DNA from: Ahaetulla prasina
Lineage: Eukaryota > Chordata > Lepidosauria > Squamata > Colubridae
NCBI RefSeq assembly: GCF_028640845.1
Contig: NC_080542.1
Span: 18,828,283 to 18,892,282, forward strand
DNA length: 64,000 nucleotides
Direction of reading: 5' to 3'
Position 1 is the stretch's first letter; the number at the start of each line of letters is the position of its first letter. The notes below the pieces were generated by a model that did no database searches, had not been told where the DNA came from, and was given only the letters and a program-made list of their open reading frames with translations. Made by a program: the position numbers and the translations under genes. Shown here in pieces: positions 1 to 64,000 of this stretch.

Positions 1-120
1 GTGAAAGTGGCAGGGAGCCCAACCTGATAATTTTTGGACTGAGGATGGGCAGATTGCTCGCTATCTGTCAAAGCAGCAGATTCTTTCCACAGAATTATGA
101 AGAATTATGAAGAAAACATA

Positions 121-510
121 TGAAGAACAGTTGTAGGAACTGGGTATGTATAGTTTGATGAAAAGAAGGACCAGGGGAGACATGATAGCCATGTTCCAAT
201 ATCTCAGGGGTTGCCACAAAGAAGAGGGAGTCAAACTATTCTCCAAAGCACCTGAGGGCAGGACAAGAAGCAATGGGTGGAAACTAATCAAGGAGAGAAA
301 CAACCTAGAAATAAGTAGAAATTTCCAGACAGTCAGATCAATTAATCAGTGGAATAACTTGCCTGCAGAAGATGTGAATGCTCCAACACTGTAAGTTTTT
401 AAGATGTTGGATAACCATTTGTCTGAAATGGTGTAGGGTTTCCTGCCTAAGCAGGGGGTTGGACTAGAAGACCTCCAAGGTCCCTTCCAACTCTGTTATT
501 CTATTCTAAT
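121..510 (+). mobile_element. CR1 LINE, 5'-truncated 3' fragment
   Basis: An 82-codon frame at 146-394 carries the C-terminal part of a CR1 reverse transcriptase ORF, including INQWNNLPAE. It is followed by the typical CR1 3' terminus at about 420-510 (ttggactagaagacctccaa, then an ATTCT-type tail). No RT catalytic core is present, so this is a dead fragment. It is the common form of 5'-truncated CR1 in squamates. Confidence 0.85.
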
Positions 511-570
511 TGGGTCCTGAGTGAAAGATCAGCCTCCAGTATTAACTCCACAATGGGAGCAACTCTCTAC

Positions 571-878
571 CAAAGGTGGGTTTCAGCTGGTTCTGACCAG
601 TTCTGGAGAACCAGTCGCAGAAATTCTGAGTAGTTCGGAGAACCGGTAGTAAAAATTCTGTCTGGCCCCACCCCCATGTATTCTCTGCCTCCCAAGTCGC
701 AGCTGATTAGAAGGAAATGGGGATTTTGCAGTATCCTTCCCCCGGAGTGGGTTAGGAATGAAGATTTTACAGTGTCCTTCCCCTGCTATGCCCACCAAGC
801 CATGCCCACCAAGCCATGCCATGTCCACCAAGCCACACCCACAGAACCGGTAGTAAAAAAATTTGAAATCCACCACTG
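571..878 (+). mobile_element. hAT-type MITE with CCAC-rich interior
   Basis: Ends read CAAAGGTGGGTTTC and a closing TCCACCACTG, a hAT-like terminal pair. Flanks ctctctac and atctcgac match at 6 of 8 positions, compatible with an old 8-bp TSD. The interior holds GGGGATTTTGCAGTATCC-type repeats and CCAAGCCATGCCCA repeats. Relatives in this window lie at 9826-10212 and 27469-27734. It has no coding capacity. Confidence 0.7.
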
Positions 879-1102
879 ATCTCGACCCAGAGTCATTTAC
901 TATCAGATGGGTGGCAAATAAATTCAATAAATGAATAAATAAATATAAACTTAATTTCTAGCTGCAATCCACACCAAAAGCCTTCCACATAGCGAGTGGC
1001 ACTCGACATACAAAACTCCAACAGGCAAAGCTTTAGAAGACCATATTTGCAGCTCAGGGTTTAACTGTGGGGTCGTTGTTCTCTGAGCTTGGTTGTTTTC
1101 TT

Positions 1103-1140
1103 GCAGACATTTCATCACCAAACTACATAACATCATCAGC
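1103..1140 (-). ncRNA. Hammerhead-like motif, partner copy in left arm
   Basis: On the minus strand CTGATGA runs 1139 to 1133, then T, a 19-base stem-loop segment, GAAAT (1113-1109) and GTC (1108-1106). Stem II is weaker than in the right arm (GTTATG against GGTGAT) and GAAAC has become GAAAT. It is the inverted mate of the motif at 1181-1226. Confidence 0.45.
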
Positions 1141-1180
1141 ACTAGTAGGAAGAGGCAGAGAGAGCAAACCCCAGTCCTAA

Positions 1181-1226
1181 CTAGCACTGATGATGTTACT
1201 TAGTTTGGTAATGAAACGTCTGCAAG
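1181..1226 (+). ncRNA. Hammerhead ribozyme-like motif (best copy)
   Basis: CTGATGA lies at 1187-1193, followed by one unpaired T (1194). A 6-bp stem pairs 1195-1200 with 1207-1212 around loop 1201-1206. GAAAC is at 1213-1217 and the potential cleavage triplet GTC at 1218-1220. Helix I would be GCA (1184-1186) with TGC (1221-1223). Helix III would only be AC/GU with no loop, so any activity would probably need a dimer. The extra base after CTGATGA departs from the canonical hammerhead, so catalysis is not assured. Confidence 0.6.
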
Positions 1227-1263
1227 AAAACAACCCAGCTCAGAGAGCAGCAAGGACCCCACA

Positions 1264-2077
1264 GGAAAAACTTTTCCTGTTGCAGCAAGGTAATAAATAC
1301 CCTGTTGAATTTCTGCCCACCGTTCAAGCCGCCAGATCTCCCAGTCTTGAATTTTGAGACATTTCACATCCGAGCCTTCAACCGAAACCCTACCAGTGTT
1401 TTGGTCCAGATGTTTCCAGGAAGGAACGCTATTGCCATGGATGGCAGTCAAGATACTACCACTTCCTCCCCCTGAGAGGGGTGGGGGCGGTTTGCTGCTG
1501 TCATGCATTTCTCTGTATACCTGAGGCTTCCTGGATGATGGTGAAATGAGGGAAAGTTTAAATGCCACTTTTACTAACAATGGGGAAAAATACCCTCTCA
1601 GCAGGAAAGAATCCATGGGGCATCAGAGCCGGGGAAATGAGATGGCGAGCGGGCAAATAACTCTGGACCGGGTTGTACCAGCTGCCAGTTACAGGCCTCT
1701 CCGCACGTCCTGGCATCAGGTTACTATTTGCATAGAAATTGCAGAAGACAGAGAAAGAGGAGCTGGTGAAGGAGCTGGGCAGGCTGCCACTCCTGAGTTT
1801 TATTCCAACTCCATGGGGTATATATGGGAGGCACTGGGGGTGGATGGGGGGAGACCAAGCACTGTACCCTTCTTGGCCCGGCCCCAAAGGAGGAGGAGTT
1901 GCCCGCCTGCTTAATCCTCCTGCAGCCCAGCAAATATCAGCAGGTGATGCCGAGGTTCCTGGTGCCACAAGGGTGTCCAGGTGAGAACAACTAAATCCTG
2001 CAGGTGGGAGGAACAGTCTTGGCACCTGATGAATGTGACAAAAATAGAAGTTTGGGTTGCCATTCCTCACCACTACC

Positions 2078-2078
<1 letters not shown>
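1264..2078. other. No recognisable gene or repeat
   Basis: Mixed-composition DNA. Overlapping frames exist on both strands but show no known domain, no codon-like bias and no splice structure I can defend. Confidence 0.4.

Positions 2079-2133
<55 letters not shown>
2079..2133. repeat. (AC)n microsatellite
   Basis: About 27 uninterrupted AC dinucleotides. They explain the Thr-His and Cys-Val runs in the overlapping frames. Confidence 0.97.
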
Positions 2134-2136
<3 letters not shown>

Positions 2137-3247
2137 TCCCCAGTCATGCTCCTATACTTGCATGGCAGACCAAAATCCAACAGGTGTGGTTTATTGCTGC
2201 CACTGGCCTTCTACCGTATTCCCTTTCTGGCCAAAGGTCTTCAGATTGCCCTTGCCACATTCTCCATCATATGTCAACAGAAACTAGCTGCTTAGAAACT
2301 TTCTTACATGCCAGGGTTTATCCCTTAACCGAAGAGGACAGCAAGTGACACCACTTCATTGACTTCCTGGATTTCAGGCAATCAAAAATCAGCCGAATGG
2401 AATTTCCACCTTCTGGGTAATTTACGGCAAACTCATGGAGAGAGATGGGCTGGATGCATCTATCCAGGAGATTAATCAGATTTGGCAGAAAATTTTAGAT
2501 TATGTCATTGTCCTGACCTCCATCTCCTACCTAGTGCATGTGTGTGTGTGTGTAAGCGTCAATTGTGTTTCTTTGGCAAAAATATATACACCAGGTCTGC
2601 TAGTAGAAATGCCCCACTGTCCCTCAGGATTCTCAGTCTCAGTTTCCCCTCCCCAGTTCTTGCAAGTAGGTTCCACCAGATAATCTAGAAAACAAAGTAA
2701 AATTGATGAATGTTTGACCGGTCTCTCTCTATTCTCTATACTTAGCTGCTATCAAATTGTGGAAAGTTAGCACCGGCCACTCTCCTAGAAGAATGAAATA
2801 TTTTAGGAAATATTAAAAAGGCAGGATATTATATTTCCCCTAAAAGAGAAATAGAAATATTAAGGGAGACAGAAGTTCAGAGCCACAGTTCCCTACCCCC
2901 AAGCAGATACTAAACTGAGGCTAGCTTTTAGAAATGCAGATCCATGCAAGACAGGATATTTTGAACAAAGGCAGAATTAGGTAGAATGGTAAGGATCAGC
3001 CTTCACTCAAGATCCAAATCAGGAAAGCCATTAAGACACAATAGGAATGGCCCAACACCCTTTCAGGACACAAGCCTCTTCATTGCATCACCCAACAGGC
3101 CTCACACTTGATTCAGACAAACTGACCCCACATGACCACATGGGAGTCTGATTATAGCAAACAATAGAATACATTTCTTGCACAGGAACAGGAAGCTCAA
3201 GGGCAAGGCCCAAGAGAGGGTATAAATACCTCTCTCTCTCCCCCAAC
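2134..3247. other. No recognisable gene or repeat
   Basis: A short GT run is present near 2540. No coding or mobile-element signature was recognised. Confidence 0.4.
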
Positions 3248-3498
3248 AAGGGGTGAAATGCTCCCAGTTCAGACCAGATCGCCCAATCCGATAGCGATGG
3301 TGGTGGGTGGTTCGGAGAACTGGTAGCAAAAATCCCTGCCCACCCCACAGCTGAGCCGCTGGGCCGAAGAGGTTGTAGAAAAAATGCTTTTAAAAGTAAA
3401 AAAAAAAAAGTTGGCCATACCCACCCAATCACATTACCCCACCACCACCAAGCCACACCCACAGAACTGGTTGTAACAAATTTTACATTTCACCACTG
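3248..3498 (+). mobile_element. hAT-type MITE (251 bp)
   Basis: Ends AAGGGGTGAAAT and ATTTCACCACTG form imperfect hAT TIRs. Flanks cccccaac (3240-3247) and ctcccaac (3499-3506) match at 7 of 8 positions, an 8-bp TSD. It belongs to the GGGGTGAAAT family seen at 5144, 35205 and 60432. Confidence 0.8.
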
Positions 3499-3806
3499 CT
3501 CCCAACTCCATGTGTTCAATTGCAGCAGGACCTCAAACCCATGTGTTTCTGTCCATCAATAAAACATCTTTCCAATCAGCCTCCAGTGTCTTTCTCCCCA
3601 CTTGGAACTGAACCAGATGGATATTTCTTCCAACGAAATGTCAGGAAAGGGCAGCACATTTGAGACAGCATTTCGCACCTGTATAATACTCAGTCAGGAT
3701 GTGCCACTAGGTAGGTGAAGGTAAGGAGGAAGTAGGGGCATACTTCTCCAGAGAGTCAACGATGCTGCCCAAAGATGCAGCAAGTCTGGGTGATGAAGAG
3801 CCGGAG

Positions 3807-3930
3807 CAGTCTTTTTTAACTTGACAACGTTAAGATGTGCAGAGTTCAACTCCCAGAATTCCCCAGTTGCTGAGGAATCCTGGGAGTTGAAGTCCCCACA
3901 TCTTAAAGTTGCCATGGTTAAGAAACATTG
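3807..3930 (+). mobile_element. Palindromic hAT-like MITE, full copy
   Basis: Both arms carry the family sequence (ttaagatgtg, ttcaactcccagaattc, and the inverse gggagttgaagtcc, cacatcttaaagttgcc). The whole unit folds into one hairpin. No clean TSD is visible. Confidence 0.75.
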
Positions 3931-4377
3931 AGTTAAGAGAGCTGGTCTATATCAGGAGATATGGGTCTCAGTGATCTCCTTTTGTTAGTCATTCAACCTC
4001 ATTGTCTTTATTTGGAACATAAAAAGTGGAAGATGAAAGACAAACTGCCTTCAATTCCTTAGAACTCATAATCATCAATTAGTGATGAGCACTTTGCTTG
4101 TACTGCAATTAGATATACCTGCAGTCCAAATACCGGCAATGCTAATAAAATATTATCAAATCATAGTCATTGTATTAATGATTTCCAGGTAACAAATTGG
4201 TTGGTTGCACCTTAAATGTTAGCAAACTAAATCTGTATTATATTTGCTGTGTTATCCTGACTCTGCTTTGCACTTTCTTAAACAAATATACGTCTGTGTT
4301 TTATTTCTTCTTATTTAATTCTATGATATATATTTGTATACATTGTATAAATATGTAATAGCATGTGTGTGTGTGTG
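3931..4377. other. AT-rich intergenic DNA
   Basis: No gene or classified repeat recognised; it ends in a short (GT)n run at about 4362-4378 next to the foldback element. Confidence 0.4.
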
Positions 4378-4426
4378 TAGGTCTTGGCATATTCAGTCTT
4401 TTCCCGTGTAAGGTTGAGAGTATCTT

Positions 4427-4466
4427 GGTGACGTTTTGACGAGGTCTCACTCATCATCTTCAGGCT
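4427..4466 (-). ncRNA. Hammerhead-like motif, family C left arm
   Basis: Minus strand: CTGAAGA 4463-4457, T 4456, GATGAG 4455-4450 pairing fully with CTCGTC 4443-4438 (one G-U pair) around loop 4449-4444, then AAAAC 4437-4433 and GTC 4432-4430. The first G of GAAA is lost, which should inactivate a hammerhead. Confidence 0.5.
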
Positions 4467-4764
4467 GATGCTTTCGGCTTCGAACAAAGCGTGGTTGGAG
4501 CTGCCGTCTCTCTATAAATACTGATAGGGAGGTGGGGAGTGTTGCTGTGGGCAGGTTGGTTGGCTGTGTGGTTACATCTTGATTGGTAGATGGAGTGGGT
4601 ATGGGGACCCAATCTGCAAGCACCCACTCCATCTACCAATCAAGATGCAACCACACAACCAACCAACCCACTCACAGCAACACTCCCCACCTCCCCACCA
4701 GTATTTATAGAGAGATGGCAGCTCCGACCACGCTTTGCTCGCACAAACATGAAGCCAAAGCACC

Positions 4765-4803
4765 AGCCTGAAGATGATGAGTGAGACCTTGACGAAACGC
4801 CGC
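4765..4803 (+). ncRNA. Hammerhead-like motif, family C right arm
   Basis: CTGAAGA 4768-4774, unpaired T 4775, stem 4776-4781 with 4788-4793, loop TGAGAC 4782-4787, GAAAC 4794-4798. The triplet after it is GCC where GTC is expected. Stem II has one mismatch here but is complete in the left arm, so the two arms together show the ancestral pairing. Confidence 0.5.
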
Positions 4804-4890
4804 CAAGATACTCTCAACCTTACACGGGAAAAGACCCGAATATGCCAAGACCTACCTACCTATACCCGTGAAAACCTATGAAAACAAATA

Positions 4891-4896
4891 CATACA

Positions 4897-4951
<55 letters not shown>

Positions 4952-4962
4952 ATAGAGAGAGA
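4891..4962. repeat. (AC)n/(AT)n/(GA)n compound microsatellite
   Basis: Imperfect ACAC run followed by TATATA and GAGAGAGA. Confidence 0.9.
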
Positions 4963-5109
4963 GATCTTGCAATCAGATATATTAAGCCATTTTTGTTTTA
5001 ACTACAGTTTGTCGAACATGCCATAGCTTGTGTAGATCTATGAAACACAGGACATAAACTATATCCCCAGTTTCACACAGTGTGCTGAGACCAAATGAAA
5101 TTATAATAT

Positions 5110-5453
5110 TAGAATAGAATAACAGAGTTGGAAGGGACCTTGGTAGGGGTGAAATTGACTTACTTTCTTTACCAGCTTGGAAGTCCACACACCAGCCACG
5201 CACATCACATGCACGTGCAGACATTCTGCGCATGCGCAGAAGTTAAAAACACATTACTAACCTGGTTAAAACCAGGAAGTAATGACACCTGGGGGCGGTT
5301 GTCGCCAGTGGTTCAGCAATTGCTACAGGATCGCCAAACCACCAGCCACGATCGCTACCAGATCATGAGATGTGGTCAGAACCGGGAGCATTTCACCCCT
5401 GGACCTTGGAGGTCTTCAAGTCCAACCCCTTGCTTAGGCAGGAAACTCTATAC
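5110..5453 (-). mobile_element. CR1 LINE 3' end, interrupted
   Basis: The minus-strand CR1 terminus is seen at 5110-5143 (agaatagaataacagagttg on plus) and resumes at 5402-5453 (aggtcttcaagtccaacccc). A hAT MITE sits exactly between the parts. Confidence 0.8.
5144..5401 (+). mobile_element. hAT-type MITE inserted in CR1
   Basis: Ends TAGGGGTGAAAT and ATTTCACCCCTG. Perfect 8-bp TSD gaccttgg at 5136-5143 and 5402-5409; removing one TSD copy restores the CR1 3' end. About 258 bp, non-coding, same family as 35205 and 60432. Confidence 0.92.
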
Positions 5454-5601
5454 CAGGGATGTCAAACTCAATTTCATTGAGGACCGCATTAGGGTTGTGT
5501 TTGACCTCGGGAGTGGAGGTATGAGGCGTGGCCAGCTCAATGTCCATTTCCTATTGTGACGGCCTCCTGCAGCCCTCTGCCAGCGAAAACGGAGCAGGGA
5601 A

Positions 5602-8590
5602 TGAATGAATGAATGAATGAATGAATGAATGAATGAATGAATGAATGAATGAATATTTTAATTTGTATACCGCCCTTCTCCCGAAGGACTCAGGGCAGTG
5701 AACAGGCAGATAAAATACAAATATACACAATAATTAAAACAACCCTTAAAAAACTGATTTAAATTAGCCCAAGTATTAAAATAACTTACACCCCCATAAA
5801 ATTACAAAAATTTAAAAACCCATCAAATTCAATTAAAATCTAAAAATAAAAATCAAGCTAGTCCAGCCATACGAAATAAATAGGTTTTAAGTTCGCGGCG
5901 AAAGGTCCTAAGGTCAGGTAGTAATCGAAGTCCGAGGGGAAGTTCGTTCCACAGGGTCGGAGCCCCCACAGAGAAGGCCCTCCCCCTGGGGGCCGCCAGT
6001 CAACACTGTTTGGCTGACGGCACCCTGAGGAGTACCTCTCTGTGGGAACGCACCGGACGATGGGAGATAGAGGCCGGCAGTAGACGGTCCCGTAGATAGC
6101 CCGGTCCTAAGCCATGGAGCGCTTTAAAGGTGGTAACCAATACCTTGAAGCGCACCCGGAAAACAACAGGTAGCCAGTGCAGTCTGCGCAGCATGAGTGT
6201 TACGTGGGAGCTCCGAACCGCTCCCTCAATAACCCGCGCAGCCGCGTTCTGAACTAGCTGAAGTCTCCGGGTGCTCTTCAAGGGGAGCCCCATGTAGAGA
6301 GCATTGCAGTAGTCCAGGCGAGAGGTCACGAGAGCATGAGTGACTGTGCATAAGGCATCCCGGTCCAGGAAGGGACGCAACTGGCAGATCAGGCGAACCT
6401 GATAAAAAGCTCTCCTGGAGACGGTCACCAAATGATCTTCAAAGGACAACCGACCATCCAGGAGCACGCCCAAGTTGTGTACCTTCTCCATCGGGGCCAA
6501 TGACTCACCCCTGACAGACAGCCGCATCTGCAGCTGACTGTACCGAGGTGCCGGCATCCACAGCCACTCCGTCTTGGAGGGATTAAGTTTGAGCCTGTTC
6601 CTCCCCATCCAGACCTGTACGGCTTCCAAACACCGAGACAGCACTTCGACAGCTTCACTGGGGTGGCCCGGGGTGGAAAAGTACAGCTGAGTGTCATCAG
6701 CGTACAGTTGGTATCTCACCCCAAAGCCACTGATGATCTCACCCAGCGGCTTCATATAGATGTTGAACAGGAGGGGTGAGAGAATCGACCCCTGCGGCAC
6801 CCCACACATGAGGCACCTTGGAGTCGATCTCTGCCCCCCTGTCAACACCGTCTGCACCCGGTCAGAGAGGTAGGAGGAGAACCACCGATAAACGGTGCCT
6901 CCCACTCCTAACCCCTCCAACCGGCGCAGCAGGATACCATGGTCGATGGTATCAAAAGCCGCTGAGAGGTCTAATAGGACCAGGGCAGAGGAGTAACCCT
7001 TATCCCTGGCCCTCCAGAGATCATCCACCAGTGCGACCAAAGCTGTCTCCATACTGTATCCGGGCCAGAAGCCGGACTGGAACGGGTCTAGATAGACAGC
7101 TTCATCCAGGTACTGGGGTAGCTGACATGCCACCACACTCTCTACAACCTTCGCCGTGAAGCGAAGTTTGGAGACTGGCCGGTAATTCCCTAAAACAGCT
7201 GGGTCCAGGGAAGGCTTCTTGAGGAGGGGTCTCACCACCGCCTCTTTCAAGGCAGTGGGAAAGACCCCCTCCCGCAAAGAAGCATTTACAATCCCCTGGA
7301 GCCAGCCTTGTGTCACCTCCTGAGTAGCCAGTACTAACCAGGAGGGGCACGGATCCAGTAAACATGTAGTGGCATTCAGCCTACCCAGCAACCTGTCCAT
7401 GTCCTCGGGAGTCACAGGATCAAAATCATCCCAAATCACCTCAACAAGACGGGTCTCGGAACCCTCGCCTGGATCTACCCAATTTTGATCCAATCCGTCC
7501 CAAAGCTGAACGATTTTATCGTATAGATAACCGTTAAACTCCTCGGCAAGACCTTGTAGGGGGTCCTCCCGCCCCTCCTGTTGGAGGAGAGAGCGGGTCA
7601 CCCGAAACAGGGCGGCCGGGCGGTTATCTGCCGATGCAATGAGCGAGGAAACGTAGGAACGTTTCGCATCCCTCAGTGCCACTAGGTAGGTCCTGCTATA
7701 GGACCTAACTAGTGTCCGGTCAGCCTCAGAACGGCTGGATCTCCAGACACTCTCTAGGCATCTTCTCCGGCGTTTCATCTCCCTCAGCTTCTCGGAGAAC
7801 CAAGGAGCTGGTTGAGACCGACGCCGGGTCAGAGGCCGCAAAGGCACGACACGGTCCAAAGCTCCAGCCGCGGCCTGTTCCCAGGCCGCAACTAGTTCTT
7901 CAGTTGTGTCGTGGGCCAGGTGCTCGGGAAACGGCCCAAGCTCCGTCAGGAACCTCTCCGGGTCCATCAGGCGCCTGGGACGGAACCAGCGCATTGGTTC
8001 CATCTCCCTGCGGTGGTGGGTAGCGGTCAGAAAGTCTAGGCGGAGGAGAAAATGATCTGACCATGACAAAGATTCGACAACTAAATCATTTAAAATCAGA
8101 TCATTCAACCACTGGACAGAGATGAAAATCAAGTCTAGGGTGCCTCCCCCGACATGGGTAGGGCCGTCAATTAATTGAATCAGGTCCATGGCCGTTATGG
8201 AAGCCATGAACTCCTGAGCTGCCGAGGATGCTACGCCGGCTGATGGCAAATTGAAATCCCCCATGACTAACAGTCTAGGGGTTTCAACTGCCAACCCGGC
8301 CAGCAACTCCAACAGCTCAGGCAGGGCTGTTGTCACGCAGCAAGGAGCCAGGTACGTGATCAACAAGCCCACCTGAGTCCTACGACCCCACTTCACGTAG
8401 AGGGATTCACACCCAGCTATCTGAGGCACAGTGGTCTCCCTCGGCTCAAGACTCTCCTTAATAATAACCGCCACCCCGCCACCCCTACCCTGGGCCCTCG
8501 GCTGATGGAATGCTCGGAAAGGGGGGTACATATCCCTCCTGAGCTCCATTTTCGCTGCCAGAGGCACCATGGACCAGTGCTATTTCCAGG
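5602..8590 (-). mobile_element. L2-clade LINE, 5'-truncated, young
   Basis: The 3' end carries a (GAAT)n tail (5602-5652 on plus) next to the conserved 3' UTR stem ACCGCCCTGAGTCCTTCGGG. The coding frame above it is uninterrupted. Truncation falls inside the endonuclease domain. It lies within a hAT element that itself lies in CR1 sequence. Confidence 0.9.
6000..8570 (-). CDS. L2 LINE ORF2: endonuclease (partial) and reverse transcriptase
   Basis: An open frame of 856 codons without a stop. The N-terminal part is an apurinic-type endonuclease missing its start: GGGVAVIIKE near residue 30, LLVMGDFNLPS near 100 and the SDH motif (SWSDHFLL) near 170. The RT follows, with [31 protein letters not shown] and the catalytic YADDTQLY. 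The C-terminal region contains LDYCNALYMGLPL and LHWLPV, typical of L2-like LINEs. An intact L2 encodes the enzyme for target-primed reverse transcription. The first Met here is only the first one after truncation, not the native start. This copy cannot move on its own, but its clean frame implies recent insertion. Confidence 0.85.
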   Translation of the reverse strand: MVPLAAKMELRRDMYPPFRAFHQPRAQGRGGGVAVIIKESLEPRETTVPQIAGCESLYVKWGRRTQVGLLITYLAPCCVTTALPELLELLAGLAVETPRLLVMGDFNLPSAGVASSAAQEFMASITAMDLIQLIDGPTHVGGGTLDLIFISVQWLNDLILNDLVVESLSWSDHFLLRLDFLTATHHRREMEPMRWFRPRRLMDPERFLTELGPFPEHLAHDTTEELVAAWEQAAAGALDRVVPLRPLTRRRSQPAPWFSEKLREMKRRRRCLESVWRSSRSEADRTLVRSYSRTYLVALRDAKRSYVSSLIASADNRPAALFRVTRSLLQQEGREDPLQGLAEEFNGYLYDKIVQLWDGLDQNWVDPGEGSETRLVEVIWDDFDPVTPEDMDRLLGRLNATTCLLDPCPSWLVLATQEVTQGWLQGIVNASLREGVFPTALKEAVVRPLLKKPSLDPAVLGNYRPVSKLRFTAKVVESVVACQLPQYLDEAVYLDPFQSGFWPGYSMETALVALVDDLWRARDKGYSSALVLLDLSAAFDTIDHGILLRRLEGLGVGGTVYRWFSSYLSDRVQTVLTGGQRSTPRCLMCGVPQGSILSPLLFNIYMKPLGEIISGFGVRYQLYADDTQLYFSTPGHPSEAVEVLSRCLEAVQVWMGRNRLKLNPSKTEWLWMPAPRYSQLQMRLSVRGESLAPMEKVHNLGVLLDGRLSFEDHLVTVSRRAFYQVRLICQLRPFLDRDALCTVTHALVTSRLDYCNALYMGLPLKSTRRLQLVQNAAARVIEGAVRSSHVTLMLRRLHWLPVVFRVRFKVLVTTFKALHGLGPGYLRDRLLPASISHRPVRSHREVLLRVPSAKQC

Positions 8591-8671
8591 GCAGACCCAT
8601 GGGCCAGATCTAAGCACCCAGCAGGCCAGATGCGGCCCACGGGCCTTGAGTTTGACACCCCTATTCTAGAC

Positions 8672-9479
8672 TATATTAACTAGAGAGTTTGATAAGCATA
8701 AAAACAGCAGTATATGTCTTGAATATATTTACCGAAGGGTACAAGTTGCTTTACCAAAGAGAAGGAATGCCTGGCACCCTCACTGGCCCAGTATCTCTAG
8801 GAAGAGTTGGGGAGAATGGGAGTTGTTATCCAATATTCAGAGACACATACAGTTCATTCCCCACATACTGATATTGAGGCTAAGCCCAACCGAGGACAGT
8901 AGAAATAAGATGAAATTCCATGCATAAAATCACTTTGCAAATGTGAAATATAAGGAACCCAAACAGATCTAAGAGAAACTGGAAAGTCCAGAGGGAGCAA
9001 AGAATTCATCTCCATTCTCTGGATTTCCTGGGGGTCCCCTGGTGCTGAGCTAACTAAGCAAAGCAAAAGGGACTTTTTTTTGCAAAATGTTTCCCCCTCC
9101 TCATTCCTCCTTAATGCCGTCGTTAGATCAAAAGGAAGCTGACGTCTGAATCAAGGAGGAAAGAAGTTTATGTTTTCACAGCTTGTAAAACAAACAACTT
9201 GTCAGACATCATCCCTTTAATGTTACATTCCCCAATGATTATTTTATACTCCTTATCAGTTTCACTTTCTTCGCATTCGCTGCTAGAGATGAGTTTCTAG
9301 GCTGCATATCTAATGAATAAGGTATTCTCTGTGATGTTGGTGACAAAAGGCGACTATGCTGATAACAAGAGAGATGTGGAGGGCAACCAGATTTGTCCTA
9401 CATGAATCTGGATGATACTAGATGGCAGCAAAAGCTATGGAACTCTTAATTTGTGTTCATCATTTTTTGGCAGTTCAGA
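8672..9479. other. No recognisable gene or repeat
   Basis: AT-rich DNA between the hAT/L2 nest and a MITE half; nothing classified. Confidence 0.35.
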
Positions 9480-9543
9480 TCAGCTTTTCCCAACCTCAGC
9501 AACTTTAAGATGTCTGGACTTCAATCTCCAGAATTCCCTAGGC
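9480..9543 (+). mobile_element. Palindromic MITE, single arm
   Basis: cagcaactttaagatgtctg followed by gacttcaatctccagaattc is one arm of the hairpin family; the other arm is missing. Confidence 0.6.
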
Positions 9544-9684
9544 TGCTTTATACATTGATCTGGTCTAGTCATTCACAGCTCAAGTCCGGTTGCCTTAGGA
9601 ATGGGGAGCATTTAACAGCAGTTAAGCCTGGAGCAGGTAGCCCAAAAACGGGACAACTCTTGATTTATACATAATTGTGGGGTT

Positions 9685-9800
9685 GTGGGTTTTCCAACAC
9701 TGGAGGCTTTTAAGAAGAGATTGGACAGTCCAGAATGGTAGGCTCTCCTGCTTAAGCAGGGTTTCGACTTGTCTAGAAGAACTCTAAGTTCCCTTGCAGA
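9685..9800 (+). mobile_element. CR1 3' fragment, old
   Basis: ttccaacactggaggctttt, then an ending resembling tagaagaactctaagttccc, the CR1 3' terminus with many changes. Its tail is interrupted by the next hAT insertion. Confidence 0.55.
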
Positions 9801-9825
9801 ACCTCAGGTCATGAATACTTCCAAC

Positions 9826-10212
9826 CAGGAATGAAATCCAGCAGGTTCTGACAGGTTTTGGAGAACTGGTAGCAGAAATTTTGAGCAGTTCAGAGAACCC
9901 GCAAATACCACCTCTGGCTGGCCCCAGAGTGTGATGGGAATGGAGATTTTTCCAATATCCTTCCCCTGGAGTGGGAAGGGAATGGGGATTTTGCAGTATC
10001 CTTCCCCTGGAGTAGGGTGGGAATGGGGATTTTGCAGTATCCTTCCCCTGGAGTAGGGTGGGAATGGGGATTTTGCAGTATCCTTCCCCCTGGAGTGGGG
10101 TGGGAATGGGGATTTTGCAGTATCCTTCCCCTGCCATGCCTACCAAGCCACACCATGCCCACCAAGCCATGCCCACAGAACCGGTAGTAAAAAAATTTGG
10201 ATTTCACCACTG
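9826..10212 (+). mobile_element. hAT-type MITE with internal tandem repeats
   Basis: Ends CAGGAATGAAATCC and GGATTTCACCACTG with a perfect 8-bp TSD cttccaac at 9818-9825 and 10213-10220. The interior holds about four copies of a unit of about 42 bp (GGGGATTTTGCAGTATCC, then TTCCCCTGGAGT) at 9930-10130, then CCAAGCC-type repeats. Repeat number differs from the copies at 571 and 27469. Confidence 0.92.
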
Positions 10213-11131
10213 CTTCCAACCATTAGCAAATCGAGTTCTGACCAAAAAATTCACATATTTTTTTTTTTTGTGGGCGATTTCTCCTTCCGCGCCATTTTTT
10301 TTTTTTGTAAGCGCCAAATTTCCAAAATTAGGTTTAGGGAACGACCAAATCGGTTTTGGAATGAATTATGGTCGTGACCAGACGTTCTTCAGCTGCCCTT
10401 GTCTTCTTTCAATAAACTCTATCTCTTAAGTGCTTACATCTGCTGAGGGCTATTAAGAAATGCGGGGGCTGCTTTAAAAAAAAACAAGTTTCTCCATTTT
10501 TCCCTTTTGGAAACTATAATAATCTGCCCTTTTTAATATTCCTCAAAATATTTCATTTTTCTAGGAGAGGGGTGGGTGCTAACTTTCTACAATAGAGAGC
10601 TATGGTTGGATCCTTGGGCATAGTTTCCGTAAATCCTTTTTTGTCACTAAATTCCCCTCTCCACTTCAAAAGAAAGGAGGCCAAAGCATCTTCTTTACCT
10701 TATCTCAAAAAATGAACGCATTCCCCATTCCTCTCCCTTTAAAAAAAAACCCTCAAACTGATTACAACCTCCAAAGCAAGAATCCCCTAAACTTTACTCA
10801 CCAATCAACAGAACAAAATTGATAAACAGCGTAGGCAAGAGCCGTGGGTTTTTCAAATAATTCTTTACTGCCCTAAGCAGGAAATGCTTTAATGATTTAA
10901 CGGACAAATAAACAACTGAGTGTCCCTCAGTTCTGTGATGGAATGCTAGATGGCTAAAAATAGATTTCTTTTTCCTTTTAGCAGAATGAATCATCGCTAT
11001 ACCTTTAAGGAAAAAAATGACTTTAAAAAAGGAATGCAAATGAAATTCTTCAGAAAGGATTTACCTGGTAAACTACCGGGTATTTTTGATTTCTAGGTAG
11101 GACTGTCTGTATTCCTAAAGCAACTGTTAAA
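10213..11131. other. AT-rich DNA with T and A homopolymers
   Basis: Runs of T at about 10258-10269 and 10299-10307. No gene, SINE or LINE recognised. Confidence 0.35.
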
Positions 11132-11268
11132 AGCACTTTAAAAAAAAAAGTTGGCAAGTTTAAAGTGTGTGGCCTTCAACTTCCAGAATTCCCCAGTCAG
11201 TAAGCTGGCTGGGGAATTCTGGGAGTTGAAGGCTACACATCATAAAGTTGCAAATTTGAAAAACACCG
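11132..11268 (+). mobile_element. Palindromic hAT-like MITE
   Basis: Hairpin arms ccttcaacttccagaattcc and gggaattctgggagttgaag meet around the short inner palindrome agtcagtaagctggct. The ends have decayed. Confidence 0.7.
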
Positions 11269-11666
11269 GTTTAAAGAAAAGATTGCCATTGATTGGGAAA
11301 TACGGGGCAGAGAATATCAACTATAACATCTAATTAAAAAGCGAAAACTGCCTCAGATTGTGCTTGGGTCTTGGTATTTGCATGGATACGTTCATATAAT
11401 TTTCTTGGGAACGCTTTAGTTGTTCTAACTGACTTTTTTCTCCCCCGTTTCCTAATCTAGCCAACATTTTTGGACTTTCTCATGGGGTTCCATCCAAGGG
11501 GCTAACCAGATTAGCTTCTGAAGCTCAAAGAGGGCCCATGGCTTGTTGAAGGTCATCAATATGAAGAACTTCAAGAGCCATGGATCTGAAGAACTTTGAA
11601 GGTAAGGATTTCTGTGGCTCAGAAATTTTACCCCCATGGATATTAAAAAAATACAATGCTTTAATC

Positions 11667-11732
11667 CAGGGGTCTCCAACCTTGGCAACTTTAAGCCTCC
11701 AGGCTTAAAGTTGCCAAGGTTGGAGACCCCTG
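11667..11732 (+). mobile_element. Minimal 66-bp palindromic hAT-like MITE
   Basis: Two perfect 32-base arms starting CAGGGGTCTCCAACC are separated by only CC. Perfect 8-bp TSD ctttaatc at 11659-11666 and 11733-11740. The CAGGGG end and 8-bp TSD place it in the hAT superfamily. Nothing but the terminal repeats remains. Confidence 0.95.
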
Positions 11733-11847
11733 CTTTAATCTAAAAGAGGGTACAATAGTCAGCAGGTGTTTGGAAACCTATCTGTTGCTTTCGCATGTTA
11801 GGTCAACCAGACCTTCATGTTAACTCATAAAATGATTGTTGGAGATT

Positions 11848-11878
<31 letters not shown>

Positions 11879-12599
11879 TTTTGTCACAACAGTATATATA
11901 AGCATAAGCATGAAGTAACTATATAATATATAAGCATATATTTGAGTATAAGTATGTAATAACTATATAAATTGGATATAATGAAAGGAAACAGTAGGAC
12001 AGGAACAGTAGGCACGTTTGTGCTCTTATGCACACCCCTTAAAGACCTCTTAGGAATGGGGTGAGGTCAACAGTAGATAGTTTTTGGTTAAAGCTTTGGG
12101 GATTTTGAGTAGATACCACAGTCTGGTAGTGTGTTCCAAGCATTAATAACTCTGTTACTGAAGACATATTTTCTGCAATCAAGATTGAAGCAGTTAACAT
12201 TAAGTTTAAATCTATTGTTTGCTCTTGTATTGTTGTGATTGAAGCTGAAGTAATCCTCAACAGGAAAGACATTGCAATAGATGATTCTATGAGTTAAACA
12301 TAGGTCCTGTCAAAGGCGGTGGAGTTCTAAGTTTTCTAAACCCAAGATTTCAAGTCTGGTGGCATAAGGTTTTGTTATATTCAGAGGAGTGGAGAACTCT
12401 TCTTGTAAAATATTTCTGAACACGTTCAATTGTATTGATGTCTGAAATGTGGTATGGGTTCCAGACAGGCAAGCTGTATTCAAGAATTGGTCTAGCAAAT
12501 GTTTTATAAGTTCTGGTTAGTAGTGTGTTGTTTCTGGAGAAGAAGCTACGTAAGATTAGGTTTACAACTCTTAATGCCTTTTTTGCGAAGTAGTTGCAG

Positions 12600-13795
12600 T
12601 GGGCTTTGGCACTTAGGTCATTGGATATGAAGACTCCAAGGTCTTTGACTGGGTGGGGGTCATCTGTAAGGTGATGTCTGTCGAGTTTGTATTTAGTGTT
12701 TGGATTCTTTTTTCCAATGTGTAAGACAGAGCATTTCCTGGTTGAGATTTGGAGTTGCCAGGTTTTAGATCATTCTGACAAAAAGTCAAGGTCTTTTTGA
12801 AGAGTAGCTGTATTGTTGGTAATGTTAAATAGTTTGACATCGTCAGCAAAGAGAACACAATTACTTTTAATATGGTCACAGAGATCATTAATGTATAATA
12901 TGAAAGAGTGTTGGTCCAAGAATACTGCCTTGGGGAATGCCACTATTGACAGGAACAGGGTTTGATTGGGCACTGCCTATTTTGACCACTTGTTGTCTGT
13001 TTGACAGGAACGCTGTTATCCAATTATGGAGGGGTCTGGAGATACCGTAGGATTTTAGTTTTAGGAGAAGTTTGTTGTGTACCACTAAGTCAAAAACTTT
13101 ACAGAAGTTTATGTATATTGCATCTATCATTTTGCCTTGATCAAGATTTGTAGTCCATATGTTTTTGCAGTGAAGAAGTTGTAAGTTACATGATAATTTT
13201 TTTCTGAAACCAAATTGTTTATTAGAGAGTAGATTGTTTGTTTCTAGGTAGAGGGTAATGGATGATAGATTCCATAACTTTACAGGTGACATAGCATAGA
13301 GAGATAGGTCTGTACTTTTCAACTAAGCTGGGGTCTCCTTTTTTGAAGATAGGGATGACTGTGGCTAGTGACCAAAGTTTGGGAAGGGAACTGGTCGTAA
13401 AGGCTTTTCCAAAGATTATGCTTAGGGGTTCTGCTATATTAGTGGAAAGCTTTTTTAAGAAGTATGCACATAGTCCATCAGGTCCTATAGATAGGGATGG
13501 TTTCAGTTTGAGAAGAGCTTTTTCAGCATTTTCTTCAGTGAAATCTATATGCGTTAGGTCATTTTTGGTGCGGTTGGGAAATTTCGGGTATGAGCCATTG
13601 CTGTTGACAAAGACTGAGCCAAAGAATGTGATAAAGAGGTTTGCTTTAACTGTTTCATCATTATTTTCTTTCCCGTTAATTTCTTTTAGTGGTGGGATGG
13701 ATCTCGAGTCATTTTGTTATTCACAAAATTATAAAAAGCATGATAGAATTTGTGTGCAGAAGGTCTTCTTCTTGCTTGGTGTGGTAATTTGTGCA
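12600..13795 (-). pseudogene. CR1 reverse transcriptase, broken
   Basis: Minus-strand pieces show LLSNKQFGFRKK, VNSGIPQGSILGPTLF and YINDL followed by LFADDVKLF, the RT motifs in order. Frameshifts near 12900 and 13300 split the frame. The upstream piece at 13721-13945 includes TKQEEDLLHT and ends at the Rex1 junction. Confidence 0.8.
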
Positions 13796-13825
13796 TTCAA
13801 TTTTTATTTGGTTGCATATATATTG

Positions 13826-15315
13826 CAGGTTTGAAAGGAAACTACAGCCACCTATCTCCACAACACCCATCTCAGACACACCAACAACAGCCAAGCCTCC
13901 TATAATTGACCCCATTTCATTGGGTTCACAACCCCTAGTGATCACAGAAAAGGAAGTGCAGGACCTATTTCACAGACAAAAGCCAGGAAAAGCTCCAGGC
14001 CCAGACAAGATAACTCCTTCTTGCTTAAAAGTGTGTGCTGACCAATTGGCCCCCATCTTCACCCATATTTTCAATAAATCACTAGAGATGTGCTATGTTC
14101 CTTCTTGCTTCAAACGCTCTACCATCATCCCAGTGCTGAAGAAGCCCACCATCAAGGTACTGAATGACTACAGACCAGTTGCGTTAACATCTGTAGTCAT
14201 GAAAACCTTTGAAAGGCTAGTGCTTTCCTACCTGAAAACCATCACGGATCCGCTGTTAGACCCCTTGCAGTTTGCATACCGAGCAAATAGATCAACAGAT
14301 GATGCTGTTAATATGGCTCTGCACTACATCCTACAACATCTTGAGTCTCCAAAGACCTATGCAAGGGTCCTTTTTGTAGACTTCAGCTCAGCATTCAATA
14401 CTATCATTCCAGACATTCTTCTAACTAAGCTAAACCAGCTACAGGTACCGGAACAGACTTGTAAGTGGATCACAAGCTTCCTAACAAACAGGAAGCAGCA
14501 GGTGAAGCTAAGCAAGATCACATCAAATATCTGTACAATTAGCACAGGGCCCCCCCAAGGCTGTGTGCTCTCCCCACTTCTCTTCTCTCTGTATACCAAT
14601 GACTGCATCTCCAACGATCCATCTGTTAAACTACTGAAGTTTGCAGATGACACAACAGTGATTGGTCTCATTGGAAAAAATGACCAATCTGCATATAGAC
14701 GAGAGGTCGAACGACTAGACTTGTGGTGCGACCGAAACAATCTGGAATGAAACACACTCAAAACCGTAGAAATGGTGGTAGACTTTAAGAGAAACCCTTC
14801 CATACTTCCACCTCTCACAATACTGGACAACACAGTATCAACAGTAGAAACCTTTAAATTTCTAGGTTCTATCATATCACAAGATCTAAAATGGACAGCT
14901 AACATCAAAAACATCATCAAAAAAGGACAACAAAGAATGTTCTTTCTGCACCAACTCAGTAAGCTCAAACTGCCCAAGGAGCTGCTGATTCAATTTTACA
15001 GAGGAATTATTGAGTCTGTCATTTGTACCTCTATAACTGTCTGGTTCAGTTCTGCAACCCAACAAGAAAGATACAGACTTCAGAGGATAATTAGAACTGC
15101 AGAAAAAAAATTGCTACCAACCTGCCTTCCATTGAGGACCTGTATACTGCACGAATCAAGAAGAAGACCGTGAAAATATTTACAGATCCCTCACATCCAG
15201 GACATAAACTGTTTCAACTCCTACCCTCAAAACGACGCTATAGAGCACTGCACACCAGAACAACTAGACACAAGAACAGTTTTTTCCCAAAGGCCATCAC
15301 TCTGCTAAACAAATA
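13826..15315 (+). pseudogene. Rex1 reverse transcriptase with stop and frameshift
   Basis: Motifs in order: RQKPGKAPGPDKITPSCL, LNDYRPVALTSVVMKTFERL, LFVDFSSAFNTIIPD, PPQGCVLSPLLFSLYTND and LKFADDTTVIGL. An in-frame TGA sits at 14748-14750, after DRNNLE; the same frame resumes as NTLKTVEMVVDF. A second break, a frameshift near 15120-15135, precedes the conserved C-terminal part around FTDPSHPGHKLFQLLPSKRR. The enzyme is therefore inactive. The ADD catalytic residues are intact. Confidence 0.85.
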
Positions 15316-15594
15316 ATTCCCTCAACATTGTCAAACTATTTACTAAATCTGCACTACTATTAATCTTCTCATAGTTCCCATCACCAATCTCTTTCCACTT
15401 ATGACTGTATGACTGTAACTTTGTTGCTGGCAATCCTTATGATTTATATTGATATATTGACCATCAATTGTGTTGTAAATGTTGTACCTTGATGAACGTA
15501 TCTTTTCTTTTATGTACACTAAGAGCATATGCACCAAGACAAATTCCTTGTGTGTCCAATCACACTTGGCCAATAAAAATTCTATTCTATATCT
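13826..15594 (+). mobile_element. Rex1 (Rex-Babar) LINE nested in CR1
   Basis: The plus-strand RT continues into a 3' UTR ending tgtgtgtccaatcacacttg, gccaataaaaattc, tattctat. This 3' end recurs at 59893-60124 (plus) and, inverted, at 42978 and 46428. The element is 5'-truncated just upstream of the RT. The junctions fall within CR1 sequence on both sides, so Rex1 is the younger element. Confidence 0.85.
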
Positions 15595-15599
15595 CTCTA

Positions 15600-16943
15600 G
15601 CGGTTTTTTAAATTAGCTACATGCCCCTTTTTGTTTTTTCTCTAAAGGGATTTTGTTTCGGATTGAAGCTTTTTTATTGATATAGGTAATTTGTTTTTCC
15701 TGATTTTGGTGATGGTTTGTGGTACGTAGAATTTAATGACTCTATTGACTTCGAGTAGGAAAACTTTATAGTGGTCTTCAGCAGTGATACAGGTTGATTT
15801 TGCCAGTCAAGAAATGAGAGGTAGGTGTTTATAAGGTCATAGTTGGCTTTTTTTTAATTGTAAATTGGAATACTATTATTATGACGATTTTTGTAAGGGC
15901 GCAAATTGAGGCAAAAGTCTATCATGCTGTGGTCACTGTTGGAAAAGGGTTCTTTGATTTGTAGCTCATAAACTGAGTTTGTGTTATTGCAGAAGATGAG
16001 GTCAAGGCAGTTGTTGAGTCTTGTATTGTTAGTTACTAATTGATCAAGAGCTAGATTTGTAACAGCATTGTATAGGGTAGCATGGATGGGTTCAATTGTA
16101 CATTCGTTTGTTATCCAGTTAATAAGAGGTAGATTGAGGTCACCCAGGAAGATGAGAGGATACGACTTCAGTAACAGAGTTGTTAATGCTTGGAATACAC
16201 TACTGATTCTGTGGTCTCTTCCCAAAATCCGAAAAGCTTCAACCAAAAACTATCTACCGTTGACCTCACCCCATTCCTAAGAGGTCTGTAAGGGGCATGC
16301 ATAAGAGCACAAATGTGCCTACCATTCCTGTCCTATTGTTTTCCTTCGTTATACCCAATTAATATAGTTATTTCATACTCATATATATGCTTATATATTG
16401 TATAATTATTTCATGCTTATGCTTATATATAATGTGTGACAAAAATAAAATAAATAAAAAATAAATAAATATGGGCAAGAGGTAGCCCAAGATAGTAGTG
16501 AGGTTAACTTGTTCGCATGTGCAATGTCGTAGTCAGCATAGTAGGAATTGAAGTGTGGTGTTAAGGGATAGGTCGCATACAATAGTTTCTGGGATAGCTA
16601 GATTATGTTCAACTTGAACATTTTTTAGATTCAGTGATTTTTTATGAAAGATAGCTAATCCACCTCCTATGCGGATTTCACGGTCTGATCTAAAAAAGTG
16701 GTACTCTTTGTCTGAAATAATGGAGTCAGGGATGGATGAGTTAAGCCATGTTTCACATACAAATATAATATCAAAAGTACCATTTTTTAAAATGAGGATA
16801 AATTCAGGCAATTTGTTTACAATGCTTTTTGCATTTAAGGTCTGCAGTGTTTGGTGAAGAGGAAATAAGGGGCGTGCGTACCTAGTTATTGATGATAGTT
16901 GGTTGGAGGTTCTGATCCACAAATGTTTGGAGGTTCTTTTCAA
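15600..16943 (-). pseudogene. CR1 endonuclease domain, broken
   Basis: Minus-strand frames hold NAKSIVNKLPEF, FDIIFVCETWLNSSIPDS and IGGGLAIFHKKS (16533-16943), then LIFLGDLNLPLINW and SNSDHSMIDF (15854-16246). These are the CR1 endonuclease motifs (ETWL, GDLN, SDH). An insertion at 16160-16473 separates the two blocks. Confidence 0.8.
16160..16473 (+). mobile_element. 3' fragment of the same CR1 family, opposite orientation
   Basis: Plus-strand frame includes NRVVNAWNTL and LPLTSPHS, with a 3' UTR tatatgcttatatattgtat, atgtgtgacaaaaataaa and an AATAAATAAATA tail. It matches in reverse the 3' region at 11881-12270. It lies inside the endonuclease block of the larger copy. Confidence 0.8.
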
Positions 16944-17025
16944 AGGGTCATTCTCAAGTCATCCAGGTCATGGTTGTCCCAGAGGTGCTTTCTTCCAAAG
17001 GGCAACTGGACCTTCTTGTTTTGCT

Positions 17026-17068
17026 GGAAGACATTTCGCTTCTTATATATAAGAAACTTCTTCAGTTC
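17026..17068 (-). ncRNA. Hammerhead-like motif, family B left arm
   Basis: Minus strand: CTGAAGA 17065-17059, then a longer helix GTTTCTTATATATAAGAAGC and GAAATGTC. The GAA/TTC helix I is kept. Spacing between the core halves is 21 rather than 19 bases. Confidence 0.4.
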
Positions 17069-17404
17069 TGACTGAATGGTGGAGAACAGAAGGATTTCCA
17101 GTATATTCTTTGCAGTCATGTGGTCACTAGCCCTCTTTCCTCAATGCCACTTGGAGGTTTATCTGTGCCCTCAGGTTCACCTGAATCCTGTAAATCTTCA
17201 TTTTGTTTTCTGGAAATCTTTTCATACAGGAGCATGCATACAGGAATATGAAAGGATTTGCAGAAAAACAACACAGACTACAGAATTCAGGTGACCCTGA
17301 GGGCACAGATAAACCTCCAAGTCACCTCAATGACTCTCAGAAAGAAGGCTAACGACCACATGACTGCAAGGAGTACAAATCTTTCCATTCTCTACCATTC
17401 AGTC

Positions 17405-17649
17405 CAGCGGTGGATTCACTTTTTGTACCACCAGTTCGCCGCCCCACCCCTTCACATGCTCACTTCACATGCGCCTTCCATGTATGTGCCCGACCTTCCA
17501 CGCATGCACTGCTTGCACACACGCTTTCTGCACATGTGCCTGGCTTCAAAAACGTGCCTAAATAGGACGGCATAGAGCCAGGGCGGGTGGGCAGGCCCAC
17601 CTGTGATTTCCGCTACGGATTCGCCCGAACCAGCTGAATACCACCTCTG
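17405..17649 (+). mobile_element. hAT-type MITE inserted in the foldback
   Basis: Ends CAGCGGTGGATTC and a closing TACCACCTCTG. Perfect 8-bp TSD attcagtc at 17397-17404 and 17650-17657. 245 bp, non-coding. Confidence 0.9.
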
Positions 17650-17655
17650 ATTCAG

Positions 17656-17700
17656 TCAGAACTGAAGAAGTTTATTGGAAAAGAAGTGAAACATCTTCTA
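17656..17700 (+). ncRNA. Hammerhead-like motif, family B right arm
   Basis: CTGAAGA 17662-17668, unpaired A 17669, stem 17670-17675 with 17682-17687, loop 17676-17681, GAAAC 17688-17692, then ATC. Helix I is GAA (17659-17661) with TTC (17696-17698), a compensatory change from GCA/TGC in family A. Confidence 0.5.
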
Positions 17701-17757
17701 GCAAAACAAGAAAGTCCAGTCGTCCTTTGAAAGAAAGCATCTTTGCGTCATAAAATG

Positions 17758-18108
17758 ATTGATTTGCATCATCACCCTGGATTTAACTTGTAGATGACTT
17801 TGGCTTAGATGCACCAAGTTTCAGAATCTTCTGAGGTGAAGAATATAACTAAGGTGAATGGTGATCAGGCATTGACTTGAACAGGCCTGGTTGAAAAACC
17901 TAAAGCCTGCCTTTATTTCCTTTGGGCTCAGCATGTTGTGCTAATTCAGGCAATGTGGCTTGTCAACCATCATTTGTGGCTAAAAACCTGATCACCAATC
18001 CTAGCAAGTTAATATAGTAAGCAAAGAATTAACTACTACAGCTGGTAGGGGAAGCTAAAGATCATTTGTACAATCAGAAAATACCTATTTCTCAGGTAAC
18101 AAATCACA
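17758..18108. other. No recognisable gene or repeat
   Basis: Moderately AT-rich sequence, nothing classified. Confidence 0.35.
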
Positions 18109-18278
18109 GCCTCTCTCTCTCTTTCTCTCTCTTTCTCTTTGTGTGTGTGTGTATGTGTGTGTGTGTCTCTGTCTCTCCCTCTCTCTTTGTGTGTGTCTCT
18201 CTGTCTCTGTGTGTGTGTGTGTGTCTCTCTCTCTCTGTCTCTCTCTCTCTCTCTTTCACAAACACACACACACACCCT
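18109..18278. repeat. (CT)n/(GT)n compound microsatellite
   Basis: Alternating blocks of CTCTCT, GTGTGT and a final ACACAC. They generate the low-complexity Ser-Leu and Cys-Val frames here. Confidence 0.95.
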
Positions 18279-18459
18279 GAGGGGTGAGTGCTGCAGCCAC
18301 TGGCTGCGTTCTATTTTATTCTAAGGAATTCTAAGGAATTTTGTGGAATTTTTGGACATTTCTGCAGCTCAAAGCAGACTAGCCTGCCTTTTTGATTTGT
18401 TCAAACTCAGAAACAGAAAAACAGAAAAGCATGTTGAAACTCAATTACTGATGATCAGC

Positions 18460-18670
18460 CCGCTCCCTCCCGCTGGAAGTTGGTTCCAAGCTTCAACTAC
18501 TCTTTCCACGAAGTAATACTTCCTTAACATGACTTTTGAACTTCTCTCCTGTCAATTTGAGGTCATGCCCCCAAGTTCTTGATTTTTACTTGGAATTGAA
18601 AATATTCCCTTCTAGAACCTTATTCCCGCACTCTGCTGAGAATCTGATGCTTAAAAGACCAGGACTGCCT
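18460..18670 (-). mobile_element. CR1/L3-like LINE fragment, old
   Basis: On the minus strand, gggggcatgacctcaaattg, then gaagttcaaaagtcatgtta and gtattacttcgtggaaagag resemble the 3' half of an old CR1/L3 ORF. The frame is broken. Confidence 0.5.
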
Positions 18671-18778
18671 GGCCCAATTGTTAAGTCAGGAGCTGATCTC
18701 TAAATGTGTGAAATGTCAACAAAGAAACTGCACAGAATCTGACCTGAGTTTCAAGCTTGAATTCAGGAACTCCTTGGA

Positions 18779-18779
18779 T

Positions 18780-18870
<91 letters not shown>

Positions 18871-20222
18871 ATTTCTAGACCGCCCTTCTCCCGAAGGACT
18901 CAGAGCGGTTTACAGCCGTATAAAAAACAGTATACAAACATTAAAATAATTTAAAACGAAATATTTAAATTTAGGCTACTCCTTAAAACCCATTAAAAAT
19001 TCCCAATTAAAACTATCAGGCCAGTCCTGCGCAATGAAACAACCATGTTTTCAGCTTGCGTCAGAAAGTCCGGAGATCGGGGAGTTGGCGAATACCAGGT
19101 GGTAATTCGTCCAGAGGGTTGGAGCCCCCACAGAGAAAGCCCTCCCCCTGGGGGTCGCCAGCCACATTGTCTAGCTGACGGTACCCCAAGGAAGCCCACC
19201 CTGTGGGAGCGCACTGGTTGCTGGGAGGCCGTTGGTCGCAGTAGGCAGTCCCGTAAATAACCAGGTCCCATGCCATAGAGCGCTTTAAAGGTGGTAACCA
19301 ATACCTTGAATTGTACCCGGAAGATCACTGGAAGCCAGTGCAGCCTACGCAGGAGTGGTGTTATATGGGAGCCTCGATTTGCTCCCTCTATCACCTGTGC
19401 GGCTGCATTCTGGACCAGTTGAAGCCCCCGGGTGCTCTTCAAGGGGAGCCCCATGTAGAGAGCGTTACAGTAGTCCAGACGGGAGGTAACAAGGGCATGA
19501 GTGACCGTGCATAGAACATCCCGGTCCAAGAAGGGATGCAACTGGCAGATCAAGCGAACCTGATAAAAGGTCCTCTGGCGACGGCCATTGTTTGATCTTC
19601 CAATGACAACCGTGCATCCAGAAGAACGCCGAGATTGCGAACCTTCACCATGGGGACCAATGACTAGCCTCCCACAGTCAGCGATGGAATCAGCTGATTA
19701 TACCGGGAGGCTGGCATCCACAGCCACTCGGTCTTGGAAGGGTTGAGCCGGAGCCTGTTTCTCCCCATCCAGACCCGCACGGCCTCCAGACACTGGGACA
19801 TCACTTCGACGGCTTCACTGGGGTGGTTTGGGGTGGAAATGTACAGCTGCGTATCATCAGCGTACAGCTGGTACCTCACCCCAAAACCACGGATGATCTT
19901 GCCCAGCAGCTTCATATAGATATTGAACAAGAGGGGCGAGAGGACCGACCCCTGTGGCACTCCACATAGGAGACGCCTCGCGGTTGACCTCTACCCCCCT
20001 GCCAATACCGTTTGTGAACAGCCTGAGAGGAAGGAGGAGAACCACTAAAAAATGGTACCTCCCACCCCTAACCCCTCTAGCCGCCGCCGCAGGATACCAT
20101 GGTCGATGGTATCAAAAGCCGCCAAGAGATCCAATAGGACCAGGGCAGAGGAACAACCCTGTCCCGGGCCTCCAGAGATCATCCACCAACGTGACCAAAG
20201 CCGTCTCTGTGCTGGATGGAGT
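18779..20222 (-). mobile_element. L2-clade LINE, 5'-truncated, frame broken
   Basis: A (TTTA)n tail (18779-18870 on plus) and 3' UTR stem accgcccttctcccgaagga precede the coding part. The minus-strand frame at 18993-19553 shows TSRLDYCNALYMGLPLKSTR; that at 19664-19960 shows [15 protein letters not shown] and [13 protein letters not shown]. The frame shifts near 19600 and again upstream of 19960. Its tail differs from the GAAT tail of the copy at 5602. Confidence 0.88.
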
Positions 20223-20726
20223 CAAAGCAAACTGCATTTTGCTAAATACAAACCCATGCAAAAATTCTTGGCTGCAACTGAATCGCCAAGCCAAGAAGGG
20301 AAGCAGGTGGATTAACACTGTGTAGAGATGACACAATCAGATTCTTCAGAATCACTCAGGCATTGGTGACACAACACCGAAGAAAAATTCTGCGAAGGCA
20401 GCTTGTCCAGAGAAAGAGAAGATAGCCACCTCTTCTTGTTTATGCACAAAGCCTGAATTAAGGGCACTTCTGATAATGGGTGTGCGTGGATGTGTTTTAG
20501 ATCTGAGAGTTTAGCAGTGGGTGAATAATTGAACACTCTTCAATTCACTCTGCAATAGTGCCATTGGTGGACACCCATGTGCCAGAGATTTGAGTAATCA
20601 GCACATTAGCTGAGCAAAAGTCCAAAAATGATTTCCATTTGTCATTGAAAGAAAGACAATGAACAGCACCTGCTGAGTTTCCTGTCCTGCTGTAAATTAT
20701 TTGATAATTGTCCTCCTATTGTCCTA
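20223..20726. other. No recognisable gene or repeat
   Basis: Sequence between an L2 5' truncation point and a SINE, nothing classified. Confidence 0.35.
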
Positions 20727-20960
20727 AGAGCCATAGTGGCCCAGTGGTTAAAATGCAGTATTGCAGATTATTCTGCCGACTGCCAAGGGTTCGTTTCTGA
20801 CCAGCTTGAGGTTAACTCAGCCTTCCATCCTTCTGAGGTTGGTAAAATGAGGACCCAAATAGTTGGGGGCAATATGCTGACTCTGTAAACCATTTAGAGA
20901 GGGATGTAAAGCACCATGAAGCAGTATATATATGTTTAAATGCTACCACTATTGCTATTC
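20727..20960 (+). mobile_element. Sauria-type SINE
   Basis: tRNA-like head gagccatagtggcccagtgg, then ctgccgactgccaag, a middle cagccttccatccttctgag, and tail agcagtatatatatgtttaa, atgctaccactattgcta. The 3' end resembles that of Bov-B LINEs, as known for Sauria SINEs. Other copies: 39939, 58899 (minus) and 61005. Confidence 0.8.
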
Positions 20961-21274
20961 ATTCTGGTCACATGCAATTATCTGCAACGATCCTTGAGGT
21001 AGGTTGGACTAAAAGAGGGTGATTGATCCAAAGTTCTGCAGGGAGCTTCTGTGGCTGGAGGGTGATTAGAAACTAGGTCTCCCTGCTCCTTAACCAACAT
21101 TTAACCTTATCAATCTAGATAGATCTGCAGGACTATGGTCCTCTGAATGCTTTTTCTATCTGTTCCAACAGCTTTTTTCTTACCTTCTTTTTCATTTGTA
21201 GATCATGCCATAAATTTCCAAATGAGTATTCCACGCTTTTGATGTGCTCCCAGATTGCACCCTAGCATACTTTG
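20961..21274. other. Flank of the Gypsy element
   Basis: No repeat or gene recognised; it ends in the 5-bp target site ctttg (21270-21274). Confidence 0.4.
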
Positions 21275-21452
21275 TGTAATGTATCTTTAAATGTTGTGGC
21301 GGGAAAAAAGCACGTTGCTGATTGGTTGAAGCCTCCGGCTAAATTGTATTTAAGGAGAGGTTTTTCCCAGCCCGGGTTGCTGGGTTCATCATATAGTAAA
21401 GAGCTGTTGTCACTATCCTGGTCTCCTGCCTCGTTATTGCCCGAATCTAACA
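21275..21452 (+). repeat. Gypsy-1 5' LTR
   Basis: 178 bp, TG...CA. It contains gattggttga (CCAAT box inverted), a TATA-like gtatttaagg, and agtaaagagctg downstream. It should act as promoter and polyadenylation region. Confidence 0.95.
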
Positions 21453-21453
21453 C

Positions 21454-21470
21454 TGGCGACGAAGGTGGGA
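21454..21470 (+). other. Gypsy-1 primer binding site
   Basis: TGGCGACGAAGGTGGGA lies one base after the LTR. The initial TGG pairs with a tRNA CCA end. I cannot name the tRNA. Gypsy-2 has the same site with a small change. Confidence 0.8.
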
Positions 21471-21551
21471 TCTCGAGGCTAAGAGCGCCAGGAAAAGAGC
21501 TGAACTCACCAGGAAGACGCGAACCCAGCAAAACAAGGGCGGAAAGCAGCG

Positions 21552-22640
21552 ATGTCCGGCTACACACCGCCAGCGCCATTCGACCCAGCCAAAGAGAAAT
21601 GGGGGTCATACATGGCTCGCTTCGAGTGTTTCCTCGAAGCAAACGAACTTCAAGGGGTTTCCGACAACAGGAAACGAGCCTACTTTCTGAGCCACTGCGG
21701 TCCAGAAGTTTTCGACACCGCAGAATCCCTGGCTGAGCCAACGCCGGTACAGTCGGTACCGTGGCAAACTCTACAAACTCTGCTGAAAGCGCATTTCGCA
21801 CCGATGCCATCCAAGTATGTGCAACGGTTTGAATTCGGGGAGCGCAGACAGCAAGAAGGCGAGTCCATTAGTGCATACATGGCCGCCCTAAGAAAAGCCT
21901 CAAAACATTGCGAGTATCGAGACTTGGACGAGGCATTGCTGGAGCAACTCATCCGCGGGGTCAGGGACATCCGTTTGCGGAGGCGGCTGCTGGCTAAAAG
22001 CAACCTAACGCTGGCAAATGCCCTGGACGAAGCCAGGGCTCACGAGATGTCCACCCAAGCGGCAGAGACCTTACAAAAGCAGGTCACACCAACGGCTGGT
22101 GCGAAATCAACCCCGGTCTACAGTGAAGAGGTCCAGGCTGAATCGGAGGGGGAGGACGAGGAAGGAGTCTTCCACACCGGGAGGCCGGAGAAAGACGACC
22201 GGGGCGACTGCGCGAGTTGCGGAGGGCAACACCAACGACAACAATGCAGATTTAAAGATGCAACATGTCGGCGATGCGAAAGGAAGGGGCACCTAGCACA
22301 GGTCTGTCGAGCTCCCCAACCTTCCCGCCAAAAATTCAAACCAGCCAATCAGAGCGCGGGAACGACGAAGTGGCCCGCGAGTGGTCAGTTTAAAAAAGGC
22401 GCAAAATTAAACCAAACTGTCGTGAGAGTGGGTCACGCATCAACTCGCCTAGAAAAGAAAATCTTCACAAAAGCAAAAATTGAGGGGGTGCCGTGCCGAC
22501 TGGAGGTGGACACCGGCTCATCGATCACGATCATGTCCTGGGACAACCTCGTGAGAGCCTTACCCGTCATCGCAAAGCGCAAGCTGCAACCACAAAGACT
22601 AAAAGTACAGGACTACCAGGGGAATCGCATCCCTGTTTGA
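21552..22640 (+). CDS. Gypsy-1 Gag with nucleocapsid and start of protease
   Basis: The frame starts at ATG 21552, the first in the leader after the PBS, and has 362 codons. The Gag matrix/capsid-like part occupies residues 1-190 (WGSYMARFECFLEANELQG, FGERRQQEGESISAYMAAL). A CCHC zinc knuckle follows (CRRCERKGHLAQVC, CX2CX4HX4C) near residue 240. The retropepsin active site VDTGSSIT lies near residue 320 (DTG at 22509-22517). The frame ends at TGA 22638-22640, inside the protease fold and beyond DTG. The following pol is in the same frame with no other stop. The Gypsy-2 copy has CGA at this position, so the stop looks like a C-to-T change at a CpG rather than a designed readthrough site. Confidence 0.9.
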   Translation: MSGYTPPAPFDPAKEKWGSYMARFECFLEANELQGVSDNRKRAYFLSHCGPEVFDTAESLAEPTPVQSVPWQTLQTLLKAHFAPMPSKYVQRFEFGERRQQEGESISAYMAALRKASKHCEYRDLDEALLEQLIRGVRDIRLRRRLLAKSNLTLANALDEARAHEMSTQAAETLQKQVTPTAGAKSTPVYSEEVQAESEGEDEEGVFHTGRPEKDDRGDCASCGGQHQRQQCRFKDATCRRCERKGHLAQVCRAPQPSRQKFKPANQSAGTTKWPASGQFKKGAKLNQTVVRVGHASTRLEKKIFTKAKIEGVPCRLEVDTGSSITIMSWDNLVRALPVIAKRKLQPQRLKVQDYQGNRIPV

Positions 22641-25604
22641 GGGGTAACGTCCGTCCACGTCGAATATGGACACTACAAGAAAACTCTGCCCATCACCATC
22701 GTCGATGGGACCCTGCCAAGCTTGTTGGGACTGGACTGGTTCCGAGCATTGGGCATGGGAGTGACCGGAATCTTCAGAAACGAAGTCGACCTCAAAGACA
22801 CACTCACGAAGGAGTTTGGGGACGTTTTCAAAGACTGCCTGGGCAAGTACAAGGGGACCCCTATATCCTTTAACTTAGACCCCCAAGTTGCCCCTATCCG
22901 CCTAAAGGCTAGGAGGGTCCCGTTCGCCCTAAAGCCCAGGATTGACAGGGAACTGGACAAACTAGTAAACCAGGGAATTCTAGTGCCAGTTGACCATGCT
23001 AAGTGGGAGACCCCTATAGTCACCCCAGTCAAACCGGACGGATCGGTCCGGATTTGTGCTGACTACAAGGCAACACTTAACAAAGCGTTGCAAAAGAGTG
23101 CTTACCCCGTTCCGGTGGTACAGCACTTGCTGCACTCAATGGGGCAAGGGCAAGTTTTTGCCAAGCTAGACCTGGCCCAAGCCTATCAACAGCTGCCCAT
23201 AGACAGCAGCACAGCCGAAGCGCAGACAATCGTGACTCACAGAGGGGCGTTCAAGTGTACCCGATTGCAGTTTGGGGTCAGTGTAGCTCCAGGGTTATTT
23301 CAGAACCTGATGGAGCGGCTATTGCAGGGCCTCCCAGGGGTGGTACCATACTTTGACGATGTACTGGTATCCGCTGAAAATCTAGAGGAATTAGGGGTAA
23401 GGCTGCGAAAAGTTTTGGGAATTTTCCGGTCTGCCGGTCTCACGGTTAAACTAAGCAAATGCCAAATCGGGGTTGAGTCTGTGGAATTCCTGGGCTACCG
23501 GATAGACAGGGAAGGGATTCACCCCACTGAGAGCAAGGTACGGGCCATCAGGAAGGCCCCGGTTCCAAAAACCAAAACAGAGTTACAGGCATTCTTAGGT
23601 CTGGTCAACTTCTACGCAGTATTCTTAAAGAATAAGGCAACAGTAGCCAAGCCGCTGCATAAATTACTTGCAAAGTCGGCTGCATGGTCTTGGGGAAAGG
23701 CGGAAGCTAGGGCATTCGAAGGGGTAAAGAATCTCCTAACGAGTGATAGCCTCCTTATCCAATACAATGGCACGCTGCCATTAGTGTTAAGCTGCGATGC
23801 ATCTCCCTATGGGGTGGGGGCTGTGCTCAGCCACCGGTTACCAAATGGCACAGAAGCCCCTATTGCATACTACTCCCGAACCATGTCATCAACTGAAAGG
23901 AATTATAGCCAGCTTGATAAGGAAGCCTTGGCTATAGTCTCAGGGGTGAAGAAATTCCATGAGTATGTATTTGGTCGTGATTTTGAAATCATCACGGACC
24001 ATAGACCTTTGCTAGGTCTGCTGGCAGGCGACCGCCCAACGCCCGTGGCACTTTCGCCAAGACTGACCCGATGGACTATCTTCCTGGCAGCGTATTCTTA
24101 CAAATTGCTACACCGGCCAGGAAAGGAATTAGGGCATGCAGACGCACTGAGCAGATGCCCGTTACCAGAGACTATTGAAGACCCCACTCCGGGGATACCA
24201 GTTCTGCTAATTGACTCTTTGGACTCTGGCCCAGTCACATCCAAAGAGGTGGCTCGGGCTTCGTATAAGGACATTACAATAAGAACTGTAATTGGTTGGG
24301 TACAAAGAGGTTGGCCCGCTGCGCCGGGCGAGCGTTTTAAAGAGTTTGTAAAAAAACGTGGGGAACTCTCGGCTCAAGGGGGGTGCCTGCTATGGGGGGA
24401 TCGAGTGGTGATCCCAGAGAAATTGAGAAAAAAGGTATTGGATCTCCTTCACGAAGGTCACCCAGGGATCGTGAGGATGAAGGGTCTAGCGAGAAGCTAT
24501 GTGTGGTGGCCCTTAATGGACTCAGAAATTGCTGAGAGGGTAGGGAAATGTCAGGCCTGCCAGGAGTCCAGACCACTACCCCCAACGGCCCCGATTCGGG
24601 AATGGGAGAAACCCCAAGGGCCCTGGTCTAGGATCCACATCGATTTTGCCGGCCCCTTCCACGGCCAAACCTTTCTGGTGGTAGTCGATGCCTACTCCAA
24701 ATGGCTGGAAATCATTCTCATGAGATCCATGACAGCCGAGGCAGTGATCTCAGTCCTACGGCACCTATTTGTAACCCATGGGTTGCCCGACACGTTAGTA
24801 TCCGATAACGGCCCGCAATTCACGGCAACCCAGTTTGAGGGGTACTTGGCAGAAGAGGGCATCCGGCATGTCCTCTCGGCGCCTTTCCACCCTGCGACGA
24901 ATGGCCTTGCAGAACGTTCCGTCCGGAGCGCAAAAGAGGCATTGTCCAGAATCAAGCCAGGCGACTGGCAAACAAAAATCGATACCTTCCTGGCCGTCCA
25001 ACACAGAACCCCCTGTGTCACAACTGGCAGAAGCCCAGCAGAGTTATTAATGGGTCGGAAGCTCAGGTGCCCACTAGACCGTTTAAACCCGAACTACACA
25101 CCAGACGGTTACAAGGGGGCACTCGATAAAACAAGAGGGATGGCAATAGGCGACCGAGTGTGGGCACACAACTATAGCGAAGGCCCGACCTGGTTAGCAG
25201 GAAAAATCCTAGAAATAACAGGTCCCAAATCATATTTAGTGGAGATAAAGGATGGCCGGGTATGGAAGCGCCACATAGACCAAATAAGAAAACGCATAAC
25301 CGAACAACCCGAATTAGACGAAACAGGCCCTGACTATACAATGTTTGAATCCACAGCTGACTCAAACCCGGGGCAAACGCGGGACTTATCTGACTTCCAG
25401 GAGGTCCAGCGACGCCAACAGGTCCCGTCAGAAAACAGCAGGGACGACTCTGCAAATAATCCAGGGCCGGATGGCCTAGAAGAGGAGCTGAGAGGAACAG
25501 ACAGTCCCTCCGGTCAGCTCGACTCACTCCCAGAGAATGAATTGCGCAGGTCCGAAAGAGTCAGGAGACGCCCAGTCTACTTGCGTGATTACGTTGAAAA
25601 GTAA
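22641..25604 (+). CDS. Gypsy-1 Pol: protease end, RT, RNase H, integrase
   Basis: This continues the gag frame after the TGA, to TAA at 25602-25604. The RT contains VPVDHAKWETPIVTPVKPDG, FAKLDLAQAYQQLP and the catalytic YFDDVLV (about 23349). RNase H shows LSCDASPYGVGAVL, NYSQLDKEALAIV and IITDHRPL, with HADALSR. Integrase has an HHCC zinc-binding region (HEGHPG to CQACQ) and the catalytic triad in HIDFAGPF, VSDNGPQF and NGLAERSV. The C-terminal tail ends RRSERVRRRPVY. All catalytic residues are present. With the upstream stop, translation of Pol would need readthrough or supply in trans. Confidence 0.92.
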   Translation, partial: GVTSVHVEYGHYKKTLPITIVDGTLPSLLGLDWFRALGMGVTGIFRNEVDLKDTLTKEFGDVFKDCLGKYKGTPISFNLDPQVAPIRLKARRVPFALKPRIDRELDKLVNQGILVPVDHAKWETPIVTPVKPDGSVRICADYKATLNKALQKSAYPVPVVQHLLHSMGQGQVFAKLDLAQAYQQLPIDSSTAEAQTIVTHRGAFKCTRLQFGVSVAPGLFQNLMERLLQGLPGVVPYFDDVLVSAENLEELGVRLRKVLGIFRSAGLTVKLSKCQIGVESVEFLGYRIDREGIHPTESKVRAIRKAPVPKTKTELQAFLGLVNFYAVFLKNKATVAKPLHKLLAKSAAWSWGKAEARAFEGVKNLLTSDSLLIQYNGTLPLVLSCDASPYGVGAVLSHRLPNGTEAPIAYYSRTMSSTERNYSQLDKEALAIVSGVKKFHEYVFGRDFEIITDHRPLLGLLAGDRPTPVALSPRLTRWTIFLAAYSYKLLHRPGKELGHADALSRCPLPETIEDPTPGIPVLLIDSLDSGPVTSKEVARASYKDITIRTVIGWVQRGWPAAPGERFKEFVKKRGELSAQGGCLLWGDRVVIPEKLRKKVLDLLHEGHPGIVRMKGLARSYVWWPLMDSEIAERVGKCQACQESRPLPPTAPIREWEKPQGPWSRIHIDFAGPFHGQTFLVVVDAYSKWLEIILMRSMTAEAVISVLRHLFVTHGLPDTLVSDNGPQFTATQFEGYLAEEGIRHVLSAPFHPATNGLAERSVRSAKEALSRIKPGDWQTKIDTFLAVQHRTPCVTTGRSPAELLMGRKLRCPLDRLNPNYTPDGYKGALDKTRGMAIGDRVWAHNYSEGPTWLAGKILEITGPKSYLVEIKDGRVWKRHIDQIRKRITEQPELDETGPDYTMFESTADSNPGQTRDLSDFQEVQRRQQVPSENSRDDSANNPGPDGLEEELRGTDSPSGQLDSLPENELRRSERVRRRPVYLRDYVEK

Positions 25605-25641
25605 TATGTAAATCTCATGTAAATAATGGTAAAGTGTTTTC

Positions 25642-25655
25642 TGGGAGGGAAGGAG
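25642..25655 (+). other. Gypsy-1 polypurine tract
   Basis: Purine-rich gggagggaaggag directly abuts the 3' LTR, as expected for plus-strand priming. The same tract abuts the 3' LTR of Gypsy-2. Confidence 0.8.
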
Positions 25656-25833
25656 TGTAATGTATATTTAAATGTTGTGGCGGGAAAAAAGCACGTTGCT
25701 GATTGGTTGAAGCCTCCGGCTAAACTGTATTTAAGGAGAGGTTTTTCCCAGCCCGGGTTGCTGGGTTCACCATATAGTAAAGAGCTGTTGTCACTATCCT
25801 GGTCTCCTGCCTTGTTATTGCCCGAATCTAACA
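25656..25833 (+). repeat. Gypsy-1 3' LTR
   Basis: 178 bp, four substitutions relative to the 5' LTR, followed by TSD ctttg. Confidence 0.95.
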
Positions 25834-25897
25834 CTTTGCCTTATCATGGTTTGATTCGAATCATGGTTTGATTCAAATCCTCGTTCCCAATAGGCCA

Positions 25898-25975
25898 AAC
25901 CAGTTTTTCAAACTTTCTCACTGCTGAGGAATTCTGGGAGCTGAAGTCCATTCATCTTAAAATTGATAAGCTTTT
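25898..25975 (-). mobile_element. Palindromic MITE, single arm
   Basis: gaggaattctgggagctgaa then gtccattcatcttaaaattg is one arm of the hairpin family. Confidence 0.55.
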
Positions 25976-26418
25976 TAAAATATGGGCTAAAGTACAATGG
26001 CCTAAAATGATTGTTGCTAAAGAAGTTGCTAAGCAAAATCAACCCAGTTGCTATTGATGGATGGTCACTCCCTTTATTTATTTGTCAGTTTATATCGTTT
26101 CATAAAACAAGTGATACTTTTTCGTAGGAACTGAGATAGCCATGGTGTTCCCACTGATGTCATAACCTGAAGCTCATCCAAAGAATTTCCACCCACCCTC
26201 TGTGACTTCAATGGAAAAAAATGCACAATTATCATTCATAAAGACAGCCACACTTCCATTCAGTAACAATGCTCTTTTTTTTCCTCTGCTATGGCAGATT
26301 ATACAGATTGCCTGAAACATCTCCTAGTTTTTATATCGTATCTGAATGCTGCCCCCTTGTGGACCAGTTGCACAACAACTGACTCATGATCTTCAATCTG
26401 CTAGACTAGAGTCTAGAC
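25976..26418. other. No recognisable gene or repeat
   Basis: AT-rich DNA ending in the hAT target gtctagac (26411-26418). Confidence 0.35.
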
Positions 26419-27227
26419 CCATGATGGCGAACTTATGGTACGTGTGCCAGAGATGGCACACAGAGCCCACTCTGTGGGCACTTGTACTGTTGCCAGCTGC
26501 TCTTTGTGCCACAGTGGTGAAATCTGAAGCAGTTTACTACTGGTTTACTGGTTGCACGTGTGCTGCATGCACACATGCGCAGTGAGCACCATGCACCAAA
26601 TGCGAGGTGTGCATGCACATGCATGCAATGCATGCCAAAAGGAGGCATCAGGGTGATCTGTGACAATTTTTTTTACTTTTAAAAGCATTTTTTTAACAAC
26701 CTATTCAGCCAAATAGATTGTAAAAAAATGCTTTTAAAAGTAAAAAAAAGGATTTGACGATTGCGCGGCTTAGCTGTGATCATTGGAGCCTTTTTTTAAC
26801 CTTTTAAAATCCTTTTTTAAAAGAAGTGGCAAGTGGGCGACCGGGCGATTGGGTGGGCATCGGCGGGGGGGGGCAGGGATTTTTGCTACCGGTTCTCTGA
26901 ACCACCCGCTGCCATCGCTACCGGATCGCCTGATCCGGTCTGAACTGGGAGCAATTTACCCCTGGTGTCCTGCCCAGCTGGTCTTTGTGGACACTGAAGC
27001 ACCTGAAAATGGCCTGAAAATGGCCCCAAAAACGGCCTGAAAACAGCCTGGAAAACAGCCTGAAAATGGCCCAAAAAACAGCCCAAAAAAGGCCCCAAAC
27101 ACAGGCATGTGCACCAGCCAACTGGTGTTTGGGTTTCCAGAGCTCTGGCACACCCACACCCACACGCACATGCATGCACGCATGTTCCGGTTTGGGCACT
27201 TGGTGCCGAAAAGATTTGCCATCACTG
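26419..27227 (+). mobile_element. hAT element with a second hAT nested inside
   Basis: Outer ends CCATGATGGCGAA and a closing TTTGCCATCACTG. Flanks gtctagac and ctctagac agree at 7 of 8 and match the nTCTAGAn hAT target. An inner unit spans about 26512-26964 (CAGTGGTGAAATC to ATTTACCCCTG) without a clear TSD. Short tandem repeats of the CCTGAAAATGGCC type fill about 27000-27100. Confidence 0.75.
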
Positions 27228-27468
27228 CTCTAGACAGTCATTCAAATAAATTTTCTCTATGCTGGAGACTTCCAGATGCTGTTGGTTCCCATAAAATCCC
27301 ACAAGCAAAATTAGCTATGAATTTTGTGGGAGCAAGGGTTTTTTGGGTAACCAACCCCAATAAGTTGAATCAATATGGAAATTGAAATCTTGCTGTGTTT
27401 AAGGCTTAATTTCCATATTGGGGCCCAGTATATCTAGTAAAATTTTGACTATCTTGTAGGCATTCACC

Positions 27469-27734
27469 CAGTGGTGAAATCCAACTTTTTAAAATATCGG
27501 TTCTGTGGGCGTGGTTTGGTGGGCGTGGTGTGGCTTGGAGGGCGTAGCTTGGTGGGCATGATAGGGGAAGGATACTGCAAAATCTCCATTCCCTCCCCAC
27601 TCTGGGGCCAGCCAGAGGTGGCATTTGACGGTTCTTTGAAGTACTCAAAATTTCTGCTACCAGTTCTCTAAACTACTCAAAATTTCTGCTACAGGTCTCC
27701 AGAACTTGCCAGAACCTGCTGGATTTCACCCCTG
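27469..27734 (-). mobile_element. hAT-type MITE
   Basis: Ends CAGTGGTGAAATCC and GGATTTCACCCCTG with a perfect 8-bp TSD cattcacc at 27461-27468 and 27735-27742. It is an inverted relative of the copies at 571 and 9826. Confidence 0.9.
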
Positions 27735-28436
27735 CATTCACCCCAAATAACTGCAATGCTGAGAGTGCATTAAAGTAACTAACCCGATTGATCCTGCTTA
27801 CCCCAATCACACCAGCCTTCAGGATACTCATGACGAGCCACCATCTTTTTTTAACCTATTTACAAAATACTGCATTGTATTAACTGAGAAAAGGCGCTAA
27901 CAGTCCATCAACTGACTGGTGCAATTGACAGGTGGAAGCAGAAGAACTTCACTTGCTTAGCATAACCGTTTATATGAGGAGAGCTGAGATTGGAAATTTT
28001 GACTTCCTTTTCTCCTGTTGGGACATCTCTGTCAGTGAAGGAGCAAAGCAATGAGCAGTAAAAAAAAAAAAAAGTAGAAGTGGAGACCAGGGGAAAAAAA
28101 ACACCTGGTTGTCTCCCATCCAAGTCCTAAAAAAACAGGAGTCATCTTAGCAGCTGAGCCCAAAGTTATGAAGAAACTCGAGGAAAACAGCAATCCTCCT
28201 CCATCCTGGATGTTTAGAGATGTGGACTACACCAGCCATAATTCCCAGGCAGACTGATTTTCTTAGCTGAGGACACTGGGACTTTAATTCTAAGACATCT
28301 GAAGGAGACTGAATTGTGAACAGTGAGAGCAATAAGTGAGAAGCACTATTTGTAATTTCCTGGCATTCAGTGCTAAAAAGTACTGCATGGAAAATTCACC
28401 ACTCAAACATCTTTGGCAATTTCGAGTTTCTATGTA
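27735..28436. other. No recognisable gene or repeat
   Basis: Unclassified DNA with a poly(A) run near 28060. It ends in TA, the target of the next element. Confidence 0.35.
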
Positions 28437-28671
28437 CCCATGTTCCTCCGAAAATAAGACCGGGGCTTATTTTCTTTTGGGCTCAAAATAAGCACTAGGG
28501 CTTATTTTCAGGGGGTGTCTTTTTTTCCCCATGCACATGAGGCCCACTTCTGCTTGCTTGTAGGTAGGCAGGCCGCGTGGTGTGCTAGTGCCGCTGCCAT
28601 GAGGCAGGGGGGTGGAACTGCCTCACGCACCCTGCACTAGTTTACCTCAGGGCCCCTGCAGCCAGGCCACC

Positions 28672-28861
28672 TGTTAAGTTTGGGCAATAATGAGGCAGGA
28701 GACCAGGGTAGTGACAACAGCTCTTTAATATACAGTGAACCCAGCAACTAGTACTGAGGAAAAACCTCTCTTTATATATGTTTCAGCCGGCGGTTTCAAC
28801 CAATCAGCAACGTGCTAATTCCCGCCAAAACTCCCGCCAAAACTTTTAAAGATACATTACA
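28672..28861 (-). repeat. Gypsy-2 3' LTR
   Basis: 190 bp, bounded by TGTTAAG and ATTACA on the plus strand. It contains tttatatatg (TATA-like, inverted) and two copies of cccgccaaaa. Confidence 0.95.
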
Positions 28862-31800
28862 CTCCTTCCCTCCCAGAAGGCATTTTACCATTATTTACAT
28901 AATTTTAGCATATTATTTCTCTACGTAGTCATGCAGGTAAACTGCTTCCTAACCCTTCCGGACTCGCAGTTCACTTTCTGGGGTTGAGTCGAGCTGACCA
29001 GAGGGACTGCCTGCCTCGCAGCTCCTCCTCCGGCCATCCGCTTTGGATTACTTGCCGGTCGAGCCTACTGTCCTCGGAAGGACCGGAGGTGTCGCTGGAC
29101 CTCGCCTGAACCAGATAAGTTCCTGCTTTTCCCGGCTGGAGTCAGTTATGGGTTCAATCAATGAGTAGTCAGGCCTGCTCTGCTATCTCTGGTCTAGTGT
29201 TAATCCTATTCCTCAGCTGATCTATGTGACCTCCACACTCGGCCGCCCTCTATCTCTACAAGATAAGACTTGGGGCCCGTGGTGTCAATGATTGTTCCTT
29301 TAACCAGTTTGGGCCATCACCGTAATTGTGTGCCCATACAGGATTCCTATGGTTAGTTCCTTGTTTTGCCTGATATTGTTTTGTACCCGTCTGGCGTGTA
29401 ATTCGGGTTTAACCGGTCTAAGGGGCATCTTAGTTTTCGCCCATCAGTAGCTCCGCTGGGCTGCGCCAGTAGCTACACAAGGGGTTCTGTGTTGTACCGT
29501 TAGGAATGCATCAATTTTGATTGCCAATCACCCGGGCCGCTTCTTGACAATGCCTCTTCGCCCGGACGAAACGCTCAGCAAGGCCGTTCGTCGCAGGGTG
29601 GAAAGGCGCTGAGAGGGAATGTCGGATGCCCTCTTCTGCTAAGTACCCTCAAAAGTGTCGCGTGAACTGTGGCCCATTGTCTGACACGAGTGTCCGCAGC
29701 CCGCGAGCAAAGGTGCCTTAGTGCTGAAATGACAGCTTCAGCGGTTGTGGATTTCATTAGGATGATCTCCAGCCATTTGGAGAATGCATCCACCACTATT
29801 AGAAACGTTTGGCCATGGAAAGGGCCAGCGAAGTCTATGTGTATACGGGACCAAGGCTTTGGGGTTTCTCCCACTCCCGGACTGGGGCCGTTGGTGGTAG
29901 TGGTCTGGACTCCTGGCACCCTTGGCATTTGCCAACCTTGTCGCTAATCTCCTTGTCCATTAGGGGCCACCACACATAGCTTCTAGCTAAACCCTTCATT
30001 CTCACGATCCCAGGGTGACCTTCGTGCAGAAGTTCCAGAACTTTTTCCCGCAATTTCTCTGGAACTACCACCCTATCCCCCCAGAGCAGGCACCCCCCTT
30101 GCACCGATAATTCCCCGCTTTTCTTGACAAATTCTTTGAAACGCTCGCCCGGCGCAGCGGGCCACCCTCTTTGGACCCAACCAATTACAGTTCTCAAAGT
30201 AATGTCCCGGTATGACGCCCGAGCCACCTCCTTAGACGTGACTGGGCCAGAGTCCAGAGAGTCAATTAACAGTATGGGTGTCCCCGGAGTGGGGTCCTCG
30301 ATCGCCCCTGGCAGTGGGCATCTGCTTAACGTGTCCGCATGCCCCAACTCCTTTCCTGGCCGATGCCGCAGTTTATAGGAGTAGGCTGCTAAAAAGATAG
30401 TCCATCGGGTCAATCGGGGCGAGAGTGCCACAGGCGTTGGGCGGTCGCCAGCCAGTAACCCTAACAGTGGTCTGTGGTCTGTAACAATTTCAAAGTCTCT
30501 ACCAAAGACGTATTCGTGAAACTTTTTACCCTGAAACTATAGCTAGGGCTTCCTATCCAACTGACTATAGTTCCTCTCTGCCGAGGACATTGTTCTGGAG
30601 TAGAAGGCTATTGGGGCTTCTGTGCCATTTGGAAGCCTGTGGCTGAGCACAGCACCCACCCGTAGGGGAAGCATCGCAAACCAATACCAATGGCATTGTG
30701 CTATGATACTGGATCAGTAAACTATCGCCGAGAGTAGGTTTTTACTGCCTCGAATGCCCTAGCTTCCGCCTTTCCCCAAGACCAAACAGTATTCTTTCCC
30801 AGTAACTTATGTAGCGGCTCGGCAACGGTTGCCTTATTTTTCAAAAGACCGCAGAAAGTTCACTAGACCCAGGAATGCCTGTAGCTCTGTTTTGTTTTTG
30901 GCGCTGGAGCCTTTCTTATTGCCTTGACCTTGCTCTCAGTGGGGTGAATTCTTCCTTGTCTATTCTGTAGCCCAAGAACTCTACGGATTCTACCCCTATT
31001 TGGCATTTGTTCACTTTAACTTTTAGACCGCTGACCGAAAATGCCCAAAACTTTTCTCAAACGCCCCCAATTCTTCTAAATTTTCGGCTGATACCAATAC
31101 ATCATCAAAATAGGGACCACCCGGGAGCCCTTGCAGAAGTCGCTCCATTAAATTTTGAAATAGCCCAGGTGCCACACTCACCCCAAACTGTAACCGGGTA
31201 CACTTGAAAGCACCTCTGTGAGTCACAATTGTCTGGGCTTCGGCTGTGTTGGCGTCTACGGGCAGTTGTTGATAGGCTTGGGCCAAATCTAATTTGGCAA
31301 AAACGTGCCCTTGCCCCAGCGAGTGCAGCAAGTGTTGCACCACTGGGACCGGGTAAGCGCTTTTTTGCAAGGCTTTGTTTAAAGTTGCCTTGTAGTCAGC
31401 GCAGATTCTAACTGACCCATCTGGTTTCACTGGGGTGACGATTGGCGTCTCCCACTTTGCATGATCGACTGGCACTAGTATCCCCTGACTGACTAGTTTG
31501 TCTATCTCCCTGTCGATCTTGGGTTTAAGGGCAAAGGACCCTCCTTGCTTTTAACCGTATGGGGCTACCTGGGGTCTAAATTGAAAGAAATAGGGGTCCC
31601 TTGTACTTGCCCAGGCAGTCCTTGAAAACATCTTCGAATTCGTCCATGAGTGTGTCCTTTAGGTTAAAGTCATTTCTGTAGATGCCAGTCACTCCCATGC
31701 CCAATGCTCGAACCAGTCTAGTCCCAACAAGCTTGGCAGGGTCCCTTCGACCATCGTGATGGGCAGGGTTTTCTTGTGTGGTCCGTACTCGACGCGGACG

Positions 31801-31966
31801 GATGTTGTCCTCGAACAGGGATGCGATTCCTTGGTAGTCTTGAACTTTTAGCCGCTGTGTTTGCAGTTTGCGCTGGCGATGTTCGCAAAGCTGCAAAAGT
31901 GTCCCAGGACATGATTGTGATCGCTGACCCTGTGTCCACCTCCAGCCGCACGGCACTCCTTCAATT
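28862..31966 (-). pseudogene. Gypsy-2 pol remnants
   Basis: Minus-strand blocks in several frames. RT lies at 31023-31475 (PVDHAKWETPIVTPVKPDG, FAKLDLAQAYQQLP, PYFDDVLV) with a two-residue in-frame loss before YFDD. RNase H end and integrase zinc region lie at 29835-30431 (HADTLSRCPLP, HEGHPGIVRMKGLARSYVWW). The integrase core lies at 29575-29928 (HIDFAGPFHGQTF) and shifts frame before the second catalytic Asp. The region is colinear with Gypsy-1. Confidence 0.88.
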
Positions 31967-32875
31967 TTAGGTTTTGTGAATATTTTCTTCTCTAGGCGGG
32001 TCGCCGCACGACCCACTATTACGGTCGCTCGGTTTGACTTCGCGCCTTTTTCTTGACCAATCACGGGTCGCCTTGCCGATCCCGCCTGATTGGTTGGTTT
32101 GAATTTTCGGCGGAAGGTTGAGGTGCTCGACAAACTTGAGCCAGGTGCCCCTCTTCTCGCACCGCCGACATGTAGCGCCCTTGAACTTGCATTGATGACG
32201 CTGGTGTTGCCCTCCGCAACTTCCGCATTCATCCCGGTCTTCTTTCTCGGTCTCCGGTGTGAAAACTCCTTCCTCATCCTCGCCGCCTGATTTGGTCTGG
32301 ATTTCTTCGTTGTGGACCGGAGTTGATTTCGCCGCCGCTGGTGTGAGCGGCTTTTGTAGGGTTTCCGCCGCTTGGGTGGACATCTCATGAGCTCTGGCTT
32401 CGTCCAGAGCGCTTGCCAGCGTTAGGTTGCTTTTGATAGCAGCCGCCCGCAAACGAATGTCTCTGACCCCACGGATGAGTTGCTCCAACAGTTCCTCGTC
32501 CAAATCTCGGTACCCACAATATTTGGAGGCTTTCCTCAGGGCGGCCATGTAATCGCTGATGGACTCGTCCTCTTGCTGTCTGCGCTCTCCAAATTCAAAA
32601 CGCTGCACATATTTGGACGGTGTTGGCGCGAAATGGTTCTTCAATAGGTTCTGCAGAGTTTGCCACGATACCGATTGTACCGGCGTTGGCTCTGCCAGGG
32701 CTTCTGCGATGTCGATGACCTCGGGACCGCAGTGGCTCAGGAAATACGCCCTTTTTCTGTTGTCTGGAACTCCTTGCAGTTCGTTCGCCTCGAGGAAACT
32801 CTCGAAACAGGTCATGTATGTCCCCCATTTCTCCTTGGATGGGTCAAACGGCGCGGGCGGTGTGTAGCTGGCCAT
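31967..32875 (-). pseudogene. Gypsy-2 gag
   Basis: The frame starts at 32875 with MASYTPPAPFDPSKEKWG, close to Gypsy-1 Gag, and keeps FGERRQQEDESISDYMAAL and LLEQLIRGVRDIRL. The zinc knuckle begins (CRRCEKRG) but a frameshift just after it replaces the rest with unrelated residues. The true continuation, including the protease VDTGSAITIMSWD (about 31718-31951), is in another frame. Confidence 0.88.
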
Positions 32876-32973
32876 CGCTGCGTTCCGCCCTGAATTTTGC
32901 TGGGTTCGGTCCTCGTAGTGCGTTCAGCTCTTTCCTGGTGCTTTTAGCCTCGGGATCCCATCCTCGTCGCCAG

Positions 32974-33163
32974 TGTTAAGTTTGGGCAATAACGAGGCAG
33001 GAGACCAGGGTAGTGACAACAGCTCTTTAATATACAGTGAACCCAGCAACTAGTACTGAGGAAAAACCTCTCTTTATATATGTTTCAGCCGGCGGTTTCA
33101 ACCAATCAGCAACGTGCTAATTCCCGCCAAAACTCCCGCCAAAACTTTTAAAGATACATTACA
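32974..33163 (-). repeat. Gypsy-2 5' LTR
   Basis: 190 bp, identical to the 3' LTR except for one base. A PBS-like TGGCGACGAGGATGGGA follows the LTR on the minus strand. Confidence 0.95.
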
Positions 33164-33683
33164 CCACCCATGCCCCAGCTTGCAGAGGCAGTTCCAGCAG
33201 CCCTATCTGGAAAGACCCTGCGTGGCCACCAGCGCACTTCTTCTGCTTGCTCGTGGACACAATGGAGCAAGAGGCCAAGCGACACACCAGTGCCGTGACT
33301 ACAAGGCAATGCAAGGACTGGAGCTGCTCCACGCGCCACCGACTGGTTTACCTCAGGGCCTCCACAGACAGGCCATCCACATCCCGACACATGCCTCACC
33401 TTGCGGCCACAGCACTGACGCCAGCACACCACTCTGCCTCCTGCTCCATTCTGGCTGCGAGGAAACAGAAAAAGTGGGCCTGCAGCCACGTGGACTCCTG
33501 CTGCAGATGGCTGTTGAAGCTGCCGCCATGCATCAGGTGTTGGAGCATGGATGGCCTGGATGCGGAGGCCCTGAGGTAAGCCAGTGCGAGGTGCGTGAGG
33601 CGGCTCCACACACACATACACCTCGTGGCCACAGCACTGCAAGCAACCAGATGGAATGGGCAGCCGGGTGGCTGCACAGGCTC

Positions 33684-33685
<2 letters not shown>

Positions 33686-33780
<95 letters not shown>

Positions 33781-34412
33781 TTTAACAATTAAACATTTTA
33801 CATTCAACTCTTACGTATGACTGTGACCATTTACATATCATCCCATTAATGTTCTCCTATGACCTATATAATTTTACTAAATTATATTACTAATTCTAAT
33901 TTGAATTTCTAATTCTTACTAATACTATCTGTTATTTTTTCTTTTTTCCTATTTTCGATCCAATTATACCATTTCTCCCATATTACATAAAAATCCGAAT
34001 CCATCTGTCCTTTCAGTTCAAGTGTCATTTTGTCCATCTCGGCATAATCCAATATTTTTCTAATTATTAACTCTTCAGAGGGTGCATTTGAGCTTCTCCA
34101 ACATTGCACAAATGCCAATCTTGCTGCCATTGTCATATGTAAAATGATATATGCTGTTGTTTTTTCATATTTTGTTTTCATCATTCCTAAAAGAAACAGC
34201 TCTGGTGTATATTCTGTCTGGATGCCAGTTACTTCCTGTATCCAACTATGTATTTTCATCCAGTATTTTTTTTTTGTTTTGGAGCATGACCACCATGTAT
34301 GAAAGAAGGTACCTTGTTTTTGTCCACATTTCCAACAATTGGGATTTAAATTTGGATATATTTTTGCCAATCTAGAAGGTAAAACCAATGGTAAAACATT
34401 TTATATTGATTT
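33686..34412 (-). mobile_element. L1 LINE, 5'-truncated 3' fragment
   Basis: A 17-bp TSD, tggctgcacaggctctt at 33669-33685 and the same with one change at 34413-34429, brackets the insertion. The (TTA)n run at about 33690-33778 is its 3' tail. The minus-strand frame 33909-34388 is the L1 ORF2 C-terminus with the zinc-knuckle-like CWKCGQKQGTFFHTWWSC, followed by TPELFLLGM and ending near NWIENRKK. Confidence 0.9.
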
Positions 34413-34584
34413 TGGCTGCACAGGTTCTTAAGTAGGGCTTATTTGGGGGGTAGGCTTATATTATGCATACACGTAAAAACCTCACGCTAGGTCTTATTTT
34501 TGGGATAGGTCTTATTTTGGGGGGACAGGGTAAATGTCCTCAGATCTTTCAAAGTGGCTTGTATTACAAATGGATAAAACTTAC

Positions 34585-34745
34585 AGGAGCCAGTTTGGTC
34601 CAGTGGTTAAGACACAGCTAAGAAAATGGGAGGCCATGAGTTTTAATCTCACCTGAGCCAGGAAAGCCAGGTGGGAAATCTTGAGTCAATCATTCTCTCT
34701 CAGCTCAAGTCACCTCCAGGGTTGTTGTGAGGAAAATAAAGAGTA
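34585..34745 (+). mobile_element. tRNA-derived SINE
   Basis: gagccagtttggtccagtgg then ttaagac (A-box-like), a B-box-like gagttttaatctc, and caatcattctctctcagctc, agggttgttgtgaggaaaat. This resembles squamate tRNA-SINEs with a conserved core. No coding capacity. Confidence 0.65.
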
Positions 34746-35196
34746 AGGTATGTTGGATATATTCACCATCTGAGTTATTTGTAAAAATCATAAAGGTAAG
34801 ATTACAATAAATAAATGGAATTTTTCTATCTGATGTGGAAGGCAACAGTAAAACCCAATTAACTAAAATTAGTTTTGAGGATAAAAGTGGTGATTTAAAA
34901 AACACCATTATTTTTATATTATTACTATAAAGTCTTCCTTTTTTTTTGCACTATAAATCTCAAATAGTTTTTTCAGATTCTGTCTGAATTATTCAATTAT
35001 TATAACTTGTTCAATGAAAAGTCCCTCCTCTAAACAGACTGTTAAATCCAAATTAATAGCTAGGACACAAATGGAGCCAACCTTCAATTTAATGGGCTAA
35101 AATGGGAGCTGAGGGGTGTCCATTAAAGCAGAATGTCCACTAAACACAAATGGGATTTTATGTGTGTGCACAAGCGGCAGATGGGATTTTATACAC
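34746..35196. other. AT-rich intergenic DNA
   Basis: No gene or repeat recognised. Confidence 0.35.
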
Positions 35197-35204
35197 AGGC
35201 AAAC

Positions 35205-35463
35205 CAGGGGTGAAATCTACTTACCTTCCTTACCGGTTCGGAAGTGCACACGCTGCGCGCAGACCTTCTGCGCATGTGCAAAACCTTCTGCTCATGCACA
35301 GATGATAAAAAACACATTACTTCCTGGTTAAAATCAGGAAGTAATGACACCTGGGAAGATGGGCAGAGCTTTGTTCTGCCATCGGTACCAGATTGCCGAA
35401 CCACCAGCCATGATCGCTACCGGATCGCGAGAGCCGGTCAGAACCGGCAGCATTTCACTCCTG
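35205..35463 (+). mobile_element. hAT-type MITE
   Basis: Ends CAGGGGTGAAATC and ATTTCACTCCTG. Flanks aggcaaac and aagcaaac match at 7 of 8. It contains an inner ttacttcctggttaaaatca hairpin with its inverse partner, as do the copies at 5144 and 60432. Confidence 0.85.
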
Positions 35464-35471
35464 AAGCAAAC

Positions 35472-35933
35472 ACATTTTGAGCAAAAACAGATTTTGTCTA
35501 TCACCCATGTCTGTTAAATAACAAATCTGATGTCTGTTAAACTAAGCATTTATTGCACAGGAAAACAAGAAGGGTAACGAATACACAAATAGCCATAAAT
35601 ATATTTGTTGTCTAGAACTGAGAAAGTCCAAAGCTTCCATATTTTCATCTAAAAAGGGTTTATTCCCAAGCTGGATACCAGCCCCAACCATGAACCCTTA
35701 ACAATTTTTATCCTCCTCCTTTTCCCAGAAGCTAAATGAAAACTGGCAATTTCCATGTGTGTTGGGTTACAGCTCCCATCACCGAAGGAACAATTTGAAT
35801 TATTGTCCATTGGAGAAGGGAATTCTAGAAGAATTCAGGAAACAGTCATTTCCCGTGGAGAAGGGAGAGCACTAGAAATTTAGCAACTGTAGGAGGGGGA
35901 GTCTAAATTAAAAGGGGGGAAAAATTAGTCATA
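35472..35933. other. No recognisable gene or repeat
   Basis: Unclassified intergenic DNA. Confidence 0.35.
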
Positions 35934-36646
35934 TATAGTCCTCAACTTATGGCAGTTCAAAGTTACGGCGGACCTGAAAAAAGCTACTTATGACCTAGTT
36001 TTGAAATTCTGACATCTGCTCGCTCTCCCCACATACCCCTCGCAGTCAAGAGACTGCACTTTAGGGACTTTGTAATCATTTGCCATGCCCAGCAGTCATG
36101 TGACTGTGATGGACAACATTTTGGGGGAAGGAAAATCAGTGTTTAACTTCTATTTTCTGGCAAAAAATGCTCCATTTTGCTCCATTTTATGACCTCCCTT
36201 GCCACAGTTGCTAAGTGAATCACTGCAGTTAAAGGGCTAGAAGGGGTACAGAAAAGTAGTCTCAATTTACAACATTTCGTTTGAAGTTACAATGGCACTG
36301 AAAAGAGACTTGTGACTGTTTTTTCACACTTAACAACCACTGCAGCATCCCCATGGTCACGTGATCAAAATTTAGATGCTTGGCAATTGACTCGTATTTA
36401 TGACACTGGGTTGCAGTGTCCCTGGGTCACATGAACTCCTTTTGCGACCTTCTGACAAGCAAAGTCAAGGGGGAAGCCAGATTCGCTTAAAAACCACATT
36501 ACTTGCTTAACAATTGTAGTGATTCGCTTAACAATTGTGTCAAAAAAGGTCCTACAATGTGGCAGAACTCACTTAACAAATGTCTGGCTTAGCAACAGAA
36601 ATCTGGAGCTCAATTGTGGCCGCACGTCAAGGGCAACCTATACAAT
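35934..36646 (+). mobile_element. Two adjacent Tc1/mariner-type (Tigger-like) MITEs
   Basis: Both carry the family blocks agttcaaagttac, gcatccccatggtcacgtga, gaccttctgacaagcaaagt and cacttaacaa. The first copy (about 35934-36245) has a divergent centre; the second (about 36254-36646) is fuller. Complete relatives elsewhere in the window begin with CAGGTAGTCCT-like ends next to TA. Confidence 0.65.
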
Positions 36647-36835
36647 GGTGCCCTCCTCGCCCTCTCTGTAGCTCTACACAACTCTGTACATACAGTCTGG
36701 TCCCGCAACGTTGAAATCCTGAAGGGCATGGTAGGAAGTCTTCCTCCATGCAATCCTTGACATGTCCATGAGGAAGTCAAAGAAAAGTTTTAATAGAATA
36801 TGTGCAGCTTAGGTTGAACAACAGAGATGATGGTG

Positions 36836-36890
36836 TTGTCTACGAAAACATCTGCAAGCAAACAACCAAGCTCAGAGAGCACCAAGGACT
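36836..36890 (+). mobile_element. Foldback family A, half copy
   Basis: gatgatggtgttgtctacga, aaacatctgcaagcaaacaa, ccaagctcagagagcacc is one arm of family A with a decayed hammerhead-like core. Confidence 0.6.
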
Positions 36891-36941
36891 CTGCAGTCAA
36901 GAAAAGACCTCCCTGAAGACCCATCACCAAGCAATGTAGAC

Positions 36942-37044
36942 CAGGAGTCTCCAACCTTGGCAACTTTAAGACTTGTGGACTTCAATTCCCAGAATTCAAA
37001 TTGAAGTCCACAAGTCTTAAAGTTGCCAAGGTTGAAGACCTCTG
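36942..37044 (+). mobile_element. Palindromic hAT-like MITE
   Basis: CAGGAGTCTCCAACC to GGTTGAAGACCTCTG, a hairpin with centre agaattcaaatt. Flanks atgtagac and atatagac match at 7 of 8. Confidence 0.88.
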
Positions 37045-37732
37045 ATATAGACAACAAGAGTTAAATGATCTGCTCCCCTTTTCATGAACCTAACCCTCTC
37101 CAGGAGGACAGTCAAAGACGGTGACGCAAATTTAACTTGTCTAACAATTGTGTAGTAATTGTGACTTCCCCCAACTTTCCATTTTATTCGGGCAACTACA
37201 GCCTGACCTAGAGTGATGGGAGTTCTAGTCCTATGCATCTGGGAGACACCAGATTGGGGTAGATGGGTATAATAAGCTGGTTAAAACAGTCTATTTCCCA
37301 GATGCATTTTGATTTCAAACCAGCAAACATCAGGTCTTATGTAACCATATGCTGACGACAATCACACAATTGTTGAATGTTTCATCTCAGTCAGCTGTCC
37401 TCCCACCTTTGGTGAGGCAGCCAAATAAAGCTGATCATCCAGTCTCTTGATTTCTACTCCTTTAGCCATCAACCCATTTAATGTTCTTCTATCACCATGA
37501 CAACCAACCATGTACAATGACATGGCCGATTATTTTTTTTTTGGTTTGTTTATCATCTTCTTTCCACAACCAAAAAGGTTTACTAAAATCTCCACTATTT
37601 TAGTTAACTGGATACCAAGGAAACATTCTTTTCTGAGCTACCAGCTGCCCAAAGCAACCTGTTCTGGCCACAGGATGCAACTGTCCGTGCAACTGATAGG
37701 TCAACCACATTCTTCATTTTCAATGTTGCTTT
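37045..37732. other. No recognisable gene or repeat
   Basis: Unclassified, T-run near 37535. Confidence 0.35.
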
Positions 37733-38086
37733 AAAGGTAAAGGTTCCCCTCGCACATACGTGCTAGTAGTTCCCGACTCTAGGAGGTGGTGCTCATCTCC
37801 GTTTCAAAGCCGAAGAGCCAGCGCTGTCCGAAGACGTCTCCGTGGTCATGTGGCCGGCATGACTCAACGCCAAAGGCACACGGAACGCTGTTACCTTCCC
37901 ACCAAAGGTGGTCCCTATTTTTCTACTTGTGTTTTTTGCGTGCTTTCAAACTGCTAGGTTGGCAGAAGCTGGGACAAGTAACGGGAGCTCACCCCGTTAC
38001 ACTGCAGCACTAGGGATTCGAACCGCTGAATTGCCGACCTTTCAACCGATAAGCTCAGCGTCTTAGCCCGAGCCACCGTGTCCCCC
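37733..38086 (-). mobile_element. tRNA-derived SINE, about 350 bp
   Basis: On the minus strand: head gggacacggtggctcgggct, aagacgctgagc (box A region), ggttcgaatcccta (box B), then ggaccacctttggtgggaag and a 3' end gaggggaacctttaccttta. A sister copy is at 62879-63218 on the plus strand. Confidence 0.8.
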
Positions 38087-38215
38087 ACGGATTCCCTTGG
38101 CAATCAACACATCCTTCTCCTTGCGGTTAATTATCCCAGCCAAACCAAGGGACTCAATTTTATAACTCAGACAATGGATCTTTTGCTTTGGAGTGTTATC
38201 CTATTATGCTAAAAC

Positions 38216-38548
38216 TCTGTAGAGATTCTCAATCATCCAGGTCATGATTGTTCCAAAGGTGCTTTTTTCAGGAGGCAACTGGTCTTCCTTTTTTTTTTTT
38301 TTGGAAGACATTTTACTTCTCATCCAAGAAACTTCTTCAGTTCTGACTGGAATAGATGGATTTATATTCCTTGCAAACAGCTGTTCATTTGCATCCTTTT
38401 AGAGGGTTGTTGGGAGCAAAAGAATGCAGATTACAAGGAATATAAATCCTTCCACTCCCCACTATCCTGTCAGAGCTGAAGAAGCTTCTTGGCTGAGATG
38501 CAAAATGTCTTCAAAAGAAAAAAAGCAAGAAAAAGCACCTTTGGGATG
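38216..38548 (+). mobile_element. Foldback element, family B, short copy
   Basis: Left arm ccaaaggtgcttttt through cttcttcagttctgact is mirrored by ctgtcagagctgaagaagct through aaagcacctttggg. The centre near 38400 holds ccttgcaaacagc and the inverse attacaaggaatataaatcc. Confidence 0.7.
38473..38512 (+). ncRNA. Hammerhead-like motif, family B short copy, right arm
   Basis: CTGAAGA 38476-38482, A 38483, stem GCTTCT (38484-38489) with AGATGC (38496-38501), loop TGGCTG, then AAAA in place of GAAA, and GTC 38507-38509. The left arm (38304-38343, minus) has the same G-to-A loss. The structure is kept but the catalytic G is missing. Confidence 0.4.
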
Positions 38549-38852
38549 TCCTGTTGTGCCTTTCTGATAATCCCTAATACTGAATTATCTTTAAGAAGCA
38601 AAAGACCTTCTAGTTATTTAACTCTTGTCATTCCCAACTATGAAACACTTCTCAGCCAAAGGGCTTCTTCTACCCTCTGTCAACCCTTTTGATGGGGTCC
38701 ATCAGCTCTCATAAGGAGTTATTCCTCCACTGAATCATCTTAGGTAACCCTAGCAACCAAGGTGACCCCCCTATTCATCCAATCCTTGGTCTTCTTCTTC
38801 CACAGCAGGCTCAACTCCATTATGATTCTCTGCCATTTGACCAGCCTTCTTT
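38549..38852. other. 3' flank of the zinc-finger gene
   Basis: No polyadenylation signal could be assigned with confidence; no repeat recognised. Confidence 0.35.
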
Positions 38853-39760
38853 TCATTCTATCCCCCGTTGCCATCCCATAATCCTCATGGAACGGGGGTC
38901 CATCCGTGAAGGGGGCTGCAGGGACAGCACGGATGATGCAAGGGATTGGGCCGGTGATGCGGATGTCCTCTGAGGAGAGAGAAGTGGCTCTTTAACCCCA
39001 TCGCCCGACAGGCAGGCAAATGCCGTCCAAATGCCTCGGGGACGAGGTTTGTCCCCAGGGAAAGGCGCTGGGTCCCCGTGGACCCGCTGGTGACGGATGA
39101 GAGTCGAGGATCGTCCGAAACTCTTGCCACAGCGAGCACAGCAGTAAGGCCGAGCCCCCGTGTGGACTCGCTGGTGCACCGTGAGGTAGGAGCTATCACC
39201 ATAACGCTTGCCGCAGACGTTGCACTTAAAAGGTTTCTCCCCGGAATGGATCATCTGGTGGCGGATGAGATGGGAACTCTCCGAGAAGGATTTGTCACAC
39301 TGGATGCACCGGTATAGCTTGACCCCAGCGTGTGTGCGCTCATGGCGCACCAAGTCCGACCTCTGAGAGAAGCTCTTGGTGCAGGATCGGCACCCAAATG
39401 GTCTCTCCCCTGTGTGCACCCGCTGGTGCCGGATCAGGTGAGAACTCAGAGTAAACCGCTTCCCGCAATCGGGGCAGTCAAAGAATTGGGGGGAGATGGT
39501 ACCCATATGGCGGTAGCCGAGACGACAATGTTGGTTACCCCAGGAGCAGCTCCCCCTGGAGGTTTTCTCTCTTTGGGGCCTGGCTTTCCTGTCTCCATTT
39601 TGGATACTCCTGCTGTGTAGAGCCTCGCACGCCTCCTCCCAGTCCAGGACTTGTGGAGGGACCATGAGGTCCTGGCCTTCATGGGCAATTGGAGGTTCTT
39701 CCTCTTCCTCCTCCTCCTCTTCTTCTTCCCAGTCTTCATTCTCCATGGTCCTTCCATCCT
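38853..39760 (-). CDS. C2H2 zinc-finger protein, terminal coding exon
   Basis: Minus-strand last exon; the acceptor is tcttgctag before 39760 and the stop is at 38853. After an acidic stretch (about 11 Glu) and a linker come five C2H2 fingers: FDCPDCGKRF..., FGCRSCTKSF..., YRCIQCDKSF..., FKCNVCGKRY... and YCCARCGKSF..., all with intact Cys2His2 and TGE/TGA-type linkers. Helix positions -1, 2, 3, 6 read LSHR, QSDR, ESHR, DSYV and RSTR. A basic, Ser-Pro-rich tail of about 75 residues follows. A nuclear DNA-binding regulator is expected. The phase matches the upstream exon at 40245-40367. I cannot assign an orthologue; its position upstream of FBXL19 does not settle it. Confidence 0.88.
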
Positions 39761-39938
39761 CTAGCAAGATCCAAAAAGATTATAAAGGAATAAATATGAA
39801 TATGGTTGGGTTTTTTTTTAATGAAACCTTTATATTTCCAGTTACTGAGAAAGAGAGAGATGGATGGGCTCTAAACCTGGCGACGTATAAACAAATGATT
39901 CAATAAATGTTTTAAACTCCATTTTATGTTTTTACTAT

Positions 39939-40175
39939 GAGCCGCGGTGGCGCAGTGCTTAGAGTGCCGTACTGCAGGCTACTTCTGCCGACTGCCGGCC
40001 GCTTGCAATTTGGCAGTTCAAATCTCACCAGGCTCAAAATTGACTCAGCCTTCCATCCTTCCGAGGTGGGTAAAATGACGACTCAAATTACTGGGGGCAG
40101 CTGACTCTGTAAATTGCTTAGAGAGGGCTGTAAATCACTGTAAAGCGGTATATAAGTCTAAGTGCTATTGCTACT
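39939..40175 (+). mobile_element. Sauria-type SINE in zinc-finger gene intron
   Basis: Head gagccgcggtggcgcagtgc, then ctgccgactgccggc, box B-like gcagttcaaatctcacc, and 3' end aagcggtatataagtctaag, tgctattgcta. It is the best-preserved Sauria SINE in the window and is antisense to the host gene. Confidence 0.88.
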
Positions 40176-40244
40176 GCCAATAGCATGTACATGTGGATAT
40201 CCATCCATCCATCTATTCAATTCAGAGCTCTGCTGTCCCCTCAC

Positions 40245-40367
40245 CTGTGTGGGCATCTTGCCTGGTTTCCTTTTCTTCTGGTTCTTGGCCCAGGTTTTCA
40301 TTCACAGCCTGTAGTTCTTCCCTTTGCTCCATCAAAGAAATCATGCTGTCTCTCCCTCCAGGAAATC
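40245..40367 (-). CDS. KRAB-B-like exon of the zinc-finger gene
   Basis: Minus strand: acceptor gtcttgggcag before 40367, donor gtgagg after 40245. The 123-bp exon encodes GFPGGRDSMISLMEQREEL, then QEPEEKETRQDAHT. This fits the second part of a KRAB module (GFPV-x-KPDLISxLEQGEE type), which links KRAB-A to zinc fingers. Splicing from the final G of this exon to AG at 39760 gives Glu and keeps the finger frame. No KRAB-A exon (DVAVxF type) was found up to about 42.4 kb, so the repressor part may lie further upstream or be absent. Confidence 0.75.
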
Positions 40368-40814
40368 CTGCCCAAGACAGAGAAAGAAATAGGCTGTGAA
40401 ATCTGCTCATCTCCCTGTTCTATTGATCAACCCCCTCTTCTTTCCTCTCCACGAGCATCTCTAGTGGGCCATCTTCTGGGATGCAGGAATGGATGGACCA
40501 TCGTCCAATCCAGGGTAACAATAGTGGCAAAAGTGGAAGATAAAGACTAAAGACACCCAAATTCAAATCCTCCCTTGGTCATCAAGGTCTACCTCAAGCT
40601 TCATAAAAGGTAAACATATTCCTTGACTGTCAAGCCATCTCTGACCAGCATAGAAAATTTGCTTCCAATCTGAAAGCTGAATTTAGAGCAAACTTTCTAC
40701 TGTCTCTACCGACCTGCTTCATAAAAAGTGAAGTATTTTATTTTGCTTTTAACAGGGATTCTTTCCTTTATCTTTTCAACAACCCTGAAAGTGAGCTGGG
40801 ATTGAAGATGTACT
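40368..40814. other. Upstream intron of the zinc-finger gene
   Basis: No KRAB-A exon, SINE or LINE recognised. Confidence 0.4.
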
Positions 40815-41044
40815 ACAGATAGTTCTCGATTTACAACCATCCTTTAGTGACTGTTCAAAGTTACAATGGCACTGAAAAAAAGTGGCTTATGACTGTTTTT
40901 CACACTTACGACCATGCCGCATCCCCATGGTCATGCAATCAAAATCTAGACACTTGGCAACTGACTCATTTATGACGGTTTCAGTGCCAATGTAACTTTG
41001 AATGGTCACTAACTGAATGGCTATAAATTGAGGACTATTTGTAT
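40815..41044 (+). mobile_element. Tigger-like MITE, internal deletion
   Basis: Starts acagatagttctcgatttac and ends aaattgaggactatttgtat. It contains gttcaaagttacaatggcac near one end and the inverse near the other; most of the middle is missing, leaving a shorter hairpin. Confidence 0.75.
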
Positions 41045-41070
41045 ATAAACAGAGGGGAAAAAACCCACTC

Positions 41071-41150
41071 CCTCTGAGCACTGAAGATGTTAACTAGTTG
41101 GGTAATGAAATATTTGCAAGAAAACAATCAAGCTCAAAAAGCACCATGGC
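41071..41150 (+). mobile_element. Foldback family A, half copy with hammerhead-like core
   Basis: CTGAAGA 41081-41087, T, GTTAAC (41089-41094) with GGTAAT (41101-41106) around TAGTTG, then GAAAT and ATT. Helix I GCA (41078-41080) with TGC (41115-41117) is kept. It ends in the family A tail aagaaaacaatcaagctcaa. Confidence 0.6.
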
Positions 41151-41285
41151 TTCCACCATTCAATCCTGAGCTACACATACTGTCTTCAATTGATATATCA
41201 TCATCTTCTTCTTTGTCATTTAACGATAATAATCCCTTGCAGTTTGGAGTCTGGGCAACTGAATGGTAGTTAGCAGAGTGTTTTA

Positions 41286-41900
41286 ATGGCCGGATGCCCT
41301 TGCTGTCGCCCATGCGGAAAGGGGAGGGGTAGAGAGAGCGAAGAAATGAGGGAGGGGGGAGGAAAAGGGGAAGGGGTAGAGAGGGGAGGAGGAAGGAAGA
41401 AGGAGAGGAAAGGAGGAAGAGGGAGGAAAAGGGGAGGGAGAGGAAAGGAGGAGGGGAGGAAAAGGGGAGGGGTAGAGAGGAGAGGGAGGAGGAAGAGAGA
41501 GGAAAGGAGGAGGGGAGAAAAGGGGAGGGGTAGAGAGGGGAGGGGAAGGAGGGAGGGGAAGGAAAGGAGGGAGGGGAAGGAAAAGGGGAGGGGTAGAGAG
41601 GGAGGAGGAGAGGAGGAGGAAGGGAAGAGGAAAGGAGGGTGGGGAAGAAAAGGGGAGGGGTAGAGGGGAGGAGGAGGAGAGGAGGAGAGGAAAGGAAAGG
41701 AAAGGAGGAAGAGGGAGGAAAGGGGAAGGCGTTAGAGGGGGAAGGGAAGGGAGGGAGGGAAGGAGGGAGGGAGAGGAGGAAGGGGAAGAGGAAAGGAGGG
41801 AGGGGAAAGGAAAAGGGGGAGGGGGTAGAGAGGAGGGGGGAGGGAGGGGGAAGGTAAATGTGGGGAGGGAGGGGGAAGGAGTGTGAGAGAGAGAGATCTC
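41286..41900. repeat. Polypurine GGGGA/GGAAA minisatellite-like tract
   Basis: About 600 bp of almost pure G and A on the plus strand, built from units such as ggaggaaaaggggaggggta and gagaggggaggaagg. It explains the long antisense Ser-Pro-Leu frame. Such tracts can form triplex (H-DNA) and G-quadruplex structures. Confidence 0.95.
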
Positions 41901-42539
41901 CCCATTTGCAACGTACCTTCCCAGATCCCACCTACCGGGGCGGAGGGAATAAAGATTTCCCACTAGCCCACCCCAGTTTTCCAGCTGCTGCCCAAACTCT
42001 ACCCAGCTTAGTTTCTGCACGGCTGTTTTGCTAGGAAAAGGCAACAATACCCACGCATAAAAAGTCTTTCTTTGCGATGTGGGACGGGTGAGTGGGATCC
42101 AGCTCTTCTGTCCAGCCAGCCCGCTTTTTTCTTCGGCAGGGGTCTCTGGGTAGGCGGGGCTCTCATAAACCTCCCCCTTTCTCCACCCATTTCGCCCCCC
42201 AAGCTGCTGGAAAGGCACGCAAGCCTCACTGCCTCTGTGTGTCCATTTGCACATGCGCACATTCCAAACACCACCACCACCCCCGCCTCCTGCCGTCGAC
42301 TGGAAGTTCCCATCCCAATTCAATGTCCCTCCAAGCTTCGTCGGCTGCCTTCTGTCTTGTCTAGGAAGTGGAGGAGACTCCAGCTCTATCATTTTAACTC
42401 CTACTTCTGACCTAGGGTGGCTTTTTTTTTTTTTTGCATCTGATGGTTTGGGTCAGAGGATCCCTGACGGCGGGGGATGCATTACAGCCCCAGATTTTGC
42501 GGGAAAAGAATGCAAAAAGAGAGAGAGAGAGAGACCTGA
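41901..42539. other. Possible upstream exon or promoter of the zinc-finger gene
   Basis: Moderately G+C-rich. On the minus strand a donor-like ctgggaag/gtacgt is present near 41920. No coding exon can be defended. Confidence 0.25.
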
Positions 42540-42632
42540 CAGCCATTTGTCTGAAATGGTATAAAGGTTTCCTGCTTGAGCAGGGGGTTGGACTAGAAGA
42601 TCTCCAAGGTCCCTGCCAACTCTGTTATTAAA
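42540..42632 (+). mobile_element. CR1 3' terminus
   Basis: ccatttgtctgaaatggtat, then gcagggggttggactagaag and ctctgttatta. Only the last 90 bp or so of a CR1. Confidence 0.85.
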
Positions 42633-42977
42633 TCCTGCTTGCAGAATTTCCACGTTGCGCATTCCGGCTTTGGGAAGAAACAGTTCCGTTGAGGATTTGG
42701 ACTCCTGCGGTTATAAATGCATTCTATGGGGCTTTGGAACAACACTTCAGGCAGGGTTCACACAATCTGCTCAACCGAACAAGCAAAACAACACTTTGCC
42801 TTAATGTGGTATGTGAACCTGAATGAAGGTGAGAAAGCCTTGCCACTTCCACATTATTTTGGGGGTTTGGCCTGTCGGTGTTGGGTACCCCCAAATCTTA
42901 TTTTGAAGTCATGTGGTGTGGATGAAAAGGTGTATACTTGGTTGGTTCCCTGCCTATGAAGCTTACTTAATTGCTAT
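42633..42977. other. No recognisable gene or repeat
   Basis: Unclassified. Confidence 0.35.
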
Positions 42978-43490
42978 TCGTAGAATAGATTTCTTTATTG
43001 GCCAAGTGTGATTGGACACAGAAGGAATTTGTCAGGTACATAAGCTCTCAGTGTACATAAAAGATAAGTGATAAATCATGATCATTAGTCATCATAAATA
43101 CATTCACCATGAATCATAAGATACAGGACAGCACTTAGTGATAGTCATAGGATACTAAATAAGCAATCAAAATCATACTAGAAAAATAAATAACATAATA
43201 TAAATCATAAAGATACAAGCAACAAGGTTATAGTCATAAGTAGAAAAGGAGATAGGTAATAGGAAGGATGAGAAGAATAATAGTAATACAGTCTTAGTAA
43301 ATAGTTCAACAGTGTTGTGGGAATTAGTTGTTTAGCAGAGTGATGGCATGGGGGGGGGGCTGTCCTTGTTTCTAGTTGTTCTGGTGTACAATGTTGTATA
43401 ACATCGTTTTGAGGGTAGAAGTTGAAACAATTTATGCCCAGGATGTGAGTGGTCTGTAGATATTTCACAGCTCTTTTTTTGACTCATGCT
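42978..43490 (-). mobile_element. Rex1 LINE 3' fragment
   Basis: Minus strand: aacatcgttttgagggtaga on plus is the inverse of the SKR part of the Rex1 C-terminus; agcagagtgatggc follows. The 3' end is tattggccaagtgtgattgg near 42995. It is older than the copy at 13826. Confidence 0.75.
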
Positions 43491-43567
43491 ATTCATTCCT
43501 AGTAAACGGCTGTCACTTAAAAGTAAATTTTCCTTTGAGTTGAACTCAAGTTTCCAGGAATTCCATA

Positions 43568-43660
43568 GATCAGCGGTCACCAACTGGTTGTCAGCGGGCC
43601 ACTGGTGGCCCATGAGAAAATTGTGGTGGTCCACAGAAAAATTATTTGCATTTTTTATAT
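43568..43660 (+). mobile_element. hAT element, 5' end fragment
   Basis: CAGCGGTCACCAACTGG, then gggccactggtggcccatga and gtggtccacagaaaaatta: the start of a Charlie-like hAT; the 3' part is missing. Confidence 0.55.
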
Positions 43661-43692
43661 TGCACTATTTATATATCACTGCCATAGATTAG

Positions 43693-43805
43693 TGTTTCTC
43701 AACCTTGCCAACTTTAAGTTATGTGGACTTCAACTCCCAGAATTCCCCAGCCAGCCATTATTTAAAGTAATAGCATCTTAAAGTTGCCACGGTTGAGAGA
43801 CACTG
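43693..43805 (+). mobile_element. Palindromic hAT-like MITE
   Basis: tagtgtttctcaaccttgcc to ggttgagagacactg. The right arm is partly eroded; no clean TSD. Confidence 0.7.
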
Positions 43806-45165
43806 GCCTAAATCAGCCATCCTTCAGTGTCCTTCAGTTCCATTCATGGTAGAGAACATTTTCCACTATTCCTTTGGAAGTCTAATCAACTGGTTTAGAT
43901 GATGGTGCCCAGAGAGCATCAGGCTGGTAAAAGCTTATCTTGATCTCTTTTTAGCTTTACACATTTGAAGATCCTCATCATAGCATTTGTCCAACTCTCT
44001 TTGTGGAGAACTATTTAAAAATTAATATTCTTTCTGCAGGAGCATCATGCCTATTTTAAGAACTTTATTTTCCTTTGTCAGAAATTTTCCTAATACATAC
44101 ATCCTTGTTTCCTTCTTATTTGCTTTTCACAATAATTAAATGTGTCTTCTGTCCAATTTCTTCCTTAAAGATAGAACTTTAGATTGCAAAAAATGGTTAG
44201 GGAGCAAGTTAGTTAGGTTATGCTTATAGCAAGCAAGTTAAATTAATTAGGATATAGAAAATAGTTGATTTATTTATTTTTTTCTGGAGTGCTCAGGCTA
44301 AGACAAAGTGATTAGTCCAGATCCTCCTTAAATTTCATGGCTGAGTGAGAATTTGACTAACACGTCAGCGGTTTTCCAATCTCAGTTTAACATTTTCAAT
44401 TAAGATATGACCCACTATGTAGAACACTGTCTGTGACTGTAACACTGATGGTCAGACCTAATTTATTTTACAGGCTTCTGTCTGACAGGTTTCCAGAAAG
44501 GTTAATATTAACCAGCGTCACTCCATGTGGATGCAGTAGTAACTCATCACATCAATTTCTCACAATGCTGCAGGAGTATTGTAATACTTCTGTAGTACTA
44601 CTGTATCCAGGCCATTATGGAAAATCAAGACATGTGTCAGCAGCATCCTCTGCCTTCTTTTATCACCCAGGCCTACTGGTTATTCTGGAGCAGGATGTAG
44701 ATATGGCTGTCAGTAAGGCAAAAGCATAGCTGCTTCTACTACTATTACATGGAGCCATAGGCTGCTCCAAGCAAGACACTCCTTCTCGTTTAATGAACGG
44801 ATCACCTGAGAACTTTCAATTTTAGTATGCTTTGAATCTTTCCTGCTGACCAAGAAATACCTTGCCTATGATTATCTGACAAGGCCCTGGAAAATTAAGG
44901 GAACAGACCTGTTTACCAACTATATGAATGCAGCAAGAGAGAAGGGAGATTAGTAATGGTCAATTGAATTAGAAATCTGTGCCATTAATAATACCCAGGT
45001 TTCAAAATGTGGTAATCAGTCTTTGAAGATACCAGTTCTCCTGGGCTTTTTGACAATTTTTGGAAGTTATCAGCATGTCTATCTGAAGTTTTTCTTCTTT
45101 TTTCATAAGGACCAGTTTCTTAAGGTGGGGGGGGTGTCATGTGACCAAGGTATCCACTTAAGCCA
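43806..45165. other. No recognisable gene or repeat
   Basis: About 1.3 kb of unclassified AT-rich DNA with no supported exon. Confidence 0.35.
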
Positions 45166-45222
45166 GTGTTTCTCAACCTTGGCAACTTTAAGATGTGTGG
45201 AGTTCAATTCCCAGTGTTCATT
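45166..45222 (+). mobile_element. Palindromic MITE, single arm
   Basis: cagtgtttctcaaccttggc, aactttaagatgtgtggagt; the second arm is absent. Confidence 0.65.
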
Positions 45223-45439
45223 ATGATAGACATTTAAAGAAGATAGCTATGTTAGCCTTTGGTGGGAATAGTACCTTTTCTGACATTTTATTAATGAACA
45301 GAGGTTTTAGTGTGCTCAACTCATGCCTTTTAATAAAATGTGTTCATTGGAAAAGATGCTTCCAGACTCCTGATCTGTTTCTCCCTGTTGAGATTGTGAA
45401 TTATCCACTTTCCTGATCACAAGGAGGTATCTTCTAAAC

Positions 45440-45957
45440 CAGTGGTAGTCAGCCTGGTCCCTACCGTCCACTAGTGGGCATTCCAGCTTTCATGGTGGAC
45501 GATAGGGGTTTTGTCTGATAAGAAGCACTTTCCTTTTTTAAAAAATTTAATTGACTGTTTTTTTAAAAAATTCATAGCATTATTTAAAAACATTTTCATT
45601 AGGTTTTCATAAAATTCCATGTAACAATTTACATTTCTGAAAATATATTATTTGTATCGCGTGCGCATAAGTTTAATTCACTTTACTTAAGTGAAACTAA
45701 ATGACTGTATAGTGCGACCGCAAACAAAAGCCTCGTTCCAGAATAGCTCGCGCATCTCCCCCCACACTACCCAGCTGTAACAGACAAACAGAGCTGGTAG
45801 CCAGCGCCCCTCCCAAACCCAATCCACAATGCGTGAGAGGCATGCACAGACGACAATACACAGCACATTACTGTGGAGCCAGTGGGTGGTTAGAAAATTT
45901 TACTACTAACAGAGATACAAAAGTGGGCAGCAGGTATAAAAAGGTTGACTACCCCTG
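45440..45957 (+). mobile_element. hAT element, 518 bp, complete ends
   Basis: Left end CAGTGGTAGTCAGCCTGG, right end GGTTGACTACCCCTG. Flanks ttctaaac and ctctatac match at 6 of 8 and fit nTCTAGAn. Inner inverted block gtccactagtgggcattcca and tcatggtggac near the left end. It resembles non-autonomous hAT elements that spread horizontally among tetrapods; the exact family name is uncertain. Confidence 0.75.
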
Positions 45958-46009
45958 CTCTATACATTTATCAGTAGAATATTTATAGCTCAGAGAAATT
46001 ATAGAGTTC

Positions 46010-46178
46010 CTGGTGTTATCTGAGCTTGTTTGTTTGTTCACTGCAAACATTTCATTACCCAACTAAGGAACATCATCAATGCAAGTGTGAGGTTTGTGGC
46101 TGATAACAGTGATAATGTGCCCTAGTTGGCTAATAAAATGTCTGCAAACGAACAACCAAGATCAGCACCAAAAACATT
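46010..46178 (+). mobile_element. Foldback family A, decayed full copy
   Basis: Left tgcaaacatttcattaccca, actaaggaacatcatca is mirrored by gataatgtgccctagttggc, taataaaatgtctgcaaacg. Both hammerhead-like cores have lost key bases (TTGATGA on the minus strand, TAAA for GAAA on the plus). Confidence 0.65.
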
Positions 46179-46427
46179 TTCAGACTGCATCTCAGATGGC
46201 AAGAACAGAGACACAGAAATACTGAAGGCCACAGAGCCAGCCAATATTGGAAGAGGGCATTGGTGGTGTGCAAGATATCCTTGGGTGTTTGACCTTATGG
46301 GGTCTCGACAGTCCAAAAGTGTTTTAAAGTGAAAACAGCTCAGTTCCACATTCAGAACAGACAATTTCACATTAGAAGTCACCACGTTTGACCACAAGGA
46401 GGCAGCCTTTAGTTAGGGTTTATTTTA

Positions 46428-46512
46428 GAATAGAATAGAATAGAATAGAATTTTATTGGCCAAGTGTGATTGGACACACAAGGAATTTGTCTTGGTGCGT
46501 ATGCTCTCATTT
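46428..46512 (-). mobile_element. Rex1 3' end with (AATAG)n tail
   Basis: agaatagaatagaatagaat then tttattggccaagtgtgatt and aggaatttgtcttggtg, the inverse of the Rex1 3' terminus. It shows microsatellite seeding by the LINE tail. Confidence 0.85.
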
Positions 46513-46554
46513 CCATGAGATTCAAGGGAGAAAATTCAAAGTGCTAGAGCAGAG

Positions 46555-46612
46555 GTCTTCAACTTGGCAGCTTTATGACTTGTGGACTTCAACTCCCAGA
46601 ATTCTGCAGCCA
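46555..46612 (+). mobile_element. Palindromic MITE, single arm
   Basis: caacttggcagctttatgac then ttgtggacttcaactcccag; second arm absent. Confidence 0.6.
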
Positions 46613-47149
46613 ACTAGATGAGCAGATTAAATAATAACGATAAACACACCAGATACAATTGGTTACAAAGTAAGTGTGGGTACTTGATGTGGCAATACCA
46701 GGGGAAAGTAATATCAAAGTCAAAGAATTGATGACGATCACAAAGTATCAGGATCTGGAAATTGAAAGATTACAGTTTCGCATAAATTGAATGTGGTAGT
46801 CCCAGGGTGATGGGCACACTGAATGCCATGCCAAAAAATCTTGGATGGCACTTAAAAAATTTGCATTGACAAAATTTCCATCAGTCAGTTGCAAAAGGCT
46901 ACACACTGCTTGGATCCACAGATAAACTATACCAATAAATCATGGGTTTTGGGAAGACATTAATGCATAGTCAAGCCACAGGTAAGCTTAAATGGCCAGA
47001 TTCAGGTTTTAGCTCTGTGTATGTTGCTATTCAGTTGCAATTAGAATATCCATTCATAATAGAAATGTTTATCTCACCATTTGAAATATTGCTCATGAAT
47101 TGTATCGTTTAAAGCCACTGGAACCCAATTTGGTGATTTTTTTTAACAG
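46613..47149. other. No recognisable gene or repeat
   Basis: Unclassified. Confidence 0.35.
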
Positions 47150-47195
47150 ATTAACAGAGTTGGAAGGGACCTTGTAGGTTATCTGTTCCAAATGG
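47150..47195 (-). mobile_element. CR1 3' terminus, short
   Basis: attaacagagttggaaggga then ccttgtaggttatctg is the inverse of the CR1 3' end. Confidence 0.7.
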
Positions 47196-48321
47196 ATTTT
47201 AAATGGATTAATTACTTAGTCCAAATTAAAATGGCCATTATAAATTTGAGTTTTTAGCAGGTTGGAACTGTGCTTTCTATTGTAGAACCTGCAATGGTAT
47301 TGTAAAGTCCATTTATTAATATGTCTAAGCTCATACCTGCCAATCAAGAGACTTAAACAGAGGCTTGAGTAAAATAGCATTTAATCTTGATCAAGCCTAA
47401 ATGGTTAGCTGTTCCGAACATAAGATACATGCAAGGAAGAACTACGGACTCATGACAGAAAGCCATGTTCTCTTATACACAAAAAGTCATAAATCCTCAA
47501 CTCTGGCATCTGCTATTCTGGAATCTGGTTTGCATGTTCCCATAGTATAAGTCAGTGAATGTAAACTAACTTCTGGATTTACATCGGGTCACACAATAGT
47601 AAGGGTCAATGAATGTAATCTGACTTCTTTCTGTGGTGTTATCTTATCCATTTGTCTTCTTAATTACCACTTGATTTCCTGGAGGATGACATACACGTTC
47701 TCAGCCAGTGGGGTGGGGAGAGATCAAATGATGGACTCTGACAATTTCCAGAGACTGTCATTGGTGGGATGAGGTATCAGTAACAATTCAGGAATTTAGT
47801 CAGTGTGACCTCAATAACCATCCATGATGGCATATTTATGTTCTAACCACAAAAGGGCACAATATATATATGTCAGTGTTATGGGGAAACAGATATTTAC
47901 CATGTGCAGTTATACAAACAAGAGATCAAGACATCAAATATCATTTAGCAAGTTTTCTCCTAATTCTAGTATGTATGTTCCCTTCAGTATTAAAAATCAT
48001 TATTTTTCCTTAAGACTTCTATTTTTCTGAATTTTGACAACCCATTTTTATTTGCAAGTTCTTTCCTCTTTAAGAAAAAATCCAAATATCGTCTCCTTCG
48101 GAAAGGGGGGGAACTGCGCATGCTCAGACATACTCAAGATCAAAACAGAAAGAGGCGGTTCTACACATATGGATTGGTGTAGGCAAGGTGTAAAATTGTT
48201 AATTAAGATAAGCCACAGTTAATTATTAATTTCAATTGAAAGTGAGCATCTGGCCAGTCTTAAAAAACGCTAAAACCATTTCCCACAACTCCATTCGACT
48301 GAATTTCCTCTTTACCTCCGC
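47196..48321. other. Unclassified DNA upstream of the promoter-like region
   Basis: No gene recognised. An NRF1-like tgcgcatgc is present near 48116. Confidence 0.35.
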
Positions 48322-48736
48322 CCACCATGTTAATTGTAGTCCAGATCGCTCCAATGGTAGGACGATATGAAGGGATAGGCAGTGAAGAGAGAACTACATT
48401 CCCATGATGCTTAGTGGCCCTTTTACATGGAGTCCAAATATTTCGCTTTGAGAGCAAGACGCAATACGATACCGTGCGTAAGCAAAACTACCGTTCCCAT
48501 GAAGCAGTGTCGTTCCAGCGGCCGGCCGCCATCCCAGCTGTAGTCCAAAACACCTCTCCTGGCCATAGCAACTAACGCACCCAAGGCGTCGAGCCAGAAA
48601 ATAAAACCACACTCCCCATACTGCCTTGCGCGGAACCTTGGCCAGCCATATTAACTGTAGTCCCTGTTTCCCCCCAGCGCTCATAGAGCCGGATGTGTCA
48701 GGCCCGGTAGAAAAAACTACCCTTCCTATCAGCCCC
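48322..48736. promoter_or_regulatory. Cluster of ZNF143/THAP11-like motifs
   Basis: Seven variants of the ACTACAATTCCCATAATGC-type motif lie within about 415 bp. Plus strand: 48393-48410 (ACTACATTCCCATGATGC), 48487-48505, 48606-48624, 48717-48735. Minus strand: 48322-48342 (GGACTACAATTAACATGG), 48528-48546, about 48644-48663. A YY1-like gccgccatc overlaps the one at 48528. Such motifs are typical of CpG-island promoters. Spacing or exact bases vary, so not all need be functional. Confidence 0.55.
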
Positions 48737-50173
48737 GCGCGCGGCTAGCGTTCCCCTTTTGGGCTTCCTGGGGCCGCCATGATGGTTTTGTGTGTATGTA
48801 TGTGTGTGTGTATGCGCGAGGATGTGTGTGTGAGAGGTGTGCATCAGTATGCGCGAATGAGTGAGTGAATGCGAAAGAGGAGGAAGGAAGGGGAAGAGAA
48901 TGAGAGAGACGGGAGAAGGGGGCCCCGCCAGGACCGTGGAGCCTCGCTCTCTCCTCTTGGAGGAGTTGTGGCGGGGTCTGAAGCCCACTCCCCGATTTGC
49001 CAACCTGGAGGGGGGAGGGTGGGTTTAAAACCCTCCCTTATGTGGGGGGAGGAACAGCCGGGCAGCGCAGAGCCCCCTTGAGGGAAGGAGCGGGGGGGGG
49101 CACCAGCGTCTCTCTCTCTCTCTCTTAGGAGGGGAGGGGGGAGAGCTGAGAGAGCCCCCAACCCAATCCCGCAAGGTGAACAGACCGCCTCCCCAAAAAA
49201 TACCCCCCTGGCAATTGCTTTGGAGTGGGGGGGAGGACCCGCGGTGCCAGTTTGTGGTGGTGGTGGGGGGCTCTTTCTGTAGGAGGAGGACCAGCCATGC
49301 CCTAGATGAGCCCTTAATTGAAAAGGAGGGGACGGGCTGTGAGCTGATCATTGGGGAGGGGGCACAGCTCCAGAAACCCCCCACCCACCCCCTCTCCCCT
49401 TCCTGCTGCAAAGTGAAGGGAGATGTAGTTGGAGGAAGGAGAAGAAGCCAGAAAGGGCAGAGCCCCTTCCTCCTCCTCCTCCTCCTCTTCTTCTTCCACC
49501 TCCAGCAAGAGCGAGGGGAGTGGTCTTGCCTGCATTTGAAAAGGGGAGGGTGGGTGTTCAGGCAACTGAGGAAAATCTCAGTGGTGGGCAGAAGAGGAGG
49601 AGGAGTCAAGAGGAAGCCAGGAGGGCTGGGGTGGGGGGGGACTGGAGGGTGCACCCGCCTAGGGAATGCCAACGCTCTTAGCTCAAATTAGGGGTGCAGG
49701 AGGTGTCCCCCCCCCAGAGGTGTTTGTGTGTGGCCCAGTGTGTGAGCTTCCTCTCTTGATTACTGCACGGAGGGGAGAGAGAAGAGGGGGGTGAGAACTC
49801 TTCTCACATATCATTCCCTTGTTTTCTCCCAAGGGCAAAGTAGGAAATAGTGGAGGATTGAACTGGAGAGGGGGAGAGGTGTGTGTGTGTGAGTGTGTGT
49901 GAGTGTGTGTGTGTGTGCAGGGTAGGGGGGTGGGGAACCGCTGCTATGAATTTGTAATAGCCTCTTTGGGGAGATTGGCCCGCCCCTCTTCCCCTTTTTC
50001 CACCCCACTCCTCATTTTTGCTGGAGGGGGGGTGACTCGGAGCTGCACGCACACAGATCCTTCAGCAACTGGCTGGATCTTCTCTCTGTGTCTTCTTCCC
50101 CCCCCCCCCCACTTCCCACCATGACAACAAATCCAGCATTAGAATCGCCATCCACCCCATGGCCACACAGCAG
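48470..50173 (+). promoter_or_regulatory. FBXL19: Probable FBXL19 promoter and 5' non-coding exon
   Basis: This stretch is G-rich and contains more CpG than its surroundings (for example cgcgcgcggctagcg near 48737), plus several runs of four G-tracts near 49010-49290. A good donor cag/gtgagt occurs at 50173/50174. An ATG at 50121 (context cccaccATGa) would open a short upstream frame that meets a stop in exon 2 if spliced to 58602, so it would be an upstream ORF and not the FBXL19 start. Promoter position and exon 1 are inferred; the transcription start is not visible. Confidence 0.45.
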
Positions 50174-51664
50174 GTGAGTAACCCATCTCCCCTACCTTAC
50201 TTCTTAAGCTTTTCCTTAAGGAGAAGTGGGGGGGGGGCTCCCTGCCTCCATTCTCCTCCCATCCTCTGGCACCCTTTTTGCCAGTGTCTGCCTGGATTGT
50301 GTGTGTAACAATTTTAAGATGTGCTGCATCTTTTCTCTTTTGGAGGCTGCTGATGGACGGGGAAGAGTCTTTGGTGCCTAGATGCGCTTCCCAAAGGTAA
50401 GTCTGTATCCTTCCTCTGCCTCCTTCCCCCTCTCCCTCCCTTTTTGGCTTTGCCAAAGAATATTTCCCCCCCCCCCCCAAGAATAAAACCCCTGTCTCTT
50501 TTTTTTAGGGGCACATTCTTTTTCCTTTCCCCTCCCCCCACCCGAATCTTCCCATTCCAAATTAATTAGTCCTTTTCCTTCCAACGCTGTGGAGCTCAGT
50601 GTTTTGGGCAGGAGTGCCCATGCTTTGCGAATCCACTTCCCAAAATATAGATTTGTGCATGGGTAGATTGTGGGGAATGCACACAGCATGTGAAAGCATC
50701 ACAACAACTCAGATGCAGAAACCAGGGAGGGATGTTAAGCTATCAGGCTGGTTGCACAAATATTTTTTGCTGAGGGTGGAATCTAGAGCTAATGCCTCTC
50801 CTTCCTTTCCCCCACACCCTGTGCCTGATCTACTATTGTGTTTTCCCCCTTTTCTTATTCATTTTAATCTCCTTTGTTGTTTTGTTTTCTTGGATATTCT
50901 TTCCTTTCCAGCTTCTGTTCTGTCACCTTGGGCTGGAGTGTTCAGATTTTTGTTGTTCCTTCCGTGAAAGGAAAAATAAAGAAATCAAGATTAGGCTGTA
51001 TCATTTTGCCAGGTGTTTTTCCAAGGGATCTGGTCACCTCTAGGTAGACTCTGAGCTGAGAGATGACAAGGAGAGGGGATAAGCAGTGTGGCTTTGGGGT
51101 ACACGGGGGCAAACGTGGAACCAAAGTTTCTCCTCTATGATTTCCAGGGGAAGGAATTACCAGCCGTAAAACGCTCTTGCCTCTGTGTATTTCTCATGTT
51201 TTAACCGGGGAGGGGGGGAGGAAAGGAAGGGAAGAGAGGGGAGGTGCCGTTTCACGCTGATTTCAGGGGCCCCTCTATAGAGGATGGCTCCAGTTATGTC
51301 CATCAGGAAGCGGCGTGACCCAGAAGGATTCAGCGGAGGAGGATCGCTGCCGCCAAGCAGCTTGACTTAAGGGCTTTTCAAAGGAAAAAGATATGTCAAG
51401 CAGGTTGCAGCTGGCGGAGAGAATTGAGGGGGAACCCAGCAACCGGCATCATGGAAGGCCAGGTTGAGGTGTGTGGGAACCCTTGCCAAGACCAGGCCTG
51501 TCAGCTCTGAAGCCAGGCTGGGGCGTGATGAGGTATCGGAGCCAAGTTCCCTTATACATACATTTGTTCTCCCTTTCAGTGTTTTGCCTGCTCTTAAATG
51601 CTTGGAAGAAAGAGGTAGGGGTGGGGTGAAGTGATGGCAGGAGACAAAATGTTCCATCAACAGA
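50174..51664. other. Proposed first intron, 5' part
   Basis: No exon or repeat recognised apart from C and T homopolymers near 50100 and 50470. Confidence 0.35.
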
Positions 51665-51716
51665 ATGTGTGTGTGTGTATATATATATGTGTGTGTGTGT
51701 GTGTATGTGTGTGTAC
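51665..51716. repeat. (GT)n/(AT)n microsatellite
   Basis: GTGTGTGTATATATATATGT followed by more GT units. Confidence 0.93.
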
Positions 51717-52975
51717 TGGTTGCTCAAGCAAGAGAGAGATAATCATTCATCCTCATTGATTCTCTTTTACATGCTTTCTTCCACCTAACTGTACCTTGCT
51801 CTCTCCTAGGTTAATCCTCAGAATAACACCCACTTAGATTTTTTTTTAAATTCAGAAATAGAAAACTATTTATTCATTGTAGATATCATTGAGCCTGATT
51901 CTCTCCCTTTCTTCCTTATAAGAAACCAATAGGTTTTCCCAGCTCTGTTGGTGTACGGATAAACTGAACATGCAGCCCAGGCAGCTTATGAAGGCATCTC
52001 CCCTTCCCAATATTGTGGTTTTTTTATTAGTTCACTATTTTCCCTGTCAGTCTGGAATTGGTTTGTTTCATTTTCTGACCCTCAGATGAGATGAGTTCCC
52101 AATATAGTTAATTCTTTTGCTGTGTCCCTTCTCTCCTATCATAGTCAAATATCTTTAAGGGCCATTCCATATGCTAGATAAAAAATTAATTTTAAGGGCC
52201 ACATTGCATGGTTTCATTTTTAAATAGAAACCAAAAAAGCCACGAGATTTGAACATGGCAACTGTATTTTTTTTTCTTTCTCTCACGAAGTCTGAAATAA
52301 TTTTGTCCTGACCTGTGGCATTCTGTATTCTCCTGTCCCCCTCATAGCATTCGTTGGCAGTGATAAGACCTAAATGTTTTTGGTTATTCATGTGAAAAAT
52401 AGGATTTTTTTTAAAAAAACACACACACATAATTTGAGCCATTAATCTTTGATGCTTGATGGGCCTAAGTTATAGTGGTAGAGAGCCTTCTGAATTATTA
52501 TGTGTTTTTTTTTCTCACATGGTTAATCCATGCACTCATCAGTGGAAGTTTTTATATGTAAGCATGTCCTCTGTAGTAGTTACAGTTGATAATAGAAAGT
52601 TGCTTTTCCCGCTTTCTTTTGAATTTCTATTTTTCCATTATTCCATCCTTCTCTTATCTTTCTGGACAACAGAAGAAAGGCCTGAGAAATATATTGCTTT
52701 GCTCTTACGCTGCCATTAAAAAAAAAAAAACAGAGAGAATGCTTTCATCTTTTAGACATCTTGCCTTCGGATTCTATAATTCACAGATTTTCTGGTTGAC
52801 AGGTCTACAGGGGGTCTAACTGAGGATTGATCTGCAAAATTTCCACTGGGTTTTTTTCCCTTCCACTGTTGTCCTTGCCAGTCTACACTGTCTCGATTTC
52901 CTGACACTTTTCTCAAATTCCACTTTCTTCTTCTGAAAGTAGAACTGAAGCTCTTATGTCTTTTGAATCAGTCTG
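51717..52975. other. Unclassified intronic or intergenic DNA
   Basis: AT-rich, no exon or known repeat recognised. Confidence 0.35.
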
Positions 52976-53090
52976 GACCAATGTTTTTCAATCTCAGATA
53001 TGTTAAGATATATGGACTTCAACTCCCAGCATGCTGACTGGGAAATTCTGGGAGTTGAAGTCCACAAATTTAACCTTGCTGGGTGAGCTA
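52976..53090 (+). mobile_element. Palindromic hAT-like MITE, degraded
   Basis: gttaagatatatggacttca, actcccagcatgctgactgg, then gaaattctgggagttgaagt, ccacaaatttaac; the outer ends have decayed. Confidence 0.65.
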
Positions 53091-53575
53091 GAATAAATCT
53101 CAGCTTTGGGTCTGATTTTGATTTGTGTTTCACGGTTGAGCCAAATTAGAGGCTTCTTTACAAAAATTAGGCTCTGGGGATTTTGGGGACATCACTTACT
53201 CTTTTCAACTCACACAACAAATTTATTCTTTTTATTTTCTTTATATTGGCTCTTGCAAGATTGAAATAATTGCTGTTAAGGATTTTTTTTTCTGAAAGAG
53301 TCCTATTTTGGTTAATGACATCAAAACAGAATCTGCATATCTCTAAATCATTCTAAAGCAATACAGAACGCAGCTCTTTTTGTTTTATTTATATATTCTT
53401 GTCTCCTCTTTTATCTCCTTCCTGTTTGTTGTGTCTTGGGAAAAATTGGCCTATTTTCTTTTTGGCTTCTTTTATGAAAACAATGTGAGAATATCTATAA
53501 ACCATGGTGACTTCCATTACTTTGGCGAGAGGAGAAATGTCAAAGAGCCCTATCATTTGATTTAACATAATAGAT
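53091..53575. other. No recognisable gene or repeat
   Basis: T-rich unclassified DNA. Confidence 0.35.
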
Positions 53576-53709
53576 CAGGAGTGCCAAACTCGCAGCCTGT
53601 GGATCGGATGCGTCATGCGCTGGCCACACCCATGCCTGGTTTAACAAGTGGGGGGGAGTTGCGATATGTCACATGATGACACTGTGACAATGTGAGTTTG
53701 ACACCCCTG
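53576..53709 (+). mobile_element. Charlie-like hAT MITE
   Basis: CAGGAGTGCCAAACTC to GAGTTTGACACCCCTG; flanks taatagat and tagttgat match at 6 of 8. Same terminal type as the element at 5454-8663. Confidence 0.75.
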
Positions 53710-53729
53710 TAGTTGATCCATTGCATTGT

Positions 53730-53760
53730 ATCTATGTATGTATGTATGTATGTATGTATG

Positions 53761-53823
<63 letters not shown>
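53730..53823. repeat. (GTAT)n(CTAT)n microsatellite
   Basis: About seven TATG units followed by about fifteen ATCT units. Confidence 0.95.
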
Positions 53824-53824
<1 letters not shown>

Positions 53825-54009
53825 ATTACATTTCTGAGCTTGCTATTACCCTCAAAGAGTCTTGATTAAGTCCAGTTTCTTTTTAACCACGTACGGCATT
53901 ATTATACATTGTTTATAATACATATAGGTTTCTCTCTCTGAACTCACTAACAAGATGAGAAACGATGGCATTAACTGCTTTTTGGTGTGACTGCACTTAT
54001 GTCCTAGGT

Positions 54010-54106
54010 CGGGCGTTTGCAAACATGGCTCCTTTAAGACTTGTGGACTTCAACTCCCGGAGTTGAAGTCCACAAGTCTTAAAAGAGCCAAGTTTGCAGA
54101 CCCCTG
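54010..54106 (+). mobile_element. Palindromic hAT-like MITE
   Basis: Hairpin with centre cccggagttg. Flanks tcctaggt and tcctagct match at 7 of 8. The left terminus is altered (CGGGCG for CAGGGG). Confidence 0.82.
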
Positions 54107-54342
54107 TCCTAGCTCTCTGGCTGCCATAAATGTTGAAACCAGATCCAACTCTCTAGTCATCTCAGGATCCCACCCAGAAAGCTGTTCTTATATCAGTCTT
54201 CCACAATTTGGAGATGTGGCTCTTCAGTCCTGTAATTCGCAATGACATGCTGCCATTTTTATAACTGCATATTGTTTTCCCCCTTTTACTGTGCCTACCT
54301 CGTTTTTTTTAAGGCTTTTCTTTTTCCTCTCTTCGTCTACAG

Positions 54343-54962
54343 GTAGTCCTTGATTTAACAGCAGTTCATTTAGTGACCGTTCGAAGTTGCAATGGCCTTG
54401 GAAAAAAAGTGACCTATGACTATTTTTTCACAATTATGACCGCTGTAGCATCCCCATGGTCGTGTGATCAAAATTCAGAGGCTTGGCCACTGACTCATAT
54501 TTCATGTGATATGAGTCATGTGATCAGGGTAATGTGATTTCCTTTTGTGACCTTCTGACAGACAAAGTTAAAGGGGAAGCCAGATTCACTTAACGACGGT
54601 GTTAGTTGTCAGGAAATTGTTATTTGCCTAACTAGTTGGCCAGGCAATATATAAACTAACTATATATGTTTGTAGAAAGGCATGATACTGCTTTAAGGCT
54701 ATGCTGCATCATGCAAGCATCCTGATTGGTTGAGCTCTGTAGCCACTGGATAAAAGGACTACTAAATTATGGCTTGTGGGGAATCTACAGGGACGCTACA
54801 GCATTTACGATGGTGTTAGTAATTTAACAATTGCAGTGGTTCACTTAAGAAATGTGGTGAGAAAAGTCATTAGAATGGGGCAAAATTCACTTAAGAAATG
54901 TTTCACTTAACATCATAAATTTTGGACTCAGTTGTGGTCGTAAATCGAGGACTGCCTTTACA
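54343..54962 (+). mobile_element. Tigger-like MITE containing a 205-bp insertion
   Basis: Left end acaggtagtccttgatttaa, right end gtcgtaaatcgaggactgcc, with the family blocks between. The insertion at 54607-54811 splits it. Confidence 0.78.
54607..54811 (+). mobile_element. Unknown 205-bp insertion with 9-bp direct repeats
   Basis: The repeat ggtgttagt occurs at 54598-54606 and 54812-54820. The insert starts tgtcaggaaattg and contains gattggttgagctc and a TATA-like ggataaaagg, like a promoter-bearing LTR. It does not end in CA, so a solo LTR is not proven. Confidence 0.5.
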
Positions 54963-55066
54963 TTGTTTGCATAATACCCTTAATGAAGATGGCAGGAGCT
55001 GGCCTGTGGTCAGCTGCTGCTAATCAAAATGGCTCTATATTATATTCATTGTTACGTAATATAGTG

Positions 55067-55201
55067 CAGGGGTCTCCAACATTGGTCCTTTTAAGACTTG
55101 TGGACTTCAACTCCCAGAGTTCCTCAGCCAGCTTTGCTGGCTGAGGGACTCTGGGAGTTGAAGTCCACAAGTCTTAAAAGGACCAACGCTGGAGACCCCT
55201 G
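55067..55201 (+). mobile_element. Palindromic hAT-like MITE, perfect TSD
   Basis: CAGGGGTCTCCAACATTGG to a closing CTGGAGACCCCTG. Nearly perfect 65-base arms with centre agctttgct. Perfect 8-bp TSD atatagtg at 55059-55066 and 55202-55209. Confidence 0.94.
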
Positions 55202-55289
55202 ATATAGTGCACCAAATATTTTGCCTCCAATGGAGCTCAGGTTGCTATGCCAAAGGGGCTGTTAGAATCAAATACGAATGGTTGCGTGT

Positions 55290-55560
55290 ACCATATGCCC
55301 TTAAGACTGCTTCATATTTATGACGGTTGCAGTGTCCATGGGTCATGTGATCGGCTTTTGCGACCTTCTGACAAGCAAAGTCAATGGGGAAGTCAGATTC
55401 ACTTAACAACCGGATTTATAACCACTTCAGGGATCAACTTAACAACTGTGGCAAGAAAGGTCATAAAATGGGGCAAAATTCACTTAAGTGTCTTGCTTAA
55501 TAACAGAATTTTTGGGGTCAATTGGAGTCATAAATTGAGAACTATCTGTATACCTGGAAA
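55290..55560 (+). mobile_element. Tigger-like MITE, 3' part
   Basis: tatttatgacggttgcagtg, gaccttctgacaagcaaagt and end aaattgagaactatctgtat; the left third is missing. Confidence 0.7.
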
Positions 55561-55998
55561 AAACATGGTTGGATTTTATTCACCTCACCTGGACAACAGC
55601 AGTTGCCATGATACGTTGATCTTTGGACTTTAAATACCTGTCAAAAAATTATTTTTAGTTTTGCAATGTTTGTAACCATCATGATATGGTTAAGATTTTA
55701 GTTTGTACCCTAAAGAGAAACTATCTTGGAAATTAGAGGCTATAAACAAACCACTCTTTTTCTCCTGCTCTAGCGAAATGATTTATCCCTGAGGGGCGAA
55801 TACGTTTTTGAGGAGCGCAGTCAAAAAAAATAGCCACACGCAAAAGTTCTGATGTTATTCTTGAGAGGAAAAGTGTTTTTATGTGCATGTTGAGAGCCTC
55901 TTCCAATGAGTTTGGATAATTTTCTCCTTTGCAGAGCTGAATAAGCATTGTTGTACGCAGCAGTATAAAGAGGAGCCTATTCTGCTCTTCGATTAATC
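55561..55998. other. No recognisable gene or repeat
   Basis: Unclassified. Confidence 0.35.
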
Positions 55999-56105
55999 CG
56001 GTGTTTTTCAAACTTGGCAACTTTAAGATGTATGACCTTCAGACTGGGAAATTCTCAGAGTTGACCTCCACACATCTTAACATTGCCAAGGGTTGAAAAA
56101 CACTG
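55999..56105 (+). mobile_element. Palindromic hAT-like MITE
   Basis: CGGTGTTTTTCAAACTTGG to GGTTGAAAAACACTG. TSD-like gattaatc (55991-55998) and gattaaat (56106-56113). Confidence 0.8.
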
Positions 56106-56191
56106 GATTAAATCTGTTCTTTTAAACAACTATTAGGCAGTGCCAGAGTTCTTTAAAGAGGCAGTAGTTTTCACCTAACTAGCTCCTAAAC

Positions 56192-57225
56192 CAGTGTTCC
56201 TCAAACTTGGCAACTTGCAGACATGTGGACCTCCCAACTTCCAGAATTCCCGAGCTAGATGTTTTCAAGCTCAATCCCTCCAAGACAGAGTGGCTGTGGA
56301 TGCCGGCATCCCGGTACAGTCAGCTGAATCCACGGCTGACTGTCGGAGGCGAGTCATTGGCCCCGATGGAGAGGGTGCGCAACTTGGGCGTCCTCCTGGA
56401 TGAACGGCTGTCTTTCGAAGATCATTTGACGGCCGTCTCCAGGAGAGCTTTTTACCAGGTTCGCCTGGTGCGCCAGTTGCGCCCCTTTCTAGACCGGGAT
56501 GCCCTATGCACGGTCACTCACGCCCTCGTGACGTCTCGCCTGGATTACTGCAATGCTCTCTACATGGGGCTCCCCTTGAAGGGCATCCAGAGACTGCAGT
56601 TAGTTCAGAATGCGGCTGCGCAGGTGATAGAGGGAGCCCCCCGTGGCTCCTGCGTGACACCTATCCTGCGCAGACTGCACTGGCTACCTGTGGCCTTCCG
56701 GGTGCGCTTCAAGGTTTTGGTAACCATCTTTAAAGCGCTCCATGGCATAGGGCCGGGTTACTTACGGGACCGCCTGCTGCTACCGAATACCTCTCACCGA
56801 CCCGTGCGCTCTCACAGAGAGGGACTCCTCAGGGTGCCGTCAGCTAGGCAGTGTCGTCTGGCGACACCCAGGGGAAGGGCCTTCTCTGTGGGGGCTCCCA
56901 CCCTCTGGAACGAACTCCCCCCAGGACTTTGTCAACTTCCGGACCTCCGAACCTTCCGCCGCGAGCTTAAAACATATTTATTCATTTGCGCAGGACTGGA
57001 CTAGGTTTTAAATTTATATCGATTTTAATTGGTTTTAGTATTTATATCATTTTTAATTAATTTGGCTTTAGAATAAGTTTTTTAATTGTGATCTTAATTT
57101 GTATTTATATGTTTTTATTGGCCTGTGAACCGCCCTGAGTCCCTCGGGAGATAGGGCGGTATACAAATTTGATTAAATAAATAAATAAATAAATAAATTT
57201 AAGCTGCCAAGATTGAAGAACATTG
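56192..57225 (+). mobile_element. Palindromic MITE split by an L2 LINE
   Basis: The left arm cagtgttcctcaaacttggc begins at 56192 and the right arm aagctgccaagattgaagaa ends near 57225. The L2 fragment at 56255-57195 lies between them. Confidence 0.7.
56255..57195 (+). mobile_element. L2-clade LINE 3' fragment
   Basis: The frame to 57004 shows [51 protein letters not shown] and LHWLPVAFRVRFKVLV, and ends FICAGLD. Then comes the 3' UTR stem accgccctgagtccctcggg and an (AAAT)n tail at about 57174-57197. No stop in the 750-base coding part, so it is fairly young. Confidence 0.9.
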
Positions 57226-57528
57226 TCTAATTTATCCAAGGTTGAGGTAGCAGAGAAATTCCAATTAGCTTTTAAGGAGTTCCAGCCTTTGAGCTCTTCG
57301 CATAACCTTCAGTGTTCACACAGACAGTGGGCAATTCACGATCTATGATCAACTGAAAACTTGAGAAAGACCCTTGAAAATTCTGTTGAATGGCCCCTGC
57401 TAGAACTAAACCCAGTTATCCAACTCTCTATGCCCCTAGATTTGCCTTTTTTTTTTCATAGAACCGGTGTTCTTAGATCAGTGTGCTAGTTAATAATATC
57501 ATCTCGCCTATTTTGCGTGGGGCTGCAC
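57226..57528. other. No recognisable gene or repeat
   Basis: Unclassified. Confidence 0.35.
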
Positions 57529-57909
57529 ACGTAGTCCTCAACGTACAGCCGTTCGTTTAATGACCGTTCAAAGTTACAACGGCATTGAAAAAAGTGACTT
57601 ACGACCATTTTTCATTGTTACAACCTTTGCAGCATCCCCATGGTCATGCAATTAAAATTTAGACGCTTGGCTACTGGTTCATATTTATGACGGTCGCAGT
57701 GTCCCGGGGTCATGTGATCTGCTTTTGTGACCTTCTGAGAAGCCAGATTCACTTAACAACCAGGTTACTAACTTGTCAGCTGCAATTATTCATTTAACAA
57801 CTGCGGCAAGAAGTGTCGTAAAATAGGGCAAAACTCACTTAATGAATTCTCTCTTAACAACATAAATTTTGGGTTCAGTCATGGTCGTACATTGAGAACT
57901 ACCTATACT
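57529..57909 (+). mobile_element. Tigger-like MITE, full length
   Basis: cgtagtcctcaacgtacagc to gtacattgagaactacctat with all family blocks in order. About 380 bp. Confidence 0.8.
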
Positions 57910-58098
57910 ACTGATTTTAAACCATTCTTTTAAATCAAAAAGTGGTGCAATGTTTTTAAACTCAGTTTCATTTTGCTGTGATTAATTTTGACATTTTCCC
58001 CCTGCCCAGTGTTGGTGATGGCTGATCATGTGTGACTTTGATTGCAGAACATTTTTCTCCTTAACAATGTGTTTTCTTTTTCTCTATGCTGTGTATAC

Positions 58099-58465
58099 AG
58101 GAAGCCCTCGATTTATGACCACAACTGAGCCCAGAATTTCTGTTGTTAAGCAAAACTGTGGTTAAGTGAATTTTCCGACATTCCTTACAGCAGTTGTTAA
58201 GTGAATCACTGCAGTTGTTAAGTTACTAATATGATTACTAAGTGGACTGGGCTTCCCCATTGACTTTATTCGTCATAAGGTCCCCGGGATACTGAAACTG
58301 TCATAAATACGAATCACTTGCCAAGCATCTCAAATTTGATCACGCGACCAAGGAGATGCTGCCATGCTCATAAGTGTGAACAATGGTCATAAGTCACTTT
58401 TTTCAGTGCCTTCATAACTTCGAACGGTCACTAAATGAACTGCTGAAAGTCATGGACTAAAGTTA
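58099..58465 (-). mobile_element. Tigger-like MITE, inverted, close to FBXL19 exon 2
   Basis: acaggaagccctcgatttat on plus is the opposite end of the family; gaacggtcactaaatgaact lies near the right end. It ends about 140 bp before the exon 2 acceptor. Confidence 0.78.
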
Positions 58466-58601
58466 TATATGAGACTCTTGATTCCTTTGTATTGCACGTC
58501 CTTCCCCCCCTCCTCCAATCTTCATTGTCTGTCTCATCTTGCTGATCTGGAGCGCCATATTTACCTGCCTGGTTTTCCTCTTTTGCCTTTCCTCCTTGCA
58601 G

Positions 58602-59123
<522 letters not shown>

Positions 59124-59149
59124 TCAGATCAGTCGACATGGTGAAGCTT

Positions 59150-59480
59150 ACTAGTTGGGGTGTCTCATCTTTGGAATGGGACAATTCATCAACTGATCAC
59201 GGTCAACACACCACAACCAACTCACTGTGGGACAATTCAACCCGGCCAACTTGCCATGGGACAAATCACCGCGGGACAATTCAATTTAATTAATTTTAAA
59301 AATAATTTTAATTTTTGTCATTTGCATTTCATTTTTTCTTCGGCATCCTTTCTTTAATGATTTGATTCCACTATTTCTTTGATATTAGTGTAATTCTTGC
59401 CCCATAGCAAATAGGCCATGGCAAGTTGTCCTGCGGTTAGTTAGCGAGTTGGAATGGTGGATTGGCCATGGCAAGTTGTC
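59150..59480 (+). mobile_element. MITE-like element with iterated terminal subunits
   Basis: The left side repeats tgggacaattcaacc, gggacaaatcaccg and gggacaattcaat. The right side carries inverse units, ggccatggcaagttgtcctg and ggccatggcaagttgtc. Between them is an AT-rich core (ttaattaattttaaaaa). It is likely a DNA element with subrepeat TIRs; its superfamily is unknown. Confidence 0.5.
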
Positions 59481-59892
59481 ATAGACCCTCTTGTCTTAAA
59501 GGGTACAAGTTCCTCATCCTGTTGAGGATGAAGAAAAATGCATTTCAGATCTGATCTGCCTCAGCTAAATATTCCCAAATCCTCAAATTGGAATAGAAAA
59601 GAAAGAGACACATGTTTTGCCTCCGCTCTCCCATACGTTAAATAAAAAGGAAAAAGAATGCATATTTCATCCCTAAATTGTCTTCAGGATCTCAATTCTA
59701 GAGTTTGTGTATATTTCTCAGTGGGTTAAACAAAAAAGCTTTTAAAGTTCGTGGAAAGTTAATTTGCCTGAAGAGTTTCAAACTAGTTTTCTTGACATGA
59801 TTAGTTTTTCCCTATAGTTCTTTTCTGCAGTTTAATCCTTAGCTTTTTCTGCATCTTTCACATCTGTTGCTGAGAGCTGTAAGTAAAGTCTT
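59481..59892. other. FBXL19 intron, unclassified
   Basis: No exon or known repeat recognised. Confidence 0.35.
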
Positions 59893-60124
59893 CTCATCGT
59901 TCCCATCACCAATCTCTTTCCACTTATGACTGTATGACTGTAACTTTGTTGCTGGCAATCCTTATGATTTATATTGATATACTGACCATCAATTGTGTTG
60001 TAAATGTTGTACCTTGATGAACGTATCTTTTCTTTTATGTACACTGAGAGCATATGCATCAAGACAAATTCCTTGTGTGTCCAATCACATTTGGCCAATA
60101 AAAATTCTATTCTATTCTATTCTA
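59893..60124 (+). mobile_element. Rex1 LINE 3' end, young copy
   Basis: Nearly identical over about 220 bp to the Rex1 3' end at 15368-15594 (tatgactgtatgactgtaac, ttccttgtgtgtccaatcac, (ATTCT)n). Confidence 0.9.
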
Positions 60125-60431
60125 AAGGCAGAGCTGTACTGCACAAAGCAAATAAACACAATCCGTTTCATGTTGAAAAAGCTAGAGTGTTAAGTGGTTG
60201 CCCACTTCATATGTTAGCTTTCTGCATGTAGCCATTTCTTTGTTGAACATTCTCCCACACAACTCCCCTTCCCTGAGACGATGCAGCTCAGAAACTGAGT
60301 CATCCAAGGCCTTTTCTGCATGTATGAAGTTGTCCTGGAAAATCAACCCCTCTCTTGTGTGTCTGCGTGACTGAGGTTATGTTTCCTACGCTAGGCTGCT
60401 ATGAACCCCTCCTCTCCTTTTCTATCCTGTC
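60125..60431. other. FBXL19 intron, unclassified
   Basis: No exon or known repeat recognised. Confidence 0.35.
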
Positions 60432-60709
60432 CGGGGGTGAAATCTACTTACCTTCTGTACTGGTTTGAAAGTGCATGCGCCACATGCGTGCGCTGGCTTT
60501 GTTCATGCGCACGTGTCACATACGCGTGCAGATCTGCGCTTGCACAGAAGGTAAAAAACACTTTACTTCCTGGTTAAAACCAGGAAGTATTGACACTCAG
60601 GCGGGTCGGCGGAGCTTTGCTCCTCCATCACTACTGGATCACCGAACTGCTGGCCGTGATCGCTACTGGATTGTGTGATCCTGTCCGATCCGGGAGCATT
60701 TTACCCCTG
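60432..60709 (+). mobile_element. hAT-type MITE, perfect TSD
   Basis: CGGGGGTGAAATC to a closing CATTTTACCCCTG; 8-bp TSD atcctgtc at 60424-60431 and 60710-60717. Inner hairpin ttacttcctggttaaaacca with its partner ccaggaagta. Confidence 0.92.
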
Positions 60710-61004
60710 ATCCTGTCCCATTTCTTCGTATGGCTGGGACCCATATTTTAAAAGCAAGAAGTGCAAAATGTGTTTCACACTGAAAATACGGTCAGCTGGA
60801 AGCACCCCATTTAGAACAGGGTGAGACAAGAACCAAAAAGCTCCCTTCCTTTTGGATTTGTCATGTTTTAAGTGCAGCTTTTAAAGTCCAGTTTTATTCG
60901 TTGCTAAAAGGTGAGCAAAGGAGGGTTTGCAGACGGTGTCCCGACCGGCCTCCTTTGGCTCAGCTGCCTCCCGGAAAATTCCCAAAGACAATTGATGTCT
61001 ACTA

Positions 61005-61352
61005 GGGGTAGTAGAAAGAGCTTTCCTGCTTGATTACTGCAGGCTGCTACTGCTGGCTGCCGTCTGCCTGCAGTTCAATTCTCACAGCTCAAGGTGGAGT
61101 CAGCTTTCCACCCTTCCAAAAAATGAGGACCCAGATTGTTAGGGCCACGATACTGACTCTGTAAACCACTTAGAGCAGGGGTCTCCAACCTTGGCAACTT
61201 TAAGCCTGGCGGACTTCAACTCCCAGCATTCTGGGGAATTCTGGGAGTTGAAGTCCTGCAGGCTTAAAGTTGCCAAGGTTGGAGACCCCTGGCTTAGAGA
61301 GGGCCAGGCGGCACTGTGAAGTGGTATATAAGCCTAAGCACTATTGCTATTT
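61005..61352 (+). mobile_element. Sauria-type SINE split by a palindromic MITE
   Basis: gtagaaagagctttcctgct through gtaaaccacttagag, then the MITE at 61176-61291, then agagggccaggcggcactgt and tggtatataagcctaagcac, tattgctatt. It ends just before FBXL19 exon 3. Confidence 0.85.
61176..61291 (+). mobile_element. Palindromic hAT-like MITE in a Sauria SINE
   Basis: CAGGGGTCTCCAACC to GGTTGGAGACCCCTG. Flanks acttagag and gcttagag match at 7 of 8. The host SINE is continuous on both sides, so insertion order is clear. Confidence 0.93.
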
Positions 61353-61394
61353 TGCATTTGTTACATCTGACTTCTGTCCTCTGTCTCCTTGCAG

Positions 61395-61538
61395 CCAGTT
61401 CTACCTCACACAGCCGTGTGCCTGGTCTGTGGGGAGGCCGGGAAAGAGGACACAGTAGAGGGTGAAGAGGAGAAGTTCAATCTGTCACTCATGGAGTGTA
61501 CCATTTGCAACGAGATTGTGCATCCAGGCTGCTTGAAG
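61395..61538 (+). CDS. FBXL19: FBXL19 exon 3: first half of PHD finger
   Basis: Acceptor gtctccttgcag before 61395, donor aag/gtgaga after 61538; 48 codons, phase 0 at both ends. It encodes [37 protein letters not shown] and VHPGCLK. This supplies the first two Cys pairs and the His of a C4HC3 PHD finger typical of FBXL19/KDM2. It joins directly to QCTA of exon 2. The intron before it holds SINEs, Rex1 and hAT MITEs. Confidence 0.95.
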
Positions 61539-61639
61539 GTGAGAGAGGAGAACCACTGCCTAGTCGACACACACGCATACACCTGCTCAGGAATATCTCA
61601 CCTACTCCCTTCTCCATGCACCGGTTTTTCTCTTTTCAG

Positions 61640-61726
61640 ATGGGAATCGCTGAAGGGGTCATCAACAACGAAATTCCAAACTGCTGGGAATGCCCCAAGT
61701 GCAAGAGGGAAGGCAAATCAATGAAA
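61640..61726 (+). CDS. FBXL19: FBXL19 exon 4: second half of PHD finger
   Basis: Acceptor tttctcttttcag before 61640, donor aaa/gtatgt after 61726; 29 codons, phase 0. It encodes [20 protein letters not shown], followed by CKREGKSMK. The final Cys pair of the PHD finger (CWECPKC) completes C4HC3. The intron before it is only 101 bp. Confidence 0.95.
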
Positions 61727-62029
61727 GTATGTAGTTTGGTGCATGTGTGTGTCATCTAGTTTAGTGTGTAGATGTCATCCTAGAGAAAGGAAAATCAAAG
61801 AGTAGGTAGGGTAGAAGCCCCTACAGGGTCATTTGCTCTGAAGCCAGGGCAAAGCGGGGTGTGGGGGGAGAGATATAGGAAGATCCATTTGGATCTCCTA
61901 GAGGTTTTTTTTTTTTTACTTATTTTGTGCTCTTAATTACTCACACTCACACCTTGGATTGACACCCTTTTTTATATAATTTCTCCTTCCCCCTGATGAA
62001 GGGTAATGCTTTGTAGCTAAGACAAGTAG
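61727..62029. other. FBXL19 intron 4, 5' part
   Basis: Unclassified; poly(T) near 61907. Confidence 0.35.
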
Positions 62030-62075
62030 TCCCTAGTTATGACTGGCCACTTAGAGACTGTTCAAAGTTACGACA

Positions 62076-62123
<48 letters not shown>

Positions 62124-62455
62124 GGTTCTTACGGCTACCACCCTTCACAGTTATGTGATTGCATTTTTGGACGCTTTCTGCCTTTACCCACAATGGTCAT
62201 TTGCAGCATCCTGCGATCATGTGACCATGATTTATGGCTTTTTCTTTTTGCTGGGAACATGGTATTTACTTCAAAAAAAAACAAAACCCCACCTATTGCA
62301 GATAATGACAATGATGGCAGTTGCTTAACAATCCCAACAAAAAATACCATCATATGGGGGCAGTCGTGCAACACCCTGCTTAATGATTGGCATAACCTAC
62401 GACTTTGATCCCAGGCTCAATGACGATCATGAGTCAAGGACTACCTGTAAGGATG
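62030..62455 (+). mobile_element. Tigger-like MITE with (AC)n expansion
   Basis: caagtagtccctagttatga to gagtcaaggactacctgtaa. An (AC)n run at about 62076-62120 interrupts the left side. The centre has diverged from the other copies. Confidence 0.7.
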
Positions 62456-62684
62456 AAGATTGTCTCTGGGATAGACCTCTCTGCTTAGGGCCTTTGTGCA
62501 GAACAATTTGGTTGGCTCCATTCGATGCGCTATCCAGAAAAATCCATATCTGGGCTGCTTCCCTCAGCCCTGCCGCCGAGCACTGTTTTTGTTTCTTGAA
62601 AGCCTTGGTGAGGATTGGACAGGTTGGGTTGGAGAGAGGTTTTTCCATTGACCAAAGAAGGCTTGATTTTGTGTGCTGCCTGCA

Positions 62685-62766
62685 TCCCACGGATGGGACT
62701 TCACTTGTTTGCGCAGACCGGTTTCTGGCATGCCACGGACCGGAGGTTAGGGACCCTCTGGGTTAA
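62685..62766 (-). mobile_element. hAT fragment
   Basis: Plus-strand cagaccggtttctggcatgc, cacggaccggaggttaggga, ccctctg is the inverse of a CAGAGGGTCCCTAACC-type hAT end. Confidence 0.5.
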
Positions 62767-62878
62767 GCCATATAATACAGCTGTTTGGTTTTGACTGAGC
62801 ATGCCCGGTGAAGGCATCCTTCTTGTGGCTTATTCATCAAAATGGGATGGGAAAAATGAGAAGCTATGCACAGTGTAA

Positions 62879-63218
62879 GGGACACAGTAGCTCAGTGGCT
62901 AAGACGCTGAGCTTGTCGATTAAAAGGTCGGCAGTTGAGCAGTGGCAGTTTGAATCCCTAGTGCCATGTACTTGTCCCAGCTTCTGCCAATCTAGCAGTT
63001 CGAAAGCAGGTAAAAAATGCAAGTAGAAAAAATAGGGACCACCTTTGGTGGGAAGGTAACAGCGTTCCGTGCACCTTTGGCATTTAGTCATGCCAGTCAC
63101 ATGACCACAGAGATGTCTTTGGAAAGCGCTGGCTCTTTGGCTTTGAAACAGAGATGAGCACCGTCCCCTAGAGTCGGGAACGACTAGCACATATGTGTGA
63201 GGGGAACTTTTACCTTTA
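62879..63218 (+). mobile_element. tRNA-derived SINE, about 340 bp
   Basis: Head ggacacagtagctcagtggc, taagacgctgagc (box A), tttgaatccctag (box B-like), middle ggaccacctttggtgggaag, end gaggggaacttttaccttta. Same family as 37733-38086. It stops about 50 bp before FBXL19 exon 5. Confidence 0.82.
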
Positions 63219-63267
63219 CGCACAGCATGTGAGCCTGTTTCTACCTCCCTTCTGTCCACCCTCTCAG

Positions 63268-63477
63268 GATTCGGGGGATGGTACAGGGAAGCGGCGTTCG
63301 GACAATGGTGAGGAAGGGGTCCGGTGGAAGCTGACTGATGAGCCTGCTCAGAACAAGAAGAAGTTGCCGCCAGCACCGCCTTTGCCCCCGCCACCCTCTG
63401 AGGAGAATCCAGTCCAGACGGGTGCTCACAAGCGCAAAAAGGAGCTTCCAGCCCCCGAGACGGGACCCAAGAAGAAG
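63268..63477 (+). CDS. FBXL19: FBXL19 exon 5: basic, Pro-rich linker
   Basis: Acceptor tccaccctctcag before 63268, donor aag/gtgaat after 63477; 70 codons, phase 0. It encodes DSGDGTGKRRSDNGEEG, WKLTDEPAQNKKK, a Pro-rich run and HKRKKELPAPETGPKKK, a likely nuclear-localisation region. The order matches the linker of known FBXL19 between PHD and F-box. The gene runs off the window; F-box and leucine-rich repeats are not included. Reading past the donor gives about 39 more residues without family resemblance, so the splice is preferred. Confidence 0.93.
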
Positions 63478-63828
63478 GTGAATGGCCACGGACCTCAGCC
63501 TATGACTGTTAGGCCCCATGTTGTATCTGCAAGGCCGGGATCCTTCTTTCGCTTTAGCCTACTTGGTCTGCCTTTGTTGGGCAAGCCCTCTTGACATGCA
63601 AAACTAGCCATTTCCTCAGCCCCAGGTATTATGTTGGCTTAGAGAGGATGGGTCGTGTCTTCCAAACTGCCCAGTGGAGCAGGGAAGCTGCCAAGAAGGT
63701 TCTTCCTAGACTATCCAAAAGTTTTATTTCTCATGCTGGGGATGCCAGGTGATCTCAGCAGACTTAACAAGAGGGGGCATAAAAACAGTCATTAGTAATG
63801 TGTTTGATAGTCCCAACCAGTGGTGGGA
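63478..63828. other. FBXL19 intron 5, 5' part
   Basis: No exon or known repeat recognised. Confidence 0.35.
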
Positions 63829-64000
63829 TCCTCCCAGTTTAACAATTGGTTCAGTGATCATGTGCGTCTGACGGGTGCTGCATGCGCATGCACAGTTTGA
63901 AGTAATCTTCACTTCCACGTTTCTTCCGAAGAGAAACACAGCTGAGGCGTGGCAATCTGCTCTTGCCACGCAAATCAGCTGAGAAGATAAAGGTATGAAA
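63829..64000 (+). mobile_element. hAT-type MITE, cut by window end
   Basis: Starts CAGTGGTGGGATCC and continues catgcgcatgcacagtttga and cttccgaagagaaacacagc. The right end is outside the window. Confidence 0.6.

What the first reader, a model, noticed from the sequence alone, without database searches (positions are those of the whole stretch)
4378..38548. Three foldback families share the same 19-base ribozyme-core architecture with covarying stems
Family A (1.1 kb), C (4.4-4.8 kb) and B (17 kb, 38.3 kb) all read CTGANGA, one unpaired base, 6-bp stem, 6-base loop, 6-bp stem, GAAA (19 bases between core halves in nearly all arms). Stem II sequences differ (GTTAC-type, GATGAG/CTCGTC, GCTTCT/AGAAGC-type) but pair in each. 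Helix I also changes in pairs: GCA/TGC in A, GAA/TTC in B. Different sequence with the same pairing argues for selected RNA structure.
Basis: partly seen in the sequence, partly recalled or inferred. Interest (0 to 1): 0.85.

Follow-up and report, generated by a model that had tools for sequence, protein, structure and literature searches.

The report
Ribozyme-bearing Penelope retrotransposon end pairs
The foldbacks are decayed, head-to-head pairs of end pieces that look like those of Penelope-type jumping genes, each carrying a tiny self-cutting-RNA (hammerhead) motif; the kind is known, but this animal genome holds over twenty thousand such motifs, and the paired ends give a testable clue to how such elements insert.

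Summary
Eleven arms in the window carry CTGANGA - one base - stem II - GAAA-NGTC with up to 3 bp of helix I; 10 of 11 have the 19-base spacing. Eight meet a strict descriptor against 0.11 per dinucleotide shuffle. Genome-wide there are 22,561 exact cores against 27 for the reversed pattern. Pairing changes compensate between families A, B and C in the window and in 33 of 34 outside copies found by sequence alone. That is about three lineages, not many events. Within A and B, copies pair no better than independent columns predict, and most A copies listed carry a fixed mismatch. Only C shows compensation of its own (21 of 21 stems paired, 5 distinct sequences).

The foldbacks are not part of the ribozyme. 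They match inverted Penelope pseudo-LTR pairs: neighbours within 1 kb are divergent 32 times, convergent 3; of 17 pairs scored, 13 carry a 'tail' on one arm, 4 on none, 0 on both. Published Penelope anatomy is the same (PMC3846280, PMC11167929). The Penelope ORF was not found. New families of a known kind; 5 of 11 window cores are intact.

The parts
1030..1264 (.). Foldback A1: head-to-head pair of family-A end pieces; tail (about 1030-1060) on the left arm only; outer limits by eye
1103..1142 (-). Hammerhead-type core A1L (core letters intact)
1184..1223 (+). Hammerhead-type core A1R (intact); ATG at 1193-1195 overlaps A9/extra base/G10.1
4377..4890 (.). Foldback C: pair of family-C end pieces; tail on the right arm only (about 4865-4890)
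4427..4466 (-). Core CL (G12 changed to A)
4765..4804 (+). Core CR (U16.1 changed to C)
16945..17745 (.). Foldback B17: pair of family-B end pieces; tail on the left arm only; an unrelated insert lies at about 17405-17645 between the arms
17027..17068 (-). Core B17L (intact, spacing 21)
17659..17698 (+). Core B17R (core letters intact; 15.2/16.2 unpaired)
38213..38530 (.). Foldback B38: pair of family-B end pieces; tail on the left arm only
38304..38343 (-). Core B38L (G12 changed to A)
38473..38512 (+). Core B38R (G12 changed to A)
41077..41149 (+). Single family-A arm with intact core A3R (41078-41117)
45970..46165 (.). Foldback A2 (not in the finding): cores -46043..46082 and +46106..46145, both damaged; tail on the left arm only

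Best explanation
The foldbacks are short insertions of three families of Penelope-like retroelements (PLEs). Each arm is the 3' part of a pseudo-LTR (pLTR) that ends a short distance downstream of a minimal type I hammerhead ribozyme. Shown here: the ribozyme core (CUGANGA, stem II, GAAA, a loopless A-U/C-G stem III, cleavage triplet GUC, 3-bp helix I); compensatory differences between families; outward-facing arms; and a tail on one arm of most pairs. Inferred: (1) in the source elements the ribozyme sits at the pLTR/ORF junction; in A and C an ATG overlaps A9-N-G10.1, which would account for the extra unpaired base, although B has AAG there. (2) It cuts tandem transcripts, probably as a dimer, because the self-complementary ACGU of two copies could form the stem III that one copy lacks, or with help from the PLE protein. 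(3) The inverted pair arises at insertion: the enzyme primes reverse transcription on both strands of the target, each cDNA starting downstream of the ribozyme, and the truncated 5' ends of the two cDNAs are joined. The window copies then decay. The confidence below is for the identity (Penelope-type pLTR pairs with a minimal hammerhead); for step 3 alone I would say about 0.4.
For: Core and spacing. Genome count 22,561 against 27. Compensation between families; within C, 21 of 21 stems paired with A-T to G-C (2 copies) and C-G to T-A (1 copy). Divergent 9 / convergent 0 (window plus 200 kb), 8/0 (29 loci from the A search), 15/3 (first 100 exact C copies). One tail in 13 of 17 pairs, none in 4, two in 0. 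Direct neighbours: 13, 19 and 4. Papers: PMC11167929 (main text section read in full): Anolis Poseidon PLE with an HHR of stems I and II, ORF beginning at the start of stem II, C3 and G8 before it, reverse transcription starting 111-118 bp into the ORF, a 30-40 bp tail between two start sites, both target strands cut and extended. PMC3846280 (passages and the Discussion): inverted pLTRs, head-to-head the most frequent, 31-bp tail optional at one of them. [quoted passage not shown]
Against: No PLE ORF was linked. The GIY-YIG search scored 150 of 3022 candidates and gave one match, whose translation looks like the host nuclease SLX1 (my recognition). The RT search scored 150 of 107,841 candidates and listed none in the 2.1-kb C array; that array could not be read. 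No Rfam family matched the window at gathering score, and no hammerhead family matched two short A stretches at E up to 10. Most listed A copies have a broken stem II pair. Longest shared words of outer flanks (5-8 bases in 14 of the 17 pairs) lie within swapped-flank controls (4-9), so no target-site duplication was seen. Three convergent C pairs exist. A protein search with the C N-terminus found nothing. In PMC11167929 ribozyme mutants did not affect insertion in vitro.
Confidence: 0.87

Rival explanations
1. They are foldback DNA transposons or MITEs whose terminal inverted repeats happen to contain a hammerhead-like string.
For: Short inverted repeats around a small centre; the window has many other palindromic repeats of that kind.
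Against: The two ends are unequal, one with a tail and one without, in 13 of 17 pairs. Single arms and direct arrays of the same piece are common. Centres of B17 and B38 differ by eye. No duplication was seen at the flanks. A MITE model gives no reason for compensatory stems.
Confidence: 0.05
2. Family A direct arrays (core-to-core mostly about 100-215 bp) are retrozyme-like: small non-autonomous elements that multiply as ribozyme-cut RNA circles and are copied by another element's enzyme.
For: Direct arrays of 3-5 A cores, for example L162 with a period of 117-121 bp and L122; animal retrozymes are tandem repeats of about 150-450 bp with type I HHRs (PMC7229834, passages).
Against: Many units are shorter than the published range and joined by CCT-rich stretches of variable length (by eye). 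The same A piece also occurs as inverted pairs with a Penelope-type tail. Most listed A copies have a broken stem II pair. Circles cannot be tested here.
Confidence: 0.12
3. The inverted pairs are made by self-priming of one cDNA on an antisense template, as proposed for rotifer Penelope, not by priming on both target strands. (This competes with step 3 only.)
For: Published model for head-to-head PLE pairs with palindromic junctions (PMC3846280 Discussion). One arm being a shorter copy of the other also gives one tail per pair.
Against: The Anolis enzyme extends both strands in vitro (PMC11167929). The A1, C, B17 and B38 junctions hold unpaired centres of 33, 21, 86 and 44 bases, not tight hairpins.
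Confidence: 0.35
4. The string is a plain hairpin or a coding relic (KRLQ/KRRQ N-terminus), not a ribozyme.
For: In A the letters GATG and CGTC can pair with each other, giving one long hairpin; the frame from ATG is open over the 35-40 codons read in the A1 and C arms and in A3R.
Against: N7 is T in A but mostly A in B and A in C, which breaks that pairing, as a hammerhead allows. The compensating columns are those of helices I and II. In B the frame starts AAG and hits a stop at the fifth codon in both B38 arms, yet the core string is recognisable there.
Confidence: 0.05

Closest known systems
Poseidon from Anolis carolinensis (PAc) and its hammerhead ribozyme (PMC11167929)
   Same: HHR described with stems I and II and loop II; ORF beginning at the start of stem II with C3 and G8 before it; cut just inside the ORF; insertion ends at start sites downstream of the ribozyme, with a 30-40 bp tail between two of them.
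   Different: Its letters were not available here, so homology was not tested. ORF not found here. Ends here lie, by eye, about 70-80 and 105-110 bases after A9 (PAc 111-118 for the main site). B has no ATG at that place.
Minimal type I hammerheads of Penelope-like elements (Cervera and de la Pena 2014; Lunse, Weinberg and Breaker 2017; both papers not held, seen as citations and through passages of PMC7761336 and PMC6466107)
   Same: No helix III letters beyond the conserved ones (GAAAC-GUC without loop), thousands of dispersed copies, pLTR setting in some.
   Different: Their consensus, and whether it has the extra base after A9, could not be compared.
Penelope families of the rotifer Adineta vaga (PMC3846280)
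   Same: Inverted pLTRs, mostly head-to-head, about 31-bp tail on one of the two, pLTR includes the first codons of the ORF.
   Different: The word hammerhead does not occur in that text; TSDs of 8-10 bp are reported for some copies there and not seen here.
Animal non-LTR retrozymes with type I HHRs (PMC7229834, passages)
   Same: Type I HHR, direct arrays, weak helix III in amphibians acting as dimers.
   Different: Canonical loops with tertiary contacts and units of about 170-400 nt; no inverted tail-bearing pairs in the passages read.

Membership tests
Minimal type I hammerhead of Penelope-like elements | Conserved core CUGANGA ... GAAA with U16.1 and H17 | tested here: met
   5 of 11 window cores and 14 of 33 sampled cores keep all; 22,561 exact cores in the genome
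Minimal type I hammerhead of Penelope-like elements | Helices I and II with compensatory changes | tested here: met
   Between families and, in stem II, within C; not within A or B
Minimal type I hammerhead of Penelope-like elements | Helix III without extra letters (loopless A-U, C-G) | tested here: met
   GAAACGUC; A-U kept in 10 of 11 and 31 of 33 copies; the second pair stands in 10 of 11 and 21 of 33
Minimal type I hammerhead of Penelope-like elements | Self-cleavage, as dimer or with protein | not testable with these tools
   Needs RNA
Penelope-like retroelement | pLTRs, direct or inverted (head-to-head), in tandem or partial tandem | tested here: met
   32 divergent, 3 convergent; direct arrays
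Penelope-like retroelement | Optional 30-40 bp tail at one outer end | tested here: met
   13 of 17 pairs with one, 4 with none, 0 with two; tail length by eye
Penelope-like retroelement | ORF with telomerase-like RT and GIY-YIG endonuclease beside the pLTR | tested here: inconclusive
   Not found; searches scored only 150 of 3022 and 150 of 107,841 candidates; array not readable
Penelope-like retroelement | Target-site duplication, variable | tested here: inconclusive
   No excess over swapped flanks in 14 of 17 pairs tested, with crude flank limits
Rfam hammerhead families | Match to an Rfam hammerhead model | tested here: not met
   0 at gathering score in the window; none at E up to 10 in two A stretches; B and C were not tried at that laxity
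Foldback DNA transposon / MITE | Equal terminal inverted repeats flanked by a TSD | tested here: not met
   Ends unequal in 13 of 17; no TSD excess
Non-LTR retrozyme | Ribozyme-cut circular RNA of unit length | not testable with these tools
   No RNA data

The most novel reading that the evidence does not exclude
Inverted Penelope pairs are the direct product of two-sided target-primed reverse transcription with a fixed asymmetry: one strand's cDNA starts at the distal site and keeps the tail, the other's starts at the proximal site, just past the ribozyme. A pair would then never have two tails (0 of 17 here; chance of that given 13 tails among 34 ends is 0.021, a test chosen after seeing the data). 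The proximal site would mark a step used on one strand only, which might tie hammerhead processing to insertion and explain why divergent pairs prevail.
Probability: 0.25. Interest if true: 0.65.

Novelty: new member of a known kind. Interest (0 to 1): 0.4.

Why it matters
The role of the hammerhead in Penelope-like elements is called unknown in a review whose passages I read (PMC7761336), and the way these elements insert is only now being worked out (PMC11167929). One animal genome with 8,616 identical copies of one 34-base core, and pairs whose ends can be read, makes both testable: which arm has the tail, whether the two arms come from one RNA or two, and whether end sites bear on the ribozyme. 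It also cautions that covariation counted over thousands of copies may reflect only a few ancestral lineages.

Tried and rejected
Plain-hairpin reading of A: rejected because N7 breaks it in B and C. Rfam hits over the A1 foldback at E up to 10 (mostly microRNA families, some snoRNA): rejected as the effect of a long inverted repeat, all below their gathering scores. A weaker model hit at 37301-37336 (E 0.013): no core by eye, dropped, as was 14133-14171 (E 0.79). RT frames in the window as the missing PLE ORF: 10 of the 131 frames were scanned; those with RT look like LINE or gypsy-type frames. Scans of IMG/VR with A- and B-type strings gave 0 loci. Spacing controls N18 and N20 in the genome did not complete.

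Dropped or limited counts: one search used 34 of the 36 hits (left out: L132 45-75 and L122 7197-7248). One of the 34 outside hits (L135, 41 bases) was left out of alignment A4; L122:7209-7248:+, which overlaps a hit on the other strand and is probably false, was kept there. L141 is the window's own place and was not used. One search sorts each core to the nearest of three strings, so a fourth family would be forced into one. The 100 places listed are the first on contig C1, not a random sample; one search's list overlaps the sample and the C list, so its 5 divergent / 1 convergent / 22 direct was not added to the total. Tail strings were taken from arms of the set itself (the C string equals the C right arm and the B string nearly equals B38-left), and the best-match null was drawn from the A loci, true tails included; none was run for B or C. 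B17-left counts as tailed at 6 mismatches of 24. In several pairs one side is a direct array, so the arm scored is the innermost, not the outermost (L126, L143, L167 without tail; L134, L156, L164 with). The 15 divergent C pairs were not scored for tails.


Full report
WHAT IS THERE. The window lies in a genome of 1.77 Gb in 745 contigs, at C4:18828283-18892282. Its repeats look squamate-like to me (recalled, not tested). Each reads helix I (up to 3 bp) - CTGANGA - one base - stem II (6 bp) - loop - stem II - GAAA - NGTC - helix I, with scattered losses. Ten of eleven have 19 bases between the core halves; B17-left has 21. With spacing 19, the core and at least 5 of 6 stem II pairs required, the window has 8 hits against a mean of 0.11 in 200 dinucleotide shuffles. 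Looser controls are far weaker: 12 against 5.1 without the stem, and 8 against 5 in the reversed window for a free-spacing score of 12 or more.

GENOME SCALE. The exact core CTGANGA-N19-GAAACGTC occurs 22,561 times (11,354 + 11,207) against 27 for the reversed pattern. One 34-base version, family C, occurs 8,616 times exactly, control 0. The first 100 listed cores are nearest to family A (59), B (20) or C (21). A 200-kb sample from contig C1 gave 36 hits with the window's structure model at E up to 1, of which I counted 34, and 34 outside the window with a model of sequence alone at E up to 0.1.

IS IT A HAMMERHEAD? Read as a type I hammerhead, CUGANGA is C3-A9, GAAA is G12-A15.1 and CGUC gives C15.2, G16.2, U16.1 and C17. 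Helix III is therefore A-U and C-G with no loop, which fits 'minimal' type I hammerheads (PMC7761336, passages). A single copy could hardly close helix III. Two copies could, because ACGU is self-complementary; this is inference, in line with the dimer action stated for Penelope hammerheads (passages; title). There is one extra base between A9 and stem II. A viroid hammerhead with an extra core nucleotide is cited in PMC6155905 (title only). This base is T in 47 of 59 A and 21 of 21 C cores listed, and A in 20 of 20 B cores; in A and C it mostly gives ATG across A9-N-G10.1. [quoted passage not shown] No Rfam hammerhead model matched.

COVARIATION, FOR AND AGAINST. On 11 window cores, 87.6% of cells pair (70.7% shuffled) and 21 cells changed on both sides (6.9 shuffled); slides of 1-3 columns drop pairing to 28-57%. 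On 33 of 34 outside copies found by sequence alone, 77.4% pair (67.1% shuffled) and 45 cells changed on both sides (18.1 shuffled); slides give 32-52%. One measure is weak in both: pairs with any change on both sides, 6 against 4.1 (36 of 500 shuffles) and 7 against 6.4 (235 of 500). The tool's own note applies: related sequences can exceed every shuffle. The signal lies between families. Within A (27 copies) and B (14 copies) the number of paired cells is close to that expected from independent columns. In the listed cores, A has all six pairs in 2 of 59 and at least five in 33 of 59, because 52 of 59 carry T-C at the third pair; B has at least five in 18 of 20; C has six in 21 of 21 (5 distinct sequences), with A-T to G-C in two and C-G to T-A in one. 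So the structure was kept while the source elements diverged, and C kept it recently; A and B copies show no sign of selection on the stem. G12 is lost in CL, B38L, B38R and A2R, which CpG decay could explain where a C precedes it (my inference).

WHY FOLDBACKS. All five window pairs are divergent: each core points outward with its downstream flank outermost. Neighbouring cores within 1 kb: window plus 200 kb, 9 divergent, 0 convergent, 13 direct; 29 loci from the A search, 8, 0 and 19; first 100 exact C copies, 15, 3 and 4. The total is 32 divergent and 3 convergent; for the 17 to 0 of the first two sets p = 1.5e-5. By eye the arms end at two places downstream of the core, some 35 bases apart. 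Among the 17 divergent pairs carry the longer end (tail) on one arm, 4 on neither, 0 on both (limits of this scoring are in Tried and rejected). Centres of B17 and B38 differ by eye. Published Penelope anatomy is the same: inverted pLTRs, head-to-head the most frequent, with a 31-bp tail optional at one of them (PMC3846280), and a 30-40 bp tail lying between two reverse-transcription start sites in Anolis Poseidon, whose protein cuts and extends both target strands (PMC11167929).

MECHANISM. Most likely, source elements transcribe tandem copies; the ribozyme at the pLTR/ORF junction can cut them, as a dimer or with protein help; the protein cuts the target and primes on both strands, each cDNA starting downstream of the ribozyme; the truncated cDNAs join, leaving an outward-facing pair. 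Shown here: anatomy, orientation, ends. Shown by others in vitro: internal start, two-strand extension, protein-assisted ribozyme activity (PMC11167929; there ribozyme mutants did not affect insertion, and no RNA-seq reads began or ended at the ribozyme site). Inferred: joining of the two cDNAs. The published alternative is self-priming on an antisense template (PMC3846280), which these data do not exclude. Within one foldback transcript the sense core would pair with its antisense copy: predicted folds put 30-38 of 40 core bases in the opposite arm's core. A foldback is therefore a poor ribozyme gene and a likely source of double-stranded RNA.

WHAT IS NOT SHOWN. No PLE ORF was linked to any family. 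The GIY-YIG search returned one match, which by its translation looks like SLX1 (my recognition). The RT search was swamped: 150 of 107,841 candidates scored, none listed in the 2.1-kb C array. That array could not be read. No target duplications stood out (14 of 17 pairs tested). The two papers that define minimal Penelope hammerheads are not held (the id tried was a guess), so their consensus was not compared. I make no claim that such hammerheads in squamates are undescribed: paper searches cover only the open library.

VERDICT. A real and well-made observation; new families of a known kind. Its best use is as material for testing how Penelope elements insert.

Noticed in passing
window 3812-3924, 11148-11257, 11661-11738, 36937-37049, 43691-43804, 54004-54112, 55067-55201, 56004-56099, 61176-61291: Another palindromic repeat family (GTTGCCAAGGTTG... 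/ ...GGAGTTGAAGTCC type); arms 1-11 bases apart in seven of nine, 34 and 58 in two; no hit of the core model there.
   Followed up: no
window 6000-8579 (-): 859-codon open frame with reverse transcriptase and endonuclease domains, LINE-like.
   Followed up: partly
window 21504-25604 (+): Gypsy-type frames: weak gag match followed by a 987-codon RT / RNase H / integrase frame; described only.
   Followed up: partly
window 31967-32923 (-): Gag-like frame.
   Followed up: no
window 38853-39779 (-): 308-codon open frame with C2H2 zinc fingers, close to foldback B38.
   Followed up: no
window 36846-36889 (+): Family-A downstream flank preceded by a different, decayed core-like stretch; maybe a further subfamily.
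   Followed up: partly
window 57739-58255, 33319-33608, 40844-41012: Other long inverted repeats of unknown family.
   Followed up: no
G000:C1:10376741-10383178 (-): Four exact C cores in direct order, 2.12-2.15 kb apart: candidate for a longer Penelope unit.
   Followed up: partly
L115, L055 (IMG/VR contigs): Viral-collection contigs with core matches whose stem II is the strong GTCCGTGAGATTCGGAC; probably ordinary hammerheads of another kind.
   Followed up: no
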